A DNA stretch of 64,000 bases from Croceivirga thetidis (GTDB lineage Bacteria; Bacteroidota; Bacteroidia; Flavobacteriales; Flavobacteriaceae). The stretch's first letter is position 1, and every line of letters begins with the position of its first letter. Positions 1 to 64,000 of this stretch are shown piece by piece. The DNA lies in assembly GCF_012272815.1 (NCBI RefSeq), contig NZ_JAAWWL010000002.1, forward strand, positions 402,280 through 466,279. The letters run 5' to 3'. Both the position numbers and the translations under genes were made by a program. The notes beneath the pieces were generated by a model that was not told the origin of the DNA, ran no database searches, and worked only from the letters and a program-made list of their open reading frames with translations.

Positions 1-109
1 ATTTTCAACGAACCATATTCTTTTTAGAACATTTTTTATGATTTAGTAACATCAGAAATTGAGGGTTACTTTACTTTTATCAATAGATACTAAATCATAA
101 AATGCCCTA

Positions 110-1453
110 ATGAAAAAGCCACTCTTAATTTTAATAGTAATACTGTTGTTAGGTTTTCCTGAGAGCTTTGCCCAAGACAAGCTCCAGTCTGGACCAATGG
201 TGGGCTATTCAACTATGCGAGAAGTATTACTTTGGGTTCAAACCAAAGAAACCGCTGAGGTTTATTTTGAGTATTACGATAAAGAAAATACGGAACAACG
301 CTTTCAAACTGAAAAATTAAATACAGTACACAAGCAAGGTTTTGTTGCAAAACTAATTGCTGACAAAGTGCTTCCCGGAAAAACTTATTCCTATGAATTA
401 TTTGTGGATGGAGAAAGGGTCGAGCGTGATTATCCAATGGAATTTCAATCACAAACCTTATGGCAATGGAGAACTGATCCGCCAGAAGTTGAGTTTGTAG
501 TTGGTAGTTGTAATTATGTAAACGAAGAACGTTTTGACCGACCTGGCAAACCTTATGGAAGCGATTTTGAAATTTTTGAAGCTATACATGAAAAAAGACC
601 TGATTTTATGCTTTGGTTGGGCGATAACACCTACTTGCGTGAGCCTGATTGGAATTCAAGAACTGGGTTCCTACACCGGTACACCCACACACGTTCCTTG
701 CCTGAAGTTCAGCCATTATTGGCATCGACCCATCACTATGCCATTTGGGACGACCATGATTTTGGACCAAACGATTCTGATGGAAGTTTCTGGCTAAAAA
801 AAACTGCCTCAGAAGTTTTCAAGCTTTTCTGGGGGAATCCCAATTATGACGTAATTAACGAAGGCGGAATAACAGGATCTTTCCAATGGGCTGATTTGCA
901 TTTCTTTTTGTTGGATAATCGTTATTTCAGAACTTCCAACAATAACGATGCTGTTGAGAGACAAATGTTAGGTAAAAAGCAAATTGATTGGTTGATTAAT
1001 GCAATGTCATCGAGTTATGCACCTTTCAAATTTGTGTGTATTGGGGGACAAGTCTTAAGTACGGAAGCCATGCACGAAAATTATGCGACCTTTCCAATAG
1101 AGCAACGTTATCTTTTGGATAAAATTAGGGAAGCAAAAATTGAAGGTGTTATTTTTTTAGACGGAGATCGCCACCATACTGGTCTAAGTCGGATGCAAGA
1201 AAGTCGTGATGTCTATCCTATTTATGATTTGACTTGCTCCTCATTAACTGCAGGGGCTTATCCCAACAATGAGGAACTTAATCAATATCGTTTGGAAGAA
1301 ACCCTATTCGGCGAACATAATTTTGGACTATTAAAGGTTACTGGTCCGCGTACCGATCGGGTATTAAAAATGACTATTCTAGATAAAGATGGTAGTGAGG
1401 TTTGGAGCAAAGATATTCGCGCAAAGGAACTTAGATACAAGAAAAGGAACTAG
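110..1453 (+). CDS. PhoD-like metallophosphatase, secreted
   Basis: Predicted exported phosphoesterase of the PhoD/alkaline phosphatase D superfamily. Residues 1-21 form a signal peptide ending in SFAQ. The N-terminal third looks like the beta-sandwich domain that precedes the catalytic domain in PhoD proteins. Metal-binding motifs are visible: GDNTY at 171-175, WDDHDFGPND at 213-222, and a late DGDRHHTG motif near 350 typical of calcineurin-like folds. At 447 residues the length fits the short Bacteroidota PhoD-like group. It stands alone ahead of the convergent merC-like gene, so context says little about substrate; a phosphomonoester or phosphodiester is likely from the family. The start is the only ATG in front of a good signal peptide. 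Confidence 0.88.
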   Translation: MKKPLLILIVILLLGFPESFAQDKLQSGPMVGYSTMREVLLWVQTKETAEVYFEYYDKENTEQRFQTEKLNTVHKQGFVAKLIADKVLPGKTYSYELFVDGERVERDYPMEFQSQTLWQWRTDPPEVEFVVGSCNYVNEERFDRPGKPYGSDFEIFEAIHEKRPDFMLWLGDNTYLREPDWNSRTGFLHRYTHTRSLPEVQPLLASTHHYAIWDDHDFGPNDSDGSFWLKKTASEVFKLFWGNPNYDVINEGGITGSFQWADLHFFLLDNRYFRTSNNNDAVERQMLGKKQIDWLINAMSSSYAPFKFVCIGGQVLSTEAMHENYATFPIEQRYLLDKIREAKIEGVIFLDGDRHHTGLSRMQESRDVYPIYDLTCSSLTAGAYPNNEELNQYRLEETLFGEHNFGLLKVTGPRTDRVLKMTILDKDGSEVWSKDIRAKELRYKKRN

Positions 1454-1527
1454 CTACAGATAAACCTACCTGTTATAAGAGATATATCAAACTTGCTATT
1501 GCGTCTTCAGTTTTTTAAAAGAAGCCT

Positions 1528-1938
1528 TTAATTTTTATCCAATTCACATTGTTCCTCACTACAATCGTGATACTTACGATTGTATAAATGAAAGATAATT
1601 AAACATACGGTAGGTATGTATATGAGTTGTTCGGGTAGTCTCATCAATTCGAATTTTTCGTTGAGAACAATTAGTGATAAAAAACCCCAACTTATCCATA
1701 AGGCGTAAGGAACCCATGTTTTCGTAGTATTGGAAGCAGACCACCAAACGGCAAAGTAGGATACCAACAAAAAAGCAATATCCAATAAGCCCCACCAAAA
1801 AGGATGAGACTCTGTACCACCAAGTAACTCAGCCTGTGCAACAAATAAAAAGGGCGTGGCTATGCAATGAATTAGACAGAGGGTACTAGCGCTAATACCT
1901 ATTACGTCTGATTTTGAAGTTAGTTGAAGAATGTTCAT
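1528..1938 (-). CDS. MerC-domain membrane protein
   Basis: Small four-helix inner-membrane protein of the MerC family, known from mercury transport but common in bacteria without mer operons. The diagnostic segment is CLIHC at residues 21-25 in the first helix, a thiol/imidazole metal-handling motif. The C-terminus carries a further Cys/His stretch (YHDCSEEQC). I place the start at the ATG at 1938; an upstream in-frame TTG at 1953 would add only MDLKR. It is divergent from the ABC transporter at 2041 and shares the wTGCA-N7-TGCAw palindrome at 1989-2005 with it. Zinc-responsive control is therefore likelier than mercury control. No merR, merA or merT lies nearby. Confidence 0.8.
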   Translation of the reverse strand: MNILQLTSKSDVIGISASTLCLIHCIATPFLFVAQAELLGGTESHPFWWGLLDIAFLLVSYFAVWWSASNTTKTWVPYALWISWGFLSLIVLNEKFELMRLPEQLIYIPTVCLIIFHLYNRKYHDCSEEQCELDKN

Positions 1939-1966
1939 TCTTTTTAGGTCCAATTTTTATGAAATG

Positions 1967-1994
1967 CAAAAGTAAATTAAAATTTCAAATGCAA
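1967..1994 (-). promoter_or_regulatory. Promoter of the merC-like gene
   Basis: Read on the minus strand, TTG (plus-strand CAA at 1992-1994) is followed after 17 nt by TACTTTTG (plus-strand 1967-1974). This matches the Bacteroidota -33 TTG / -7 TAnnTTTG arrangement. The TTG lies inside the palindrome at 1989-2005, so a bound repressor would cover the -33 element. Assigned by pattern only. Confidence 0.6.
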
Positions 1995-2005
1995 CTAAGT
2001 TGCAT
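1989..2005. promoter_or_regulatory. Putative Zur-type operator, copy 1
   Basis: The 17-bp inverted repeat ATGCAACTAAGTTGCAT lies between the divergent merC-like and ABC transporter genes. The same half-sites and spacing recur at 12498, 22393 and 25421, each time next to a gene with a metal-homeostasis signature. It overlaps the -33 TTG of both divergent promoters. The Zur assignment is inferred from gene context, from the Fur-family gene ending this operon (4891-5295), and from the size and symmetry of the site. Confidence 0.72.
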
Positions 2006-2026
2006 CTTTATTTCTTCTTAATTTTG
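2000..2026 (+). promoter_or_regulatory. Promoter of the ABC transporter operon
   Basis: TTG at 2000-2002, inside the operator palindrome, is followed after 16 nt by TAATTTTG at 2019-2026. This fits the Bacteroidota -33/-7 pattern. The ABC ATPase ATG follows 14 nt after the -7 element, giving a very short leader. Confidence 0.62.
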
Positions 2027-2040
2027 TTCAAATTGTTGAA

Positions 2041-2667
2041 ATGGTAAAAACACAAGGACTACAGTTTGCTTATAACGATAGCAGCACTTTTGATTTTCCT
2101 GATATCAGTTTAAAACCAAAAGAGCATTTACTGATTTTAGGACCTTCAGGAGTTGGTAAAACGACATTACTACATCTTCTTTCTGGAATTTTGCCGCCAT
2201 CCAGTGGTCTTATAACAATTGATGATACTGAGATATCATCTTTAAGCCGAAAGGAATTGGACAGGTTTAGGGGTTCACAAATTGGTCTAATATTTCAACA
2301 ATACCACTTTGTAAAATCATTGAATGTTGAAGAAAATTTGAAATTACGACAGCACTTTCCAAAGCAGTTAAAAGATACGGAACGAAGGCGGGCTATTGCA
2401 CAACGGTTAGGGCTTTCAGACCATTTGCAAAAAAAAGTCGGTCAATTAAGTCAAGGACAGCAACAGCGATTGGCTATAGCAATTGGCCTTGTTCACCAGC
2501 CAAAAGTGGTTTTTGCAGATGAACCCACCTCCAACCTAGATGATAAAAACTGCGCACAGGTCTTACAGCTCTTAAAAGATGAGGCTGAACTGTGCAACAG
2601 TAGTTTGGTCATCATTACGCACGACCATAGGGTAACCGAACATTTTCCTAATCAAATTGTTTTATGA
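2041..2667 (+). CDS. ABC transporter ATP-binding protein (MacB/LolD type)
   Basis: ATPase subunit of a MacB/LolD-type ABC system. Walker A is GPSGVGKTT at about 34-42, the signature is LSQGQQQR, and Walker B is VVFADEPTSNLD, followed by the switch His in ITHDHR. At 208 residues it is near the minimum for this family. Its stop overlaps the start of the permease by 4 nt (ATGA), showing translational coupling. It is first in an operon of five: ATPase, permease, two secreted proteins and a Fur-family regulator. The operon lies behind a putative zinc operator. The arrangement resembles the zinc-regulated ZrgABCDE type system described in Vibrio cholerae more than a macrolide exporter. Direction of transport cannot be told from sequence. 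Confidence 0.87.
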   Translation: MVKTQGLQFAYNDSSTFDFPDISLKPKEHLLILGPSGVGKTTLLHLLSGILPPSSGLITIDDTEISSLSRKELDRFRGSQIGLIFQQYHFVKSLNVEENLKLRQHFPKQLKDTERRRAIAQRLGLSDHLQKKVGQLSQGQQQRLAIAIGLVHQPKVVFADEPTSNLDDKNCAQVLQLLKDEAELCNSSLVIITHDHRVTEHFPNQIVL

Positions 2668-4010
2668 GTATTCTGTATCTGGCATTTCGAAATTTAATCT
2701 CAAAACCACTGAATTTAATACTTAGTTTATTGCTCCTTGTGCTAAGCGTTTCTTTGGTGACCTTCATTTTGCAGCTTACGGCGCAGATGAATGAGCAGAT
2801 GGATAAGAATATTGCACCAATTGATATGGTAGTTGGGGCAAAGGGAAGTCCACTTCAGCTAGTCCTTTCCTCTGTTTTACATATAGATACCCCAACAGGT
2901 AATATTAAATTGGATGAGGCAGAGAAAATTATGAAACATCCATTTGTTGGTTCGGCTATACCGGTTTCTTATGGTGATAATTATAAAGGTTATCGAATCT
3001 TAGGTACGGAGCTTGAATATTTTGAGCAATATGACGCTGAGATTGCAAGTGGCAAACTTTATGAAAACACTTTTGAAATTGTAGCTGGTAGTGCAGTAGC
3101 CAATAATTTAGGACTTAAGATTGGGGATAAAATTGTCAGTTCCCATGGATTGGCGGCCACGGCTGTAGAGGCACATGAAGATAAACCTTTCACCATTGTG
3201 GGCATTTTGAAACCAACTGGAACAGTTACTGACCAATTATTGGTAAGTAATTTAGAAAGTGTATGGGCCGCACACGACCATTCCCATGAAGATGAAGGTG
3301 AAGATCACAATCATGAGGACCATGACCATGATGAGCATGACCATTCAGGTGAAGAGCATAATCATGAAGATCATGACCACGATGACCACGAACATGATGA
3401 CCATGATCATGCGGCTGAAAATCACGACCATGAAGGCGAAGAACATGAGCATAACCATGCTGAAAATTTGGAGATTACCTCCCTTCTTATAAAATTTAAA
3501 AGTCCATTAGCCCTAGTGCAAATGCCCCGATTCATAAATGAAAATACAAATATGCAGGCAGCCCTACCTGGTTTCGAAATTCAAAGATTGATGGGATTAT
3601 TGGGGTCTGGTGCTAAGACCATAAATGGTATTGCCTTGGCTATATTATTGGTTTCCGGTCTAAGTATTTTTATAAGCCTTTTGAAGACAATTCGGGAAAG
3701 ACGACAAGAATTGGCCTTATTGCGCACCTATGGATTGGGAACTGCCAAACTTTTAACCTTGGTTTTGTTGGAAGGGGTATTTTTAGCAATTTTTGGCTTT
3801 TTATTGGGATGGTTATTTGGCCGGCTTGCCTTAGTTTTAGCCTCTAAATATGTCGAGTCAGGTTATGGGTACGTTTTGCAAATAAATGGCCCAACTTTTG
3901 CTGAACTCCTATTACTTGGAGCCACTTTGTTGATTTCTATTATAGCAGTAATTTTGGCTTCAACATCAATATTTAAGTTGAACATATCTAAGACGTTAGC
4001 TGATGCATAA
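2664..4010 (+). CDS. FtsX/MacB-type ABC permease with a His-rich periplasmic loop
   Basis: Permease partner of the preceding ATPase. The layout is one N-terminal helix (about 14-40), a periplasmic MacB_PCD-like domain, and three C-terminal FtsX helices (about 318-342, 358-388, 412-440). The unusual part is residues 204-268, which hold about 22 histidines alternating with Asp/Glu, written as HDH, DHDH and EHNH units (DNA 3273-3467). Such loops bind Zn(II) or related ions in ZnuA, ZIP and CDF proteins. The insert sits in the extracytoplasmic domain near the second helix. With the zinc operator upstream, this suggests the transporter handles or senses zinc in the periplasm. The gene ends with an 8-nt overlap into the next one. 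Confidence 0.85.
   Translation: MSILYLAFRNLISKPLNLILSLLLLVLSVSLVTFILQLTAQMNEQMDKNIAPIDMVVGAKGSPLQLVLSSVLHIDTPTGNIKLDEAEKIMKHPFVGSAIPVSYGDNYKGYRILGTELEYFEQYDAEIASGKLYENTFEIVAGSAVANNLGLKIGDKIVSSHGLAATAVEAHEDKPFTIVGILKPTGTVTDQLLVSNLESVWAAHDHSHEDEGEDHNHEDHDHDEHDHSGEEHNHEDHDHDDHEHDDHDHAAENHDHEGEEHEHNHAENLEITSLLIKFKSPLALVQMPRFINENTNMQAALPGFEIQRLMGLLGSGAKTINGIALAILLVSGLSIFISLLKTIRERRQELALLRTYGLGTAKLLTLVLLEGVFLAIFGFLLGWLFGRLALVLASKYVESGYGYVLQINGPTFAELLLLGATLLISIIAVILASTSIFKLNISKTLADA
3273..3467 (+). repeat. Low-complexity His/Asp/Glu coding repeat
   Basis: Degenerate tandem CAT/CAC-GAC/GAT-GAA codons inside the permease gene encode the metal-binding loop. The degenerate units (for example GACCATGACCAT) make this a likely site of length variation by slippage between strains. 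Confidence 0.85.
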
Positions 4011-4440
4011 AATTCTTTTCTTTTTAATCTCCATTTTTTCTTTTCAAGTTGCCCTTTCACAAGTTGAATTGACTTGGGCCGACTTTGCAGACGTAAATTT
4101 TGAAGCGCAATACAATCAAGAATATGACACCCATTTTTTAATGCCAACATTTGGGCAAAAGATTATGGGTTACCATGGCAAGGAAGTAAGCATAACAGGA
4201 TACTTTTTGGACATTTCGGGTACTGGAGAAGTATTGTTATTGTCTTCCAACCCTATGGCTTCTTGTTTTTTCTGTGGGGCTGCGGGTCCGGAAAGTATTA
4301 TAGAGGTAGTTTTTAATGAAATTCCTCCATTTATTACCGACCAAGTGGTTAAGGTGACCGGTACGCTTCAATTGAATGGGGATAATGTTGATAGGTGCAA
4401 TTATATTTTGAAGAATGCAACGGGTAAATTGATAAATTAA
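4003..4440 (+). CDS. Secreted protein with CFFC motif (DUF3299-like), copy 1
   Basis: Exported protein of 145 residues; signal peptide 1-20 (ends VALSQ). The core has GKEVSITGYFLD (59-70), then PMASCFFCGAAGPE (84-97) and later VTGTLQL and RCNYIL. Cys88, Cys91 and Cys132 are at exactly the same positions in the next gene, so the three probably form a thiol metal site or a disulfide. The pattern of a GxxVxIxGY strand, a Cys-containing loop and a VxGxL strand recalls the OB-like DUF3299 proteins linked to zinc-regulated ABC systems. I infer that relationship from pattern only. The start overlaps the permease stop by 8 nt, so the two are translationally coupled. Probable role: periplasmic partner of the ABC transporter. 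Confidence 0.75.
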   Translation: MHKILFFLISIFSFQVALSQVELTWADFADVNFEAQYNQEYDTHFLMPTFGQKIMGYHGKEVSITGYFLDISGTGEVLLLSSNPMASCFFCGAAGPESIIEVVFNEIPPFITDQVVKVTGTLQLNGDNVDRCNYILKNATGKLIN

Positions 4441-4441
4441 C

Positions 4442-4876
4442 ATGAGAATTCTATTCTCTCTTTTTATCTTTTTTTCACTGACTGGGTTTTATGCACAAAC
4501 TACAGTAACCTGGTCTGATCTGCAATATGGCATTTCTTGGAAAGAAAGTACATCAGAATTGGTTTACCCAGGTTTTTTAGAAGCGGATTTTTCCAACGAA
4601 TTAACCCATTTAAAAGGCAAGGAAATTACGCTAACAGGATATTTGCTTGTTTTGGATGGTAGCCAAGAAGTTTTTATTCTTTCAAAAAGTCCAATGGCAA
4701 GTTGTTTTTTTTGTGGAAATGAAGGTCCTGAAACGATTTCCGAAATCTCGTTTGCAAAAGACTACAACTTTATGATGGACGACTTGATTACCGTCACCGG
4801 TATTCTTCGCTTAAATCGTGACGATCCAACGCGTTGTTATTATCGAATTGAAAACGCAGAGGGATTCGGCCTTTAA
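4442..4876 (+). CDS. Secreted protein with CFFC motif (DUF3299-like), copy 2
   Basis: Tandem paralogue of the preceding gene, starting 1 nt after its stop. Signal peptide about 1-18 (ends GFYAQ). It shares GKEITLTGYLL, PMASCFFCGNEGPE, VTGILRLN and RCYYRIENA, with Cys88, Cys91 and Cys132 in register with copy 1. The rest differs substantially, so this is an old duplication with probable subfunctions (for example a heterodimer) rather than a recent repeat. Exact function is unknown. The position between the ABC permease and the Fur regulator points to periplasmic metal handling. Confidence 0.75.
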   Translation: MRILFSLFIFFSLTGFYAQTTVTWSDLQYGISWKESTSELVYPGFLEADFSNELTHLKGKEITLTGYLLVLDGSQEVFILSKSPMASCFFCGNEGPETISEISFAKDYNFMMDDLITVTGILRLNRDDPTRCYYRIENAEGFGL

Positions 4877-4890
4877 ATAAGCAATTAATA

Positions 4891-5295
4891 ATGAATCAGT
4901 CGGCTATTCAAAATAAACTTCAAGAATTTGGATTAAAGAGGACAAAACTTCGTATTGCCCTTTTGAACTGCCTTTTAGAAGCTGATCATGCCCTTGCATA
5001 TCTTGATATTAAAGGAAAATTAGGGAATGACGTTGATAAATCAACAATATATCGGAATCTGTCTGCCTTTGAAAAAGCTGGTATAATTCACCATATTAAA
5101 GACCAAAGTGGAATTACCAAATACGCTTACGGTAAGATGAAAAGCCATCTTGAAGGGCATGCCCATTTTTTGTGCGAGCAATGCGAGACCGTTTATTGTA
5201 TTGATGAAATCAAGTCCGATGAGATTGATGTTCCTAAAGGATTCAAAATGTCATCTGTGCAAACAATTATTAAAGGTACCTGCTCAAACTGTTAG
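4891..5295 (+). CDS. Fur-family transcriptional regulator (candidate Zur)
   Basis: 134-residue Fur-family repressor. The N-terminal winged helix spans about 8-80, with GLKRTKLRIALL and STIYRNLSAFEKAGIIHHI as recognisable HTH segments. The dimerisation/metal domain has HLEGHAHFLCEQC, and the protein ends GTCSNC. The two CxxC pairs form the structural zinc site seen in Fur, Zur and PerR. It ends the zinc-associated ABC operon (14 nt after the previous gene) whose promoter carries the palindrome, so autoregulation is likely. A second Fur paralogue lies at 25004. Which of the two reads the palindrome cannot be settled from sequence; the operon position favours this one as Zur. Confidence 0.85.
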   Translation: MNQSAIQNKLQEFGLKRTKLRIALLNCLLEADHALAYLDIKGKLGNDVDKSTIYRNLSAFEKAGIIHHIKDQSGITKYAYGKMKSHLEGHAHFLCEQCETVYCIDEIKSDEIDVPKGFKMSSVQTIIKGTCSNC

Positions 5296-5305
5296 AATTC
5301 GTAGG

Positions 5306-5890
5306 CTACCAAAAACTGTTTTCCAACATTGAAATTAATGACATTCCCGCAGCCGCTCCTGAAATAAAAAGGTTCCATTCGCGGTGTTTCACTTTTAGAA
5401 AATTCAAGAAAAGAAAGGCTACACCAACAATAAAAAGAACAATCAACAACTGACCTAATTCAATGCCTACATTGAAACCTAAAAGTGGTACAACAATATC
5501 TGAAGGGTCCATAATAAGCGCTTTAAAATAGTTTGAAAAGTCCATACCATGAATCATCCCAAAGAATAATGCCATCACATAATTCCGTTTCATTTTTAGG
5601 CCGTTGCTTTCAATTTCTTTACCAATTACATTGTGTATTGCGGTTAGGAAAATTGTGAGTGGGATAAGGAACTTAATAATGTTTGATGGAATCGAAAATA
5701 GTTCAAGTGACACCAAGACCAAGGTAACACTGTGCCCAATGGTAAAGGCGGTAACGAGAATTAGAATCTTTTTCCATTCCTCTAGGCGATAAACAGCACA
5801 AAGGGCAACCAAAAAAAGAATATGATCGTATGCCGCAATATCCGCTATATGCTCAAAACCAAGTTTCAGATAAAATTCAAACTGGTTCAT
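5306..5890 (-). CDS. HupE/UreJ-like membrane protein
   Basis: Membrane protein of 194 residues with six to seven predicted helices. The HupE/UreJ_2 motifs are present in order: GFEHIADIAAYDHILFL, TIGHSVTLVL, MIHGMDFSNYF and FNVGIELGQL. Family members next to hydrogenase or urease genes are nickel/cobalt permeases; in Bacteroidota the same fold occurs without either enzyme, as here, and its substrate is uncertain. It is the last of eight minus-strand genes behind the COG0523 GTPase. It converges on the Fur gene with only 10 nt between stops and no visible hairpin terminator. Confidence 0.8.
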   Translation of the reverse strand: MNQFEFYLKLGFEHIADIAAYDHILFLVALCAVYRLEEWKKILILVTAFTIGHSVTLVLVSLELFSIPSNIIKFLIPLTIFLTAIHNVIGKEIESNGLKMKRNYVMALFFGMIHGMDFSNYFKALIMDPSDIVVPLLGFNVGIELGQLLIVLFIVGVAFLFLNFLKVKHREWNLFISGAAAGMSLISMLENSFW

Positions 5891-6054
5891 GTTATGCCAT
5901 ATAAAAGTTAAAATAACACATTAAATTTCTTTCTTTTTCGCCATGGCTTCGTTAAAAAATGTAATCGTAGCTAAGGCTATGCTTAGATTTTTTGCCTAAC
6001 CACGACAAAAAATGATTCAAATTCTGAATTAGCTAGTTTAACTGCTATAAGGCA

Positions 6055-6561
6055 CTAATAATTTAACTGATGAACCGGTGTCTTTTTTGTGAACATAAGA
6101 CTCTTTGATTTTCCCTTCGCATGTACATATACAATGTTGTTTTGATCAAAAAATAGGTCTGTAAAAACTGCATTTTTTATTTCTATCGACTTTAGAGGAG
6201 TTTTTTGTTCCAATTCAAAGTATACCCATAGCGCTGTATTTTCACCTTCACCACTTAGCTTTTTACTTTTAATTTTTAAGGAAGCTTTTTTATTATTGGC
6301 TTTTACATAAAAAAATCGATTAACGTATTGCATGAGCAATTGATTGGCATTGTTAGATTCGTTGGGTTGACAAAAAGCCAATTCCTTGCTGTAGGGGTCA
6401 AAAACAATAGCTTCATTTACATCTGTCAAAAACAACTTTAAATTAACCGTAATCAATTGTTTTTTAGGTAGATAATCGACCTCGCAGAGCGATAGTCGGA
6501 GCGGGTGTGAATAGGAAAACAACCCACACAATAACAAAACAAAAGGGAAAAATCGCACCAC
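6055..6561 (-). CDS. DUF6702-type exported protein
   Basis: 168-residue exported protein. Signal peptide 1-18 (ends FSYSH), followed by PLRLSLCEVDY, which resembles the N-terminus of the flavobacterial DUF6702 family. The rest is predicted beta-rich and soluble. In Bacteroidota this family is often found beside a HupE/UreJ-like protein, as here with the gene at 5306, so a shared function at the envelope is plausible. The molecular role is unknown. It starts 17 nt after the M19 dipeptidase stop, so it is probably co-transcribed with it. Confidence 0.65.
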   Translation of the reverse strand: MVRFFPFVLLLCGLFSYSHPLRLSLCEVDYLPKKQLITVNLKLFLTDVNEAIVFDPYSKELAFCQPNESNNANQLLMQYVNRFFYVKANNKKASLKIKSKKLSGEGENTALWVYFELEQKTPLKSIEIKNAVFTDLFFDQNNIVYVHAKGKSKSLMFTKKTPVHQLNY

Positions 6562-6578
6562 TATATTTGAGTCGCCGA

Positions 6579-7856
6579 TTAAGGTTCAGCCTGAATTTCT
6601 TCCGCAGTTTTTTGAACATCCTTAAACACACGGATTAAGTTTCCACCCCAAATCTTTTCAATTTGCTCTTCAGTGTATCCGCGTCGAACTAATTCAATTG
6701 TAATGTTCATGACCTCACTGGCATCGAAAACCCCTTCAATTCCTCCACCTCCATCAAAATCACAGCCAATGCCCACATGGTCAATTCCTGCAACTTTAAC
6801 GATATGGTCTATGTGGTCAACCACGTGTTCCACAGTCGCCGGTGGATTCGGAAACTTCTCGTTAAGTTCATTAAATGATTTTCGAAGTTCGGCCCGTTCT
6901 TCATCTGTCAATTCGGAGATAGGTTTTGTCATACTTGCGCGAATTGCGGCCATAGCAGAATCTCGAGCAGCATTGGGTGGAGCAGTACGTAAATAGTCAG
7001 CCAACATGGTCAGTTGAACAACGCCACCATTATCCGCCATTAATTTCAGCATTTCGTCCGTCATATTCCGTTTGTGGTCAGTTACCGAACGCGCATTGGA
7101 ATGACTTGCAATGATAGGTGCTTTAGACATTTTAATAGCATCGTAGAAAACACTGTCGTTGCCATGCGAAACATCAACCATAATGCCCAATCGGTTCATT
7201 TCGCCAACTACTTTAGACCCAAATTCGCTAATTCCACCATGTTCCGTGCCGTTATCGTCTGTGGCCGAATCTGCTAAATCATTGTTCGAAGAATGCACTA
7301 GAGTAATGTAGCGCACTCCTTTGTTGTAATACTCCTCAACATTACTAAGGTCACTTCCAATTGGATACCCATTCTCAATGCCAATGTAAATAGCTCTTTT
7401 ACCTGCTTTTTCAAGTTCGTAAGCATCATTAGGGTCCAAAGCAAGCCCAACGATATCTGAATTTCGTTCGGTTGATGCTATTACTGAGTCTATCATCTGT
7501 AAGCACAAAGCTTTTGCCCTTGTATTCCCATCATCATCACGAATGTCTTGAGCTACGAAGGCAGCAAAGAAAATAGCATCCAAATCACCTTCTTTCATTC
7601 TCGGGTAATCCACCTTAGAGCCCGTTTCTTTTGGATCATGGCGTTCGGCCATGTCAAAACCAGGTTCAATCATTCGTAAAGGTGTATCGGCGTGTGTATC
7701 GACGGTAAGCACCTTTTTATGTATTTCCATTGCTCGAGCGACTAGTTGTTCTTCAGTTTCTGCTTCGTCGGTATTGGATTTCGGTGCTTCTTTACATCCT
7801 ATAATTACAAGGAATAAAACGAATAGGACAGATAAATTTTTTGATTGGTTTTTCAT
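6579..7856 (-). CDS. Membrane dipeptidase, peptidase M19 family, lipoprotein
   Basis: Dizinc dipeptidase of the renal/membrane dipeptidase family. A lipobox ending at Cys21 (LVIIGC) indicates an SPII lipoprotein facing the periplasm. The catalytic domain begins at TVDTHADTPL, with the metal ligands His55 and Asp57. It continues with GIENGYPIG (bridging Glu), SHGND, ASHSNARSVTDHKRNMTD and the C-terminal DHVGIGCDFDGGGG. All expected metal ligands appear present. It follows a deacetylase and a YfcC-type carrier in the same direction, which suggests a route for breaking down and importing dipeptides or acylated amino acids. Being a zinc enzyme downstream of a zinc-chaperone gene may not be chance. 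Confidence 0.92.
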   Translation of the reverse strand: MKNQSKNLSVLFVLFLVIIGCKEAPKSNTDEAETEEQLVARAMEIHKKVLTVDTHADTPLRMIEPGFDMAERHDPKETGSKVDYPRMKEGDLDAIFFAAFVAQDIRDDDGNTRAKALCLQMIDSVIASTERNSDIVGLALDPNDAYELEKAGKRAIYIGIENGYPIGSDLSNVEEYYNKGVRYITLVHSSNNDLADSATDDNGTEHGGISEFGSKVVGEMNRLGIMVDVSHGNDSVFYDAIKMSKAPIIASHSNARSVTDHKRNMTDEMLKLMADNGGVVQLTMLADYLRTAPPNAARDSAMAAIRASMTKPISELTDEERAELRKSFNELNEKFPNPPATVEHVVDHIDHIVKVAGIDHVGIGCDFDGGGGIEGVFDASEVMNITIELVRRGYTEEQIEKIWGGNLIRVFKDVQKTAEEIQAEP

Positions 7857-7913
7857 GGTATTTGAATTAGCTATTGTGTTCTTCTAAATATACAACATTA
7901 GATGTTTTGACCG

Positions 7914-9080
7914 CTACGAAAATTGTTCGCTTGTTAGTTCATTGATCAGTCTATTGAGCATCAATACTCCTTTGGCAAGTTGTTCTTTGGCAATGAATTC
8001 ATCTGCACGATGTGCTTGGGCAATGGATCCAGGACCACATATTACCGATTGGAATCCTTCGTTTGCAAATTGACCGGCTTCTGCCGCATAGGAAACGGCA
8101 TCCAATTCTTCATTCGCAGAAATACGTTTGACCAAAGCAACAACATCATCATCAGCTTTTGTATCCAAAGGAGGCACTGGAGGATGGTGCTCTACATTTT
8201 TGATTTGAAAGCCAGGAAAAGTTTTTCGCAATTCGGATTCCCTTTCACGACAATATGCCATAAACTCTTCAACAATACCATTTAAATCGTCTTTTGGTAT
8301 TGTTCGTAAATCCCAATGAAATTGTGCTTTATCTGCGATTACATTAGGTGCAATCCCTCCTTTAACCAAGCCGATATGAATACTGGAATGTGGCGGTGTA
8401 AAACGTTCATCCAATCTATTGGCCGCAATCAAATCGTCCATCTTTTTTTCCAACCAAAGAATTAGTCTCGCAGCTTCATGTATGGCGCTGACTTCTTGTT
8501 TGATACGACTACTGTGCCCAGCAGAGCCATTTACAAAAGTTTCCATAATGTAAATTCCCTTTTGACCAACCGTAGGTTGCATTAGCGAAGGTTCCCCAAT
8601 AATGGCATATTTGGGTGTTTCCTTGTAAAACGTATTGATGTGCTCGGCTAATTCTGGTGCGGCCAAACAACCAATTTCTTCATCGTAAGAGAATGCGAAA
8701 TAAATGGGTTTTTTTAAGTCTGCCTGCACCATTTCTGGTAATGCAGCCAAACAACATGCTAAAAACCCCTTCATATCGCAAGAGCCACGACCATATAATT
8801 TTCCATCACCTTTATCGGTCAAAACAAAAGGATCGGTTGTCCATTCTTGTCCTTCAACAGGAACTACGTCCATATGTCCTGATAGAATTACACCGCCATC
8901 AACTTCAGGGCCAATTCGACAGTGTAGCGAAGCTTTGTTCCCTTCGGTATTTGGAACCAGGTTTACCTGAACATTATATGATTCAAGGTATTCTTTTATC
9001 CAATTTAGGATGCTTAGATTGCTTTCCCCACCTAATACGGGAAAAGAAACGAGTTTAGAGAGTAATTCCTCAACGTTCAT
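7914..9080 (-). CDS. argE: M20-family deacetylase, acetylornithine deacetylase type
   Basis: Cytoplasmic dimetal amidohydrolase of 388 residues in the ArgE/DapE/M20 family. The ligands and catalytic residues are visible: GHMDVVP (His69, Asp71), GRGSCDMKGF (bridging Asp), the catalytic/ligand pair in DEEIGC near 133, GEPS, and a C-terminal His in IAQAHRADEF. The sequence resembles the ArgE subgroup, which removes the acetyl group from N-acetylornithine. No other arg gene lies nearby, so a broader N-acyl-amino-acid deacetylase role is possible. It starts 6 nt after the stop of the YfcC-type carrier, so transport and hydrolysis are probably coupled. Confidence 0.85.
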   Translation of the reverse strand: MNVEELLSKLVSFPVLGGESNLSILNWIKEYLESYNVQVNLVPNTEGNKASLHCRIGPEVDGGVILSGHMDVVPVEGQEWTTDPFVLTDKGDGKLYGRGSCDMKGFLACCLAALPEMVQADLKKPIYFAFSYDEEIGCLAAPELAEHINTFYKETPKYAIIGEPSLMQPTVGQKGIYIMETFVNGSAGHSSRIKQEVSAIHEAARLILWLEKKMDDLIAANRLDERFTPPHSSIHIGLVKGGIAPNVIADKAQFHWDLRTIPKDDLNGIVEEFMAYCRERESELRKTFPGFQIKNVEHHPPVPPLDTKADDDVVALVKRISANEELDAVSYAAEAGQFANEGFQSVICGPGSIAQAHRADEFIAKEQLAKGVLMLNRLINELTSEQFS

Positions 9081-9086
9081 ATTTAG

Positions 9087-10490
9087 TTAACTATAATTAG
9101 TTGCTACCGCTACAATTAATGCCATAAAGGCCAAAATCAATAGTAGTAGTAATACTGGAAAAATAAATCGAATCCATCGGTCAATAGGTACACGACACAT
9201 ACTCAGCATGGCAATAAGTCCCCCAAGGGTTGGATTCACAAGATTTGAGAGACCATCACCAATTTGAAAGGCCAATATGGTGATTTGCCTTGTTAGACCT
9301 AAAGATTCCCCTAATGGGAGCATTACTGGTAAAGTTGCCAATGCTTGGCCACTACCAGAAGGGATAAAAAAGTTTATCACACTTTGTGAAATAGACATAC
9401 AAATTGCGGACGCATACAAGGGCATACCCTCCAAAATACTGGAGAGTTGATACGATATGGTATCGCCAATATTGCCCATTTCCATCAAGACTTTAATAGT
9501 TGTTGCAAAACCTACCATAAACGCACCCGGTGCAGCTAATGCAACCGCGTTAAGTACAGTTTCACTCATAGTTGTGGCACTCATTCTAGAAGCTAAACCA
9601 CATAGCAAGGCAATTATCAAGAAAACGGCAGAAAGTTCGTTGATATGCCAATTTAAGTTGAAAACCCCATACAAAATCGCCAATAAACCCAGTACGAAAA
9701 TTCCGATGACCAACCAGTTTTTTGGCGTTAACGAATAGGCATCAATCGATTTTGAAAGGGTTAAATTTTTGGTATCCAATCCTTTTGCTAAGCTCTTGTC
9801 AGGATTATCGCTTATCCTCTTAAAATAACGAACATTATAGAAGGCCATGGCGCACAAACCTAGAAAACACAAAATACTGCGCAGCCAAGCCCCTGAAAAC
9901 ATTTGCAATTCAGCTAATTTGTGGCCTGTTCCAACTGTGTACGGATTAATAGGGGAGAGCCCAAACCCAATGGTCATGGCACCAACAGATATACCTGCAG
10001 CGAGAATTAAATCACCACCTAGAGCGAGAGATAGAACTGCCGCTATTGGTACCATTGCAATGTTGTTTTCATAACCAACAGCGACTCCCAATAGCCCATA
10101 GATAAAGGTCATTAGTACGATGATTAAATTTTTACGCTCTAATCCAAGATTTTTAATCAAGGTTCCAACAGCATTTTCTACGGCTTTTGATTTTTCCATA
10201 AAACCAAACATGATGCCACCGGCCAGAACAATGAATATAATTTCTACAGCAGCTTTAAAACCCAATGGTATGGCTTTGAACATGTCTAAAATTCCAATGG
10301 GTGTACTCGGGATAATTTCGTAAGAATTTGGAACAACGGTATTACGGCCATTCACCAAAACCCTTTCATAAGCGCCCGCCGGAAGTATATAGGTTAGAAT
10401 GGAAACCAAAACTATAATGTTGAATAGCATGGTTATGGCGTGAGGGATTCGATTAAGAAAAGGTAGATTTTTTGCTTTTGATTTTTCCAT
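9087..10490 (-). CDS. YfcC-family transporter
   Basis: Polytopic inner-membrane carrier of 467 residues with about 12 hydrophobic segments. It belongs to the YfcC / C4-dicarboxylate-carrier-like (DcuC-related) family; relatives include arginine/ornithine exchangers and peptide-like substrate carriers. Recognisable segments are ITYILPAGAYER near the N-terminus, VAVGYENNIAMVPI in the middle, and SGSGQALATLPVMLPLGESLG in the last third. It is followed after 6 nt by an acetylornithine-deacetylase-type enzyme, suggesting import of an acylated amino acid or dipeptide. A 102-nt gap separates it from the upstream DinB gene, and a minus-strand TTG-N18-TATCATTG in that gap may give it its own promoter. 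Confidence 0.82.
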   Translation of the reverse strand: MEKSKAKNLPFLNRIPHAITMLFNIIVLVSILTYILPAGAYERVLVNGRNTVVPNSYEIIPSTPIGILDMFKAIPLGFKAAVEIIFIVLAGGIMFGFMEKSKAVENAVGTLIKNLGLERKNLIIVLMTFIYGLLGVAVGYENNIAMVPIAAVLSLALGGDLILAAGISVGAMTIGFGLSPINPYTVGTGHKLAELQMFSGAWLRSILCFLGLCAMAFYNVRYFKRISDNPDKSLAKGLDTKNLTLSKSIDAYSLTPKNWLVIGIFVLGLLAILYGVFNLNWHINELSAVFLIIALLCGLASRMSATTMSETVLNAVALAAPGAFMVGFATTIKVLMEMGNIGDTISYQLSSILEGMPLYASAICMSISQSVINFFIPSGSGQALATLPVMLPLGESLGLTRQITILAFQIGDGLSNLVNPTLGGLIAMLSMCRVPIDRWIRFIFPVLLLLLILAFMALIVAVATNYS

Positions 10491-10592
10491 TAATAATTTG
10501 ATACATCGACCAGTGATGGACGCAATGATACGCTAATTTGTGAAATATCAATATTAATCGATTAACCAAATTCTATTTTATCAACTCAGTAA

Positions 10593-11186
10593 TTACCAAC
10601 CATAGTAGCCTTTTGGGGTTACTCCTTTCAATCGCAAATAGACAACACATTGTCCCCGATGGTGAATGATGTGATTTTCCATCGCGTAGAACAGACGCCA
10701 AACCGGTATAGTTTCCCCAGCAAATTCGCAATCAGCGTTCAATTTTTCTTCAGGTAATTCCGAAATTGATTTTCGTACATGGTTGTACATGTTCTTCAAT
10801 TCTTTGATGATGTCCTTTTTAGGCATTTGAACTGGAAGCTTTACGTTTTCGTATGGATTTTTAATTTCAGCCCTTCCAGCCAATTGGCCACAAGTATAGA
10901 TTACACAATGCCGCCATTGTTCCGAAAAGGTCATTGCCTCTTCTGTGTATTTAAATGTAAAATACGCTTCAGGCATTTGTTCAACATTGGTCAGGGTCAT
11001 TTTTTCGGATTGGTACCAGGCTGCTAAAAGCTCTTCACGAAGTTGGTCAATTGCTCTTTCAGTTTTGCTAAAATTTGATTTCTCTTGTCCGGAAACTTCT
11101 TCAGTATTCTCGTTAGTCAACCTGCAGCCAATAGCGGATAGGAGACCTAATCCAGTTAGGTTTTTTAAAAAGTGTGTTCTTTTCAT
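10593..11186 (-). CDS. DinB-like four-helix metalloprotein, lipoprotein
   Basis: DinB/YfiT-fold protein of 197 residues with an N-terminal export signal ending in SAIGC (Cys21), so it is probably a lipoprotein. That is unusual for DinB proteins, which are normally cytoplasmic thiol transferases or metalloproteins. The helical bundle is recognisable from EQWRHCVIYTCGQLAGR and the C-terminal AMENHIIHHRGQCVVYLRL, which supplies metal-ligand histidines. It lies 20 nt downstream of the COG0523 GTPase gene and is therefore likely to share its promoter and zinc operator. Possible role: an envelope thiol or zinc-dependent enzyme; substrate unknown. Confidence 0.75.
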   Translation of the reverse strand: MKRTHFLKNLTGLGLLSAIGCRLTNENTEEVSGQEKSNFSKTERAIDQLREELLAAWYQSEKMTLTNVEQMPEAYFTFKYTEEAMTFSEQWRHCVIYTCGQLAGRAEIKNPYENVKLPVQMPKKDIIKELKNMYNHVRKSISELPEEKLNADCEFAGETIPVWRLFYAMENHIIHHRGQCVVYLRLKGVTPKGYYGW

Positions 11187-11206
11187 TTAGATAAAACTTC
11201 TAAAGT

Positions 11207-12430
11207 TTATTCCATGGCATATGCTCGCTCTACGGGCCATTCATCAAGGTAGCCGTTTTTCCAAACTGCCGATTCAATTTCATTATCGGTCGCCAGACAA
11301 GCATCTAGATGTTTTCGAATGGTCAATTCATCCATGTCCTGTCCTATAAAAACAATTTCATTTTTACGGTCACCAAAGGTGGAATCCCAATCTTTTTCTA
11401 TATGCTCTTGATTTTCTAAAAAGGATAGAAATTGCGCCCTTTTTTGAAAAGGCATACTTGACCACCAAACTCCAGCGCTGTCTGCACGTAATGAACCTCC
11501 GGCTTGCCCCCAGATTAAGGCCTGTTCCGGTCGAGAAGTGAGCCAAAATAGTCCTTTGCTACGGATTATTGTTGAGGGAAATTTCTGTTGGACATATTCC
11601 CAAAAGCGCTCGGCATCAAAGGGTTTTTTACTTCTGTAGACAAAAGAACTAATTCCATATTCTTCAGTTTCAGGGGTGTGTTCATCTTTTTTCAATTCTT
11701 CAATCCAACCAGCACTTTGTTCAGCTTCCTCATAATCGAACAATCCTGTATTAAGTATTCGTTTTGGATTTACCTTGCTGAATTCAGATTCCACTATTTG
11801 GGCCGTGGGATTCAGTTTTTCAATAATAGCCCGTAACATTTTTAGTGAGTCTTTTGAAACCAAATCGGTCTTGTTTAAAACTATGACATTTGCAAATTCA
11901 ATTTGGTCCGTTAGTAGATTGACAATGGTCCGATAATCTCCTTCCATATCTGTTAAATCTCGGTCCATAAGGGTTTCAGGACTACCAAAATCCTTAGAGA
12001 AATTAAAGGCATCTACTACAGTAACCATGGTATCTACATAGCTAAATCGGGATAAGTCGATATTATTTTCTTCATCAACAAATGAAAATGTTTGAGCCAC
12101 AGGAACCGGCTCACTTATCCCTGTACTTTCAATTAGCAAGTAATCGAACCTATTTTCTTTTGCCAATCGCTCAACTTCTATCATTAAATCTTCGCGTAGT
12201 GTGCAACAAATACAACCATTGCTCATTTCGACCAATTTTTCTTCTGTGCGAGAAAGCGTATTTTCACTTTGAACTAAGGCAGCATCAACATTCACTTCAC
12301 TCATGTCGTTTACAATAACCGCTACTTTAAGGCCTTCTTTGTTGTGAAGTACGTGGTTCAATAAGGTTGTTTTTCCTGCACCAAGAAAACCACTCAAAAC
12401 GGTCACGGGCAACTTTTTCTCTAATTCCAT
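11207..12430 (-). CDS. COG0523 GTPase, putative zinc chaperone (CobW/ZigA family)
   Basis: G3E-family P-loop GTPase of 407 residues. Walker A is [10 protein letters not shown] (14-23), the family's metal-binding CxCC motif is NGCICC (73-76), and [15 protein letters not shown] and NKTD (guanine specificity) follow. A CobW C-terminal domain begins after about residue 250. The sequence resembles the ZigA/YciC subgroup that delivers zinc under starvation and is repressed by Zur. The palindrome at 12498-12514 lies 68 nt upstream and covers the -33 element of a good promoter, matching that regulation. The DinB-like lipoprotein follows after 20 nt, and further metallohydrolases lie downstream on the same strand. 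Confidence 0.9.
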
Positions 12431-12474
12431 TTTTGCTCGATTTTAACTGTTGATTAAAAGAATCAATTCTCAAT

Positions 12475-12503
12475 CAAAAATAGAATAAATCAAATAAATG
12501 CAA
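12475..12503 (-). promoter_or_regulatory. Promoter of the COG0523 gene
   Basis: On the minus strand TTG (plus-strand CAA at 12501-12503) is followed after 18 nt by TATTTTTG (plus-strand 12475-12482). The TTG lies in the palindrome at 12498-12514, the same geometry as at the merC/ABC intergenic region. Confidence 0.62.
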
Positions 12504-12514
12504 CTTAGTTGCAT
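12498..12514. promoter_or_regulatory. Putative Zur-type operator, copy 2
   Basis: ATGCAACTTAGTTGCAT, the same half-sites and 7-nt spacer as copy 1. The symmetry extends two further bases on each side (12496-12516). It lies 68 nt upstream of the COG0523 GTPase start and overlaps its -33 element. The COG0523/Zur association is established in other bacteria; the assignment here is inferred. Confidence 0.75.
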
Positions 12515-12601
12515 TTGTGAAATTTTCAACGAAAATTTTCCAGTTTACTTTAGATATGGAAAGGATTTGTCTTTCAGAGAGTATAAGTATACTCGCAAAG
12601 A

Positions 12602-14299
12602 TTAAAAACCAGCAGCCTGCCCGTCTTTGCGACTTTCCGAAGCCCCGTGATAGACCTTGTTTTCAGCATCCCATAAAATGGCTTGATAACCGCCATAAAT
12701 ACCACGAGCAGTTCCCATGCGATGACCTTTATCCATTAGTCCTCGAATTGTGGAGTAGGGGATTCCTGATTCTGTTCTGATAAGCCCTGTATCTTCAGTA
12801 AGTCTACCCATAGGACTAGCTCCGCCAGTATGATCCCATCTGGGAGCGTCACCTGCTTCTTGGATATTCATGCCGAAGTCTATTAGGTTCATTACTATTT
12901 GGGTATGGCCCATCGGTTGAAAATCGCCCCCCATTACGCCAAAACTCATAAATGGCTTTCCATCTTTGGTAATAAAGGCTGGAATAATCGTATGAAAGGG
13001 TCGTTTACCCGGTTCGAATGTATTTGCTTGTCCAGGTTTTAAACTAAACAGTTCTCCTCGGTCTTGTAGCATGAAGCCTAATTTTGGAGGTGCCATACCT
13101 GAGCCCATACCACGATAATTGCTTTGAATCAATGATATCATGGTACCCTCCTTATCAGCCACGGTCATATAAATCGTTTCCCCAGCAGATATCTGACCTG
13201 CATTATACATTCCTGCTTTTTCACCAATCATTGCCCTTCTTTCTTTGGCATAGGAATCGGATAGTAGTTCTTCTACAGGCACATCAAAGAAGTCCAAGTC
13301 AGCATAGTATTTTGCCCGATCCTCAAAAGCCAATTTTTTAGCTTCTGTAAACAAATGAAGGTGTTCAGCGCTTCCAAATTCGATTTTTGAGAAATCATAG
13401 CCTTTTAAAATCTGAAGCATTTGAAGTGCTGCAATACCTTGTCCGTTAGGTGGTAATTCCCATACATCATAACCTCGGTAATTTATGGATACAGGTTCCA
13501 CCCATTCTGACTTATGGGCCGCAAAATCCTTCGCAGATAAAAAGCCCCCTTGTTCCTTGATGAACTTTCCAACGATTTTGGCAATATCCCCTTTGTAAAA
13601 GGCGTCGCGACCTCCTTCGGCAATTTTTCTATAGGTATTTGCGAGATAAGGGTTTTTATAAATTTCCCCCTCATTTGGAAGTTTGCCCCCGTTCTGGGTC
13701 TTGTAGGTGTCTTCTACATTAGGAAATCCTTTTGATTCAAAGAAGGGCACCGTTCGCTGTATATACCAAGCAATCAATTCGGTTAGGGGGAAACCTTTTT
13801 CAGCATAATCGATAGCAGGGCCTAAAATCTCTGTCATAGGCCTTGAACCAAATTTTCCATGCAATTCAAACCATCCATCAACTGCTCCCGGAACGCTTAC
13901 TGGAAGCGGACCGTGTGATGGAATTTTAGTCATTCCTTCTTTCTTAAAATAATCTAAGCTTAGGCTTTGAGGTGAGCGACCACTGGCATTTAGCCCATAA
14001 AGCTTTTTTGTTCTACCATCCCACACAATGGCGAACAAATCACCACCTATTCCACAGCCTGTTGGTTCCATAAGTCCTAGGGCAGCATTAGCAGCAATTG
14101 CAGCATCAATGGCGTTACCACCACTTTTAAGCATGTCCAAACCAATCTGGGTGGCTAATGGATGACTGGTAGCCACCATTCCGTTCTGACCTAATACAAC
14201 TGATCGGGTAGCAAAAGTTTCACCTGTGATTCGGTCTTGGGCGACAATAAATTGGATTAAAAAAAGAAAACTAAAAATAGTTGATATTGAGGTTTTCAT
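12602..14299 (-). CDS. ggt: Gamma-glutamyltransferase
   Basis: Periplasmic Ntn-hydrolase that transfers or hydrolyses the gamma-glutamyl group of glutathione and related peptides. Signal peptide 1-20 (ends FIVAQ). The large-subunit region carries GGNAIDAAIAAN and EPTGCGIGGD. The self-cleavage site is at SAGE/TIYMTVAD, making Thr375 the catalytic N-terminal residue of the small subunit. The small subunit continues with SLIQSNYRGMGSG, PFHTIIPAF and FGVMGGDFQPMGH. The length of 565 residues is normal. It is single and minus-strand, ending about 90 nt before the zinc operator of the COG0523 gene, so it is probably transcribed separately. Confidence 0.93.
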   Translation of the reverse strand: MKTSISTIFSFLFLIQFIVAQDRITGETFATRSVVLGQNGMVATSHPLATQIGLDMLKSGGNAIDAAIAANAALGLMEPTGCGIGGDLFAIVWDGRTKKLYGLNASGRSPQSLSLDYFKKEGMTKIPSHGPLPVSVPGAVDGWFELHGKFGSRPMTEILGPAIDYAEKGFPLTELIAWYIQRTVPFFESKGFPNVEDTYKTQNGGKLPNEGEIYKNPYLANTYRKIAEGGRDAFYKGDIAKIVGKFIKEQGGFLSAKDFAAHKSEWVEPVSINYRGYDVWELPPNGQGIAALQMLQILKGYDFSKIEFGSAEHLHLFTEAKKLAFEDRAKYYADLDFFDVPVEELLSDSYAKERRAMIGEKAGMYNAGQISAGETIYMTVADKEGTMISLIQSNYRGMGSGMAPPKLGFMLQDRGELFSLKPGQANTFEPGKRPFHTIIPAFITKDGKPFMSFGVMGGDFQPMGHTQIVMNLIDFGMNIQEAGDAPRWDHTGGASPMGRLTEDTGLIRTESGIPYSTIRGLMDKGHRMGTARGIYGGYQAILWDAENKVYHGASESRKDGQAAGF

Positions 14300-14455
14300 T
14301 GCTTGGATTAAAGTTCTTTAAAGTTAGTATGCACGACTAGTTCAACACCTCTTACTGCCCCGTATTTTCTGGTATGGAAGAAAATATTTCCTCTATAAAA
14401 TGGGATAAGGAATGGGTAAACTAATAAGGTATCTATAGTCTGTTGATTTTAGAGT

Positions 14456-17400
14456 TTATTCTTCCCCGATTGAAATCATATCCATTCCGTTTTCAGATAC
14501 TTTTCCATTGATTTTTGAAACGTAGTTGTTCATTAATTGTTTTAAGGCGTCAACTTCTACATCGAGTTCTTTGGTGACTTCTACAAAAAATTCCTTGGCT
14601 TGATCTGTAGGAGGATAGTCTCCGCGTTGTGAATCCACCATTAAAAAAGCCAACCTGTTGTTAATTCGAATACCATAGTTCAAGGGGTCTTGTCGACTTT
14701 GATTTTTGGTCATGTGGATATTGTTTTCAATAACATCCAACTTGTTTTCGAACTCAGCAATCATATCCTTCATTTCTTTCTTCAAAGTCTTTTTACCCTT
14801 CAGGTAGTCCAAATCCTTTTTTACCGTTCTTATGTCAATAATTGCAGTATTGGCCCTACTTACTTCATCACGCACATCCATCAAAAAGTCAAATTGTTTT
14901 TGGTAATCTTCTTGCGAATTGGGCAGACGAGGATCCTTTACTATGGTCAGAATTTCCTCTGAAGTTTGCCCATTGTAGTTCATACGCACTTTATATTCAC
15001 CTGGTACAGCTTTAGGTCCTCGATTGGGCGAAGAGTAAAACACCATTCCTTTAAATTCTTTAAAACCTGGGTAACGCATATTCCAAATCAATCGATTTCC
15101 TCCTGAATTGACTTTCAGGGGTTTGTCGGCACTTGGATTAAGTTTATTGGCCTTTGCATTATTTGAGAAGCGTTGAATAAGAGAACCATCCATTTCTAAA
15201 ATCTCGATGGATATGGTATCAGAATCTTTCACATCCTTTACGTAGTAATTGATAATTGCACCATTTGGATGATTTTCACCCACCAATTTGGTATTGACTC
15301 GACCCCAGCCGCCTCCTTGCTGCATGCGGTAGGCCTTATCAGGAGCAAAAAGATAAAAATTCGAACTGGCCATTTCTTGGGATAATTGATGCAAGGGCGT
15401 AAGGTCATCAATCATCCAGAAACTACGACCATGTGTTGCTGCAATCAAATCATTATCACGCACATGAAGGTCACGTATTGCCGTAATTGGCAAATTCAAT
15501 TGAAATGGTGACCAACTTGCGCCATCATCAAATGAAACATACATGCCCCATTCTGTTCCAGCGTAAAGTAAACCTTCCCTTGTTTTATCAGACCGTATGG
15601 CTCTCGTATAATGATTACCTTTAATTCCCTTGGTTATCAACGTCCAAGTTTTTCCATAATCCGTGGTTTTGTAGAGATAAGGGGTATAATCACCAAACTT
15701 GTATGAAGTAGCCGCTACATAAGCCGTTCCATTTTTAAACGGGCTCGGGTCAATACAGTTGATCATGTTCAATTTTGGACTCATTCCCGCCGGAGGTGTA
15801 ATATTTTCCCAATTTTGGCCATTGTCCCTTGAAACATGTACAAGCCCATCATCGCTACCAACCCAAATAACCCCTTTTTCTGTCGGTGATTCGTTTATCA
15901 CAAAAATGTTGGAATAAAACTCTGCACCCGTGTTATCTTGGGTAATTGGTCCGCCAGAAGACTTAATCGTTTCGGGCAAACCTCTTGTAAGATCCGGAGA
16001 AATCGTTTTCCAAGATTGCCCACCATTTGTTGTAGCGTGCAGAAAATTGGAGCCTGCATATAAGGTATTATCATCATGAATACTGAACTTTACAGGAAAA
16101 TTCCAGTTAAACCTGTATTTCATTACTTCGGCTCCAGAACCTGCAGGATTATCCGGCCATACATTGACAGAACGTGTTTGACCTGTAACATGGTCTTTTC
16201 GCATCATATAGCCTTTATAGGTACCACCATAAACTATATCATTGTTTTGTGGATCTGGTGCCAAATGGGCGCTTTCCCCACCGGCAGATGGTTCCCAATC
16301 GCGCTCTGTAATACTAGAACTTGCATTGCGATGTGCAATTCGTATTGAAGAATTATCTTGTTGTGCTCCGTAAATCCGATAGGGAAAATGATTGTCTGTG
16401 GTTACGCGATAGAACTGAGAAGTCGGTTGGTTGTGATAAGTTGTCCAGTTTTCACCACCATCATTTGATACTTGAGCACCACCATCGTCAGCGATGACCA
16501 TACGATTGTTATTATTGGGGTCAATCCATAAATCATGATGATCTCCATGGGGGGCATTCTTTAATTTGAATGTTTTACCACCATCTGTGGAAACGCCATA
16601 ACTAACATTCATCACGTACACCTTTTCCTTGTTTTGGGTATCGGCGTAAATTCTACAATAATACCATGCACGCTGTAATAGGGCACGGTCTTGATTTACC
16701 CTGTTCCAAGTCTTACCAGCATCATCAGAGCGATACACACCACCTTCATCAGCCTCAATAATGGCCCAAACCCGGTTTGAATCAACTGGAGAAACGGTAA
16801 CTCCAACAATACCCCATGGCCCTTCTGGAAGTCCACTATGCATTGAAATATCGCTCCAGGTGTCACCACCATCGGTACTTTTGTACATTTTACTATCAGG
16901 CCCACCACTATCCATTCGATAACCATTACGCTTCATTTGCCAAGTTGCAGCATACATGATACGTGGGTTATTGGGGTCTAAAACGAGGTCTCCCGCACCC
17001 GCTTTATCACTTTCATATAGAATTTTTTCCCAAGAAGCACCTCCATCTTTTGTGCGAAAGACACCTCTTGTGGTATTTGGTTTCCATAGGTTTCCGATAG
17101 CGGCGACGTAAACCAGGTTGGGGTTCGTTGGATGAATTCGAATTCGCGAAATATGTTCGGAACCCTCAAGGCCAATAAATTCCCAAGTTTCGCCTGCATC
17201 CATACTCTTCCAGAGCCCATTTCCTGAAGAAACATTACCTCTTAAAGTCTGTTCACCTTCACCAACATAAATTATGTTTGGGTCGGAATCCGAAACCGCA
17301 ACTACTCCAATGGATCCCCCAAAATACCCATCTGAGATACAACTCCAAGTATTACCTGCGTCTTCGGTCTTCCAAACACCACCACCAGCAGTTCCCATAT

Positions 17401-17608
17401 AATACAAATTCGGATTTCCGAGTACCCCTGTAGCGGTACCGGCACGACCTCCGCGAAAAGGACCAACAAGGCGCCATTCCATTGAATTGTATAAATTTTC
17501 AGAATAGTTTTCTGTTAATGCGGTTTTACTTTTCTTGCGTTGGGCATTTAATTCTCCAGTCGAGAACACAAAAAGAAATAATAGCGGAAGTATGTAAAGA
17601 GCTTTCAT
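14456..17608 (-). CDS. Secreted VPS10/sortilin-type BNR-repeat protein, copy 1
   Basis: Large exported beta-propeller protein of about 1050 residues. I start it at the ATG at 17608, which gives a clean signal peptide (MKALYILPLLFLFVFSTG); a start at 17665 would put 19 charged residues ahead of it. Many Asp-box/BNR motifs of the SxDGGxTW type are visible (TEDAGNTWS, SMDAGETWE, SSDGGDTWS and others), as in sortilin VPS10 propellers and bacterial WD40/YVTN/BNR-like proteins. A non-propeller C-terminal third (from about 790) contains a beta domain then a helical tail. It is divergent from a paralogue at 17804. Such proteins are abundant in Bacteroidota; enzymatic activity is not established. Confidence 0.85.
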   Translation of the reverse strand: MKALYILPLLFLFVFSTGELNAQRKKSKTALTENYSENLYNSMEWRLVGPFRGGRAGTATGVLGNPNLYYMGTAGGGVWKTEDAGNTWSCISDGYFGGSIGVVAVSDSDPNIIYVGEGEQTLRGNVSSGNGLWKSMDAGETWEFIGLEGSEHISRIRIHPTNPNLVYVAAIGNLWKPNTTRGVFRTKDGGASWEKILYESDKAGAGDLVLDPNNPRIMYAATWQMKRNGYRMDSGGPDSKMYKSTDGGDTWSDISMHSGLPEGPWGIVGVTVSPVDSNRVWAIIEADEGGVYRSDDAGKTWNRVNQDRALLQRAWYYCRIYADTQNKEKVYVMNVSYGVSTDGGKTFKLKNAPHGDHHDLWIDPNNNNRMVIADDGGAQVSNDGGENWTTYHNQPTSQFYRVTTDNHFPYRIYGAQQDNSSIRIAHRNASSSITERDWEPSAGGESAHLAPDPQNNDIVYGGTYKGYMMRKDHVTGQTRSVNVWPDNPAGSGAEVMKYRFNWNFPVKFSIHDDNTLYAGSNFLHATTNGGQSWKTISPDLTRGLPETIKSSGGPITQDNTGAEFYSNIFVINESPTEKGVIWVGSDDGLVHVSRDNGQNWENITPPAGMSPKLNMINCIDPSPFKNGTAYVAATSYKFGDYTPYLYKTTDYGKTWTLITKGIKGNHYTRAIRSDKTREGLLYAGTEWGMYVSFDDGASWSPFQLNLPITAIRDLHVRDNDLIAATHGRSFWMIDDLTPLHQLSQEMASSNFYLFAPDKAYRMQQGGGWGRVNTKLVGENHPNGAIINYYVKDVKDSDTISIEILEMDGSLIQRFSNNAKANKLNPSADKPLKVNSGGNRLIWNMRYPGFKEFKGMVFYSSPNRGPKAVPGEYKVRMNYNGQTSEEILTIVKDPRLPNSQEDYQKQFDFLMDVRDEVSRANTAIIDIRTVKKDLDYLKGKKTLKKEMKDMIAEFENKLDVIENNIHMTKNQSRQDPLNYGIRINNRLAFLMVDSQRGDYPPTDQAKEFFVEVTKELDVEVDALKQLMNNYVSKINGKVSENGMDMISIGEE

Positions 17609-17803
17609 AAAGTGTGGTTGTATAGTTGTTTTAAAAATAAGGATTTCTCGTATCATTAGGTTCAAAAACCCGGGCCTTTTCTTATGTTTTGATTTAAGTT
17701 TATCCCAAACCCGATCTTTAAAAAATTCCCTTCTGTTATTAGTGAATTTTGGTTAATTTGTGTGTTACCTTGTACGAATAGCTAATAACCAATCATCACT
17801 ATT

Positions 17804-20800
17804 ATGAAATCATCCAAACTGCACTTGCTCTTGTGGGCGCTATTATCTGTAAATCTTTCCATTTCCCAAAACAGCGACAACGCCGAAGCACTCAAATCTA
17901 TGGAGTGGCGTGCCATAGGTCCGGCCAACATGGGAGGCCGAGTTACCGACATTGACGGTATACCTGGAGACCCAAGTACTTTTTATGTTTCAGGAGCTGA
18001 TGGCGGTATTTTCAAGACCACAAATGGGGGAGTAAATTTTAAACCCATATTCGAAGGCCAACGGGCATATTCCATAGGTGCTTTGACAATAGCTCCTTCG
18101 GACCATAATGTGTTGTGGGTAGGAACAGGTGAAGGTGATCCCAGAAATAGTGTCGGCTATGGCTGGGGCGTTTACCGATCTGTGGATGCGGGCAAGAATT
18201 GGACGCATTTAGGCCTAAAGAAAACGGAACGTATAAAAAGAATAGTTGTTGATCCGAATGACCCAGATGTAGCTTGTGTTTGTGCTTTAGGAAAAGAATG
18301 GGGGGCAAATCCTGAAAGGGGTGTTTTTAAAACAACTGATGGTGGTAAATCTTGGGATAAAATACTTTACATAGACGAGGATACCGGATGTTCAGATATA
18401 ACAATGGATATGAGCAATCCGCGTATTATCTATGCAGGGATGTGGACATTTCGGAGGAAACCTTGGCGATTTGATGATGGCGGTAGAGAAACTGCGATAT
18501 ATCGTACCATGGATGGAGGGGAATCGTGGGAAAAAATCATGAACGGATTGCCTAAGACCCCGATGGCACGACCTGGAATCCATATTGCACAAAGCGAACC
18601 GAACGTCATCTATTTGATGACCGAATTTCAGGGGGGAGGTACTGCATTTCGTTCCGAAGATAGAGGAGATAACTGGGTCATGGTCAATGACGATCCTAAT
18701 ATCAACTTTAGGCCCTTTTATTATAGTGATGTTCGAGTAGACCCGAATAATCCGGATATTCTCTTTTCGATTTCAGGTCGCTTGAGTCGTTCTGTTGACG
18801 GTGGAAATAATTGGGAAACCATAGCAAGAACCGTACATGGGGACCATCAAGCACTTTGGATAGATCCGACAAATTCGAATTATATCTTAAATGGAAGCGA
18901 TGGCGGTTATCAGATATCGCATGACGGTGGTGATAGTTGGGAGATTATTAATAATGTTGAGCTTTCGCAGTTCTATCAGATTTTTATTGATAACAAAGAC
19001 CCCTACAATATCTATGGTGGTCTTCAGGATAATGGCACCTGGGTTGGCCCTAGCAACTCGTTGTATTCTGCAGGTATATTAAAGCGGCATTGGAAAGGCT
19101 TGGCTTATGGCGATGGGTATTTTGCTGTTCCCATTCCTGGGAGTGAACATGAGGTTTATGCGAATTTGCAAGGCGGTGTCATATTTCATGTAGATTCTAG
19201 ACACGGTAATGTGCGTAATATCCATCCTTATCCTAAAATTATTGGGTCTGCAGGTGATGCTATTGAAGACCACAAATACCGCTTTAATTGGGATTCGCCC
19301 ATTACCATATCTCCCCATGACCCCAATACTGTTTATTTTGGTGGAAATGTGGTTTTCAAGTCTACCGACCGAGGTAATTCTTGGGAAGAAATCAGTCCAG
19401 ATTTAACCACCAACGACAAATCAAAACAACGCACTTCTGGTGGTGAAATATACCAAGACAATACGGCTGCTGAGTTTCATTGTTCCATACTTTACATTGA
19501 TGAATCTCCTGTAGAAAAAGGAGTTATCTGGGTTGGAACCGATGATGGCAACGTACAACTCACTCGCGATGGGGGTGCTACATGGACCAAACTTAATGAT
19601 AGAATCAAAGGATTACCAGCATTTGCCTGGGTTGCCAAAATCCATGCTTCTGAACATGATGCGGGCACTGCTTTTGTTACCGTGGACCAACATAGAATGG
19701 ACGATTTTAGGCCTTATATTTTTATGACGACGGATTATGGAAAGACGTGGGCGAAAATCACAAATGGACTTCCGCAAGATGATTATGTGAAAGTAACGCG
19801 GCAAGATCCAATCAATCCTAATGTGCTTTACGCAGGTATGGAGCATGGAATTTTTGCTAGCTGGGACAAAGGAAACTCGTGGACCAAAATCAATAATAAT
19901 TTGCCCAATGTTTCGGTACGCGATTTAAGAGTCCAGGCCAGAGACAGAGATTTAATTGTAGGAACACATGGTAGGGGAGCATGGGTTTTGGATGATATTC
20001 GTCCTATTCAAGAGATTGGTGAGGCCAAGGGAAAATCCACGCATTTGTTTCCAGTGAGAAGAGCCACACAATGGCATATGTTCTGGCGAGTTGAAAACCT
20101 TGGTGACCGTCACTACAAGGCCAAAAACCCTGATTATGGCGCAAATATCAATTTTTATTTAGCTGAAGGGAATGGAAAAACCGCGGAAGTGGAAATTCTT
20201 GATACCTCAGGTAAACTAATTAGAACCTTAAAAGATACTACCTTAACATCAGGAGTTAATCGTATTGTTTGGGATTTAGGGCATGATGCTGCCACCAAGA
20301 TGAAAGGTGGTTCAAGCGGAGGGTTCTTTTCAGGTCAAATGCACCCTTTGGTTGCTCCGGGTTCGTACACAGCTCGATTAAAAGTCAATGGAGAGGTTTT
20401 AGAAACACCGATAGAAGTTCGTGCCGACCCCAGAATTGAAATAAATGCAGCAGATTATGGGGCAAAAACTGAGCTATTGTTGGAGTTAAGGGAATTGTTG
20501 TCCCAAACCAATGTAATGATTAACAACACCAATACCTACAAAGCACAGTTAACCAATTTAAAAGAAAAATTAGCTTCAAATCAAAACCTTGATGAGGCAA
20601 TCTCAGGCGTTATTGATGGCGCAATGAAAAAAATCTCGGACTTACAGGACGATATTTTAAAAAGGCCACCACCTTCAATGACCTACAGACAGCGACCTCG
20701 ATTGCGCGAAGAAATTCGTTCGGTTATGAGAGCAGTAAATGGCGCATGGGCCAAGCCTACTCAGCCACAACTTTCAAGGTTACAACAGTTAAGGGGTGAA

Positions 20801-20908
20801 GTAGCAGAGGCACAGAGGTCCTTAAATCAAATTATTGACTCGGACATTAAAAGTATCAATGAGAAAACAAAAAATATTCCGCAAATCACAATTGGTGAAA
20901 AAAAATAA
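17804..20908 (+). CDS. Secreted VPS10/sortilin-type BNR-repeat protein, copy 2
   Basis: Paralogue of the divergent gene at 14456, 1034 residues. Signal peptide 1-21 (SVNLSISQ), then the same opening SMEWRAIGPANMGGR (copy 1 has SMEWRLVGPFRGGR). Many BNR/Asp boxes follow (KTTNGGVNF, SVDAGKNW, TTDGGKSW, SVDGGNNW, SHDGGDSW, TRDGGATW). The C-terminal third is a beta domain with GSYTARLKVNGE, then a helical tail rich in Leu, Lys and Asn. Its stop overlaps the ATG of the NlpC/P60 gene by one base (TAATG), so the two are coupled. Likely an extracellular or outer-membrane-associated propeller; ligand unknown. Confidence 0.85.
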   Translation: MKSSKLHLLLWALLSVNLSISQNSDNAEALKSMEWRAIGPANMGGRVTDIDGIPGDPSTFYVSGADGGIFKTTNGGVNFKPIFEGQRAYSIGALTIAPSDHNVLWVGTGEGDPRNSVGYGWGVYRSVDAGKNWTHLGLKKTERIKRIVVDPNDPDVACVCALGKEWGANPERGVFKTTDGGKSWDKILYIDEDTGCSDITMDMSNPRIIYAGMWTFRRKPWRFDDGGRETAIYRTMDGGESWEKIMNGLPKTPMARPGIHIAQSEPNVIYLMTEFQGGGTAFRSEDRGDNWVMVNDDPNINFRPFYYSDVRVDPNNPDILFSISGRLSRSVDGGNNWETIARTVHGDHQALWIDPTNSNYILNGSDGGYQISHDGGDSWEIINNVELSQFYQIFIDNKDPYNIYGGLQDNGTWVGPSNSLYSAGILKRHWKGLAYGDGYFAVPIPGSEHEVYANLQGGVIFHVDSRHGNVRNIHPYPKIIGSAGDAIEDHKYRFNWDSPITISPHDPNTVYFGGNVVFKSTDRGNSWEEISPDLTTNDKSKQRTSGGEIYQDNTAAEFHCSILYIDESPVEKGVIWVGTDDGNVQLTRDGGATWTKLNDRIKGLPAFAWVAKIHASEHDAGTAFVTVDQHRMDDFRPYIFMTTDYGKTWAKITNGLPQDDYVKVTRQDPINPNVLYAGMEHGIFASWDKGNSWTKINNNLPNVSVRDLRVQARDRDLIVGTHGRGAWVLDDIRPIQEIGEAKGKSTHLFPVRRATQWHMFWRVENLGDRHYKAKNPDYGANINFYLAEGNGKTAEVEILDTSGKLIRTLKDTTLTSGVNRIVWDLGHDAATKMKGGSSGGFFSGQMHPLVAPGSYTARLKVNGEVLETPIEVRADPRIEINAADYGAKTELLLELRELLSQTNVMINNTNTYKAQLTNLKEKLASNQNLDEAISGVIDGAMKKISDLQDDILKRPPPSMTYRQRPRLREEIRSVMRAVNGAWAKPTQPQLSRLQQLRGEVAEAQRSLNQIIDSDIKSINEKTKNIPQITIGEKK

Positions 20909-22332
20909 TGCAATTGGTAGTTAATAAGCGAAATCTAATTTGGTCGTATTTACTTGTGCTGACCCCTGTTTGTATGGGCATTTTCGGATGCAAGCAAGGA
21001 GTTGAAGAAGCCACTAAAATTGAAGTTGAACTATACACGACTTCAGACTTGGATTATCCTGAAGATCCTATCAAAATAACAAATGGGGTAACAGAAAATT
21101 ACCTCCAAAACTTTTTTCTCCCATGGAACTTAAGTCCAGAGCAAGTAGTGGATTCTTTGGATTCATTCCCTGGAAAGAATTTGTCCTATCTACAAAACTA
21201 TTTGGAAGATGATGAATGGTATGGTGAAAATAAAAAACCACACAAAAGGGTATTGCGAGAGGAAATTGTAGAAAATGTTGAGCTTGGCACTTTCCCAAAT
21301 TTTCAAAAAAAAGGAATCGTAATTGCCCATACCAATCTTAGGCGAATTCCATCAAATAGGCCCGGCTTTGATACCTATTCCAAAGCAGGGGAGGGTTTTC
21401 CATTTGATTATTTTCAAGAAACCAATCTATGGGCAAATACCCCTTTGCAATTACTTCACTTAACCAATGACAAACAGTGGTGCTATGCAGTAAGCCCATA
21501 CTACAAAGGTTGGGTGGCCTTGCACGATTTGGCAATCGTGACTGATGATTTTATTTCAGCCTGGAAAACAGGGCATTATGCCATGCCTAAATCAGATGCA
21601 GTCAATCTCTCCGACCCATCCTCAAATTATGCTATCAATGCAAAAATGGGAATGGTATTGCCTTATGAAAATAGCACTAAAGGAGAACAAATTTTGGCAT
21701 TTTATACAAATGCAGATGAAAATCAGAATGCGGTTATTTTAAAGGCAGCTATTGATAAAGATAAAGTTGCCCTAGCTGATTTTCGGTTCGAAAAAGACAA
21801 GCTAAAGATTTTGGTTTCTAACTTAATAGGTAGGCCCTATGGATGGGGAGGGAATCTAGAGAATCGGGACTGCTCTTCAATGATTCGAGATTTAATGGCT
21901 ACCTATCAAGTTTGGTTGCCACGAGATTCGAAGGACCAAATTGATATCGGGCAGCAATTTGAACTTACCGGTAGTCTCGAAGAAAAAATGCAGCTAATTA
22001 AAGCAAAAGCAATTCCGTTTCAGACCATACTTCGAAAAAAAGGACATAATATGCTTTATGTTGGGGAGAATGAAAGAGGTGAGCCCCTTATATTTCATGC
22101 TATTTGGGGATTAAAAACTACATACTCCAATAAAAAGTTAGCTACTTATCTTGTTGATTATCCATTGGAAGGCATTCATCATGATGAAGATGGAGCACTC
22201 AAGGGGCGACATATTTTGGGAGAATCGGTTATCACCTCAGTGCTCGCTGGCTCAGGTAATGAAGGTGTAACCAGACCTTTATTGGATGAGATTTATACAA
22301 TGACTAATATTTTAGAGAACTTAAAACCTTAA
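20908..22332 (+). CDS. SH3 and NlpC/P60 (C40) peptidoglycan endopeptidase, lipoprotein
   Basis: Predicted gamma-D-glutamyl-L-diamino-acid endopeptidase acting on murein peptides in the periplasm. A lipobox IFGC gives Cys28 as the lipidation site. The middle part contains bacterial SH3-like segments (TNLRRIPSNRPGF, KGWVALHDLAIV). The NlpC/P60 domain starts near 300 with IGRPYGWGGN. The triad is complete: Cys322 in NRDCSSM, His380 in KGHNMLYVG and His397 in IFHAIWG. The architecture matches the YkfC-like C40 peptidases used in murein peptide recycling. It is translationally coupled to the BNR-repeat protein and ends about 60 nt before the third zinc operator. Confidence 0.88.
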   Translation: MQLVVNKRNLIWSYLLVLTPVCMGIFGCKQGVEEATKIEVELYTTSDLDYPEDPIKITNGVTENYLQNFFLPWNLSPEQVVDSLDSFPGKNLSYLQNYLEDDEWYGENKKPHKRVLREEIVENVELGTFPNFQKKGIVIAHTNLRRIPSNRPGFDTYSKAGEGFPFDYFQETNLWANTPLQLLHLTNDKQWCYAVSPYYKGWVALHDLAIVTDDFISAWKTGHYAMPKSDAVNLSDPSSNYAINAKMGMVLPYENSTKGEQILAFYTNADENQNAVILKAAIDKDKVALADFRFEKDKLKILVSNLIGRPYGWGGNLENRDCSSMIRDLMATYQVWLPRDSKDQIDIGQQFELTGSLEEKMQLIKAKAIPFQTILRKKGHNMLYVGENERGEPLIFHAIWGLKTTYSNKKLATYLVDYPLEGIHHDEDGALKGRHILGESVITSVLAGSGNEGVTRPLLDEIYTMTNILENLKP

Positions 22333-22392
22333 TTCATTTTATAACTCTATTCAGTTGGGCCGGGCTATGGTTTTAAAACCATCATAGTTTTT

Positions 22393-22409
22393 TGCAATAA
22401 GGTTGCAAT
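22393..22409. promoter_or_regulatory. Putative Zur-type operator, copy 3
   Basis: TTGCAATAAGGTTGCAA keeps the TGCA-N7-TGCA geometry of copies 1 and 2, with outer T/A instead of A/T. A TATCTTTG -7 element follows at about 22421-22428, immediately in front of the DUF6660-like gene. Coordinates may be off by one base. Downstream genes are a His/Cys-rich small protein, a TonB receptor and a Fur-family regulator. Confidence 0.6.
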
Positions 22410-22431
22410 CCAATTCCTATATCTTTGTCGG

Positions 22432-22752
22432 GTGAAGTTTTTAGCGGTCATACTATCCTTTTATATTTTGGCATTGAATTTCTTGCCATGTGCTGACAAT
22501 GACCCGATCAATGATTCAGATTGTACAGAAGTACATTTGGATTTCGACCATGGGCAAGACCATGAAGACTGTGAACTTTGCTCACCTTTCTGCCATTGCA
22601 ATTGCTGCCACTCCAATGCGGTAGACTTTGAAAGGATATCGGTATTAAAAACTCTTGAAGAAAAAATATTCAATCGGGTATTCACTTATTGTGAAGGTTA
22701 CGGCATCAACTTTTCGCCATCTCTTCTTCAACCTCCCAAGAAAACTGTCTGA
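22432..22752 (+). CDS. Small His/Cys-rich exported protein (DUF6660-like)
   Basis: 106-residue protein with a hydrophobic export segment (1-19) ending at LPC (Cys20). A His/Asp/Cys cluster at 31-60 includes HEDCELC (44-50) and CHCNCC, followed by a C-terminus ending PPKKTV. It resembles the small DUF6660 proteins that precede TonB receptors in flavobacteria. The start is GTG at 22432, only a few bases after a TATCTTTG -7 element, so the transcript would be leaderless or nearly so. A similar small protein with HEECHLC precedes the other TonB receptor (29837-30142). Metal binding is likely from composition; the function is unknown. Confidence 0.72.
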   Translation: MKFLAVILSFYILALNFLPCADNDPINDSDCTEVHLDFDHGQDHEDCELCSPFCHCNCCHSNAVDFERISVLKTLEEKIFNRVFTYCEGYGINFSPSLLQPPKKTV

Positions 22753-22809
22753 CCCCAAGCGATAAAATCATCGCCCCCAAAATTATTAAGACAGTTTATT
22801 CTAGTTAAA

Positions 22810-24990
22810 ATGACCAAATACATAATGAGCTTTGGGCTCATGCTCATGTTTTGCGCATCCAGTATCGCACAAAACATATTGGAAATTAAAGTACTTACCA
22901 AGAAAGAAAAAGAACCTTTGCTTGGAGCTACGGTATACATCGCCTCGCTGGACAAGGGTGCGACCACCAATTTTGACGGAATTGCCATTCTGGGGGAAAT
23001 TCCCAATGGGACCTACGAGATTCAAATTTCCTATTTGGGCTTTGAAACAAGGGAAATATCCATTTCAGTCCCAACTGCTACAGAACTAATATTCTACTTA
23101 GAAGAAAGTGCCAACGCCTTGGATGAAGTAGTGGTTCAATCCACCAGAAGTACCCGTACCATCCAAAGGATACCAACACGGATAGAGTATATAGGTGCTG
23201 AAGAACTGGGTGAAAAAGCTATTATGAATCCTGCAAATGTATCGGTAGTCTTGCGAGAAAGTACAGGGATCCAAATGCAGCAGACCTCACTGAGCAGTGC
23301 AAATACCAATATTAGAATTCAAGGTTTGGATGGGCGTTACACCCAACTATTGCGCGATGGTTTTCCACTTTACAGTGGTTTTTCAAGTGGATTGAGCATT
23401 TTACAGATACCTCCATTGGACTTAAGGCAATTTGAAATCATTAAGGGAAGTTCATCAACATTATATGGAGGTGGTGCCATTGCAGGCTTGGTAAACATGG
23501 TCTCAAAAACACCCGAAGAAGAGCCAACTTTAGATATCATGCTAACGCAGACACAGGCACTGGGAAGTACGGCCAATATTTTTTATGGGGAGCGAAAGGA
23601 CAAATGGGGTTGGACACTTTACGGCTCGGGTCATTACCAAAAAGCTTTTGACCCTGAGAATGATGGCTTTAGTAATTTACCCCTGACCCAATCTATAAGT
23701 TTTAACCCTAAACTATTTTACTATCCTTCGAACAACACAACGTTTTGGTTTGGAATCAATGGAACTTATGATGACAGAATAGGTGGGGATATTACAAAAA
23801 TTGAAGAAGGTGAAAATGGCATCCATCAATTTACGGAAGAAAACCTATCAAAACGAGTAAGCACACAAGCTGTTTTTGAGTCTCGGTTAGATTCCGTTCA
23901 ATCCATTTCCATAAAGAACAGCATTGCTTTTTTTGATAGGAGTTTGGAAATACCCGATTTGTTCTTTAAAGGCAATCAATGGAACACTTTTACAGAAGCG
24001 GCCTATCAGAAACAGGGGATTAGGTCAGATTGGGTTTTGGGTGCGAACCTTTATACCACATCATTTGACGAGCGGGACAATCCATTGGAACGCGACCAAC
24101 AAGATGTTACAGCGGGATTGTTCGCCAATGCCATTTTTGACCTTTCTGAACTATGGATTCTTGAAACGGGACTACGTACGGATTATGCCATTGACTGGGG
24201 GCTTTTTGCACTACCTAGGGTTTCACTGTTGTTTAAATCGAACAATAACTTTTCCAGTAGGCTTGGTGGTGGCTTGGGCTACAGGGTTCCAGATATATTT
24301 ACTGAAGAAGCTGAATTCATCAACTTTAGAAATGTATTACGAATTGATAAAGATTTGCTGAAAGCAGAACGTTCTTACGGTCTCAATTTGGATTTTAACT
24401 ACCAAACTAGGTTGACGGACGACATAGGCTTTTCTATCAATCAATTGTTTTATCTCACCGCCATTAGGGATGGATTGCTACTCAATCCTAATGCTGATGA
24501 TTTCTTTCGGTTTGAAAATGCATCTGGTGAAATTCTTAGTAGAGGTGCAGAAACGAACATCAAGTTTACCTATGAAGATTTTAGGTGGTTTTTGAACTAT
24601 GCATTTATTGATACACGACTCAATTATCTACCTGGTAATCCGCAAAAACCACTAACTGCTCGGCATAATGCAGGTAGTGTTTTGATGTATGAATCTGAAA
24701 AATGGCGTATTGGTTATGAGACCTATTACACGGGAAAACAATTGCTGTCCAATGGTATGGAAACAACAGACTTTTTTACGATGGGATTGCTCGCAATGCG
24801 TAATTTTAAATGGGGAAGTACGTTTGTGAATTTTGAGAACTTTACGGACCGAAGACAGAGCCGTTTTTCACCTTTGGTACTACCGCCACACGAAAACCCT
24901 ACCTTCCCAGAAATTTATGCCCCTACGGACGGATTTATTTTTAGTGTAGGCGTTATTTTGAAACCATTTGGGAACGAGGACAACCATTAA
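22810..24990 (+). CDS. TonB-dependent outer-membrane receptor, probable metal or metallophore
   Basis: 726-residue TonB-dependent receptor. Signal peptide 1-20 (SSIAQ). An N-terminal carboxypeptidase-regulatory-like domain runs to about 95 (EPLLGATVYIASLDKGATTNFDG, ISYLGFETREI). The plug (about 100-230) has NIRIQGLDGRYTQLLRDGFPLYSG and ISKG-type EIIKGSSSTLYGGGAIAGLVN. A 22-strand barrel follows. The size and the RIQGLDGRYTQLL plug resemble the FepA/BtuB-like group in flavobacteria. Position between a His/Cys small protein and a Fur regulator, behind a putative zinc operator, suggests uptake of zinc or a zinc complex. Substrate is inferred from context only. Confidence 0.87.
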   Translation: MTKYIMSFGLMLMFCASSIAQNILEIKVLTKKEKEPLLGATVYIASLDKGATTNFDGIAILGEIPNGTYEIQISYLGFETREISISVPTATELIFYLEESANALDEVVVQSTRSTRTIQRIPTRIEYIGAEELGEKAIMNPANVSVVLRESTGIQMQQTSLSSANTNIRIQGLDGRYTQLLRDGFPLYSGFSSGLSILQIPPLDLRQFEIIKGSSSTLYGGGAIAGLVNMVSKTPEEEPTLDIMLTQTQALGSTANIFYGERKDKWGWTLYGSGHYQKAFDPENDGFSNLPLTQSISFNPKLFYYPSNNTTFWFGINGTYDDRIGGDITKIEEGENGIHQFTEENLSKRVSTQAVFESRLDSVQSISIKNSIAFFDRSLEIPDLFFKGNQWNTFTEAAYQKQGIRSDWVLGANLYTTSFDERDNPLERDQQDVTAGLFANAIFDLSELWILETGLRTDYAIDWGLFALPRVSLLFKSNNNFSSRLGGGLGYRVPDIFTEEAEFINFRNVLRIDKDLLKAERSYGLNLDFNYQTRLTDDIGFSINQLFYLTAIRDGLLLNPNADDFFRFENASGEILSRGAETNIKFTYEDFRWFLNYAFIDTRLNYLPGNPQKPLTARHNAGSVLMYESEKWRIGYETYYTGKQLLSNGMETTDFFTMGLLAMRNFKWGSTFVNFENFTDRRQSRFSPLVLPPHENPTFPEIYAPTDGFIFSVGVILKPFGNEDNH

Positions 24991-25003
24991 ACCGAACAAT
25001 ACT

Positions 25004-25420
25004 ATGATACCTTCAGATAAATTTTTGGAAAGCAAAGGTATACGACCAACGGCAATGCGGCTTTTGGTATTTCAACATCTTGCCAAATCCAAAGTGGCAA
25101 CTACGTTGTCAGATATAGAAAACGCTTTCGCGAAAGCGGACAGGACAACCCTTTTCAGGACCCTAAAAACCTTTGAGCAAAAACGGGTCGTCCATCAAAT
25201 AGACGACGGTTCGGGCATTATGAAATATGCTTTGTGCGAAGAAGGCTGTAATTGTGAATTGGAAAGAGACCTGCATCTCCATTTTCATTGCACCATTTGT
25301 GGTGAGACCATATGCCTAACCGAACAGAAAATCCCTCATATCAATCTGCCTGATGGTTTTGTCGCCGAGGATGCCAACTTGGTACTAAAAGGAATTTGCG
25401 ATAAATGTAGCGGTCAATAA
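25004..25420 (+). CDS. Fur-family transcriptional regulator, second copy
   Basis: Fur-family protein of 138 residues when started at the ATG at 25004; a longer frame from 24968 would overlap the receptor gene by 23 nt and add a non-conserved MGTRTTIKPNNT. The winged helix includes GIRPTAMRLLVFQHL and RTTLFRTLKTFEQKRVVHQI. The metal domain has HLHFHCTICGETICL and ends GICDKCSGQ, giving the two structural CxxC pairs. It is related to the regulator at 4891 but clearly different, with extra Cys (EEGCNCELE) in the hinge. It probably controls this receptor cluster. An operator-like palindrome follows directly after its stop. A 16-bp perfect palindrome lies inside its coding sequence at 25123-25138. 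Confidence 0.85.
   Translation: MIPSDKFLESKGIRPTAMRLLVFQHLAKSKVATTLSDIENAFAKADRTTLFRTLKTFEQKRVVHQIDDGSGIMKYALCEEGCNCELERDLHLHFHCTICGETICLTEQKIPHINLPDGFVAEDANLVLKGICDKCSGQ
25123..25138. repeat. 16-bp perfect palindrome CGCTTTCGCGAAAGCG
   Basis: A GC-rich exact palindrome inside an otherwise AT-rich coding sequence, encoding AFAKA in the hinge of the second Fur gene. I saw only this copy in the window. It resembles dispersed iterated palindromes of some bacterial genomes, but that needs genome-wide counting. Confidence 0.55.
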
Positions 25421-25437
25421 ATGCACTTCCATTGCAT
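25421..25437. promoter_or_regulatory. Putative Zur-type operator, copy 4
   Basis: ATGCACTTCCATTGCAT keeps the ATGCA-N7-TGCAT geometry, with an unsymmetrical spacer. It starts on the base after the Fur gene stop codon and lies 35 nt in front of the DUF3703/CDF pair. No clear TAnnTTTG element follows, so it may be a regulatory site inside an operon. Confidence 0.5.
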
Positions 25438-25471
25438 TGCCCTATGACATATCTTGAGCTTGAAAAAATGA

Positions 25472-25846
25472 ATGATGAAATTAAACACGTTTATTCCAAA
25501 AGGCTTAAGAGGTTTTTATCTGAACGAATTGAACCTGTACCGTTTTTCAATGCAAAGTGGAAATTTGTCCCAAGCTTGGCACCATCTTGAACGTTCCCAT
25601 ATTCTCGGGCAGTCCTATCCATTTGAGCATACCTATTCACATTGGCTCATGCTGAAATTTGGTTTACGTCAGCAAAATGTAAAAGAGATTTTTGGACAAT
25701 TGATTCGTTTATTGGTCGGGGGTTGGAAATCATTCATTGACCATGTGCCCCTTGGCAATACGGGGGGAAGCAATGTGCCGCCATTGAAGAAGATGGAACT
25801 CCCAAAGGATTTGGCCCATATCCTGAAAACGTACAAAAGAGTTTAA
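25472..25846 (+). CDS. DUF3703 family protein
   Basis: 124-residue helical protein matching the DUF3703 pattern: AWHHLERSHILGQSYPFEHTYSHWLML in the first half and IDHVPLGNTGGSNVPP at the C-terminal side. The family is typically found beside heavy-metal efflux pumps; its biochemical role is not known. The many conserved His (HHLERSHILGQ, HTYSHW) could be metal ligands. Its stop is directly followed by the ATG of the CDF transporter with no gap, so the two are surely co-expressed. Start taken at the first of two adjacent ATGs (25472). Confidence 0.8.
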   Translation: MMKLNTFIPKGLRGFYLNELNLYRFSMQSGNLSQAWHHLERSHILGQSYPFEHTYSHWLMLKFGLRQQNVKEIFGQLIRLLVGGWKSFIDHVPLGNTGGSNVPPLKKMELPKDLAHILKTYKRV

Positions 25847-26728
25847 ATGGGACACAATCACCACCATCATAACTCCAACAAAAACCTAAAAATGGCTTTT
25901 TTCCTGAATCTCGGGTTCACTATTTTGGAATTCATTGGAGGAATTTACGTCAACAGTATAGCCATAATATCGGATGCGGTTCACGACTTGGGCGATAGTC
26001 TCTCGTTGGGCACATCCTGGTATTTGGACAAAAAGTCAAAACAAAAGGCAAATTCAAGATTTTCCTTTGGTTATAGACGCTTTTCCCTCTTGGGTGCTTT
26101 GATCAATAGCGTGGTGCTCATTGTAGGTTCCGTATATGTGATATATGAAGGGGTTGGAAGGATTCTAGAGCCAGAACATTCCGATGCAAAGGGAATGATT
26201 GTCTTTGCCATCATCGGTGTGGCCGTAAATGGATATGCCGCTTGGAAGGTCGGCAAGGGCAAATCCCTGAACGAAAAGGTGGTTTCTTGGCACCTGCTCG
26301 AAGATGTGCTTGGGTGGGTGGCAGTACTGATAGTTGCAATCGTGCTGAGCTTTAAGGATATACATTATCTAGATCCAGCACTCTCTCTTGTAATCTCGCT
26401 TTACATTTTATACAACGTAGTTAAACGGCTTAAGGAGACTCTATATCTGTTTTTGCAAGGTGTTCCAAAGGACATAGATATGGATGTCATCAAGTCCAAA
26501 ATTTCCAGCATGGAAAACGTGGCATCCCTGCACCACACCCATGTATGGTCCTTGGAAGGCGAAAATCACGTCTTTACCACGCATATCAAATTGAGGAACA
26601 TCGAACGTTTGGAGCAACTAGTCGAGCTTAAAATTGAAGTAAAGGACTTATTGGAGGAATATCAATTTGATCATTATACTATCGAAACCGAGTTAGTAGA
26701 AGAAGACTGTCTATTAGAAAAGAATTAA
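25847..26728 (+). CDS. CDF cation diffusion facilitator, zinc type (CzcD/ZitB-like)
   Basis: 293-residue inner-membrane cation/proton antiporter exporting Zn(II) and related ions from the cytoplasm. The N-terminus has a His cluster (GHNHHHHN). Six helices are predicted. The transport-site HxxxD pairs are His46-Asp50 (SDAVHDLGD, helix II) and His149-Asp153 (HLLEDVLGW, helix V). The cytoplasmic C-terminal domain contains VASLHHTHVWSLEGENHVFTTH, with the His ligands of the zinc-sensing dimer interface. It follows DUF3703 without a gap and ends at a shared bidirectional hairpin terminator. An exporter behind what looks like a zinc-uptake operator is noteworthy. Confidence 0.92.
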   Translation: MGHNHHHHNSNKNLKMAFFLNLGFTILEFIGGIYVNSIAIISDAVHDLGDSLSLGTSWYLDKKSKQKANSRFSFGYRRFSLLGALINSVVLIVGSVYVIYEGVGRILEPEHSDAKGMIVFAIIGVAVNGYAAWKVGKGKSLNEKVVSWHLLEDVLGWVAVLIVAIVLSFKDIHYLDPALSLVISLYILYNVVKRLKETLYLFLQGVPKDIDMDVIKSKISSMENVASLHHTHVWSLEGENHVFTTHIKLRNIERLEQLVELKIEVKDLLEEYQFDHYTIETELVEEDCLLEKN

Positions 26729-26737
26729 AGGTAAAGC

Positions 26738-26785
26738 CTCCCAAACCTAGAAAGAATTGAGGTTTGGGAGATTTGTGTGTTTTTC
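26738..26785. terminator. Bidirectional hairpin terminator
   Basis: An 11-bp perfect stem (CTCCCAAACCT at 26738-26748 with AGGTTTGGGAG at 26760-26770) has an 11-nt loop, then a T-rich run on the plus strand. It lies between the convergent CDF gene and the lipoprotein gene at 26798, so it probably serves both. Confidence 0.82.
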
Positions 26786-26797
26786 CTTATTCCCTTT

Positions 26798-27355
26798 TTA
26801 CAGAGTAATATTGAAGTTAAATGTTGCTGCAATATCAGTTTCACCACCAGCACCAGCTAGCGTACCGTCATTTGGTTTTGTTGGTTTATGACGTAGCGTA
26901 ACAGTAAGTGTTCCTGCTCCAGCCGTATTCGTTACTAATGCAAAACTTAAACCAACTGGATTTCCATTACCATCTTGGTCGGTAGCAGCGGCACTGGCAA
27001 CAGACCCCCCAATTTCAAAAATAAATTGATGTTCATCATTTTCTTCTTCAATCTCTGTGGTAACATTTTCAGCAGGACTCTCTGTTTCGTTAAGTAAAAC
27101 AATAGAACCATTGTAAGTAGTGTTACCAGCTAAATTACCTGAAACTGTCACATTGGGCGCCCCAGGTCCGTCACCATCCAAATCTTGGGTTTGAAATGTA
27201 ATTGTGTCACCACCACCAACTGGAGTCAAGGTGATTGTCATTGTAGTGATAACCTCTTCTTCATCTACTGGTGTAGGATTGCTATCATCATCAGAACATG
27301 CAACAAAAAGAAGCCCTGCCATAAAAAAGATTGATAAAAATTTAAGTGTTTTCAT
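26798..27355 (-). CDS. Exported lipoprotein partner of a TonB receptor
   Basis: 185-residue SPII lipoprotein: lipobox LFVAC with Cys20, then an acidic linker (SDDDSNPTPVDEEE). The mature part is predicted all-beta (MTITLTPVGGGDTITFQTQDLDGDG, TTYNGSIVLLNE) and ends in a beta strand (ATFNFNITL). Similar flavobacterial lipoproteins lie directly behind TonB receptors; some databases label them 'type 1 periplasmic binding fold', which I cannot confirm here. It lies 17 nt behind the receptor stop and is probably a surface or periplasmic helper for the same substrate. Function unproven. Confidence 0.68.
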   Translation of the reverse strand: MKTLKFLSIFFMAGLLFVACSDDDSNPTPVDEEEVITTMTITLTPVGGGDTITFQTQDLDGDGPGAPNVTVSGNLAGNTTYNGSIVLLNETESPAENVTTEIEEENDEHQFIFEIGGSVASAAATDQDGNGNPVGLSFALVTNTAGAGTLTVTLRHKPTKPNDGTLAGAGGETDIAATFNFNITL

Positions 27356-27372
27356 GATTAAAGAATTGCGTG

Positions 27373-29766
27373 TTAATAATTAAATTTTAATTGTAAAATA
27401 AAGTTTCGACCTAAATCGTCTGCGAAATAACGCTGTCGATTTAAATAGTCTCTGTATGTTGTATTGAGTATATTATTTATCGTTAGGCTAGGAGTAAAGG
27501 TTACCTTGCCAAACCTGAATTGCGAACGAAGGTCCATGCCCAATAAATGATAGGCTGCGGGGGCAGAATTAACGGCTATCTCAACCTCTTCATTTTGTTG
27601 GGGTGAGAAAACGAATATGTTTGGTGGCACCTCATTTTGCATAAAAACGTAGTTGCTTCTTATGTCTAACTCAAAACCTTTCCAGTCCGGTTTAGAAAAG
27701 GTCAAACTATTGCGAATATTGGCTGCGGGCACATTTATCAGTGCAGCATCCCTGCCTGTATCCTTTCCTTTTACTATAGAGAATTGATGCTGTGATTTTA
27801 AATTTGTTGTCCAATTGGAATAAAATGAAGCGTCTAAACCTAATAAGCGGACATCAGTTTGCACATAACTCCACACCGGAAAAGCTCCTCTAATGGTAAA
27901 TTCAACATCAGTAGGCTCCAATAAGATAAAATCAGAAATAAAATTCGCATAGGGTTCTAGCTGAAATCCCCATTTTTCAAAATCGTTCTTTTTGGATAAA
28001 CTGATTTTGTGTGAGGTTTCACTTTTAATGCGTAAGTCTCCCAATTCAATACGTGCAGCCGAATGGTGTAGACCATCACTGAACAATTCTGAAGGATTTG
28101 GAGCCCTTTGCGCAATGGCATAATTGAATTTGAAACTGTCAAAATTGGACTTTGAAAAATTTCCTCCAATGGTCCCAGAAATGTTATTGTACTTAAAAAC
28201 CGGATTTGTCAATAACTGTGTTCCTAAATCGTCAATAATCAAATCTTCAAATTCCGTATCATAGCCCCGTTCTTCCCATCTTGAGGTCCTGTAGAACTTT
28301 TTTGCGTCTATTTGTGTAAAGTCATAACGCACACCCGCATCGAAAATCCAGTTTTCACCTAGGTGATATTCGGCTATTGCGAATGAGCCAAGCTCGAATC
28401 TATCATAGTCAGGTATTAACCTTCTCACCCCAGTATCAGGATTGGCAAAATTGTCTTGATAACGCCCTAAAAGACCAACATTGATATTAATATTATTGTT
28501 GGCATCCCATATAAAGTCAGTAGAAAGGGTATGTGTGGTCAATTCCAAATCTATTGCTGGAACATCATCACGATCACCACGTCTTACATCAAATTCGAAC
28601 CTCCTGTTATTTTGAAAATCGTATTGTACGTTCCATTTTCCAAGTCCTTCAAATCGTTTGTAAAGATTAAGTTTACCTAAATGATGACGAACCTCTTGTT
28701 TGGGATTTTGTAAATCGTAAGTAAAATCACGAATAATCAATGGTTGACCGCTATTAATACTTCGAATCAAATCATCAACACTGCCAATGTGTGATGCCCT
28801 AAGAATGGCGATATCGGCTTCATAAAATGAATAAGTGGCATCCCAACCCCATTCAAATGTTCTTTTTCCAAAGGCCAATGTAGTACTTAACTCTTGGGTG
28901 CCCGTATTTGAAAGAATATAGTCTGGAGCTTCTTGGTCTCCTAATCTGCGGTATGAAGCTTGCCCATTAATAAACCAACCTTTGTGGTATGATTTCGTTA
29001 ATTCTGAAGTGATACCGCCTCCTCGTCCATTGCTTACTCCGTTAATCAGGGTCTTACCAAAGAGGGTATCGGATTTAATTGGTTGGCCTTTATCAATTAA
29101 AATAACCCCGCCAATGGCATCACCACCATATTTTAATGCAGATGCACCTTTGACTACGGAAACACTTTGTGCGCCATTAATGCTAACATTAGGAGCGTGT
29201 TCATCGCCCCATTCCATATCCTGCATGCGCACTCCATCATTTAAAACCAATACACGGCTACCTGTAAGACCATGTATAGTTGGTTTCACAATGTTGGCGC
29301 CTGTATTAAAACTGGAAACACCGACCAATTCACGTAAAGCGTCCCCCAAAGTTGCCGCACTAAATCGTTCTATGGTCTGCGTATCTAAAACCAATTCTTG
29401 GGCTGAATTGGTCTCTGAGGGGACAACATCACCCACGACCTGAACTTCATTAAGTTCTTCCAAGTGGTGTTCAAGACGAATATCAAGTTTGGTTTTACCA
29501 TTAATCGATATGGGAATGAATAGTGTACTGCACTCTGGATGCGATACCTCGAGCTCAAAATTGCCAGGACAAAGGCCTTCAAAGCTATAACTGCCATCTT
29601 CATTTGAAACCACGGTAGCCTCTTGACCAATAACCGTAATGGTGGCCCGGGCTAGTGGACTTCTATCATGAAAATCGATAACATTTCCCGTTAAAGAAGC
29701 TTCACATACTTGTGTAAAACCCATCAAATGATGACAAAAAAGCATCGTTGCAATTATAAATCTCAT
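27373..29766 (-). CDS. TonB-dependent outer-membrane receptor (ZnuD-like?)
   Basis: 797-residue TonB-dependent receptor. Signal peptide about 1-18, then a carboxypeptidase-regulatory-like domain (SLTGNVIDFHDRSPLARATITV). The plug has TLGDALRELVGVSSF, KPTIHGLTGSRVLVLNDGVRMQDMEWGDEHAP and VVKGASALKYGGDAIGGVI. The barrel includes APNPSELFSDGLHHSAARIELGD and ends in an aromatic outer-membrane signature (LQLKFNY). The GDEHAP and DGLHHSAAR segments resemble the zinc-receptor ZnuD group and its flavobacterial relatives, so metal or metal-complex uptake is a reasonable guess. It lies between a small His/Cys protein and a lipoprotein on the same strand. No wTGCA-N7-TGCAw site was seen upstream. Confidence 0.84.
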   Translation of the reverse strand: MRFIIATMLFCHHLMGFTQVCEASLTGNVIDFHDRSPLARATITVIGQEATVVSNEDGSYSFEGLCPGNFELEVSHPECSTLFIPISINGKTKLDIRLEHHLEELNEVQVVGDVVPSETNSAQELVLDTQTIERFSAATLGDALRELVGVSSFNTGANIVKPTIHGLTGSRVLVLNDGVRMQDMEWGDEHAPNVSINGAQSVSVVKGASALKYGGDAIGGVILIDKGQPIKSDTLFGKTLINGVSNGRGGGITSELTKSYHKGWFINGQASYRRLGDQEAPDYILSNTGTQELSTTLAFGKRTFEWGWDATYSFYEADIAILRASHIGSVDDLIRSINSGQPLIIRDFTYDLQNPKQEVRHHLGKLNLYKRFEGLGKWNVQYDFQNNRRFEFDVRRGDRDDVPAIDLELTTHTLSTDFIWDANNNININVGLLGRYQDNFANPDTGVRRLIPDYDRFELGSFAIAEYHLGENWIFDAGVRYDFTQIDAKKFYRTSRWEERGYDTEFEDLIIDDLGTQLLTNPVFKYNNISGTIGGNFSKSNFDSFKFNYAIAQRAPNPSELFSDGLHHSAARIELGDLRIKSETSHKISLSKKNDFEKWGFQLEPYANFISDFILLEPTDVEFTIRGAFPVWSYVQTDVRLLGLDASFYSNWTTNLKSQHQFSIVKGKDTGRDAALINVPAANIRNSLTFSKPDWKGFELDIRSNYVFMQNEVPPNIFVFSPQQNEEVEIAVNSAPAAYHLLGMDLRSQFRFGKVTFTPSLTINNILNTTYRDYLNRQRYFADDLGRNFILQLKFNY

Positions 29767-29836
29767 ATAAATTATAGGTTGCCAAAAGGCAAGAATAAAC
29801 GAATTTTCGTTTGGAGCGTTTAGTGATTACGGAATA

Positions 29837-30142
29837 TCAAACGCTTCTGGGAGGGGGGCGTAAGAAGAAGTACGATTTGTTGGTTGTTGCAACTTTTGTT
29901 TTAGGTTGCCCAAAGGTTTTAACAATATCAATGTGAGAAATTACTTCTGGAGAAATCCTAAAATCCGGCTGTAATTCAAGCTCTGCAACCTGATTTTCCA
30001 TTGCCAATTCGCAAAGATGACATTCTTCATGGCCTGAATCCTCTTCAGAATGTTCGTAGATATGAATAGCCGACACCTTGAGCAGCATTAAAACCATCAA
30101 GGCGAAAGAGAAAAGTATTTTGCCAGCGTTATTCATAGCCAA
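29837..30142 (-). CDS. Small His/Cys exported protein preceding a TonB receptor
   Basis: 101-residue protein: hydrophobic export segment about 8-25, then a His/Glu/Cys cluster with HEECHLC at 38-44, and a C-terminus ending PPPRSV. The same plan (hydrophobic N-terminus, HE[DE]CxLC, terminal PPxxxV) is seen in the gene at 22432, which also precedes a TonB receptor. This is probably the first gene of an operon with the receptor (70 nt downstream) and the lipoprotein. A half-site ATGCA lies upstream at about 30158, but no full palindrome. Function unknown; a periplasmic metal-binding helper is the simplest guess. Confidence 0.65.
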   Translation of the reverse strand: MAMNNAGKILFSFALMVLMLLKVSAIHIYEHSEEDSGHEECHLCELAMENQVAELELQPDFRISPEVISHIDIVKTFGQPKTKVATTNKSYFFLRPPPRSV

Positions 30143-30191
30143 GCAAATCTAACTTCAATGCAACAACAACCACTGTTAAGAAAATCATAAT

Positions 30192-30707
30192 TTATTTTAA
30201 TAAAAAACCAAGTCCCATACGCCTTAGCATTTTCTTTTCAAAGTTCCAGAAGAATTGGAACTGTCCAAAGCACCAGCCTACAATGACCAGGAGAACTTGA
30301 TAAATGGGTAGAATTATTAAAATTCGAATAGGCCAATAAAACCAGCCGCTTAGGTTTTCCGAATGTATACCAATCAAATCCAGCAATGGGGCTGCTAATC
30401 TTGCTGATAAACTTCCAGTAATTGCAAAAACAATGAAAATCGCTATCATTTCCCACCTATAGGTCGTTATCCACTTATTTTTCAATTTCTCAAAACACCA
30501 CAGAAAGAATCGAAGGGCGATAAAATATCCCACAAGGGTAATGGTTAAAGTGAATGGCCATTCCCAAGCTGAATTGTTCAAATCGAAAAGATGTAAAAAC
30601 TTTCTGGCGATGTAGTAAGCAGTAAGCAGTATCATCAAAGACCCTAAAACTGGAAAAAGATATTGCCAGTTCTTGTTAATGTCCCAGCGCTTTTTAATGC
30701 GATTCAT
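30192..30707 (-). CDS. DUF6787-like membrane protein
   Basis: 171-residue membrane protein with four predicted helices. The second half (RWEMIAIFIVFAITGS, PLLDLIGI, LPIYQVLLVIVGWCFGQF, FFWNFEKKMLRRMG) matches the pattern I associate with the small flavobacterial DUF6787 family. The first half adds an extra two-helix unit beginning KKRWDINKNWQ, resembling the KNKWITTYRWE start of the second half, so an internal duplication is possible. No catalytic motif is apparent. It lies 28 nt behind the DUF6146 gene on the same strand. Confidence 0.62.
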   Translation of the reverse strand: MNRIKKRWDINKNWQYLFPVLGSLMILLTAYYIARKFLHLFDLNNSAWEWPFTLTITLVGYFIALRFFLWCFEKLKNKWITTYRWEMIAIFIVFAITGSLSARLAAPLLDLIGIHSENLSGWFYWPIRILIILPIYQVLLVIVGWCFGQFQFFWNFEKKMLRRMGLGFLLK

Positions 30708-30735
30708 AAAATACTATAAGCAGCAAAAATAGGAT

Positions 30736-31191
30736 TTAGATGCGGGGTACAAAAGCACTCAAACGTTGACGGTACTTGCGTTGGAAATAGATGAAGTAAT
30801 TGTAGAGTTTCCAGTTTACTTCGTAGCCATAATCAATCTGGGGGTCGTAATCAATTTGCCATATATATAGGTTTGGGTCAAATTGTCTTGGTTGCAAAAC
30901 CCTTTGGTTCCAATTCAAGACCAATATTTGATTTCGGTTCTCCAGCCATGATTGCGTATAGTAACCCGAAGGTCTGGCTATACTGTTTAGCCAGGTGTAA
31001 AAACCGGGCTCGATAATAATGATTTCGTATTCTGTTTCCGCATCGGATATCTCTACGGCCTGCTCATCTTCGGAATCAAAAATTTCAGACTCATTTTCAG
31101 ATACCTGCAGTGATTCTTTTTGCGAAGCACATCCCAACATCGATAAGCATAAAATTGCCAGTGAAATGCCCCGTAAGATTTCTTTTTTCAT
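30736..31191 (-). CDS. DUF6146-type lipoprotein
   Basis: 151-residue lipoprotein with lipobox SMLGC (Cys21), an acidic linker, and a conserved domain rich in Tyr, Trp and Asn (IIEPGFYTWLNSIARPSGYYTQSWLENRN, VNWKLYNYFIYFQRKYRQRL). This matches the flavobacterial DUF6146 family of unknown function. It is separated from the upstream DUF937 gene by a hairpin (31208-31238) and so probably has its own promoter. Confidence 0.7.
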   Translation of the reverse strand: MKKEILRGISLAILCLSMLGCASQKESLQVSENESEIFDSEDEQAVEISDAETEYEIIIIEPGFYTWLNSIARPSGYYTQSWLENRNQILVLNWNQRVLQPRQFDPNLYIWQIDYDPQIDYGYEVNWKLYNYFIYFQRKYRQRLSAFVPRI

Positions 31192-31207
31192 AGTATCCTA
31201 AGATAGC

Positions 31208-31238
31208 AAAAGCCATTCCGAAATCGAAATGGCTTTTT
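31208..31238. terminator. Hairpin terminator
   Basis: The stem AAAAGCCATT (31208-31217) with AATGGCTTTT (31228-31237) has a 10-nt loop and terminal A/T runs on both sides. It lies between two minus-strand genes and most likely ends the DUF937 transcript. Confidence 0.72.
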
Positions 31239-31258
31239 ATTTCTCTTGTGAAAGAATT

Positions 31259-31897
31259 CTATTTTCCGAATAAGCCGCCGAGAAGACCACCTAAGCCTCC
31301 ACTTTTCTTGTTCCCTGAAAGAACCATTCCGGCCAAGTCGTCGATGTAACTTCCGTCGCCATCAGAATCAAGCAAGGACTCTATAAGTGATTGTTGTTTG
31401 TTTGCATTTCTACCTCCACCAAGTAAACCGCCAAGCAGTCCGCTCATGGCGTCTGGATTACTTACGCTTTGTTGTCTAGATTGTTTTCCTAAGTAGCCCA
31501 ACAAAATCGGTGCAGCAATTTTTAGAATTTGTGCAATGGAGCCAGCATCCATTCCAGATTTTCTACTGAGTGCATTTTCAACTTGAGGTTGTTTGCTTCC
31601 CAAAATATGCCCCAAAATTCCAGCGCCATCATCCATAACATTTTGGTCGACACCACCACCGAATAGCCCTCCTAAATCATTAAGAATGCTACCGTCGTGT
31701 TTATTGCTAAGTGCATTGAAAAGCCCTTGGGCTCCGCCCGGGGTACTCGCATTTCTTTTCATTGCACCCATTAATATTGGCAGTGCCATTTGCATAACAT
31801 CGGCTGTTTTTCCTTCCGATTGACCGGTTTGACCGGCTACGCCACTTATTATTTGCTTGCCCATTGGGCTGTTTATCAAATCTAGTAATCCAGACAT
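31259..31897 (-). CDS. DUF937 domain protein
   Basis: 212-residue protein rich in Gly, Leu, Ser and Asn, with repeated helical units of the DUF937 type (LLDLINSPMGKQIISGVAGQTGQS, PILMGAMKRNAS, APILLGYLGKQSR). The C-terminal half is a Gly-rich LLGGLLGGG stretch with an acidic LLDSDGDGSYIDDL element. No signal peptide is seen, so it is probably cytoplasmic. The family is widespread and of unknown function. Its own downstream hairpin suggests a single-gene transcript. Confidence 0.8.
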   Translation of the reverse strand: MSGLLDLINSPMGKQIISGVAGQTGQSEGKTADVMQMALPILMGAMKRNASTPGGAQGLFNALSNKHDGSILNDLGGLFGGGVDQNVMDDGAGILGHILGSKQPQVENALSRKSGMDAGSIAQILKIAAPILLGYLGKQSRQQSVSNPDAMSGLLGGLLGGGRNANKQQSLIESLLDSDGDGSYIDDLAGMVLSGNKKSGGLGGLLGGLFGK

Positions 31898-31966
31898 TTC
31901 TATAGTGTTTACAGTTAGGGCGTAAAGTACAAAAATCTACCTTATTCCAAAGTCCAAATGAAGGGT

Positions 31967-32920
31967 TTACTTTAGTATTTCAATCATTTGATTGGCCAAT
32001 TCAAGTCCAATTCGCTGTTGGGCCTCAAGCGTTGAGCCCCCTATATGAGGAGAAAGCGATATTCTAGGATTCATAAGTACTTTAATGGCAGGTGAGGGCT
32101 CATCTTCAAAGACATCAAGACCCGCAAATGCGAGTTTTCCGTTATCCAATGCATCAACTAAAGCCACTTCATCAATAAGTCCGCCTCGTGAGGTATTAAT
32201 AATACCTGAAGTAGTTTTCATTTTGCTCAATTCGGCTTCTCCAATAACGGCATTCTTTTGTGCAGGTAGATGAATACTTATAAAATCAGCTGCAGAAAGT
32301 AATTCATCCAATTTTTTAGGCTTCACCACAAACTCCAAAAATTTTCCTTCAATGAATTCCAAACGAATCGTTTGTTTTTCTTGGTGATGGCTATCATGAA
32401 AAATAACTGCCATACCAAGGCCTAAAGCTCTTTTTGCAACAGCTCTACCAATTCTCCCAAAACCTATAATCCCAATGGTCTTTCCTTTAATTTCAGTAGA
32501 ATTCGCATACGATTTTTTAAGGGCCTTGAATTTGGAATCACCTTCGAGTGGCATATTCCTATTGGAATCGTAGAGAAACCTTGAACCAGAAAAAATATGT
32601 GCAAAGACCAACTCGGCTACCGAATCTGACGAGGCGTTCGGGGTATTAATGACATGAATGCCCTTTGATTCTGCGTAGTCAACATCAATGTTGTCCATGC
32701 CTACGCCACCACGACCAATTAATTTAAGATTTGGACAGCCATCAATAACATCTTTCTTTACTTGTGTCGCACTGCGTACTAGAAGGGCAACAATGTTGTT
32801 TTCATTAATATACTTAACAAGTTGCTCCTGAGCCACCTTCGTTTCAATAAGCTCAAAACCATTTTCAGTAAGTTTTTCTTTTCCTGAATTGGAAATGCCA
32901 TCATTGGCCAATACCTTCAT
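31967..32920 (-). CDS. serA: D-3-phosphoglycerate dehydrogenase
   Basis: 317-residue NAD-dependent 2-hydroxyacid dehydrogenase. It carries the Rossmann motif GIIGFGRIGRAVAKRA, the substrate-domain switch GVGMDNIDVDYAE, and the catalytic Arg/Glu/His set in NTSRGGLID, DVFEDEPSP and SPHIGGST. It lacks the C-terminal ACT domain of E. coli SerA, so feedback by serine through that domain is absent. It lies 3 nt downstream of serC and together they give the first two steps from 3-phosphoglycerate to phosphoserine. Another 2-hydroxyacid dehydrogenase function is possible by family alone, but the neighbour makes SerA strongly favoured. Confidence 0.9.
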   Translation of the reverse strand: MKVLANDGISNSGKEKLTENGFELIETKVAQEQLVKYINENNIVALLVRSATQVKKDVIDGCPNLKLIGRGGVGMDNIDVDYAESKGIHVINTPNASSDSVAELVFAHIFSGSRFLYDSNRNMPLEGDSKFKALKKSYANSTEIKGKTIGIIGFGRIGRAVAKRALGLGMAVIFHDSHHQEKQTIRLEFIEGKFLEFVVKPKKLDELLSAADFISIHLPAQKNAVIGEAELSKMKTTSGIINTSRGGLIDEVALVDALDNGKLAFAGLDVFEDEPSPAIKVLMNPRISLSPHIGGSTLEAQQRIGLELANQMIEILK

Positions 32921-32923
32921 AGA

Positions 32924-33988
32924 TTATGCTTTTCGTTCAAGTTCGCTCATAACATCGACCAAAACACCAACACTCTCTAAAGTCATTGCGTTGTACATAG
33001 ATGCACGGTAACCACCCACAGAGCGGTGGCCATTGATACCATTGATATTTGCCTCTTTACACATCTGGTCGAAAGTTTCTTTCAAGGTGGCATCTGTCAA
33101 ATTAAAGGTTGCGTTCATGTTCGAACGGTCTTCTTTCGCTGCAAAGCCTGAAAACAAAGGGTTTAAGTCAATTTCAGAATAAATTAAGCTGGCTTTCTTA
33201 TCATTTATCTCCTCGATTGCACTGATACCTCCTATATCTTTCAACCATTGCATGGTCAACATTGAGACATATACCGGAAAGACAGGTGGCGTATTGAACA
33301 TGCTGTCCTTTCCAATGTGTACTTGATAATCCAACATTGAAGGAATTTTACGGGAAACTTTTCCCAGCACACCGTCTTTAATGACAACTAGGGTGGTTCC
33401 TGCCGGCCCCATGTTCTTTTGGGCCCCAGCATAAATTAGGTCGAATTGAGAAAAATCCAATTGACGGGAAAAAATATCAGAACTCATATCACAAACCAAG
33501 GTAGAATCGGTTTTTTGGAATTCTTTTATTTGGGTACCAAAAATGGTATTGTTAGACGTAAGGTGTAAATAGTCCAATCCTTGAGGAATGGTGTAGCCTT
33601 TTGGGATGTAATTGAAATTGGATTCTTGAGAAGAGGCAACTTCTACAATTTCACCAAAGATTTTGGCCTCTTTAATTGCTTTTAGACTCCAGGTTCCTGT
33701 ATTGACGTATCCAGCTTTATCTTCCAACAAATTATAGGCAACATTCAAAAATTGTTGACTTGCTCCGCCCTGCAGAAAAAGTGCTGTGTACCCTTTATCA
33801 GATAAACCCAAATGTTCTAGTGCGAGTGACCTTGCTTTTTCCATGATTTCCACGAAAGCACTGCTCCGGTGGGAGATTTCAATAAGTGAAAGGCCACTGC
33901 CATCCAATTCAACTACAGCTTCTGCGGCCTTTTGCATTACTTCTTGTGGTAAAATGCATGGGCCTGCGCTAAAATTGTGTTTTTTCAT
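32924..33988 (-). CDS. serC: Phosphoserine aminotransferase
   Basis: 354-residue PLP-dependent class V aminotransferase that converts 3-phosphohydroxypyruvate to O-phosphoserine (also used in pyridoxine synthesis). Family segments: HNFSAGPCILP at the N-terminus, FLQGGASQQF, the PLP-lysine region YAGAQKNMGPAG, SMLDYQVHI, and the C-terminal GHRSVGGYRASMYNA. All key positions appear intact and the length is normal. It is followed by serA with a 3-nt gap; the acyl-CoA reductase gene upstream is 69 nt away. Confidence 0.95.
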   Translation of the reverse strand: MKKHNFSAGPCILPQEVMQKAAEAVVELDGSGLSLIEISHRSSAFVEIMEKARSLALEHLGLSDKGYTALFLQGGASQQFLNVAYNLLEDKAGYVNTGTWSLKAIKEAKIFGEIVEVASSQESNFNYIPKGYTIPQGLDYLHLTSNNTIFGTQIKEFQKTDSTLVCDMSSDIFSRQLDFSQFDLIYAGAQKNMGPAGTTLVVIKDGVLGKVSRKIPSMLDYQVHIGKDSMFNTPPVFPVYVSMLTMQWLKDIGGISAIEEINDKKASLIYSEIDLNPLFSGFAAKEDRSNMNATFNLTDATLKETFDQMCKEANINGINGHRSVGGYRASMYNAMTLESVGVLVDVMSELERKA

Positions 33989-34057
33989 TTAGGTATCGTT
34001 ATTTGATAAACAAGCTGTAAAGGTCTGAAAAAATGAGGGGAAGGAAAAACGCTATGT

Positions 34058-35104
34058 TCAAAGATTAACCAGAAAATCAATGGTGTCAATCCCATCAGCA
34101 TAATCGTTCAACTTAGGAGTCTGCGTTTGACCAAAATCAACTGTATCTTCAAAAATCCCACCAGAAACCACGCATTGAATGGATTCATTATTTGTTTCAA
34201 GCAATGTTTTCAGATTATTCACTGATGTATATGTTGAATAATTTAGTGTTGCGATGGGCGAAGAGAAAAGACTATCTTCCTTCACGAGCAAATACCCCGT
34301 ATCTAGAAATTTAAAATCAGACATAAGGTATACCGCCTTGTTATAATCGTAGTTGTTGTTGTATTTATGATTTTCAGTTAGGGAATCCCATTCTTGAATA
34401 GCCTCAAACAAGGAATCGAATTCGTAGTCTTTAGGAACAAGTAATTTGGATACACTTCTGCAGCCTAAACCGAAATACCGGAAAATATCTTCCCCAAGTG
34501 CTTTTAATTGTCCTTGATTTTCACCTCCAGTTAAAATGGCTAAGGAGTTTCTGTTTTTTCGAATGATATTTGGGTACTTTCCAAAGTAATATTCAAAGTA
34601 GCGACTTGTATTATCACTGCCTGTTGCGATTATTGCATCAAAATTCTCAAGCTTGCTTGCAGAAAATTCAACTTTTTGTGACAGCGAAGCATCCTGCTCG
34701 ATTAAAAATTTGGTTAGATAGGGGAGCAGCACTTTGTCGTTGTCGGATAATTTGGCAAGTACCTTATTTCCTGAAAAAAGAACACTGATAAAGTCATGAA
34801 AACCAACTAGTGGAATGTTACCCGCCATAATAATTGCAATGGTCTTAGGCCTTTTCACAGGTTCAATTGTGTACGAACCTAACCACTGTGTCAAATTTTC
34901 TTCAGTAAGGCAATCACCCCATTGTTTTAAGGCAAAATTTAAATTTTCTAGGGTAAACCATCCGTTTTGAGCTTTTGCAGTAAGGAGCACCTCGTTTAAA
35001 TTATCGGTCCAAACTCCTTTATTGCCATTAGGATTTTCACAAAAATCACGAAGAACAGCTCCAAGTTTAACAAAAGCTTCTAAATGAGGTAGTTCTTGCA
35101 ACAT
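34058..35104 (-). CDS. LuxC-type acyl-CoA reductase
   Basis: 348-residue protein of the acyl-CoA reductase (LuxC) family within the aldehyde dehydrogenase superfamily. Such enzymes reduce an acyl-CoA or acyl thioester to the aldehyde with NADPH through a cysteine. The central segment (FGLGCRSVSKLLVPKDY) carries the likely catalytic Cys, and KTIAIIMAGNIPLVGFHDF forms the cofactor-binding start. No lux genes are present; related genes occur in many Bacteroidota beside the ferredoxin found here. The substrate is not known. It is divergent from the ferredoxin gene across a 65-nt region containing a symmetric pair of -7 elements. Confidence 0.8.
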   Translation of the reverse strand: MLQELPHLEAFVKLGAVLRDFCENPNGNKGVWTDNLNEVLLTAKAQNGWFTLENLNFALKQWGDCLTEENLTQWLGSYTIEPVKRPKTIAIIMAGNIPLVGFHDFISVLFSGNKVLAKLSDNDKVLLPYLTKFLIEQDASLSQKVEFSASKLENFDAIIATGSDNTSRYFEYYFGKYPNIIRKNRNSLAILTGGENQGQLKALGEDIFRYFGLGCRSVSKLLVPKDYEFDSLFEAIQEWDSLTENHKYNNNYDYNKAVYLMSDFKFLDTGYLLVKEDSLFSSPIATLNYSTYTSVNNLKTLLETNNESIQCVVSGGIFEDTVDFGQTQTPKLNDYADGIDTIDFLVNL

Positions 35105-35108
35105 TAAA

Positions 35109-35149
35109 TTTGTATACTGAATTAGTAGGATTTAATTTTGTCAAAATTA
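35109..35149. promoter_or_regulatory. Divergent promoter, ferredoxin and acyl-CoA reductase
   Basis: TTTG (35109-35112), 20 nt, then TAATTTTG (35133-35140) is the best Bacteroidota -33/-7 match in the window, reading toward the ferredoxin. The next 9 bases mirror it: CAAAATTA at 35142-35149 is TAATTTTG on the other strand. The whole 35133-35149 is thus a 17-bp near-perfect palindrome holding two back-to-back -7 elements. A protein-binding palindrome is an alternative reading. Confidence 0.66.
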
Positions 35150-35169
35150 CGCATTGAAAAAGGAAAATA

Positions 35170-35523
35170 ATGGCAATTATAATAACGGATGAGTGTATAA
35201 ACTGTGGCGCCTGTGAGCCAGAGTGTCCGAACACGGCAATTTACGAGGGTGCAGATGAATGGAGATATAGTGATGGCACATCATTGGCCGGCGACGTAGT
35301 ATTGCCAGATGGAAAGGCGGTTAATGCTGACGAGGTTCAGGTACCAATAAGCGACGAGATATACTATATAGCTCCTGATAAGTGTACGGAGTGCATGGGC
35401 TTTCATGAAGAACCACAATGTGCTGCTGTTTGTCCGGTAGATTGCTGCGTTCCTGATGAAGATAGGGTGGAGTCCGAAGATGAACTTTTAGGCAAGCAGA
35501 AGTTTATGCACCCAGACGGGTAA
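35170..35523 (+). CDS. 2x[4Fe-4S] ferredoxin
   Basis: 117-residue bacterial-type ferredoxin. Cluster 1 ligands are in [13 protein letters not shown]; cluster 2 ligands are in [22 protein letters not shown], which has the longer spacing typical of the Alvin-type ferredoxins. An acidic insertion ([17 protein letters not shown]) separates the clusters. It is acidic overall, as expected for an electron carrier. It converges with the arginase-family gene with no gap: its stop ends at 35523 and the arginase stop codon starts at 35524. The partner enzyme is unknown; the divergent acyl-CoA reductase is one candidate. Confidence 0.92.
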
Positions 35524-36300
35524 TTACAGCATTTTTTCTACAATTTCTTTCATCAATTTAGCGCATACCATTGCGGTTACGCCGTTAATATCCCTTTCCG
35601 GGTTGTATTCAACAATATCAGCACCTAACAATGGCACAGGAATATTTTGAATAATTTCAATTACTTGTCGGGTGCTTAAGCCCCCCGGTTCGTGGTGTGA
35701 GACTCCAGGTGCGAATGCAGGATCCAAAGCATCAATATCCAAAGAAAGGTAAATTGGTTTTTGGTACTTGGGCATTTCAAACAATTCAAAATCTTTCATT
35801 TCGATGATTTTGACACCAAATTCTCTTGCATTTTTGCGCTGTTCCTCACTTAAGGTGCGTATTCCTACTTGCGTAAGGTCAGTACTCAAACCATCCTTCA
35901 TTATGTTGTAGAAGGGACAAGCGTGGGAATACGAGTCACCTTCAAAATCTGTGTATAAATCACCGTGGGCATCGATGTGTAGGATTCCAATTTCCCCATG
36001 TTTTTCATGTAATGCCTTTAAAACGGGGTAGGTTATGGAGTGATCACCACCGAAAGTTAACACTGGATTACCAGATTTTAGATTTTTTTTGGTGATGCGT
36101 TCAATTTCGAAATAATCATTAATCTCAAAATCCCCACAGTCCAGAATTAATTCCTCTGAAATATACACGCCACTCTCAGAATAATAATTTGCAGATGGAG
36201 AATGAAATGCCTCACGAACCAACGGTGGTGCTAAAGCTGGTCCCTTTAGAAATGATGATTTTTCATCGAATTTAAAGCCTTGTAGTGTAATTTTTGACAT
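35524..36300 (-). CDS. Arginase/agmatinase-family ureohydrolase
   Basis: 258-residue dimanganese ureohydrolase. The metal-ligand motifs are complete: GGDHSITYP, HIDAHGDLY and SLDIDALDPAFAPG, followed by the conserved Glu in GADIVEYNPERD. Family members cleave agmatine, arginine, guanidinobutyrate or formiminoglutamate. The short N-terminus and the sequence around SHACPFYNI suggest agmatinase or a related guanidino substrate rather than arginase, but specificity cannot be fixed here. No signal peptide. It abuts the ferredoxin gene tail to tail. Confidence 0.87.
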   Translation of the reverse strand: MSKITLQGFKFDEKSSFLKGPALAPPLVREAFHSPSANYYSESGVYISEELILDCGDFEINDYFEIERITKKNLKSGNPVLTFGGDHSITYPVLKALHEKHGEIGILHIDAHGDLYTDFEGDSYSHACPFYNIMKDGLSTDLTQVGIRTLSEEQRKNAREFGVKIIEMKDFELFEMPKYQKPIYLSLDIDALDPAFAPGVSHHEPGGLSTRQVIEIIQNIPVPLLGADIVEYNPERDINGVTAMVCAKLMKEIVEKML

Positions 36301-36366
36301 CTCATAAATATACCAAAACCATAATGTATTTTGTTGGCCATTTTATTGTTCAGTATCTTGCCGCGC

Positions 36367-36495
36367 ATGTCTGAGAAAGAAAAGGAATATAGTGGTATTT
36401 GGATGAAGGTGGGTTGTTTTCTATCTACATTGGTCATTTTGGCCATTCTTTTTATAATAGGATATATCACCTATTCTATGTTCAATCGATTATAG
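36367..36495 (+). CDS. Small single-pass membrane protein
   Basis: A 42-codon ORF not covered by longer genes. The charged start MSEKEKEYSGIWMK is followed by one strong hydrophobic helix (about 18-36) and a short tail ending FNRL. It fills the gap between the arginase-family gene and ychF, with the -7 element of ychF just behind its stop. The charge distribution (acidic/basic head, uniform helix) looks like a real small membrane protein rather than a chance ORF. No family recognised. Confidence 0.5.
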   Translation: MSEKEKEYSGIWMKVGCFLSTLVILAILFIIGYITYSMFNRL

Positions 36496-36516
36496 TTAAG
36501 TTTCCATTCTTCGAAC

Positions 36517-36524
36517 TATCTTTG
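36517..36524 (+). promoter_or_regulatory. -7 promoter element of ychF
   Basis: TATCTTTG, an exact TAnnTTTG match 18 nt upstream of the ychF ATG. No good -33 TTG was found at the usual distance. Confidence 0.5.
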
Positions 36525-36542
36525 CTGCCTTAAATTTTATAC

Positions 36543-37637
36543 ATGAAAGCTGGAATCGTAGGTCTTCCCAATGTTGGTAAATCAACGCTTTTTAATTGTT
36601 TGTCCAATGCCAAGGCGCAAAGCGCCAATTTTCCATTCTGCACTATTGAACCCAATATTGGTGTGGTCAATGTACCCGATACCCGATTGGAAAAGTTAGA
36701 GGAATTGGTTAATCCGCAACAAGTAATTCCGGCAACCGTAGAAATAGTTGATATTGCCGGTTTGGTTAAAGGGGCGAGCAAGGGTGAAGGACTGGGAAAT
36801 CAGTTTTTAGGAAACATTCGTGAAACTGATGCCATTTTACATGTTTTGCGGTGTTTTGATAATGATAATGTGGTACATGTAGATGGTTCGGTTGACCCGA
36901 TTAGAGATAAAGAGACCATTGATATTGAATTGCAGCTTAAGGACCTGGAAAGCGTTGAAAAAAAGTTGGATAAGGTTGGCCGTGCAGCCAAGACAGGAAA
37001 TAAGGATGCCCAAAAGGAAGCGGCAGTGCTGCAAGCATTGAAATCGGGCTTGGAAAGTGGTTTGTCAGTACGAGGTATAGAAGTAAGTGAGAATGATAGA
37101 ATTGATTTCGTGAAACCTTTGCAGCTGATAACCGATAAGCCGGTAATGTATGTTTGTAATGTTGATGAAGCTGCTGCGGTTGACGGTAATGCCTATGTTG
37201 AAAAAGTAAAAGAAGCCGTTAAGGATGAAAATGCAGAGGTAATATACTTAGCTGTTGGCACGGAAGCCGATATTAATGAATTGGATTCCTACGAAGAGCG
37301 CCAACTTTTCTTGGAAGATCTAGGACTTTCAGAACCAGGATCTGCAAAATTGATTCGAGGAGCTTATAAGCTTTTGAACCTTGAGACCTATTTTACAGCA
37401 GGAGAAAAAGAAGTTCGGGCATGGACCATAAAAAAGGGAGCCACTGCACCTCAAGCTGCTGGAGTGATACATACCGATTTCGAAAAAGGGTTTATTCGTG
37501 CAGAGGTTATTGCCTACCAAGATTATACTTCCTTTGGGAGCGAAGCCAAGGTCAAAGAAGCTGGTAAAATGCGCGTGGAAGGAAAGGAATATGTGGTAAA
37601 AGATGGTGATGTCATGCATTTTAGGTTCAATGTTTAG
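36543..37637 (+). CDS. ychF: Redox-regulated ATPase YchF
   Basis: 364-residue Obg-family P-loop protein that binds the ribosome and hydrolyses ATP rather than GTP. G1 is GLPNVGKSTLFN at about 7-18, followed by DIAGLVKGASKGEGLGNQFL (G3) and a non-canonical G4 NVDE (in place of NKxD) that explains ATP preference. A coiled-coil insertion lies at about 120-180 and the C-terminal TGS domain ends in GDVMHFRFNV. Full length, all motifs intact. A -7 element lies 18 nt ahead of the start. Confidence 0.96.
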   Translation: MKAGIVGLPNVGKSTLFNCLSNAKAQSANFPFCTIEPNIGVVNVPDTRLEKLEELVNPQQVIPATVEIVDIAGLVKGASKGEGLGNQFLGNIRETDAILHVLRCFDNDNVVHVDGSVDPIRDKETIDIELQLKDLESVEKKLDKVGRAAKTGNKDAQKEAAVLQALKSGLESGLSVRGIEVSENDRIDFVKPLQLITDKPVMYVCNVDEAAAVDGNAYVEKVKEAVKDENAEVIYLAVGTEADINELDSYEERQLFLEDLGLSEPGSAKLIRGAYKLLNLETYFTAGEKEVRAWTIKKGATAPQAAGVIHTDFEKGFIRAEVIAYQDYTSFGSEAKVKEAGKMRVEGKEYVVKDGDVMHFRFNV

Positions 37638-37704
37638 TTGTTGACCATCATACTTTCCGAAGGTTGCAGTAATTCTTATTCTGCAATTGCCATAGCTTTA
37701 CTTC

Positions 37705-38610
37705 ATGAGCGACAATAAGCTTTTGGGCGGATTGGGAATCCTTTTTGGTATTGTTGGGGTCATTATGCACTCCTCCAAGGCTGTAATCGTGAAGCTTGTT
37801 TATGAGTACGATGTGGATACCTTGGAATTGCTACTCTTTAGAATGCTTTTTTCAGCACCTTTCTATCTATTGATACTGGTTTTTTCAAAAGGTGAGAAAA
37901 GAAAAGATGCTATTTCCGGTATTGATTACGTTTGGGTTTTTCTTTTCGGTCTTTTAGGGTATTATCTCGCAAGCTATTTTGACTTTTTAGGCCTTAATTA
38001 TTTAAAGGCAGGCTTGGAACGTATCATTCTCTTCATATATCCTACCATTGTTGTGTTCCTTGGCTGGTTGGTATTTAGAACCAAAATCACAAAAGTCCAG
38101 GCGATTGCCATTGCAATTACCTATTTGGGTGTTTTAGTGACATTTTGGAGTGAGGTTGAAATATCTGGTGATAAAACCTTATTGGGAGCTTTTTGGATTT
38201 TGCTTTGCGCTATTACCTATGCGGCCTATTTGGTTGGTAGTGGTTGGTTGATTCCAAAATTTGGAACATTACGGTTTACATGTATCGCCATGCTTTCTTC
38301 TACTGTTTGTGTTTTGGCGCATTATGTGATAGCTGGGGATTGGGATTTATTTCATTTTCCTCTTGCAGTTTATGGTTATATACTACTAATGGCGGTGGTG
38401 GCAACGATCGTTCCTTCGTTCTTGGTTTCGGAGTCGATTAAGCGATTGGGGGCTTCAAATTTCTCTATACTTGGCAGCATAGGGCCTGTGACCACAATCT
38501 TATTAGCATATATATTTATCGATGAACGCTTGAGTGCAATACAGCTTTTTGGAATGGCTATTGTAATATTTGGTGTGACCTACCTGTCAATCAAGGGTAA
38601 GAAGAAATAA
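37705..38610 (+). CDS. EamA/DMT-family transporter
   Basis: 301-residue inner-membrane protein with ten predicted helices in two EamA repeats (about 10-140 and 160-295), as in the drug/metabolite transporter superfamily. The repeat-end motif FSILGSIGPVTTILLAYIFIDERLSAIQ is typical of the second EamA unit. Substrate unknown; exporters of amino acids or purines and various importers share this fold. Lone gene, 67 nt behind ychF. Confidence 0.87.
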   Translation: MSDNKLLGGLGILFGIVGVIMHSSKAVIVKLVYEYDVDTLELLLFRMLFSAPFYLLILVFSKGEKRKDAISGIDYVWVFLFGLLGYYLASYFDFLGLNYLKAGLERIILFIYPTIVVFLGWLVFRTKITKVQAIAIAITYLGVLVTFWSEVEISGDKTLLGAFWILLCAITYAAYLVGSGWLIPKFGTLRFTCIAMLSSTVCVLAHYVIAGDWDLFHFPLAVYGYILLMAVVATIVPSFLVSESIKRLGASNFSILGSIGPVTTILLAYIFIDERLSAIQLFGMAIVIFGVTYLSIKGKKK

Positions 38611-38660
38611 AAAGAATAAAACCTTTATGGAGAAGCTCATTTTTTAAAAGTTGAGATAAT

Positions 38661-38668
38661 TAACTTTG
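38661..38668 (+). promoter_or_regulatory. -7 promoter element of the repeat lipoprotein gene
   Basis: TAACTTTG, an exact TAnnTTTG match 27 nt upstream of the ATG at 38696. No clear -33 element. Confidence 0.42.
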
Positions 38669-38695
38669 AAATTTATATAACACTAACCAATTCAA

Positions 38696-40255
38696 ATGAA
38701 ACACTTCTTATTTTCATTAGTACTAATAGTTATAATAACTGGTTGCTCCAGTTCTGAATCTCCGGAAGAAATGGAGGTTATTATCAATCTTCCAAGTTTA
38801 ACAACCAATTTGGCAACTGAAATAACCGAAAATTCAGTCACTGTTGGGGGCAATATAACAAGTGACGGGGGGGCAAGTGTAACCGAAAGGGGTGTAGTCT
38901 GGAGCACTAGAGCAAATCCGACGACTTCAAATAACAAACAGACGGTAGGAAACGGAACCGGAAGCTTTTCAACTTCGATTGTCGATTTGGATTCGAATAC
39001 GAATTATTTTATAAGAGCCTATGCCATCAATTCAGAAGGTACGGCATACGGCAGTCAACAACAGTTTACCACTCTTGAGCCTGAGCCTGTTCAAAAAATA
39101 TTTGACGGAGATGTTATTTTAACCTCACAACAACAAGTGGATGATTTTGGGGCTGAGGGCTACACGGAAATTACTGGGAATTTAGAAATTTTAGATGGTG
39201 TTCCCGCTGACTTAACAAATTTATTGGCATTAAATGGATTAAAAACTATTGGTGGAGATATTAGAATTGGGTCAAACCGTATTTTGATGAATCTAAACGG
39301 GCTAGAAACTTTAATGGAATTCGCAGGAGAACTTACAATAGAAAGCAATAGTATTTTGAATAATATTGAAGGTCTTCAAGGTATTTCCGGTAATCTATCT
39401 ATAATTCGAATAGACAATAACCCGGAGTTAAAAAGCTTGTCTAGTCTTAATGGTGTTAGCTCTTTAAAAGAGTTATTAATCCTTGGGAATACAGGTATTG
39501 AGGAAATAGATTTCCCAAATCTTGAATTTGTAGAGGGAGCCGTAATATTTAGTAATAATGATGGCCTTGTTAGATTAGGTGGCTTTAATAGCTTAATCTC
39601 AATTGGTTTTCTAAATATCGAAGCAAATGATCAACTAACTGAAATCACTGGTTTTAATTCGCTTATAGAAAATGATATTAACGGCATATTTATCGGTCTT
39701 AATGAAAGTTTAAATTCAATTTCTGGTTTCGAATCTTTTGAAACTTTGAGGGGTAGTTTGACTATAACCACAAACACTGCTCTTATAGAAATTAATTTTG
39801 CCAATAATCTTAAATCAATAAGTAATTTACTTGTAATAGACGGAAATTCAATGCTAAATAGTATTTCTGGCTTTACTAATCTTGAGTCTGTTGAAGAGAT
39901 ACTAATCAATTCTAACTTCAGTTTGCAAACCATAGAAGGTTTCGAATCATTAGTGAATCTCGACAAATTAACTTTTAGATTTAATTCAAACCTTTTAACG
40001 GTAATCGAATTTCCAAATCTGGAACGAATAAATGAAATTGAAATCTCCGGAAATGGTGACTTAAGTAATTTAGATTTTATGTCAAGTGTAACCGAATATA
40101 CAGGTGAATTTTTAAATATCACTGATAACGTTAGCCTAGTCGATTTCTGTGGTTTAAATGAAATTATTTCATCAGGATGGGACGGGGAATATAACGTATC
40201 GGGAAATAGCTTTAATCCACTTTTACAAGATTTACGAAATGGCAATTGTAATTAA
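38696..40255 (+). CDS. Surface lipoprotein with Fn3-like and L-domain/LRR-like repeats
   Basis: 519-residue SPII lipoprotein: lipobox IITGC with Cys17. Residues about 35-130 form a fibronectin-III-like domain of the type common in Bacteroidota (GGNITSDGGASVTERGVVWST, YFIRAYAINSEGTAYG). From about 140 to the end runs a leucine-rich beta-helix of receptor-L-domain type, with repeated xLxxLxGLxxL/ISG units (LTNLLALNGLKTIGGDIRIG, NNIEGLQGISGNLSI, FNSLIENDINGIFIGL). The gene is unusually rich in Asn, Ser and Leu and AT-rich compared with its neighbours, as expected for fast-evolving adhesion or recognition proteins. Probably at the cell surface. Confidence 0.78.
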   Translation: MKHFLFSLVLIVIITGCSSSESPEEMEVIINLPSLTTNLATEITENSVTVGGNITSDGGASVTERGVVWSTRANPTTSNNKQTVGNGTGSFSTSIVDLDSNTNYFIRAYAINSEGTAYGSQQQFTTLEPEPVQKIFDGDVILTSQQQVDDFGAEGYTEITGNLEILDGVPADLTNLLALNGLKTIGGDIRIGSNRILMNLNGLETLMEFAGELTIESNSILNNIEGLQGISGNLSIIRIDNNPELKSLSSLNGVSSLKELLILGNTGIEEIDFPNLEFVEGAVIFSNNDGLVRLGGFNSLISIGFLNIEANDQLTEITGFNSLIENDINGIFIGLNESLNSISGFESFETLRGSLTITTNTALIEINFANNLKSISNLLVIDGNSMLNSISGFTNLESVEEILINSNFSLQTIEGFESLVNLDKLTFRFNSNLLTVIEFPNLERINEIEISGNGDLSNLDFMSSVTEYTGEFLNITDNVSLVDFCGLNEIISSGWDGEYNVSGNSFNPLLQDLRNGNCN

Positions 40256-40533
40256 GAAATTAATTACATTATCTCCGATTTAATGGAGTGTTTACCTTGT
40301 CTTCATAATAATATGGGGACTAAATCCTAATTTAAGAGCGTTAAAGTGCGATTCAGTTATTTGCAATGTTTAGCGTAATATTTGGTATAATCTAATTCTC
40401 ACTTAAAAGGAATAAGTCCTCTTAGAAATACATATCAACAACTTTTTGACCTTAATTGTTGATTACTTTCTTACTGGTACATTTCGATTTTTATGCCATA
40501 ATTCTATATTAGACGGGCTAATCCCACGATTTT

Positions 40534-42387
40534 ATGGCATCATCCACAAAGTATACTGAAGATAATATACGTTCACTCGATTGGAAGGAGCATATTCGGA
40601 TGCGTCCAGGGATGTATATTGGTAAACTTGGTGACGGTTCTTCTGCAGATGACGGTATTTATATTCTCTTAAAAGAGGTTATCGATAACTGTATCGATGA
40701 ATTTGTGATGGGGGCCGGTAAGACAATTGAAATCAAAATAGATGAGAGCACTGTTTCTGTAAGGGACTATGGCCGTGGTATTCCTTTGGGTAAAGTTGTA
40801 GATGTTGTTTCAAAAATGAATACCGGTGGTAAATACGACACTAGGGCATTCAAAAAATCAGTTGGACTAAATGGAGTAGGAACCAAGGCTGTAAATGCGC
40901 TATCCACAACTTTTAAGGTGCAGTCCACGAGAGATGGACAAACCAAGACCGCCGAATTCGAAACGGGAAATTTGGTCAATGAAGAATTGGCGGATTCTTC
41001 AAAGCGACGAGGTACCTTGGTTAGCTTTATACCAGACGGTACAATATTCAAGAAATACAAATACCGAAACGAGTATGTAGAACGCATGCTCAAAAACTAT
41101 GTTTACCTCAATCCAGGATTGACCATTGTTTTTAATGGCGAGAAATACCATTCTGAAAACGGGTTGAAGGATTTGTTGGAAGACAACAACAATCAAGAGG
41201 ATTTTCTTTATCCGATAATTCACCTTAAAGGAAATGATATCGAAGTTGCGCTCACCCATAGTCGAACTCAATACAGTGAAGAGTATCATTCATTTGTGAA
41301 TGGGCAGCACACCACCCAAGGAGGTACCCATCAAGCTGCCTTCAGAGAAGCCATTGTAAAGACTTTACGCGAGCATTACAATAAAAATTATGATGCTTCA
41401 GATATCAGAAAATCAATTATTTCTGCCATTTCAATTAAAGTAATGGAGCCGGTCTTCGAAAGTCAGACCAAAACCAAGTTGGGTAGTACCGATATGGGCG
41501 GTGAATTGCCAACTGTTCGTACCTATATTAACGATTTTGTCGGAAAGTATTTAGATAATTTTCTTCATAAGAATCCAACGACCGCAGAAGCCATACAAAA
41601 GAAAATCGTACAGGCCGAAAAAGAACGAAAAGAACTTTCGGGAATACGTAAGCTAGCTAGGGAACGAGCTAAAAAGGCAAGTCTGCACAATAAAAAATTG
41701 CGTGATTGCCGTGTCCACTTGCAGGACATGAAAAAAGACCGAAGGTTGGAAACAACGCTGTTTATAACAGAAGGGGATTCGGCCTCTGGGTCAATCACCA
41801 AATCAAGGGATGTAAATACGCAAGCCGTTTTCAGTTTACGGGGAAAACCCTTGAACTCCTATGGCATGAGCAAAAAAATCGTCTATGAGAATGAAGAATT
41901 CAATCTGTTGCAAGCTGCCTTGAACATTGAAGATTCATTAGAGGACCTTAGATACAACAATATCGTCATTGCAACTGATGCGGACGTTGACGGCATGCAC
42001 ATTCGACTGCTCTTGATAACCTTCTTTCTTCAATTTTTTCCTGAACTCATAAAAGAGAACCATCTGTATATTTTGCAAACTCCTTTATTTAGGGTCAGAA
42101 ATAAGAAGGAAACGATTTATTGTTATTCAGAAGAGGAGCGAAGAGCTGCAATCGAAAAACTATCTGGCAAACCTGAGATTACCAGGTTTAAGGGGTTAGG
42201 TGAAATTTCGCCAGATGAGTTCAAGCACTTTATAGGTGATGATATTAGATTGGAACCTGTGATGCTCGACAAGGCAATGTCAATTGACCAATTGCTCCAA
42301 TTTTACATGGGTAAAAATACACCTGACCGTCAAAAATTCATAATTAACAACTTGAAAGTAGAACTTGATTTAGTTGATGAAAACTAA
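40534..42387 (+). CDS. parE: DNA topoisomerase IV subunit B
   Basis: 617-residue type IIA topoisomerase ATPase subunit. The GHKL ATPase has [10 protein letters not shown] (Mg/ATP Glu, Asn), YGRGIPLG and [14 protein letters not shown]. The transducer domain includes the QTKTKLGS loop. The TOPRIM domain has EGDSASG and the metal DAD region ([13 protein letters not shown]). Length and N-terminus ([11 protein letters not shown]) match ParE rather than GyrB. The parC gene follows after 21 nt, giving a complete topoisomerase IV operon for chromosome decatenation. The 278 nt upstream hold no other gene. Confidence 0.94.
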
Positions 42388-42408
42388 TTGAAAGTGAGAA
42401 AGGTATAA

Positions 42409-45036
42409 ATGGAAGAGAACGAAGAATTGAACAACGATTTTTCTAACGAAGAGCAGGCTTCAGGTGATACGCTGACCAAGGTTACCGGCATGTACAAAGA
42501 CTGGTTTCTTGACTACGCATCTTATGTGATTTTGGAACGTGCCGTCCCAGCTATTGAAGATGGTTTTAAGCCCGTGCAACGCAGAATCATGCATTCGCTA
42601 AAAGAATTGGATGATGGCAGGTACAATAAAGTTGCCAACGTTGTCGGCCATACAATGCAATACCACCCGCATGGGGATGCAAGTATTGGGGATGCCATGG
42701 TTCAAATAGGGCAGAAGGACCTTTTAATAGATACACAAGGGAACTGGGGAAATATTTTAACTGGTGATAGTGCGGCCGCGTCCAGATATATTGAGGCTAG
42801 GCTCTCGAAGTTCGCCTTGGATGTGGTATTCAGCCCGAAAATCACGGACTGGCAGTTATCGTATGACGGCCGAAAAAAAGAACCAATTAATCTTCCTGTA
42901 AAATTTCCGCTACTATTGGCTCAAGGAGCAGAGGGTATTGCAGTCGGTCTTTCCACAAAAATTCTTCCTCACAATTTTAACGAATTAATAGACGCATCAA
43001 TAAAACACCTCAAAGGGAAGCGTTTTTCTATTTTCCCCGACTTTCCAACAGCCGGAATTATAGATGTCAGCAACTATAATGATGGAATGCGTGGTGGAAA
43101 AATAAGAGTTCGAGCAAAGATTGAATCTTTTGATAAAAATACACTGGTAATTAGGGAGATACCATACGGAACAAACACCTCAAGTTTAATCGATTCGATC
43201 CTAAAAGCCAACGATAAAGGCAAGATTAAGGTTAAAAAAATCGAAGATAATACTGCGGCAGAAGTTGAGATACTCGTTCATATACCAAGTGGTATTTCTC
43301 CGGACAAAACCATTGATGCCCTTTATGCTTTTACTGCCTGCGAATCTTCAATATCACCTTTGGGTTGTATAATAGAAGATAACAAGCCAGTTTTTCTGGG
43401 CGTAACGGAAATGTTGCAGCGGTCAACTGATAATACGGTTGAATTACTAAAGCAAGAACTTGAAATTCAGCTCGATGAATTGGAAGAGCAATGGCACTTT
43501 GCCAGTCTTGAGCGCATATTTATTGAAAACAGGATTTATCGGGATATTGAGGAGGAGGAAACCTGGGAAGGTGTTATCGCTGCCATCGACAAAGGATTAA
43601 AGCCACATACCAAGCATTTAAAGCGAGAAGTAACTGTTGATGACATTACCAAACTCACAGAAATACGAATCAAACGAATTTCAAAATTTGATTTAGATAA
43701 GGCTAAGCAATATATTGAAGGACTGGAAGATAGAATTTCAGAAACAAAAGGATATTTGGCGAACCTTATTGAATTCGCTATCGACTACTTCAAAGAATTG
43801 AAGAAGAAATACGGGAAAGGAAGAGAGCGGAAATCAGAGATTCGAATATTCGATGATATAGAAGCCACAAAGGTTGTAATTCGAAACACAAAACTCTATG
43901 TAAATCGTGAAGAAGGTTTTGTGGGTACTTCTTTGCGAAAAGACGAATATGTTACAGACTGCAGTGACATTGATGATATTATCGTTTTTACCAAGAATGG
44001 CGAAATGATGGTAACGAAAGTGGATAGCAAGACTTTTGTAGGAAAGAATATTTTACATGTAGCCGTATTCAAGAAAAAGGATAAGCGCACTACCTACAAT
44101 ATGATATACAAAGAAGGTAGGGGCGGTCCGAGTTATATCAAACGTTTTAATGTTACTAGTATCACGCGAGACAAATTGTATGATTTGACCACGGGAAAAG
44201 CGAGCTCAGACGTACTTTATTTTTCTGCGAATCCCAATGGCGAAGCTGAAGTGGTTGCTGTACATTTAAGGCAATCGGGCAGTATCAAAAAACTAAAATG
44301 GGATTTGGACTTTGCCGATGTACTTATAAAAGGTCGTGCCTCTAAGGGTAATATTGTAACCAAATATGCCGTAAAAAGAATTGAACTTAAAGAGAAAGGC
44401 TTAAGTACCTTGAAACCTCGTAAGATTTGGTTTGATGATGTTGTGCAGCGACTTAATGTTGATGGGAGGGGTGAGTTGTTAGGTGATTTTAGGGCAGAAG
44501 ATCAATTATTGGTGGTCAATCAACGGGGGTTTGTCAAGGTTATTCCTCCGGAAATGAACACCCATTTTGATGACGACTTGATTGTGCTTGAAAAATGGAA
44601 TCCGCAGAAGCCCATATCTGTTGTCTATTATGATGGGGATAAAGAACGTTATTATATCAAGCGTTTTCTAATAGAGAATTCCAATAAGGAGGAATTGGTG
44701 ATTTCGGAACATGGTAAATCACAGCTGGAAATCATAAGTACGGAATGGCGGCCGGTTTTCGAAGTAGAATTCGCAAAACCTAGGGGCAAAGAGGCGAAAC
44801 CCAACCTAAGTGTTGATGTCGAAGATTTTATCTCAGTAAAGGGAATCAAAGCTTTGGGCAATCAATTAACCAGTCTAAAAGTTAAGAATATCAATCAACT
44901 TGACCCCTTGCCTTATGAGGAGCCAAAACAACAGGTAGCAAACGAAATTGAAGTTGTGGACGAGGAATCGATTGATTCAACCAATAGTGAAATCAAATCA
45001 AATGATGACGATTCTGAGCAGCCCACCTTGTTTTAA
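42409..45036 (+). CDS. parC: DNA topoisomerase IV subunit A
   Basis: 875-residue breakage-reunion subunit. The winged-helix active site has the catalytic Tyr127 in ASRYIEARLS, preceded by VVGHTMQYHPHGDAS. The tower and coiled-coil domain lie in the middle (QELEIQLDELEEQWHFASLERIFI). The C-terminal beta-pinwheel is present but has no GyrA-box (QRRGGKG), consistent with ParC. An acidic Ser/Asp tail closes the protein. It is second in the operon with parE. Confidence 0.94.
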   Translation: MEENEELNNDFSNEEQASGDTLTKVTGMYKDWFLDYASYVILERAVPAIEDGFKPVQRRIMHSLKELDDGRYNKVANVVGHTMQYHPHGDASIGDAMVQIGQKDLLIDTQGNWGNILTGDSAAASRYIEARLSKFALDVVFSPKITDWQLSYDGRKKEPINLPVKFPLLLAQGAEGIAVGLSTKILPHNFNELIDASIKHLKGKRFSIFPDFPTAGIIDVSNYNDGMRGGKIRVRAKIESFDKNTLVIREIPYGTNTSSLIDSILKANDKGKIKVKKIEDNTAAEVEILVHIPSGISPDKTIDALYAFTACESSISPLGCIIEDNKPVFLGVTEMLQRSTDNTVELLKQELEIQLDELEEQWHFASLERIFIENRIYRDIEEEETWEGVIAAIDKGLKPHTKHLKREVTVDDITKLTEIRIKRISKFDLDKAKQYIEGLEDRISETKGYLANLIEFAIDYFKELKKKYGKGRERKSEIRIFDDIEATKVVIRNTKLYVNREEGFVGTSLRKDEYVTDCSDIDDIIVFTKNGEMMVTKVDSKTFVGKNILHVAVFKKKDKRTTYNMIYKEGRGGPSYIKRFNVTSITRDKLYDLTTGKASSDVLYFSANPNGEAEVVAVHLRQSGSIKKLKWDLDFADVLIKGRASKGNIVTKYAVKRIELKEKGLSTLKPRKIWFDDVVQRLNVDGRGELLGDFRAEDQLLVVNQRGFVKVIPPEMNTHFDDDLIVLEKWNPQKPISVVYYDGDKERYYIKRFLIENSNKEELVISEHGKSQLEIISTEWRPVFEVEFAKPRGKEAKPNLSVDVEDFISVKGIKALGNQLTSLKVKNINQLDPLPYEEPKQQVANEIEVVDEESIDSTNSEIKSNDDDSEQPTLF

Positions 45037-45098
45037 TGCAATATGAAACTTATTTTCACGCTTTAACTATAACTAACCGCTTATTCTAATTCAATTCT

Positions 45099-46055
45099 AT
45101 GGACTTTACCAACCCGCTGGTTTACGGCGTACCAGTGTTTATTGCCTTTATTCTATTCGAACTTACGTATAGTAAAACACATGGTGATGACCATCTTTAT
45201 GAATGGAAAGATTTAGCAGCGAGCGGATTTATGGGTGTTGGTTCTGCGCTACTTGGCCCATTGTTCAAGGTGATTTTTGCCATTGTACTATTTGAAGGCG
45301 TTTATGAGCTTTGCAATCCAATGGTTGGTGATGTGCGGCAAAATTTCTTGGGCTTTGAGTCTTTTGGCTATGCCTGGTATGTTTGGTTGCTTTGCATGTT
45401 AGCAGATGATTTCACTTATTATTGGTTCCATCGCGCAAATCACGAGATTAGAATTTTATGGGCTGCGCATATTGTTCATCATTCTTCGGATAATTTCAAT
45501 TTGGGGACTGCTGTGCGGAACGGGTGGTTTACTATTTTATACAAGCCTCTTTTCTATATGTGGATGCCGGCAATTGGATTCCCGCCAGAAATGGTTCTAG
45601 TCTGCCTAGGAATAGAAGCGTTATGGCAATTTCAACTTCACTCGGTATATGTGCCAAAACTTGGGTTTTTGGAAAAATTTCTAAACACACATACGATGCA
45701 CCAGGTACATCATTCACAAAATGTGGAATATCTTGATAAGAACCATGGTGGTATACTGAACATTTTCGATAAAATATTTGGAACATGGAAAGAGCTAGAA
45801 GATGAGATTGATGTAAAATACGGCGTAATCCATTCCCCAGAATCGTATAATCCGATTGTAATCCTTACACACGAGTTCAAGGATATTTGGGCCGATGTAA
45901 AGAAAGTGGATAAATTATCCCACAAACTAATGTACATTTTTGGCCCTCCTGGCTGGAGCCACGATGGGAGTACGATGACGGTCAAGCAACAACAAGCACA
46001 GTTTCAGAAGCACAAAGAACTTCAACCAGAACTTGCGTTTGAGCGACCTAACTAG
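45099..46055 (+). CDS. Sterol desaturase/fatty acid hydroxylase family protein
   Basis: 318-residue integral membrane di-iron oxygenase. The eight-His ligand set is visible in HRANHE, HIVHHSSDNFN and HQVHHSQNVEYLDKNHGG. Four to five helices lie ahead of and between these motifs. The family includes sterol C4-methyl oxidases, carotenoid and fatty-acid hydroxylases; the bacterial substrate is usually a membrane lipid. It starts 62 nt after parC and ends on the base immediately before the stop codon of the convergent terC gene. Confidence 0.88.
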   Translation: MDFTNPLVYGVPVFIAFILFELTYSKTHGDDHLYEWKDLAASGFMGVGSALLGPLFKVIFAIVLFEGVYELCNPMVGDVRQNFLGFESFGYAWYVWLLCMLADDFTYYWFHRANHEIRILWAAHIVHHSSDNFNLGTAVRNGWFTILYKPLFYMWMPAIGFPPEMVLVCLGIEALWQFQLHSVYVPKLGFLEKFLNTHTMHQVHHSQNVEYLDKNHGGILNIFDKIFGTWKELEDEIDVKYGVIHSPESYNPIVILTHEFKDIWADVKKVDKLSHKLMYIFGPPGWSHDGSTMTVKQQQAQFQKHKELQPELAFERPN

Positions 46056-46868
46056 TTACTCTTCAATAATTTCAGAATTTTTATTTTTGTTCTTCTTCAT
46101 TCGTAAGTCGAAGAATTCTACCATTAGGGAAAAGGCAATGGTAAAGTAAAGATAGCCTTTAGGGATAGTCCCAACCTCATTGTCAAAAACTACCAGATGG
46201 GATAAGTGGGCCGCTTCTGCTATCAACATAAATCCAATCAGGATAAGAAAGGATAATCCGAGCACTTGAATCGATGGGTGACGGTTTACGAACTCGCCCA
46301 CAGGATTTGCGAAAAGCAACATTATTACAACAGAGGTCACAACCGCAATTATCATTAAAATCAGTGCATCATTCGGATTCGGGGAGATACCGTTGGTCAT
46401 ACCAATGGCGGTAAGGATGGAATCAAAAGAAAATACAATATTAATTATCGTAATCTGAACTATAGCGTTTGTTAGTGAAGATGACCTTCCTTTCTTAACT
46501 TCGCGCTCGTCATGACCTTTATCTTCAATTTTTTCATGGATTTCCTTGGTGCTTTTGTAAAGCAAGAAAAGTCCACCTAGAAATAGTATTAGGGCTTGCC
46601 AACTAATTCCACCATGAATCCAACTTTCATTAAGTACCAGAAATGGTTTTTTTAAGGATATCAACCATGTAATCCCAAATAAGAGAACAATACGCATGGC
46701 CATAGCCAACACCAATCCAAGGTTTGTTGCTTTTCTTCTGTCTTTTTTCTCGAGCTTGCCAGCCGCAATTGAAATAAAAATAATGTTGTCAATACCCAGC
46801 ACTATCTCAAGAAAGGTCAGTGTCAATAGTGCCATCCAGGCATCTGGGTTGGTCAAAATGTCAAACAT
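46056..46868 (-). CDS. TerC-family membrane protein
   Basis: 270-residue inner-membrane protein of the TerC/Alx family with about seven helices. The family's conserved acidic motifs are present: EIVLGIDNIIFISI in the first helix and NIVFSFDSILTAIGMT in the middle. These line a metal-binding site, and members act in manganese export and in loading secreted metalloenzymes. It is the last of three minus-strand genes (XRE regulator, lipoprotein, TerC) with gaps of 13 and 2 nt. The neighbouring lipoprotein and regulator could thus control or assist it. Confidence 0.9.
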   Translation of the reverse strand: MFDILTNPDAWMALLTLTFLEIVLGIDNIIFISIAAGKLEKKDRRKATNLGLVLAMAMRIVLLFGITWLISLKKPFLVLNESWIHGGISWQALILFLGGLFLLYKSTKEIHEKIEDKGHDEREVKKGRSSSLTNAIVQITIINIVFSFDSILTAIGMTNGISPNPNDALILMIIAVVTSVVIMLLFANPVGEFVNRHPSIQVLGLSFLILIGFMLIAEAAHLSHLVVFDNEVGTIPKGYLYFTIAFSLMVEFFDLRMKKNKNKNSEIIEE

Positions 46869-46870
46869 GG

Positions 46871-47248
46871 TTAGTTAGTTTTAATTGCGGTTCCCCTCAG
46901 TTTTTCGGATTCGCCGACAATGTTGAATTCAAATGTATAAGAACTATCAGTTGTTGTCAATATTTTAATATGTACCGGTCTTTTCTCTTGTGCCGATTTT
47001 GGATTTATAGTGGTCAAAATATACTCGCAATCATTAATCCAACGTACCGTAGCAGAATCGGTTTTGCCATTAAATTCCTCAATTTGAAGATTGGTGGTTC
47101 TTGAAAACAACGTAGTTTGCTCAGCGCCATCAATTTTTTGAGAAAAGGAAAAGGAGCCTGTTCTAAAGTCTGTACAATTTCTATCAGGTGCCTCCGCACA
47201 AGCGCCAAATAGTAATACCGAAATTAGAAGCAACTTTAATTGTTTCAT
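46871..47248 (-). CDS. Small lipoprotein
   Basis: 125-residue lipoprotein when started at the ATG at 47248, which gives a clean SPII signal (MKQLKLLLISVLLFGAC, Cys17). The frame stays open to 47341 but that part overlaps the regulator gene. The mature protein has a conserved opening EAPDRNCTDFRTGSF, then a beta-rich fold with ATVRWINDCEYIL and VHIKILTTTDSSYTFEF. I know of homologues in Flavobacteriaceae carrying uninformative or wrong names such as 'DNA topoisomerase IV'. It lies between an XRE regulator and terC with tight spacing; function unknown. Confidence 0.78.
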   Translation of the reverse strand: MKQLKLLLISVLLFGACAEAPDRNCTDFRTGSFSFSQKIDGAEQTTLFSRTTNLQIEEFNGKTDSATVRWINDCEYILTTINPKSAQEKRPVHIKILTTTDSSYTFEFNIVGESEKLRGTAIKTN

Positions 47249-47261
47249 ACTGCCAAAATAA

Positions 47262-47663
47262 TCAATTTGGACCGTAGGTTTCGAAACTTCCATCCTCAAA
47301 AAAGAAGACAATTCTTTTAATGGCCTTTTTGACGGAATCATTTTTTAATTTAACAGGAGTTGTCGATTTGGGTAAATCAGCAACTACATCCATTATAGGC
47401 TCCTTTTTAATTGTAGGGGAGGGAAGGGCCGCTTCTTGTTTTGGCTCCTCAGTCTTAGCAGGAAAGGTACCCTTACCATTGAGCAACCAATAGAGATTAA
47501 TTTCTGGATAGGTTTTTATCAATTTCAAAACAAAATCCAAACTGGGCTTATTTCGTCCAGTTAACAAATGTGAAATGCTGGACCGAGGCACCCCGATGGA
47601 GTCAGCAAGGATTGAAGGAGTAAGCGAGTAGTAGGACATTACAGTCTTGAGTCTTTCAAGCAT
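47262..47663 (-). CDS. XRE-family HTH regulator
   Basis: 133-residue DNA-binding protein. The HTH domain at residues 1-62 contains LTPSILADSIGVPRSSISHLLTGRNKPSLDFVLKLIKTYPEINLYWLL. After a Pro/Glu/Lys-rich linker the C-terminus ends with a short basic and aromatic segment (KRIVFFFEDGSFETYGPN) that is probably functional. The upstream region contains three TTTACA-NN-TGTAAA-like sites, two of them directly at its promoter, so autoregulation is likely. The downstream lipoprotein and terC probably belong to the same transcript. Confidence 0.83.
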   Translation of the reverse strand: MLERLKTVMSYYSLTPSILADSIGVPRSSISHLLTGRNKPSLDFVLKLIKTYPEINLYWLLNGKGTFPAKTEEPKQEAALPSPTIKKEPIMDVVADLPKSTTPVKLKNDSVKKAIKRIVFFFEDGSFETYGPN

Positions 47664-47665
47664 GA

Positions 47666-47692
47666 TTTACAAATGTAATTTACAAAAGTAAA
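47666..47692. promoter_or_regulatory. Tandem TTTACAnnTGTAAA-type sites at the XRE gene start
   Basis: TTTACAAATGTAAT (47666-47679) and TTTACAAAAGTAAA (47679-47692) are adjoining imperfect palindromes immediately upstream of the XRE start codon. Read on the minus strand each also contains TACxTTTG, a Bacteroidota -7 element. They may therefore be promoter, operator or both. A perfect third copy lies at 47890. Confidence 0.52.
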
Positions 47693-47889
47693 ATTACGTA
47701 TTATTGTTTAATTGAGTGTCATAACTTCACTAATCATGATGACTTAACCACCTTCTTTATGATATTATGTTATTGTATTGTAGTAGATTAAAACCATGTG
47801 GTAAAGTAATACTTTCAATATAATGCATTCTGAATGCACATATTGAATTTAGTTGCCCAGGCTACAAGATTTAAGGTAAGTATTCTTAG

Positions 47890-47903
47890 TTTACAAATGT
47901 AAA
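47890..47903. promoter_or_regulatory. Perfect TTTACAAATGTAAA site
   Basis: A 14-bp palindrome with arms TTTACA and TGTAAA around a 2-nt centre, 82 nt upstream of the Lrp gene and about 200 nt from the pair at the XRE gene. A possible distal operator. Confidence 0.5.
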
Positions 47904-47984
47904 TAATTGATGATTTTTTATTAATTTGGGCTTTTTATTACATATTTTGTTTTTAGTACTTAAATTTGCTGAAAATAATTAGCC

Positions 47985-48464
47985 ATGAGCAAAGTAAAGC
48001 TAGACGAAATAGATCACCAGATTCTTGATATGTTGATAGACAATACAAGAACACCTTTCACTGACATTGCAAAAAAATTGTTGATATCGGCAGGAACAGT
48101 TCATGTTAGGGTTAAGAAGATGGAGGAAGCAGGGATTATCAAAGGATCATCTTTGACACTTGATTATGTCAAACTGGGCTATTCGTTCATTGCTTATGTT
48201 GGAATTTTCTTAGAAAAGACTCACCAAACTAAGTTTGTCTTGGAGCGTTTAAACCAGATTCCATATGTTACCGTGGCCCATATTACAACTGGTAAATTCA
48301 ATATTTTCTGCAAAATTCGAGCACGAGATACGACTCACGCCAAGAATATCATTTTCAAGATTGATGATATTGACGGTATCAGCAGAACAGAAACCATGAT
48401 TTCACTTGAAGAAAGCATCAATGATAAAAAGCGGTTGATGCATACCATATTCAACGAATTATAG
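47985..48464 (+). CDS. Lrp/AsnC-family regulator
   Basis: 159-residue feast/famine regulator. The N-terminal winged helix has LDEIDHQILDMLIDNTRTPFTDIAKKLLISAGTVHVRVKKMEEAGII (about 5-52). The C-terminal RAM/AsnC ligand-binding domain has VTVAHITTGKFNIFCKIRARDTTHA. The effector is probably an amino acid, but specificity is not visible. It is followed after 11 nt by a DinB-like gene, which is probably co-transcribed. A -7 element lies at 47961-47968. Confidence 0.92.
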   Translation: MSKVKLDEIDHQILDMLIDNTRTPFTDIAKKLLISAGTVHVRVKKMEEAGIIKGSSLTLDYVKLGYSFIAYVGIFLEKTHQTKFVLERLNQIPYVTVAHITTGKFNIFCKIRARDTTHAKNIIFKIDDIDGISRTETMISLEESINDKKRLMHTIFNEL

Positions 48465-48475
48465 TCTATAACCAA

Positions 48476-48994
48476 ATGAGGGCTTCTGAAGTAGGGGAAG
48501 GTGAATACAATCCCTATTACAAAGGTTATATCGCTGCTGCTGGAGATGGTAATTTGCTCGATTTACTGAAGGAGGGTGTTGCTTCTTTCATAGATTTCAT
48601 AGAATCCATACCTGAAGACCGACTTAATTATCGCTATCAAGATTCGAAATGGACAGTAGCAGAGGTTTTGGTACACCTTTTTGATGCCGAACGCGTTTTT
48701 CAATATCGAGCACTGCGATTTGCAAGAAATGATAACACCCCTTTAACTGGATTTGAACAAGACGACTATGTACCAGCATCTGAGGCTTCTAAACGAAGTA
48801 AAGCATCCTTGATTTCTGAATATCAATCAATAAGGGAAAGTACACTTACTCTTTTTGAAACTTTTGATTCAGAAAAACTTAAACGATCAGGGCAAGCTAG
48901 TGGTAGTAATATGTCTGTACGGGCTTTGGGTTTTGTGATTGTAGGCCATCAAAATCACCATCAGCAAATACTTAAAGAACGCTACCTTGTGTAA
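48476..48994 (+). CDS. DinB-family metalloprotein
   Basis: 172-residue four-helix DinB/YfiT protein. The three metal-ligand histidines fall in EVLVHLFDAERVF and GHQNHHQQILKERYL, in the usual order. No signal peptide, so it is cytoplasmic, unlike the lipoprotein DinB at 10593. Members are bacillithiol or mycothiol-type transferases or metal-dependent hydrolases of unknown specificity. It lies behind the Lrp/AsnC regulator, converging on the gene at 49003 with an 8-nt gap. Confidence 0.87.
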   Translation: MRASEVGEGEYNPYYKGYIAAAGDGNLLDLLKEGVASFIDFIESIPEDRLNYRYQDSKWTVAEVLVHLFDAERVFQYRALRFARNDNTPLTGFEQDDYVPASEASKRSKASLISEYQSIRESTLTLFETFDSEKLKRSGQASGSNMSVRALGFVIVGHQNHHQQILKERYLV

Positions 48995-49002
48995 ACTTTG
49001 GC

Positions 49003-49317
49003 CTAGTCCAAATCTACATCTTCTTCGACGGCTTCTTCAACAACAACATCACCTTCAGTTTCCATTTCTGATTTACCGTTGGCCATTTCCTTTTCAATGG
49101 TCTCCTCGAAATTTGCAATGAAAGAAGAAAGACTTTTGCTGATTTTTACGAGGTAGATGGTTTCTGTAGTTCGCAATTCTACAGCCTCAATAATTTCACC
49201 GTTTGGTTTTTTCAGTATGATAATATCATCATCGCCATATCCATGCGGATAAGAATCAATAAGTAGGGCGGCAATTTGGTTATCTAACTTTTTGTAATCA
49301 ATTATTACGCGTTTCAT
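49003..49317 (-). CDS. Conserved hypothetical protein
   Basis: 104-residue cytoplasmic protein. The conserved half (MKRVIIDYKKLDNQIAALL, SYPHGYGDDDIIILKKPNGE, VELRTTETIYLVKIS) is followed by a strongly acidic Glu/Val/Asp tail. Recognisable as a short protein common in flavobacteria, but I know no function. It lies between the DinB gene and aroB, 92 nt downstream of the aroB start side, and may have its own promoter. Confidence 0.7.
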   Translation of the reverse strand: MKRVIIDYKKLDNQIAALLIDSYPHGYGDDDIIILKKPNGEIIEAVELRTTETIYLVKISKSLSSFIANFEETIEKEMANGKSEMETEGDVVVEEAVEEDVDLD

Positions 49318-49409
49318 AGTAGGTCGTTTTGATTTGTTACCCTAAACTATGAATTTTTAAGAACCATTTACGCAAAGAGTTGTGAAACCCGAATATTTAG
49401 TAGGCGTAC

Positions 49410-50450
49410 TTATCTATCCATGTAGTAAGAAAAGGCCTCTTGTATTTCCTTTTCAGAAACTTTACAATCAATAACCGCATTTCCGATTTCTCGCAGCAAC
49501 ACAAAATTTATATTGCCATGGGTGTTCTTTTTATCATGTTTCATTAAATCAATGAAAATAGGAATCTCATCCTTCTCAAAATCGATTTTATCAAAGTGTG
49601 CTGAAACAACTTTATTGATTTCATCAAGGCTTACTTTAGAGAGGCCACTTACCTTATGAGACAGATAGCCTTCAAGAATCATCCCTGCAGCTATGGCTTC
49701 ACCGTGTAATAGGGTTGGTTTTGTGAGATGTTCAAGATAGTATGATTCAATTGCATGGCCCAATGTGTGGCCAAAATTCAATTTTTTACGGACTCCCATC
49801 TCATAGGGGTCTTGTTCTACAATGCCAACCTTCACCTGGCTTGATGCTTCAATGTCATCTGCGTCAATCTCCAATTGCTTTTGCTTCAAAGTCTCCCAAT
49901 GCGCGTGTTTTGCAATTAACCCATGCTTAAGCATTTCGGCATACCCGCTAACGAATTGTCGCTTTTCCAAAGTTTCCAAAAATGTTTGAAGAATCAACAC
50001 CAACTTGGGTTGTGTAATGGTGCCGATTTGATTTTTTAAAACGCCAAAATCAATTCCAGTCTTGCCACCTATTGCAGCATCAACCATAGATAGCAGGGTA
50101 GTGGGTACGTTTACAAAATCCATACCCCTTTTGAAGGTTGATGCAGTAAAACCTCCAAGATCTGTGACCACACCTCCCCCTAGATTAATTAAAAGCGATT
50201 TTCTGTCACAACCAAAATCTGCCAGACTTTGCCATACCATATTGCAGGTTGTGATATTTTTATGTTCCTCGCCTGGTTTTATTGTAATTATACCGTCAAT
50301 AGTGAAAGGAGTTCTTTCCATAAATTTATCCAAGCATTTTTCGTGCGTGTTTTCATCTACTAGCACAATTATTTTGGAATAATTACCATTCTGCACCAGC
50401 TGATTTAAAGATGCTGTACCTAAGGTTTCAAAATAGACGTTTTTCTGCAT
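49410..50450 (-). CDS. aroB: 3-dehydroquinate synthase
   Basis: 346-residue NAD- and zinc-dependent enzyme for the second step of the shikimate pathway (DAHP to 3-dehydroquinate). The nucleotide-binding segment is LINLGGGVVTDLGGFTASTFKRG, the substrate loop VPTTLLSMVDAAIGGKTG is intact, and the zinc ligands lie in KLNFGHTLGHAIES and the LLHGEAIAAGM helix. Length and motifs are normal. It is divergent from the proline dehydrogenase gene. Confidence 0.95.
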   Translation of the reverse strand: MQKNVYFETLGTASLNQLVQNGNYSKIIVLVDENTHEKCLDKFMERTPFTIDGIITIKPGEEHKNITTCNMVWQSLADFGCDRKSLLINLGGGVVTDLGGFTASTFKRGMDFVNVPTTLLSMVDAAIGGKTGIDFGVLKNQIGTITQPKLVLILQTFLETLEKRQFVSGYAEMLKHGLIAKHAHWETLKQKQLEIDADDIEASSQVKVGIVEQDPYEMGVRKKLNFGHTLGHAIESYYLEHLTKPTLLHGEAIAAGMILEGYLSHKVSGLSKVSLDEINKVVSAHFDKIDFEKDEIPIFIDLMKHDKKNTHGNINFVLLREIGNAVIDCKVSEKEIQEAFSYYMDR

Positions 50451-50515
50451 TACAAATTCTAAAAACGGTTGTCAAAATAACTACAAATTTGAGAAATCGA
50501 TAGTGTCAACCGATT

Positions 50516-50523
50516 TATCTTTG
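50516..50523 (+). promoter_or_regulatory. -7 promoter element of the proline dehydrogenase gene
   Basis: TATCTTTG, exact TAnnTTTG, with TTTG at 50488-50491 and a spacing of 24 nt (slightly long). The ATG follows 22 nt downstream. Confidence 0.55.
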
Positions 50524-50545
50524 CATTCTTGAGAAATTCAAAATA

Positions 50546-51712
50546 ATGGAAAAGATTTTTGAGGATACGGCAACGGCATTTGCCTTAAAAAGCGATTCCG
50601 AATTGGAACGCGCCTATTTTCTGTTCAAATTAATTGCCAATGAACCTTTGGTGAAAATTGGGACCGCTGTGACAAATTTTGCCATTAATGCCCATTTGCC
50701 GGTAGAAGGACTGATTCGCGCCACCGTGTTCGATCATTTTTGTGGTGGTGTTACCGAAGAAGACTGTCTTCCCGTCATTGACAAAATTTACGAGAAAAAA
50801 GTACACTCCATTCTTGATTATTCAGTTGAAGGAAAAAAAATTGAAAACCAGTTGGATAGTGCCCTGGCAAAAATTCTTAGGGTTTTGGATTTCGTTAAAG
50901 AAAAAGATGCCATACCCTTTGCAGTCTTTAAGCCTACAGCCTTTGCCAGATTTGGACTTTTAGAAAAGAAGGGAAAGGGAGAAAGCCTGTCTGAAGATGA
51001 GAACGCCGAATGGGGCAGGGTAATTAATAGATATGAGCAGGTTTGCCAAAAAGCGTACGATTTGGATGTTTCACTATTGATTGATGCCGAGGAAAGTTGG
51101 ATTCAAGATGCTGCAGACGAGCTGTGCTTGCAGATGATGCGTAAATACAATAAGCAACGAGCAGTGGTTTTCAATACTGCACAGATGTACCGTTGGGATA
51201 GATTGGATTTCCTCAAGAATCTCGGAACCATTGCAGCAGCTGAAAATTTTAAGGTGGGTATCAAAGCAGTTCGTGGGGCCTATATGGAAAAGGAAAATGA
51301 CCGCGCCAAAGAATTAAGATATAAAACCCCAATTTGTTCGTCGAAAAAAGAAACCGATGTCAATTTTGATGCAGCGATTAGGTATATGTTAGACAACCTT
51401 GAAGTATTCACAATCTTTGCAGGAACCCATAATGAAGAAAGTTCGTATTTGTTGATGCAATTGATGCAGGATAAAAACATTCCTGTCAATGATTCACGTA
51501 TTTGGTTTGGCCAATTATTTGGTATGAGCGACCATATAAGCTTTAATCTTGGGGAACGTGGCTACAACGTTGCAAAGTATTTACCCTATGGCCCTGTACG
51601 TGACGTAATGCCCTATCTTATTCGAAGGGCAGAGGAGAATACCTCCGTTGCCGGTCAAACAACCCGTGAATTGGATTTGCTGAAAAAAGAAAAGAAGCGG
51701 CGTAAAATCTAA
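50546..51712 (+). CDS. Proline dehydrogenase
   Basis: 388-residue FAD-dependent enzyme that oxidises proline to delta-1-pyrroline-5-carboxylate and feeds electrons to the quinone pool. The TIM-barrel signature segments are FAVFKPTAFARFGLLEK, LLIDAEESWIQDAADEL, VFNTAQMYRWD, GIKAVRGAYMEKE and the flavin-site GTHNEESSYLL, ending PYGPVRDVMPYLIRRAEENTSV (substrate Arg pair). It is a mono-functional short form, without the P5C dehydrogenase fused in PutA. Its last 4 nt overlap the convergent gene at 51709. Confidence 0.93.
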   Translation: MEKIFEDTATAFALKSDSELERAYFLFKLIANEPLVKIGTAVTNFAINAHLPVEGLIRATVFDHFCGGVTEEDCLPVIDKIYEKKVHSILDYSVEGKKIENQLDSALAKILRVLDFVKEKDAIPFAVFKPTAFARFGLLEKKGKGESLSEDENAEWGRVINRYEQVCQKAYDLDVSLLIDAEESWIQDAADELCLQMMRKYNKQRAVVFNTAQMYRWDRLDFLKNLGTIAAAENFKVGIKAVRGAYMEKENDRAKELRYKTPICSSKKETDVNFDAAIRYMLDNLEVFTIFAGTHNEESSYLLMQLMQDKNIPVNDSRIWFGQLFGMSDHISFNLGERGYNVAKYLPYGPVRDVMPYLIRRAEENTSVAGQTTRELDLLKKEKKRRKI

Positions 51713-52056
51713 TAGTGCAGCTTAAGTACCTCTGAACTGTCTTTGCAGTTTTTAATTTCGAGGCTAGTCGATTCGTAATCAATCCAATAGGTGTTGCATG
51801 TCTCGGAAGAAGTATCACTTTTGGAGAAATCGATATTACCCTCATTTAGCATAGTCTTAATAAGTGTGGAATCCTTTTCAAAAGCGTCAAAGTTCAACGG
51901 TTTGTTTCGAATGTCTTTTAATACGCGACAATTGGGTAGGTAGCAAAAATCCACACCTTCACCACCTGACTTTTTCTTTAGGAAGAACACCAAAAATATG
52001 ATTCCAATGGAAAAACCGATAAGGTACCAGCCCAAACGTTTGAAAAATCCAGCCAT
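51709..52056 (-). CDS. Membrane-anchored protein (DUF4258-like?)
   Basis: 115-residue protein with one N-terminal helix (about 9-27, LGWYLIGFSIGIIFLVFFLKKK) and a periplasmic or cytoplasmic soluble part with CYLPNCRVLKDIRNKPL and CNTYWIDYES. The arrangement resembles small flavobacterial proteins labelled DUF4258 next to alanine dehydrogenase; I give this as a resemblance only. It lies 6 nt behind the ald gene on the same strand and overlaps the proline dehydrogenase stop by 4 nt. Confidence 0.6.
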   Translation of the reverse strand: MAGFFKRLGWYLIGFSIGIIFLVFFLKKKSGGEGVDFCYLPNCRVLKDIRNKPLNFDAFEKDSTLIKTMLNEGNIDFSKSDTSSETCNTYWIDYESTSLEIKNCKDSSEVLKLHY

Positions 52057-52062
52057 CAGGAA

Positions 52063-53262
52063 TTAAAAAATAAGAAAGTTGATATCATTATACGAAAGGC
52101 CAAACCAATCACCTACCGATTTGTTGGTGAGTATGCCATGGTACATATAAAGTCCATTGCGCAAACCTTTATCAAAGCGAAGCGAATGTTCAAGCCCACC
52201 GTCTTCGCCGATTTTCAATAGATAGGGGGTAAAGATGTTGCTAATTGATATGGAGGAGGTTCTCGGGTATCGCGACGGTATATTTGGAACACCGTAATGG
52301 ATAACCCCATATTTTTCTACGGTTGGCTTGTCATGTGAAGTCACTTCGGTGGTTTCAAAACAGCCACCCATATCAATGCTTACATCAATAATAACTGCGC
52401 CTTTTTTCATGTGTTCTACCATGGTACTCGAAACCAGAACTGGTGATCTGTCTTGTCCGCGCACCGCACCAATGGCTACATCGCACCGCTTTAATGCTTT
52501 TAAAAGGTTCTTTGGTTGAACAGTTGAAGTGTATACCGTTCTGTTCAAATTCGTTTGGATTTTTCGAAGCTTGGTCAACGAATTATCAAAAACTTTAATG
52601 TTGGCTCCGAGCCCCAAAGCCGACCGCGCAGCAAATTCACCAACGGTTCCGGCTCCTATAATTACCACTTCAACAGGGGGAACACCGCTTATGTTACCAA
52701 ACATCAACCCATTGCCTTGATTGGTGGCAGCCATTAATTCAGCCGCAATTAGAATTGATGATATACCCGCAATTTCACTCAACGAACGCACAGCCGGATA
52801 TTTGCCATCATCATCGCGAATGTATTCAAAAGCGATGGCGGTAATGCGTTTTTGAGCCAATAGCTCAAAGTATTTTTTTGATTGTGTTTTTATCTGCAAG
52901 GCAGAAATAACAATGGTCTGCGGATTGATGTTTTCAATTTCGGCCAGGGTAGGGGGTTCTACCTTTAAGATTATTGGACAGGAATACACTTTTTTGGTAT
53001 CGCGGGAAATTTCCCCACCCGCATCAATATAGTCTTTGTCAGAGTAGTTGGCACCTTCTCCGGCTCCTGATTCAATTAAAACGCGATGCCCATTGGCTGT
53101 GAGTGCGTTAACGGCATCAGGGGTTAGACAGATGCGTTTTTCAGTTCGTTGGTTTTCCTTTGGCAAGCCGATAAAAAGTTCCCCTTTTCGTTTTTCTAAT
53201 TCTAGGGTTTCTTCTTGGGGTAGTAATTGCTGTTTGCTAAACGGTGAGGTTGGTTGGCTCAT
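52063..53262 (-). CDS. ald: Alanine dehydrogenase
   Basis: 399-residue NAD-dependent oxidoreductase interconverting alanine with pyruvate and ammonia. The N-terminal catalytic domain begins with IGLPKENQRTEKRICLTPDAV, which carries the substrate Arg and Lys positions. The Rossmann domain is VVIIGAGTVGEFAARSALGLGANI, and the SRYPRTSSISIS segment closes the active site. The N-terminus is about 30 residues longer than typical (LEKRKGELF). PntA-like transhydrogenase is the main alternative, but the length and lack of membrane segments favour Ald. It is followed by the DUF4258-like gene 6 nt downstream. Confidence 0.88.
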   Translation of the reverse strand: MSQPTSPFSKQQLLPQEETLELEKRKGELFIGLPKENQRTEKRICLTPDAVNALTANGHRVLIESGAGEGANYSDKDYIDAGGEISRDTKKVYSCPIILKVEPPTLAEIENINPQTIVISALQIKTQSKKYFELLAQKRITAIAFEYIRDDDGKYPAVRSLSEIAGISSILIAAELMAATNQGNGLMFGNISGVPPVEVVIIGAGTVGEFAARSALGLGANIKVFDNSLTKLRKIQTNLNRTVYTSTVQPKNLLKALKRCDVAIGAVRGQDRSPVLVSSTMVEHMKKGAVIIDVSIDMGGCFETTEVTSHDKPTVEKYGVIHYGVPNIPSRYPRTSSISISNIFTPYLLKIGEDGGLEHSLRFDKGLRNGLYMYHGILTNKSVGDWFGLSYNDINFLIF

Positions 53263-53292
53263 GCAGTGGCTAATCTTATGCGCTACTCAAAG

Positions 53293-53829
53293 TTACATCT
53301 TTTTCTCCAGCTCTTCTTTGCGCTTTTCTAGCTTGGCCCATTCTTCTCGCAGTTCTTCTTTTTCTTTGAGCAATTTTAATTCATCATCCATGGCCTTCAA
53401 GTCAATGCCATGAACATATTTATCAACCAATTTTAGACGAATAAAATATACAATTGGAGCAATTACCATGGTTACGCCAATTACGTACATTATTTCATTC
53501 TCATCTATGGTATCGGTATCTCTAAATGCCTGTACGCATTGAAAAGCGAACATTGCCATAGGTATTAATATAACATGGTACCACCAATCTTTACAAGTAA
53601 GAAACCAAACTAACAATAATGTAAAAGGCACAAATTTTATTAAAATAAACCAAAGATTCGAACGTGCATCAGGGAAGCCGTTCGGAGTAATTTCAATAAA
53701 TAAAAAGTCAATACTCGAAGTGTCTGGTGCGGTATACTTGTAAGAGTAAAATACCAAAGGGGAAAGTGCTATTATCAAAGAAATCAATCCCTCGGTTAAT
53801 AAACGAATTCTAACAGGTTTTTTACTCAT
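53293..53829 (-). CDS. Hypothetical membrane protein with coiled-coil tail
   Basis: 178-residue protein when started at the ATG at 53829. A longer frame to 53895 would begin inside the hairpin terminator at 53864-53892, which makes that start unlikely. Three to four membrane helices (about 9-28, 60-78, 84-105, 117-135) are followed by a strongly charged Glu/Lys coiled coil (LLKEKEELREEWAKLEKRKEELEKKM). No family recognised. It lies 30 nt upstream of ald on the same strand. Confidence 0.7.
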   Translation of the reverse strand: MSKKPVRIRLLTEGLISLIIALSPLVFYSYKYTAPDTSSIDFLFIEITPNGFPDARSNLWFILIKFVPFTLLLVWFLTCKDWWYHVILIPMAMFAFQCVQAFRDTDTIDENEIMYVIGVTMVIAPIVYFIRLKLVDKYVHGIDLKAMDDELKLLKEKEELREEWAKLEKRKEELEKKM

Positions 53830-53863
53830 ATGGATTGATAACTTCTTTAAGTTAGAATTATTG

Positions 53864-53892
53864 CAAAAAAAACCCTCTAATTTCTTAGAGGG
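53864..53892 (-). terminator. Terminator of the small gene at 53922
   Basis: Perfect 8-bp stem CCCTCTAA/TTAGAGGG (53873-53892) with a 4-nt loop, followed on the minus strand by a run of T (plus-strand A run 53864-53870). A textbook intrinsic terminator 29 nt beyond the stop of the small secreted-protein ORF. Confidence 0.85.
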
Positions 53893-53921
53893 CATTTACC
53901 AAAAAAAAGAGGTAAGTATTG

Positions 53922-54053
53922 TTACATTTTAACAATCTTTTTCTTTACCTCTGTTTTGACTTGGTCATCAAGATCAACAACAGTTGTAGATACAACTGTC
54001 ATGGCAAGAAAACCAATGGCCATTAGGCCAGCTAATAACTTTTTAGTGTTCAT
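53922..54053 (-). CDS. Small exported or membrane peptide
   Basis: 43-codon ORF: MNTKKLLAGLMAIGFLAMT followed by VVSTTVVDLDDQVKTEVKK. The N-terminus looks like a signal peptide or single helix, the rest is short and charged, ending KKKIVKM. It has its own intrinsic terminator (53864-53892) and about 165 nt of upstream AT-rich DNA with room for a promoter, so it is probably a transcribed single gene. No family recognised. Confidence 0.62.
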   Translation of the reverse strand: MNTKKLLAGLMAIGFLAMTVVSTTVVDLDDQVKTEVKKKIVKM

Positions 54054-54218
54054 CGTACTAAAAATTTTGGTTAATAAATGAATTCATTCAAGAACAAACT
54101 TAACCAAAAAAAGTGTAGTACGTCGATAAAATTTGCATTTTAACGACAATAGGGAACTTTTAATCGATTTTCATAGTTGTTCTCACTCAAATGTAGGAAA
54201 TAACACCTTAACGAAAAT

Positions 54219-54659
54219 TTAAGGAATTTGTAATTCGACAAAACGTTTGGTTTTATCGTCTAAGTGTTGGATTTTATCGACGAAATACATATTTAACATT
54301 ATCGAATCAGGTGGAATTAGGCTCGAAATCTTCTCTGGCCACTCGATAAACAACCATTTATTGGAAGCGATATAGTCTTCAAAGCCCATATCTAAGGCTT
54401 CGAGTTCATTTTCTATCCTGTAAAAGTCAAAATGATACCCTAAAAGGGCGTTCTCCTTATCAACATATTCATTAACCAAGCCAAAAGTAGGACTGCTGCC
54501 CGAATCTATGGCACCCAATTCTTTGATTATAGCTTTGATTAAGGTCGTTTTCCCCACACCCATAGGGCCGTTAAAGCATAAAACAGCAGGGGTTTTAATT
54601 AATTGAAGAATTTCTCTGGCTACATCTTCTACCTCCTTAAGAGCAAACTGAACTTTCAT
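54219..54659 (-). CDS. tsaE: tRNA threonylcarbamoyladenosine ATPase TsaE
   Basis: 146-residue P-loop ATPase of the t6A37 synthesis complex (TsaB-TsaD-TsaE). Walker A is CFNGPMGVGKTTLIKAI at about 28-44, followed by SGSSPTFGLVNEY, YHFDFYRIENELEALDMGFEDY and the C-terminal IEWPEKISSLIPP. All family motifs are intact. In many Bacteroidota it lies beside porX and ald, as here. Confidence 0.94.
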   Translation of the reverse strand: MKVQFALKEVEDVAREILQLIKTPAVLCFNGPMGVGKTTLIKAIIKELGAIDSGSSPTFGLVNEYVDKENALLGYHFDFYRIENELEALDMGFEDYIASNKWLFIEWPEKISSLIPPDSIMLNMYFVDKIQHLDDKTKRFVELQIP

Positions 54660-55360
54660 TAATTATTTTGCTTCCAAAACTACAAAAGGAATTAGCATTA
54701 TCTTCTAAATCATCCTCACGTCCTTACAATGTAAAGTGGCGCGATTGAAATTCTGTTTGTGTCTATAAAATTTATCCATCTTGAGAAATTTTTATATGAA
54801 ACATTTGAGTTAAATGGAATATCAGAAGCTAAAGGAGGACCTAAATTTCCTCTACCTAAATCCTTAAGAATCCTTGGTTCCCTTATATAAGAAAATAAAT
54901 AAAAATTAAAGGTATGATGTTCCTCTTTACCCGAACAAAATGATTAATACTTATAATTAGGAAAAATTGTAATTTAGTTGAACGTGATAAGAGCAAACGA
55001 TTATAGGAACTTATGAACCAGAACAAATTGCCTTTTCATGCCTTGTTTTGGCTTTTTTTTTACTGCTTTCTTTGCAGGAAATTATTTAAGCCAAGAGTAA
55101 ATCGGTTTAAAGCTAAAATCTCAGATTAATAAAATTATATGGAATCAGAAAAGTCAAGTATTTTGGGCAAGTATACGCTTTATATGGTACTACTAGGTAT
55201 TTTGGTCTATTTATTTTCCAGTTTTGGATTGGAATTAGGGAGAGACTTATTCAACGCATTGAATTGAATTATAGCTCCCTTTTTATTTAAAAAAATTCCT
55301 ATTCAAGATTAATCGTTCTTACAATACGACTATTCAGTACATTTTTCAATCTACTCAACT
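54660..55360. other. 701-nt low-density region with two short ORFs
   Basis: The only coding candidates are a weak 38-codon ORF (55013-55129, containing a run of nine T) and the 42-codon ORF at 55139-55267. The rest is AT-rich, with no hairpin terminator or operator I could identify. The T run may be a frameshift that broke a secreted-protein gene: read one frame over it continues LFFTAFFAGNYLSQE before a stop. Confidence 0.5.
55139..55267 (+). CDS. Small single-pass membrane protein
   Basis: 42-codon ORF starting MESEKSSILGKYTLYMVLLG, with one hydrophobic helix (about 13-32) and the tail ELGRDLFNALN. The hydrophobic and charged layout fits a real small membrane protein, but there is no context support and no recognised family. 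Confidence 0.42.
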   Translation: MESEKSSILGKYTLYMVLLGILVYLFSSFGLELGRDLFNALN

Positions 55361-56905
55361 TCATTTTGCTTCCAAAATTACAAAAGGAATAATCATTTCT
55401 TCCAAACTAACCCCGCCGTGTTGATACGTATTGCGGTAATAGCTTACATAATGATTGTAATTGTTGGGGTAAGCAAAGAACATGTCGTTTTTGGCAAAAA
55501 TAAATGAACTGCTCACATTAATATTCGGTAGCTGTATTTTCTTTGGTTCTTTGGCCGCAAGAACTTCCTTGTCCTCATAGGTTAAACTACGACCAGTTTT
55601 ATAGCGCAAGTTTAAACTGGTTTCACGATCACCAATGACCTTTGAAGGTTGTTTCACGTTAATGGTACCGTGATCGGTGGTGATAATTAGCTTCATACCC
55701 ATGTTCTGGGCTTGCTGAATAATGTCCAATAAAGGAGAGTTCTTAAACCAGCTCAAGGTTAATGAGCGGTAGGCTTTATCGTTACTGGCCAATTCTTTAA
55801 TAACTTCCATTTCCGTTTTGGAGTGGGAGAGCATATCCACAAAATTGTAAACTAAGACCGTTAGGTCATTATCCTTTTGCGAACCAAAATTCTGTACCAA
55901 CTGTTTTCCTTGTCTTTGACTGCTGATTTTATGGTACTCCCATTTTAGGTTAAGCCCAAGTCTTTTCAACTGTGCGCCCAAAAATTCTGCTTCGAACAAA
56001 TTCTTACCGCCTTCATCAGTATCATTTTTCCACCAGTTGGGATGTTGTTTTTCCATTTCCAATGGTGTAAGGCCCGAGAATATGGCGTTTCGGGCATATT
56101 GGGTTGCCGTAGGTAGAATACTGAAATAGGGTACCTCATTAATCCTTTTGTAGTGATTGGTAACTACATCTTCAAAAGCCAACCATTGGTCATAGCGTAG
56201 ATTATCAATGACTACCAATAGGGTCTTGTTGCCTTTTAATTCTGGCTTAATCAAATTTTTGAAGAGGGTATGCGACATTATTGGCCCTTCATCATCCGCG
56301 AACCAATCGCGGTAGTTTTTATCTACAAACTTGCTGAATTGACTATTGGCCTCCACCTTTTGCGACTCTAAAATCTCGAACATGCTTAAATCTTCGATTT
56401 GCTCCAGCTCTAATTCCCAAAAAATCAATTTTTGATAAAGTTCGGCCCATTCTTCAAAACTATTGACCATGGCCAGGTCCATAGCTATTTTGCGAAACTC
56501 TTGCTGGTAATTCGCCGTGGTTCGCTCTGAGACCAAACGCGAGTGGTCCAAACTTTTCTTTAGCGAAAGTAAGATTTGATTTGGATTGACCGGCTTTATC
56601 AAATAATCGGCAATCTTACTGCCAATGGCCTCATCCATTATGTATTCTTCCTCACTTTTGGTAATCATGACAACCGGTAATGTGGTGTCAATCAATTTTA
56701 TTTCCTGTAGTGTTTCCAATCCGCTTATTCCCGGCATGTTTTCATCCAAAAACACAATATCAAATGTGTTTGAACGAATTTCTTCAAGGGCGTCTTGGCC
56801 ACTTTGGGCAGTAACTACCTGGTAATTTTTCTTTTCTAGAAATAAAATATGGGGTTTGAGCAAATCAATCTCATCATCGACCCATAATATGGAGAGCTTT
56901 TTCAT
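55361..56905 (-). CDS. porX: PorX-type response regulator with PglZ domain
   Basis: 514-residue two-component regulator for the type IX secretion system. I start it at the ATG at 56905 (MKKLSILWVDDE); the longer frame to 56947 would overlap the divergent HD gene. The receiver domain has Asp10/Asp11, phosphorylation site Asp54 (VFLDENMPG), Thr/Lys switch residues, and then a helical linker. The C-terminal PglZ domain, in the alkaline phosphatase superfamily, has TLLVVIDNLRYDQW, YARNAIFSG and KLIITTDHGTINV, whose Asp/His metal ligands appear intact. Bacteroidota PorX partners with histidine kinase PorY, which is not in the window. Confidence 0.95.
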   Translation of the reverse strand: MKKLSILWVDDEIDLLKPHILFLEKKNYQVVTAQSGQDALEEIRSNTFDIVFLDENMPGISGLETLQEIKLIDTTLPVVMITKSEEEYIMDEAIGSKIADYLIKPVNPNQILLSLKKSLDHSRLVSERTTANYQQEFRKIAMDLAMVNSFEEWAELYQKLIFWELELEQIEDLSMFEILESQKVEANSQFSKFVDKNYRDWFADDEGPIMSHTLFKNLIKPELKGNKTLLVVIDNLRYDQWLAFEDVVTNHYKRINEVPYFSILPTATQYARNAIFSGLTPLEMEKQHPNWWKNDTDEGGKNLFEAEFLGAQLKRLGLNLKWEYHKISSQRQGKQLVQNFGSQKDNDLTVLVYNFVDMLSHSKTEMEVIKELASNDKAYRSLTLSWFKNSPLLDIIQQAQNMGMKLIITTDHGTINVKQPSKVIGDRETSLNLRYKTGRSLTYEDKEVLAAKEPKKIQLPNINVSSSFIFAKNDMFFAYPNNYNHYVSYYRNTYQHGGVSLEEMIIPFVILEAK

Positions 56906-56919
56906 CTTCGTAATCGTGT

Positions 56920-56927
56920 TATCTTTG
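56920..56927 (+). promoter_or_regulatory. -7 promoter element of the HD-domain gene
   Basis: TATCTTTG, exact TAnnTTTG. A TSS at the usual distance would fall at about 56932-56936, at or beyond the first possible start codon (TTG 56935). Confidence 0.55.
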
Positions 56928-56967
56928 CGTCGATTTGGTCGTTTCAAGACCCACTAAAAGTAAGACC

Positions 56968-58194
56968 TTGTCGTCAACCAACCGGCTTAAAATATTTAAC
57001 GATCCCATCTATGGTTTTATTGGCATACCCAATGAACTGATTTACAATCTTCTCGAACACCCTTATTTTCAGAGACTTCGGCGTATTTCACAAATGGGAT
57101 TGTCGTACTTGGTTTATCCAGGCGCCCACCATACTCGTTTTCATCACGCTTTAGGCAGTATGCACTTGATGCGTGAGGCTATTTCACAATTGCGTTTTAA
57201 GAAAATTGAAATAACAGCAACTGAAGAACAAGGCCTTTTAGCGGCGATTTTGTTGCATGACATTGGCCATGGTCCATTTTCCCATGCCTTGGAAGGGCAA
57301 TTGGTTCAAGGGGTTAGCCATGAAGCTTTATCCTTGTCCTTTATGAAGGAGCTAAACAATGAAATGGGTGGTCGGCTTGATATGGCAATTTCAATCTTCC
57401 AAGGAACGCATCCCAAAAAGTTTCTAAATCAGTTGGTCTCCAGTCAACTTGATATGGATCGGTTGGATTATCTGAAGCGAGACAGTTTCTTCACTGGAGT
57501 TACCGAAGGTAATATTAGCTCACAACGGCTATTGTCAATGCTGAATGTGGCTCAAGGTGAATTGGTTGTCGAAGAAAAGGGAATTTATTCAGTCGAGAAA
57601 TTCTTAATGGCCAGACGTTTTATGTATTGGCAAGTGTATTTGCACAAAACGAGTTTGGTAGCCGAACTTTTGTTGACAACAGTCATAAAAAGGGCGAAGG
57701 TACTTTTGGCCAATGGAATGGATTTAGAAGGAAGTAAAACCCTACTTCATTTTCTTTCGAAAAAAGAGAATTCAGTTTTTGCAACAGCCGACTTGAATGC
57801 TTTTTCATCCTTGGATGATTATGATATTATTTCCGCTTTAAAAGCATGGCAGGGTACTAATGATAATGTGCTTTCCAAGCTCTCCCAAATGTTATTAAAC
57901 CGTGATTTGCCAAAAATTAAATTGAAGAATAGCCCAATAAGTGATGACAAACTGGGGGAGGTCGCCGATAAACTTAAGGAATGCTTTGGCCTTACAGAAT
58001 CAGAGTTGTCTTACTTTTTATATCATGGCGAGGTAAGTAATAGAGCGTACAATCTGAAATCGCAAAACATCAATATTCTTAGGAAAAACGGAAAAATTAC
58101 CGATGTGGCCAAAGCATCGGACCATCTAAACCTCAAAGCTTTGGCAAAAAGGGTGACCAAATATTATTTGGCCTACCCAACTGTAGAGGCCTAA
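56968..58194 (+). CDS. HD-domain phosphohydrolase (dGTPase-like)
   Basis: HD-superfamily metal-dependent phosphohydrolase of about 408 residues. His and Asp ligands are in HHTRFHHALGSMHLMREA and the HD motif LLHDIGHGPFSHALE; DMDRLDYLKRDSFFTG follows. Relatives hydrolyse dNTPs or related nucleotides. No ATG is in a convincing position. The frame opens with TTG at 56935 (MVVSRPT...), but a -7 element at 56920-56927 makes a leader to that codon almost impossible. TTG at 56968 (MSSTNRLKIFNDP) is likelier and matches the usual family N-terminus. The start therefore needs experimental support. It is divergent from porX. Confidence 0.82.
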   Translation: MSSTNRLKIFNDPIYGFIGIPNELIYNLLEHPYFQRLRRISQMGLSYLVYPGAHHTRFHHALGSMHLMREAISQLRFKKIEITATEEQGLLAAILLHDIGHGPFSHALEGQLVQGVSHEALSLSFMKELNNEMGGRLDMAISIFQGTHPKKFLNQLVSSQLDMDRLDYLKRDSFFTGVTEGNISSQRLLSMLNVAQGELVVEEKGIYSVEKFLMARRFMYWQVYLHKTSLVAELLLTTVIKRAKVLLANGMDLEGSKTLLHFLSKKENSVFATADLNAFSSLDDYDIISALKAWQGTNDNVLSKLSQMLLNRDLPKIKLKNSPISDDKLGEVADKLKECFGLTESELSYFLYHGEVSNRAYNLKSQNINILRKNGKITDVAKASDHLNLKALAKRVTKYYLAYPTVEA

Positions 58195-58239
58195 TGCCAG
58201 CGTTTAGGTTTAGCGAAAATGCTTACTTTTGCCGAAATT

Positions 58240-59253
58240 ATGAAGTTTACGGCCACTCAAATTGCGGGTATTTTAGAAGGGGAAATTGACGGAAATCCAA
58301 CCGCAGCTGTTCATAAACTATCAAAGATTGAAGAAGGCGAAAAAGGTTCGATAACCTTTCTCGCCAATCCGAAATACACTTCGTATATCTACTCTACAAA
58401 GGCTTCAATAACTATCGTAAATAAGGATTTTATTCCTGAACAGGATATTAGTACAACCCTAATTAAAGTAGACGACGCCTATAAATCGTTTTCGAGGTTA
58501 TTAGAATATTACAATCAAGTCAAGAACAATAAGGTAGGCATCGAAAACCCTTCATTTGTTTCAGAATCGGCCAATTACGGAGATGGTTTTTACCTGGGTG
58601 CCTTTTCCTATTTAGGGGATAATGTGACCATTGGTAATAATGTAAAAATTTATCCCAATGTTTACATCGGAGACAATGTTTCAATTGCGGACAATGTTTT
58701 GATTTTTGCAGGGGCCAAGATTTATTCTGAATCCGTAATAGGTCAGGGTTGTGTTATTCATAGTGGAGCGATTATAGGTGCCGATGGTTTTGGTTTTACA
58801 CCAAATGAAGAAGGTGAATACAGCAAGGTTCCACAAACCGGTAACGTAATTCTTGAAGCTAACGTAGATGTTGGGGCAGGCACTACGATTGATAGAGCCA
58901 CTTTGGGTTCGACCATTTTACGAAAAGGGGTTAAACTCGACAATCAGATTCAAATCGCACATAACGTAGAAATAGGCGAGCATACTGCAATAGCAGCCCA
59001 AACCGGTATTGCCGGTTCAACTAAAATTGGAAAAAATTGTCTTATAGGCGGCCAAGTGGGAATTGTAGGTCATATAACAATAGGTGACCGCGTAAAAATT
59101 CAAGCGCAATCCGGTATAGGACGAAATGTAAAAGATGATGAAGTATTACAAGGTAGTCCAGCCTTAAATTACGGGGATTACAATAAATCTTACGTGTACT
59201 TTAAAAATCTCCCCAAATTAGAATCACGAATTTCTAAGTTAGAAAAAGAATAG
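58240..59253 (+). CDS. lpxD: UDP-3-O-acylglucosamine N-acyltransferase (LpxD)
   Basis: 337-residue left-handed beta-helix acyltransferase of lipid A synthesis. It adds the second 3-hydroxyacyl chain to UDP-3-O-acyl-glucosamine from ACP. The ATG at 58240 ([16 protein letters not shown]) fits LpxD; an upstream ATG at 58219 would add seven residues of no family type. An N-terminal uridine-binding domain (about 1-100) leads to many hexapeptide repeats with the catalytic His in [10 protein letters not shown]. It heads a compact operon with lpxC-fabZ (2-nt gap), lpxA, efp and a second LpxD-like gene. Confidence 0.94.
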
Positions 59254-59255
59254 TT

Positions 59256-60662
59256 GTGACAGCAACCGATAACAAACAAAAAACGATTCAAAAAAAAGTG
59301 ACGTTAAAAGGTGTAGGTCTTCATACGGGCCACAACGTCACCATGTCTTTTTTGCCAGCGCCTCCTAATCATGGTTTCGCTTTTAAACGCGTTGATTTAG
59401 AGGGTGAGCCTATAATAGAAGCTGATGCAAACTACGTTGTCAATACCCAACGGGGCACTAACCTTGAAAAAAACGGGGTTAAGATTCAAACATCAGAACA
59501 CGTTTTGGCCGCTTTGGTTGGTATGGATTTGGATAACGTGCTGATTGAACTAGATGCGCCCGAGCCTCCTATAATGGATGGTTCATCAAAATATTTTGTT
59601 GAAGCCCTAGAAAAGGTTGGTGTTGAAGACCAAGATGAGTTTCGCGAAGAATATGTGATTAAGGATGTTATTTCCTATAAAGATGAAGCTAGTGGTAGTG
59701 AGATTACTGTAATACCAGCTGAATCTTACCAGGTTACCACAATGGTGGATTTTGGAACCAAAGTTTTGGGAACCCAAAATGCAACACTTGATAATTTGGC
59801 TGACTTTAAGGAGGAGATTTCGAGTGCGCGAACCTTCAGTTTTTTACATGAATTGGAAATGCTGTTGGAGCACGGTCTAATTAAAGGCGGTGACTTGAAC
59901 AACGCCATTGTTTATGTAGATAAGGAAATCTCAGCCGACACCCAGAAAAAGCTTGAAAAGGCCTTCAATAAAGAAAAGCTTTCCGTAAAGCCCAATGGTA
60001 TTCTAGATAACCTGACCTTGCATCACCCTAACGAGGCTGCAAGACACAAATTATTGGATGTTATAGGCGATTTGGCACTTTCTGGAACCCGTATTCGCGG
60101 TAAGGTAATTGCGAATAAGCCTGGACATTTTGTGAATACGCAATTCGCCAAAAAGCTTCAAAAGATAATCAAGCAGGAACGAAGAAATTATGTTCCCCAA
60201 GTAGACCTTCATGCACCTCCGGTAAAGGATATCAACCAAATTATGGATATGCTGCCGCATAGACCCCCATTTTTACTGGTTGATAAGATTTTGGAGCTCT
60301 CCGAAGAACATGTTATTGGTATTAAGAACGTGACCATGAACGAACCATTTTTCGTAGGTCACTTTCCTGGAGCGCCTGTAATGCCTGGGGTTCTTCAGAT
60401 TGAGGCCATGGCTCAAACTGGTGGTATTTTAGTTCTTAGTACGGTCCCTGACCCTGAAAACTATCTTACCTATCTTTTGAAAATTGATAATGTACGATAC
60501 AAACATCAAGTGGTCCCGGGTGATACCTTAATCTTTAAGTTGGACTTAATGAGTCCGATTCGACGTGGAATTTGTCAAATGCAGGCTAGGGCATATGCCA
60601 ATGGTAAATTGGTTTCAGAGGCGGAAATCATGGCCCAGATTACTAAAGTAAAAGGGAATTAG
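59256..60662 (+). CDS. lpxC/fabZ: Bifunctional LpxC deacetylase / FabZ dehydratase
   Basis: 468-residue fusion typical of Bacteroidota. The LpxC half (1-310) is the zinc deacetylase of the first committed lipid A step: GLHTGHNVTM, TSEHVLAALVG (Zn His) and HHPNEAARHKLLDVIGDLAL (Zn His/Asp). The FabZ half (about 320-465) is a hot-dog dehydratase for 3-hydroxyacyl-ACP: LPHRPPFLLVDKI and GHFPGAPVMPGVLQIEAMAQ, with His and Glu as catalytic pair. The start is GTG at 59256, 2 nt after lpxD. Since LpxC needs zinc, it links this operon to the same metal economy. Confidence 0.96.
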   Translation: MTATDNKQKTIQKKVTLKGVGLHTGHNVTMSFLPAPPNHGFAFKRVDLEGEPIIEADANYVVNTQRGTNLEKNGVKIQTSEHVLAALVGMDLDNVLIELDAPEPPIMDGSSKYFVEALEKVGVEDQDEFREEYVIKDVISYKDEASGSEITVIPAESYQVTTMVDFGTKVLGTQNATLDNLADFKEEISSARTFSFLHELEMLLEHGLIKGGDLNNAIVYVDKEISADTQKKLEKAFNKEKLSVKPNGILDNLTLHHPNEAARHKLLDVIGDLALSGTRIRGKVIANKPGHFVNTQFAKKLQKIIKQERRNYVPQVDLHAPPVKDINQIMDMLPHRPPFLLVDKILELSEEHVIGIKNVTMNEPFFVGHFPGAPVMPGVLQIEAMAQTGGILVLSTVPDPENYLTYLLKIDNVRYKHQVVPGDTLIFKLDLMSPIRRGICQMQARAYANGKLVSEAEIMAQITKVKGN

Positions 60663-60665
60663 AAG

Positions 60666-61451
60666 ATGAATCAACCATTAGCATACGTTCACCCTGGAGC
60701 TAAAATCGCTAAGAATGTGGTTATAGAACCATTTACAACCATTCACAATAACGTGACTATTGGTGAAGGTTCTTGGATAGGTTCCAACGTTACCATTATG
60801 GAAGGGGCAAGAATAGGAAAGAACTGTAATATTTTTCCTGGGTCAGTAATATCAGCCATGCCACAAGACTTAAAGTACCAAGGCGAAGAAACTACTGTTC
60901 ATATAGGTAATAATACCACTATAAGAGAATGTGCGACTATAAATAAGGGTACTTCCGATAGAATGAAAACGGTAATTGGTAATAACTGCCTAATTATGGC
61001 GTATTCCCATATTGCTCATGATTGTTTGGTTGGAGACGGATGTATTTTTAGTAACAACTCAACACTTGCTGGTCATGTGACCATTGGAGAGAATGTTGTT
61101 TTGGCAGGAATGGTTGCGGTACACCAGTTTGTATCGGTCGGTCGGCATGCCTTTGTAACAGGTGGTTCTTTGGTACGTAAAGATGTTCCACCTTTCGTGA
61201 AAGCGGCCCGTGAACCGCTTTCTTATGTAGGAATTAATTCGGTCGGCCTTAGAAGAAGGGGCTTTGATTCACCTAAAATTCGAGAAATACAGAATATTTA
61301 TCGTATTCTGTATCAAAATAATTACAACAATTCCCAGGCTGCAGAAATCATCGAAGCTGAGATGGAGGCGACTCCTGAACGCGATGAAATTCTCCAATTT
61401 ATACGAGATTCGCAGCGAGGTATTATGAAAGGATATTTTAGTTCAAATTAA
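60666..61451 (+). CDS. lpxA: UDP-N-acetylglucosamine acyltransferase (LpxA)
   Basis: 261-residue acyltransferase for the first lipid A step, transferring 3-hydroxyacyl from ACP to UDP-GlcNAc. Left-handed beta-helix hexapeptides run from the N-terminus (VHPGAKIAKNVVIEPFTTIHNNVTIG); the catalytic His is in MAYSHIAHDCLVG. The C-terminal helical domain starts at SVGLRRRGFDSPKIREIQ. The length is normal. Gap to the previous gene 3 nt, to efp 2 nt. Confidence 0.96.
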   Translation: MNQPLAYVHPGAKIAKNVVIEPFTTIHNNVTIGEGSWIGSNVTIMEGARIGKNCNIFPGSVISAMPQDLKYQGEETTVHIGNNTTIRECATINKGTSDRMKTVIGNNCLIMAYSHIAHDCLVGDGCIFSNNSTLAGHVTIGENVVLAGMVAVHQFVSVGRHAFVTGGSLVRKDVPPFVKAAREPLSYVGINSVGLRRRGFDSPKIREIQNIYRILYQNNYNNSQAAEIIEAEMEATPERDEILQFIRDSQRGIMKGYFSSN

Positions 61452-61453
61452 TT

Positions 61454-62020
61454 ATGGCAAGTACGTCTGATATTAGAAAGGGGTTGTGCATTCGCTACAA
61501 CAACGATATTTATAAAATAGTTGAGTTTCTTCACGTAAAACCGGGTAAAGGGCCTGCCTTTGTTCGAACAAAGTTAAAAAGTGTCACAACAGGTAAGGTT
61601 ATTGATAATACCTTCTCTGCCGGTCATAAAATTGAAGATGTTCGTGTTGAAACAAGGTCGTATCAATTTTTATATCCAGAAGGGGATACTTTTCATTTTA
61701 TGAATACGGATGACTATAATCAAATTGCTCTTCAAAAAGATACACTGGATACGCCAGAATTATTGAAGGAAGGTGAAATTGTGACCATTATTTTTAATAC
61801 CGAAGACCAAATGCCGCTTTCGGTTGAGATGCCAGCCAGTGTTGTTTTAGAAGTAACGCATACTGAACCAGGGGTTAAGGGGAACACGGCTACAAATGCT
61901 ACAAAACCTGCTACGGTTGAAACAGGTGCACGAATCAATGTGCCTTTATTCATCAATGAAGGTGATAAAATCAAAATTGATACTGCAAGCAGTTCATATC
62001 AAGAAAGGGCAAAAGAATAA
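61454..62020 (+). CDS. efp: Elongation factor P
   Basis: 188-residue translation factor that rescues ribosomes stalled at poly-proline. KOW-like domain I carries FLHVKPGKGPAFVRTK, in which the modifiable Lys is the tip of the loop (KPGKG). Domains II and III follow (INVPLFINEGDKIKIDTASSSYQERAK, the EF-P signature region). The presence in the lpx operon is common in Bacteroidota. Confidence 0.97.
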   Translation: MASTSDIRKGLCIRYNNDIYKIVEFLHVKPGKGPAFVRTKLKSVTTGKVIDNTFSAGHKIEDVRVETRSYQFLYPEGDTFHFMNTDDYNQIALQKDTLDTPELLKEGEIVTIIFNTEDQMPLSVEMPASVVLEVTHTEPGVKGNTATNATKPATVETGARINVPLFINEGDKIKIDTASSSYQERAKE

Positions 62021-62026
62021 GTACCC

Positions 62027-62962
62027 ATGAAATTCCCTCGCCAGTTTACCTTAAAGGAAATTGCAGATTTATTGCAAGTAAACTATGTTGGTAAGCCCGA
62101 TTTTTCAATTTTTGGAATAAATGAAATTCATGTGGTTGAGCCAGGTGATATCGTATTTGTAGACCATCCAAAATATTATGACAAGGCACTTAATTCGGCC
62201 GCAACTACAATTTTGATTAACAAAGAAGTAGATTGTCCGGAAGGAAAATCACTTTTGATTTCAGACGATCCTTTTGCTGATTTCAATAAGCTAACGAAGC
62301 ATTTTCAACCATTTAAAAGTGCTGGTTCAACGATTTCTGAATCTGCAACAATTGGTTCAAGATCGATTATTCAGCCAAATGTATTTATCGGAAATGACGT
62401 ACAAATAGGGAAAAACTGTTTAATTCACCCGAACGTTTCAATCTATGACAATTGTATCATTGGTGATGGGGTGACGATACACGCTGGAACGGTTCTCGGT
62501 GGTGATGCCTTTTATTACAAACGAAGGGACGATTTTTATGACAAATTACTTTCTGGCGGTCGCGTTATAATTGAAGATAATGTTGATATTGGTGCAGGTT
62601 GCACTATTGACCGTGGAGTAACTGGCGATACCACAATTAAAAAAGGAACTAAACTTGACAACCAAATTCAAATCGGACATGATACCGTAATAGGGGAGCG
62701 CTGCTTAATAGCTTCTCAATGCGGTATTGCAGGGTGTGTCGTAATTGAGGATGATGTAACCTTATGGGGCCAAGTGGGTGTTATCAGTGGTATAACTATT
62801 GGTACCAAAGTGGTTGTATTGGCCCAATCAGGTGTTGGACGTTCCCTAGAACCAGGTAAAACCTATTTCGGAAGTCCAGCGGAGGAAGCAAGGGAAAAGA
62901 TGAAGGAAATAGCGTACCAAAAGCAAATACCCTCCATTTTAAAAAAAATAAAGAACATTTGA
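62027..62962 (+). CDS. Second LpxD-like N-acyltransferase
   Basis: 311-residue paralogue of LpxD. N-terminal domain with FTLKEIADLLQVNYVGKPDF, then hexapeptide repeats (SIIQPNVFIGNDVQIGKNCLIHPNVSIYDNCIIGDGVTIHAGTVLGGDAF). The catalytic-type His lies in QIGHDTVIGE. It differs from LpxD in the end of the helix (LWGQVGVISGITIGTKV, SRKPSEP-like tail) and is shorter. It could add a different acyl chain length, act on another nucleotide sugar, or be a regulator. Homologues with the same gene order are widespread in flavobacteria. Linked by a 6-nt gap to efp. Confidence 0.82.
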   Translation: MKFPRQFTLKEIADLLQVNYVGKPDFSIFGINEIHVVEPGDIVFVDHPKYYDKALNSAATTILINKEVDCPEGKSLLISDDPFADFNKLTKHFQPFKSAGSTISESATIGSRSIIQPNVFIGNDVQIGKNCLIHPNVSIYDNCIIGDGVTIHAGTVLGGDAFYYKRRDDFYDKLLSGGRVIIEDNVDIGAGCTIDRGVTGDTTIKKGTKLDNQIQIGHDTVIGERCLIASQCGIAGCVVIEDDVTLWGQVGVISGITIGTKVVVLAQSGVGRSLEPGKTYFGSPAEEAREKMKEIAYQKQIPSILKKIKNI

Positions 62963-62984
62963 TTTTAACTTCTTAATAGGTGAT

Positions 62985-62992
62985 GTATTTTT
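62985..62992 (+). promoter_or_regulatory. -7 promoter element of sucD
   Basis: TATTTTTG, exact TAnnTTTG, with TTTG at 62957-62960 (24-nt spacing). The ATG of sucD follows 19 nt downstream, so sucD can be transcribed separately from the lpx operon. Confidence 0.52.
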
Positions 62993-63011
62993 GCCACCAA
63001 ATAAATAAAAT

Positions 63012-63884
63012 ATGAGTGTCTTAGTTAATAAAGATTCCAAAATAATTGTTCAAGGTTTCACGGGTAGTGAAGGTACTTTTCATGCAGAGCAGATGATAGA
63101 ATACGGTACCAATATCGTTGGAGGGGTTACCCCAGGTAAAGGTGGCCAAGAACATTTGGGCAAACCCGTTTACAATACGGTTGAAGAAGCTGTGGAAATG
63201 GCGGGAGCGGACACTTCCATAATATTTGTTCCACCAGCATTTGCAGCTGATGCTATCATGGAGTCTGCCAGTGCAGGAATAAAAGTTATCATAACAATCA
63301 CAGAGGGTATTCCAGTGGCGGATATGGTCAAGGCATCTGATTTTATCAAGGATAAGGATTGTACTTTGATTGGCCCTAATTGCCCAGGGGTAATTACTCC
63401 AGAAGAGGCGAAAGTTGGTATAATGCCTGGTTTTGTTTTTAAGAAAGGAAAAGTAGGTATTGTTTCAAAATCAGGAACACTTACCTATGAGGCTTCTGAC
63501 CAGGTAGTTAGACAAGGTTTGGGTATTTCTACAGCAATCGGTATCGGCGGGGATCCAATTATTGGCACCACAACTAAAAGCGCTGTTGAAATGTTGATAA
63601 ATGACCCAGAAACAGAGTGTGTGGTAATGATCGGAGAAATCGGAGGTCAATTGGAGGCTGAAGCGGCCAGATGGTACAAAGAAAGTGGTAGCACCAAGCC
63701 AATTGTTGGTTTTATAGCGGGTGAAACTGCACCAGCCGGAAGAACCATGGGTCATGCCGGTGCAATTGTTGGTGGTAGTGATGATACTGCCCAGGCAAAA
63801 AAAGCAATTATGCGAGAGTGCGGAATTCACGTTGTAGATTCTCCTGCTGAGATTGGAATAAAAGTTAAAGAAGTTGTAATGTAG
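63012..63884 (+). CDS. sucD: Succinate-CoA ligase subunit alpha
   Basis: 290-residue ADP/GDP-forming succinyl-CoA synthetase alpha subunit of the TCA cycle. The CoA-binding segment starts [24 protein letters not shown]. The phosphorylated His is in [13 protein letters not shown] near 247. [20 protein letters not shown] and [14 protein letters not shown] are also diagnostic. The beta subunit gene is not adjacent. It has its own -7 element and an intrinsic terminator at 63915-63942. Confidence 0.97.
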
Positions 63885-63914
63885 TAGTGTTTGCATTCAA
63901 CTATACATAAATTC

Positions 63915-63942
63915 AAAGCCACCAATATTTGGTGGCTTTTTT
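63915..63942 (+). terminator. Intrinsic terminator of sucD
   Basis: Nine-bp stem AAAGCCACC (63915-63923) and GGTGGCTTT (63931-63939) with a 7-nt loop, followed by a run of T. About 30 nt beyond the sucD stop. Confidence 0.88.
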
Positions 63943-63961
63943 ATCAATCAAAATGTTCTTT

Positions 63962-64000
63962 ATGAAAAAACTATTTTTTACGTTTCTTGCGGTTTCAATT
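63962..64000 (+). CDS. Partial secreted or membrane protein (5' end)
   Basis: ATG followed by MKKLFFTFLAVSI up to the end of the window. This is the start of a typical signal peptide. Only 13 codons are present, so product unknown. Confidence 0.5.
   Translation, partial: MKKLFFTFLAVSI

Follow-up and report, generated by a model that had tools for sequence, protein, structure and literature searches.

Zur regulons have been published that contain COG0523 proteins, FolE2, HisI and TonB receptors (available sections of PMC6103462 and PMC2770081). According to the same sections, those of Proteobacteria, Firmicutes and Actinobacteria have a Fur-family gene and a short palindromic box over the promoter, and their members include COG0523 proteins, extra copies of folE or hisI type, TonB receptors and DUF1826 beside COG0523, all of which are shared by the system described here. 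Unlike those regulons, the one proposed here has the box TGCAAC-N3-GTTGCA, often paired 38 bp apart, counts merC and a MacB-type ABC pair with a His loop among its core members, carries an extra FolE that is a type I copy keeping its zinc ligands and not FolE2, and has a regulator that scores far below the Zur-model cut-off. As with the 7-1-7 or 23-bp boxes for zinc limitation in E. coli and B. subtilis, the palindrome spans about 15-17 bp, and TGCAACT-N-AGTTGCA has the 7-1-7 form. The letters of the E. coli and B. subtilis boxes are different.

Zur also controls exporters, namely zitB of S. coelicolor, czcD of X. campestris and efflux genes of C. glutamicum (PMC6103462, in the section available). 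There, as we propose here, a Fur-family protein controls metal efflux; in those species one Zur does both jobs, whereas here a separate paralogue lies beside the exporters and has its own box variant. ZntR of Riemerella anatipestifer is likewise a zinc regulator in Flavobacteriales, as is proposed here, but it belongs to the MerR family and was therefore dropped as the known regulator; the available excerpt of that paper describes no Fur-type box (PMC11960050). No Bacteroidota Zur box was found in the open-access literature searched, and the excerpt on PgFur of P. gingivalis gives no box (PMC6613475).

Results

The original prediction had joined four copies of WTGCA-N7-TGCAW, all preceding metal-type genes, into one Zur box. 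A scan of the window, the whole 64-kb stretch of DNA analysed here, found the motif at 1989-2005, 12498-12514, 22392-22408 and 25421-25437, which confirms three of the predicted positions and corrects the third (given as 22393-22409), and at an unlisted fifth place, 62061-62077, within an ORF that is lpxD-like by eye. The four sites do all precede metal-type genes. Five copies compare with 0.66 expected in the window, and at least five were seen in 0 of 100 shuffles. Across the 3.7-Mb genome the loose motif is not enriched (21 sites versus 36.9 expected from first-order Markov simulation), and it was rejected as a genome-wide signal for that reason; 15 of the 21 sites lie within ORFs of at least 100 aa. 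Four of the 21 fall inside 23.4 kb, where 0.13 would be expected (post hoc P ~1e-5), and the four predicted sites are among only six intergenic ones in the whole genome. Of the other two intergenic sites, L003 is downstream of a hemB-like gene and L004 is close to an sbtA-like gene (both identified by eye). Control runs with the pattern read backwards contain CpG, and no weight was placed on them. The TGCA half-sites and their spacing are identical in the four predicted sites, but the inner bases split them into class A (1989 and 12498) and class B (22392 and 25421). Taken together, these four TGCA-N7-TGCA sites look like real control sites of two related kinds.

The class A site at 1989..2005 (ATGCAACTAAGTTGCAT) lies between a divergent merC gene and an ABC operon, and that at 12498..12514 (ATGCAACTTAGTTGCAT) lies upstream of zigA. 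On the minus strand, merC (1528..1953) encodes a MerC-family membrane protein (Pfam PF03203, 75.5 bits) and zigA (11207..12430) a ZigA-type COG0523 GTPase (NCBIfam ZigA 560.8 bits, cut-off 600). The plus strand carries an ABC transporter ATPase (2041..2667; Pfam PF00005), a MacB/FtsX-type permease (2664..4010; PF12704 and PF02687) with a His-rich loop seen in the sequence, two small secreted CFFCG-motif proteins predicted as ORFs (4003-4440 and 4442-4876, spanning 4003..4876), and a Fur-family regulator (4891..5295) that is the proposed class A reader. An assignment of the two CFFCG proteins to DUF4920 was dropped, since the Pfam search gave no family. The exact class A core, the palindrome TGCAAC-N3-GTTGCA, occurs twice in the genome versus 0.25 expected. 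Allowing at most one mismatch gives 12 sites, namely the 2 exact ones, one at 22393 and 9 others, 8 of which lie within ORFs.

The class A site is conserved in loci that were fetched by the Fur-family protein alone, with the motif not used. Among 80 such fur-A loci, 66 have, no more than 300 bp upstream, the core with one mismatch or none, compared with 14 of 1995 control windows, and 37 have the exact core upstream, compared with 6 of 1995; double sites are spaced 38 bp apart in 35 of 36 cases. Four of the five relatives of the 4891 protein that were read have the exact core at the same place, flanked by merC and the ABC operon, as do genomes G534, G536 and G537; the place of the 12498 site is kept in G534, G536, G537 and G538. 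A class A site lies within 400 bp of zigA at 11 of 28 loci (control 2 of 168) and is missing from this interval at the other 17. Five more zigA loci (L239, L246, L247, L248 and L252), left out of the 11, show a site with one mismatch or none at a greater upstream distance within the sequence retrieved. Of 32 zigA loci, four were excluded from the count, L258, L259 and L261 for having no start-motif match and L260 for being truncated. Gene calls in relatives are the longest ORFs found by script. In seven relatives of the same genus, 20 of 25 exact class A sites are intergenic beside merC, zigA or its former place, TonB genes, a DtxR-family gene or HisI-FolE. The count would be 17 of 25 had L284/L296, L286 and L290 not been re-scored as intergenic by synteny; the script had placed them inside ORFs owing to an overlapping ORF that was start-extended, short or antisense, and at L290 merC was read directly beside the site. 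The exact class A core is absent from 3 of the 11 genomes of the genus, and 6 of the 24 class A loci kept from the core search lie within ORFs.

Genes behind class A sites are merC, fur, ZigA-type COG0523, the His-loop ABC pair, extra folE and hisI copies and TonB receptors, and COG0523/ZigA, FolE, HisI and DUF1826 recur with the site. Of the genes expected in a Zur regulon, zigA is found in the window and in relatives, and folE, hisI and TonB genes in relatives; a palindromic box lies over the promoters of class A genes. The idea that the second FolE is a zinc-free enzyme was rejected, as every one of the 8 aligned copies retains the CEHH ligands and all 7 full-length copies retain HLC. Judged by its genes, the class A set is that of a Zur (zinc-limitation) regulon, and class A looks like the mark of a zinc-starvation gene set widespread in Bacteroidota.

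Class B sites follow the pattern TGCAMT-N3-RTTGCA. One lies at 22392..22408 (TTGCAATAAGGTTGCAA), upstream of genes on the plus strand for a small His/Cys-rich DUF6660 protein (22432..22752; Pfam PF20365, 81.8 bits), a TonB-dependent receptor (22810..24990; below the NCBIfam cut-off, best TIGR01783 with 66.8 bits) and FurB, the second Fur-family paralogue and proposed class B reader (25004..25420; Pfam FUR 32.8 bits for the longer ORF). The other lies at 25421..25437 (ATGCACTTCCATTGCAT), directly after furB and before genes, also on the plus strand, for a DUF3703 protein (25472..25846; Pfam PF12487, 142.3 bits) and a CDF-family cation exporter (25847..26728; NCBIfam TIGR01297, 209.3 bits, above the cut-off of 82.35). 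The loose class B pattern has only these 2 matches in the genome, versus 4.0 expected. A class B site stands just 3' of furB in 35 of 50 loci, compared with 3 of 899 controls, and the same 15-base core as at 25421 is found there in L072, L132, L133, L136, L138, L144, L071 and L305. The 15 loci that lack the site include the outliers L084, L090, L124 and L125, the set of 50 having been sorted by best HMM score. Behind class B sites lie genes for P-type ATPases, DUF3703 with CDF, and DUF6660 with RND exporters, the exporters being identified by models in three cases. A site conserved between furB and exporters is what a dedicated efflux Fur would have, and class B appears to mark a metal-export gene set nearby that has a regulator of its own.

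The sites hold a regular position relative to the Bacteroidota -7 box. An exact -7 box faces merC (1967..1974, minus strand, TACTTTTG), the ABC operon (2019..2026, plus strand, TAATTTTG), zigA (12475..12482, minus strand, TATTTTTG) and DUF6660 (22420..22427, plus strand, TATCTTTG) at 30, 29, 31 and 27 bp from the site start, respectively. Such a box thus lies 27-31 bp away in four of the five gene-facing directions and in none of the three other directions. At 25421 the -7 box is matched only approximately, and there is a comparable approximate match in the opposite direction. In relatives, the box lies at 27-28 bp in 15 of 29 cases (29 of the 35 class B sites were used). At these distances the site covers the -33 element, and steric repression is the simplest reading of this position.

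The 4891 protein has the winged helix and dimer domain of the Fur family and the structural Cys4 zinc site of two CxxC motifs: C95, C98, C131 and C134 are invariant in set A3 (19 sequences). With regard to a sensory site that includes a sulfur ligand (N2OS), H67, H90, H92 and C103 are likewise invariant in A3. The protein forms a long, unplaced branch in the Fur tree. The cysteine after KYA is absent from it and six close relatives and found in its cousins of both classes, and the NCBIfam enterobacterial Zur model NF008646 gives it 19.6 bits against a cut-off of 167; both call for caution in naming it Zur. In G534 the merC-ABC site is kept and the Fur gene there is lost, and a fur-A gene lies elsewhere in the genome. 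FurB falls in a tree group with support 81/93, and its structure model has a pLDDT of 90.4.

Discussion

The sites observed, their conservation, their association with the respective regulator genes and gene sets, and their promoter geometry probably reflect two neighbouring Fur-family regulons with sister operators, one Zur-like (class A) and one for efflux under FurB (class B). A Zur-like repressor, most likely the 4891 protein, would bind TGCAACTNAGTTGCA and cover the -33 region in the promoters of merC, the ABC operon and zigA; the signal would be zinc, and when zinc is low the repressor would release, switching on zinc-sparing and scavenging genes, its own gene included. FurB would bind TGCAMT-N3-RTTGCA at the same promoter position, in front of its own operon and the DUF3703-CDF exporter pair, and so set metal efflux, with repression lifted when metal is plentiful.

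FurB might instead be a metal-dependent activator of efflux, following the precedent of Xanthomonas and Streptomyces, where CDF exporters are activated by Zur (PMC6103462, section available). We regard this as somewhat unlikely: the class B site covers the -33 element, and its distance from the -7 box is constant at 27-28 bp, which suits a blocker, and in the same source apo-Zur of C. glutamicum represses efflux genes from over the -35 element.

A single regulon, in which one Zur reads all four sites, represses uptake when bound to zinc and treats the CDF gene in the manner of Streptomyces zitB or Xanthomonas czcD, is a doubtful reading. It would explain the TGCA-N7-TGCA frame and promoter position common to all four sites, and CDF genes are Zur-activated in two species (PMC6103462, section available). 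Moreover, the class A core TGCAACACAGTTGCA precedes DUF6660/RND export operons in four relatives (L044, L056, L057 and L114), so the inner bases do not separate the two gene sets cleanly. Against it, each class accompanies its own Fur gene, the genus is split between G530 and G531, which carry FurB and class B sites but lack an exact class A core, and G532-G538, where the reverse holds, and class B sites cover the -33 element, whereas at zitB the site lies upstream of it. Sites 22392 and 25421 agree in sequence and place with sites accompanying the 25004 paralogue and exporters, and the Zur box of the original prediction is therefore supported for 1989 and 12498 only; the other two are probably under a sister Fur regulator that governs efflux. 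The broader claim of that prediction is supported: across Bacteroidota, a conserved palindrome of operator type, distinct from the proteobacterial box, is tied to Fur-family and zinc-limitation-type genes.

It is improbable that the class A regulator senses another metal or several (for example manganese, iron or cobalt), with the zinc-type genes as a by-product. The missing KYA cysteine, the best sequence matches of the 4891 protein among solved structures (Fur and PerR) and one class A site beside a DtxR-family gene would fit; the genes that recur with the site are those named with Zur regulons in print. A short palindrome lying near metal genes by coincidence, to which the genome-wide scarcity of the loose motif and its location mostly within ORFs might point, is rejected as next to impossible given the strong positional conservation at fur-A, class B and zigA loci, including loci fetched without the motif.

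More broadly, Bacteroidota may have split the control of zinc-group metals between a Zur-like starvation repressor on TGCAAC-N3-GTTGCA and FurB, a separate Fur-family branch encoded within export clusters, which would act from a sister box to repress exporters of the P-type ATPase, CDF and RND types and would be released at metal excess; we put this forward tentatively. If true, FurB would represent a Fur branch specialised in efflux whose metal response is the reverse of the classical one. With a scarcity-linked and an exporter-linked pair of box and Fur protein next to each other, the rule that Fur binds when it is metal-bound could be tested directly, and the class A palindrome is a candidate zinc-limitation box for Bacteroidota, with which their zinc regulons would become readable from their genomes.

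Two classes of TGCA-N7-TGCA sites

The original prediction placed four TGCA-N7-TGCA sites by metal-type genes, and all four are present, intergenic and beside such genes. A motif scan of the window for WTGCA-N7-TGCAW gave five matches (1989, 12498, 22392, 25421 and 62061); the fifth (62061-62077) is inside an lpxD-like open reading frame (ORF; named by eye), with no adjoining metal gene. The whole genome has 21 such sites, below the 36.9 given by a simple Markov model, and 15 of the 21 are within ORFs, so the loose motif alone is weak. The clustering is striking: four of the six intergenic sites in the genome are in a 23-kb stretch of the window, each adjoining metal-type genes.

The proposal of one box at all four sites held for the shared TGCA-N7-TGCA frame but not for the inner bases, which split the sites two and two. 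Sites 1989 and 12498 (class A) are perfect palindromes with the core TGCAAC-N3-GTTGCA, which occurs twice in the genome compared to 0.25 times expected from a Markov model. Sites 22392 and 25421 (class B) match TGCAMT-N3-RTTGCA, for which 2 occurrences are present in the genome and 4.0 are expected, so the argument for class B is a positional one. At core position 6, relatives have C in 98% of class A sites (n = 102, picked at ≤1 mismatch to a pattern already containing this C) and T in 94% of class B sites (n = 35, picked for TGCA-N7-TGCA alone).

Class A sites in relatives

Scanning the family showed the exact class A core in 24 of 80 genomes. Among the 24 exact-core loci kept (gene names partly by eye, DUF6660 by model), the core separates merC from a Fur-family gene (type starting roughly MGIIRKTKSV) in nine and merC from the ABC operon in one (the window); it is before a lone fur in one, between another Fur type and a TonB receptor in two, before DUF6660/RND operons in three, inside ORFs in six and before other genes in two. 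For a motif-independent sample, 80 named loci (Formosa, Polaribacter, Maribacter, Cellulophaga, Zobellia and others) were retrieved using only the Fur protein. In this sample fur-A, the gene for the MGIIRKTKSV-like Fur type, had a class A site at ≤1 mismatch within 300 bp upstream in 66 loci, compared to 14 of 1995 control windows drawn from the same loci; the exact core was found in 37 of 80 and 6 of 1995, respectively. Double sites (≤1 mismatch each) precede fur-A in 36 of the 80 (L157-L236), with a spacing of 38 bp in 35 and 39 bp in one; one site of the pair falls to each divergent promoter.

On the merC side, the loci read at length carry folE, COG0523, TonB receptors, zigA (a ZigA-type COG0523 GTPase gene), an ABC pair and a CFFCG-type protein, and L099 also has alkaline phosphatase. 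A gene for a thioredoxin-reductase-like oxidoreductase (named by eye) recurs beside fur-A or a class A site (L059, L099 at 16055-17056, L294 at 3253-4161, L300 and L301). In L046 and L049 (L112, L113), another Fur type, starting near LSETPFRK, and a TonB receptor are divergently oriented and separated by class A-like sites. In the phylum-wide sample, a class A site lies within 400 bp of zigA at 11 of 28 loci, compared to 2 of 168 in the control. No such site is within that distance in L237 (G755, 77%) or L238 (G777, 76%), the best zigA matches in the sample, which belong to a family that is not in the taxonomic class of the window.

The 4891 operon and the same-genus layout

The Fur-family gene at 4891, in the ABC operon of the window, is not of the MGIIRKTKSV-like type, and it forms a long branch of uncertain placement in the tree. 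Its six nearest relatives in the sample (L118-L123, 43-55% identity) keep the operon order of the window. Five of them were examined in their gene context: four have the operon divergent from merC, with the exact core in the intervening region, and one has a degenerate core.

Eight of the 11 same-genus genomes contain the exact core, and G534, G536 and G537 repeat the merC-to-zigA layout with both sites; in G534, the Fur gene is missing from this layout and a fur-A gene is found elsewhere in the genome. Seven same-genus relatives contain 25 exact sites, 5 inside ORFs and 20 intergenic. The intergenic sites (three re-scored by synteny) are at merC (nine), before zigA (four), at the place of zigA in other members (three), at TonB/lipoprotein genes (two), between a TonB receptor and a DtxR-family gene (one) and before a lipoprotein-DCD-HisI-FolE operon (one). 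In G532, G533 and G535, the class A site persists where other genus members have zigA (L276, L284/L296 and L286), and zigA is now in a merC-DUF1826-zigA operon elsewhere. In G537, tandem sites (L298, 2528 and 2567) precede the lipoprotein-DCD-HisI-FolE operon; its HisI and FolE are additional copies, and Zur regulons are known to contain both of these zinc-enzyme genes. The window also encodes a second TonB receptor, together with a lipoprotein and a small protein rich in His and Cys (26798-30142). The counterpart in G536 and G538 has a class A site alongside (L288, L291); the window copy has no class A site at ≤2 mismatches.

Class B sites and FurB

Relatives of FurB, the Fur paralogue at 25004, form one group in the tree with modest support (81/93), and TGCA-N7-TGCA is within 150 bp 3′ of the gene in 35 of 50, compared to 3 of 899 control windows. 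Beyond the site lie a P-type ATPase, DUF3703, or DUF6660 with an RND pump; two of the ATPases scored above the cadmium-family model (TIGR01512), one RND pump scored above the CusA/CzcA model, and DUF3703 and DUF6660 were model-confirmed in eight examples. The window core TGCACTTCCATTGCA is unchanged 3′ of furB in 7 of the 50 loci and in same-genus G530, and G531 has TGCACTTCCATTGCA with one change and repeats the TonB-FurB-site-DUF3703-CDF order (CDF by eye). A close FurB (71% and 68%) is present in G530 and G531, neither of which has the exact class A core; G532-G538 show the opposite pattern, with the exact class A core and no close FurB. Looser site pairs are found between merC and fur-A in G399 and G531. 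In L103, L104 and L114, a TGCA-N7-TGCA match within furB itself, coding for an HFHC stretch, is probably due to chance.

Promoter geometry, metal signal and proposed regulons

Bacteroidota promoters have a -33 TTTG and a -7 TANNTTTG element, the first T of the -7 box being at -12 (PMC6847099; PMC2483708). An exact -7 box lies 29 (ABC), 30 (merC), 31 (zigA) and 27 bp (DUF6660) from the site start; toward DUF3703 there is just a near match (TATCTTGA). None of the three directions facing no gene has an exact -7 box, and one has a near match. These distances place the sites at roughly -43 to -25, where they overlap the -33 element. Class A relatives show fixed offsets of 16 and 54 toward fur and -6 and 32 toward merC, and 15 of 29 class B sites in relatives have the -7 box at 27 or 28. 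As read from sequence, this position is that of a repressor, which suggests that FurB would repress efflux genes, as C. glutamicum Zur does (PMC6103462); activation of efflux by FurB is less likely.

The predicted structures of FurB and the 4891 protein are confident (pLDDT 90.4 and 89.6). Among the PDB matches listed, PerR, Fur and Zur appear for FurB, and Fur, PerR and Zur are tied for 4891; both models are Fur-family in fold, which does not name the metal. Gene content points to zinc as the class A signal: COG0523, FolE2, HisI and TonB receptors are Zur regulon members (PMC2770081; PMC6103462), and DUF1826, which is between merC and zigA in L294, is named among Zur-regulated COG0523 clusters in a figure legend (PMC2770081). 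The window ZigA protein reached 560.8 bits with the ZigA model, for which the cut-off is 600. Against zinc, the extra FolE retains zinc ligands and the 4891 protein is without the cysteine found after KYA in its cousins. Neither the Zur review (PMC6103462) nor the COG0523 paper contains a match for Bacteroid* or Flavobacter*; the motifs of the latter came from training on Firmicutes and Proteobacteria. No Bacteroidota Zur box was recognized in the open-access literature, judged by titles and abstract starts.

Counter to the class split, a class A core (TGCAACACAGTTGCA) fronts DUF6660/RND operons in L044, L056, L057 and L114 (DUF6660 model run on L044 and L114); either the inner bases may not fix the reader, or both regulators may read these sites. 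We favor a reading of two regulons, with confidence lowered to moderate mainly because of these operons, in which a Zur-like repressor would act at class A sites and FurB at class B sites on efflux genes.
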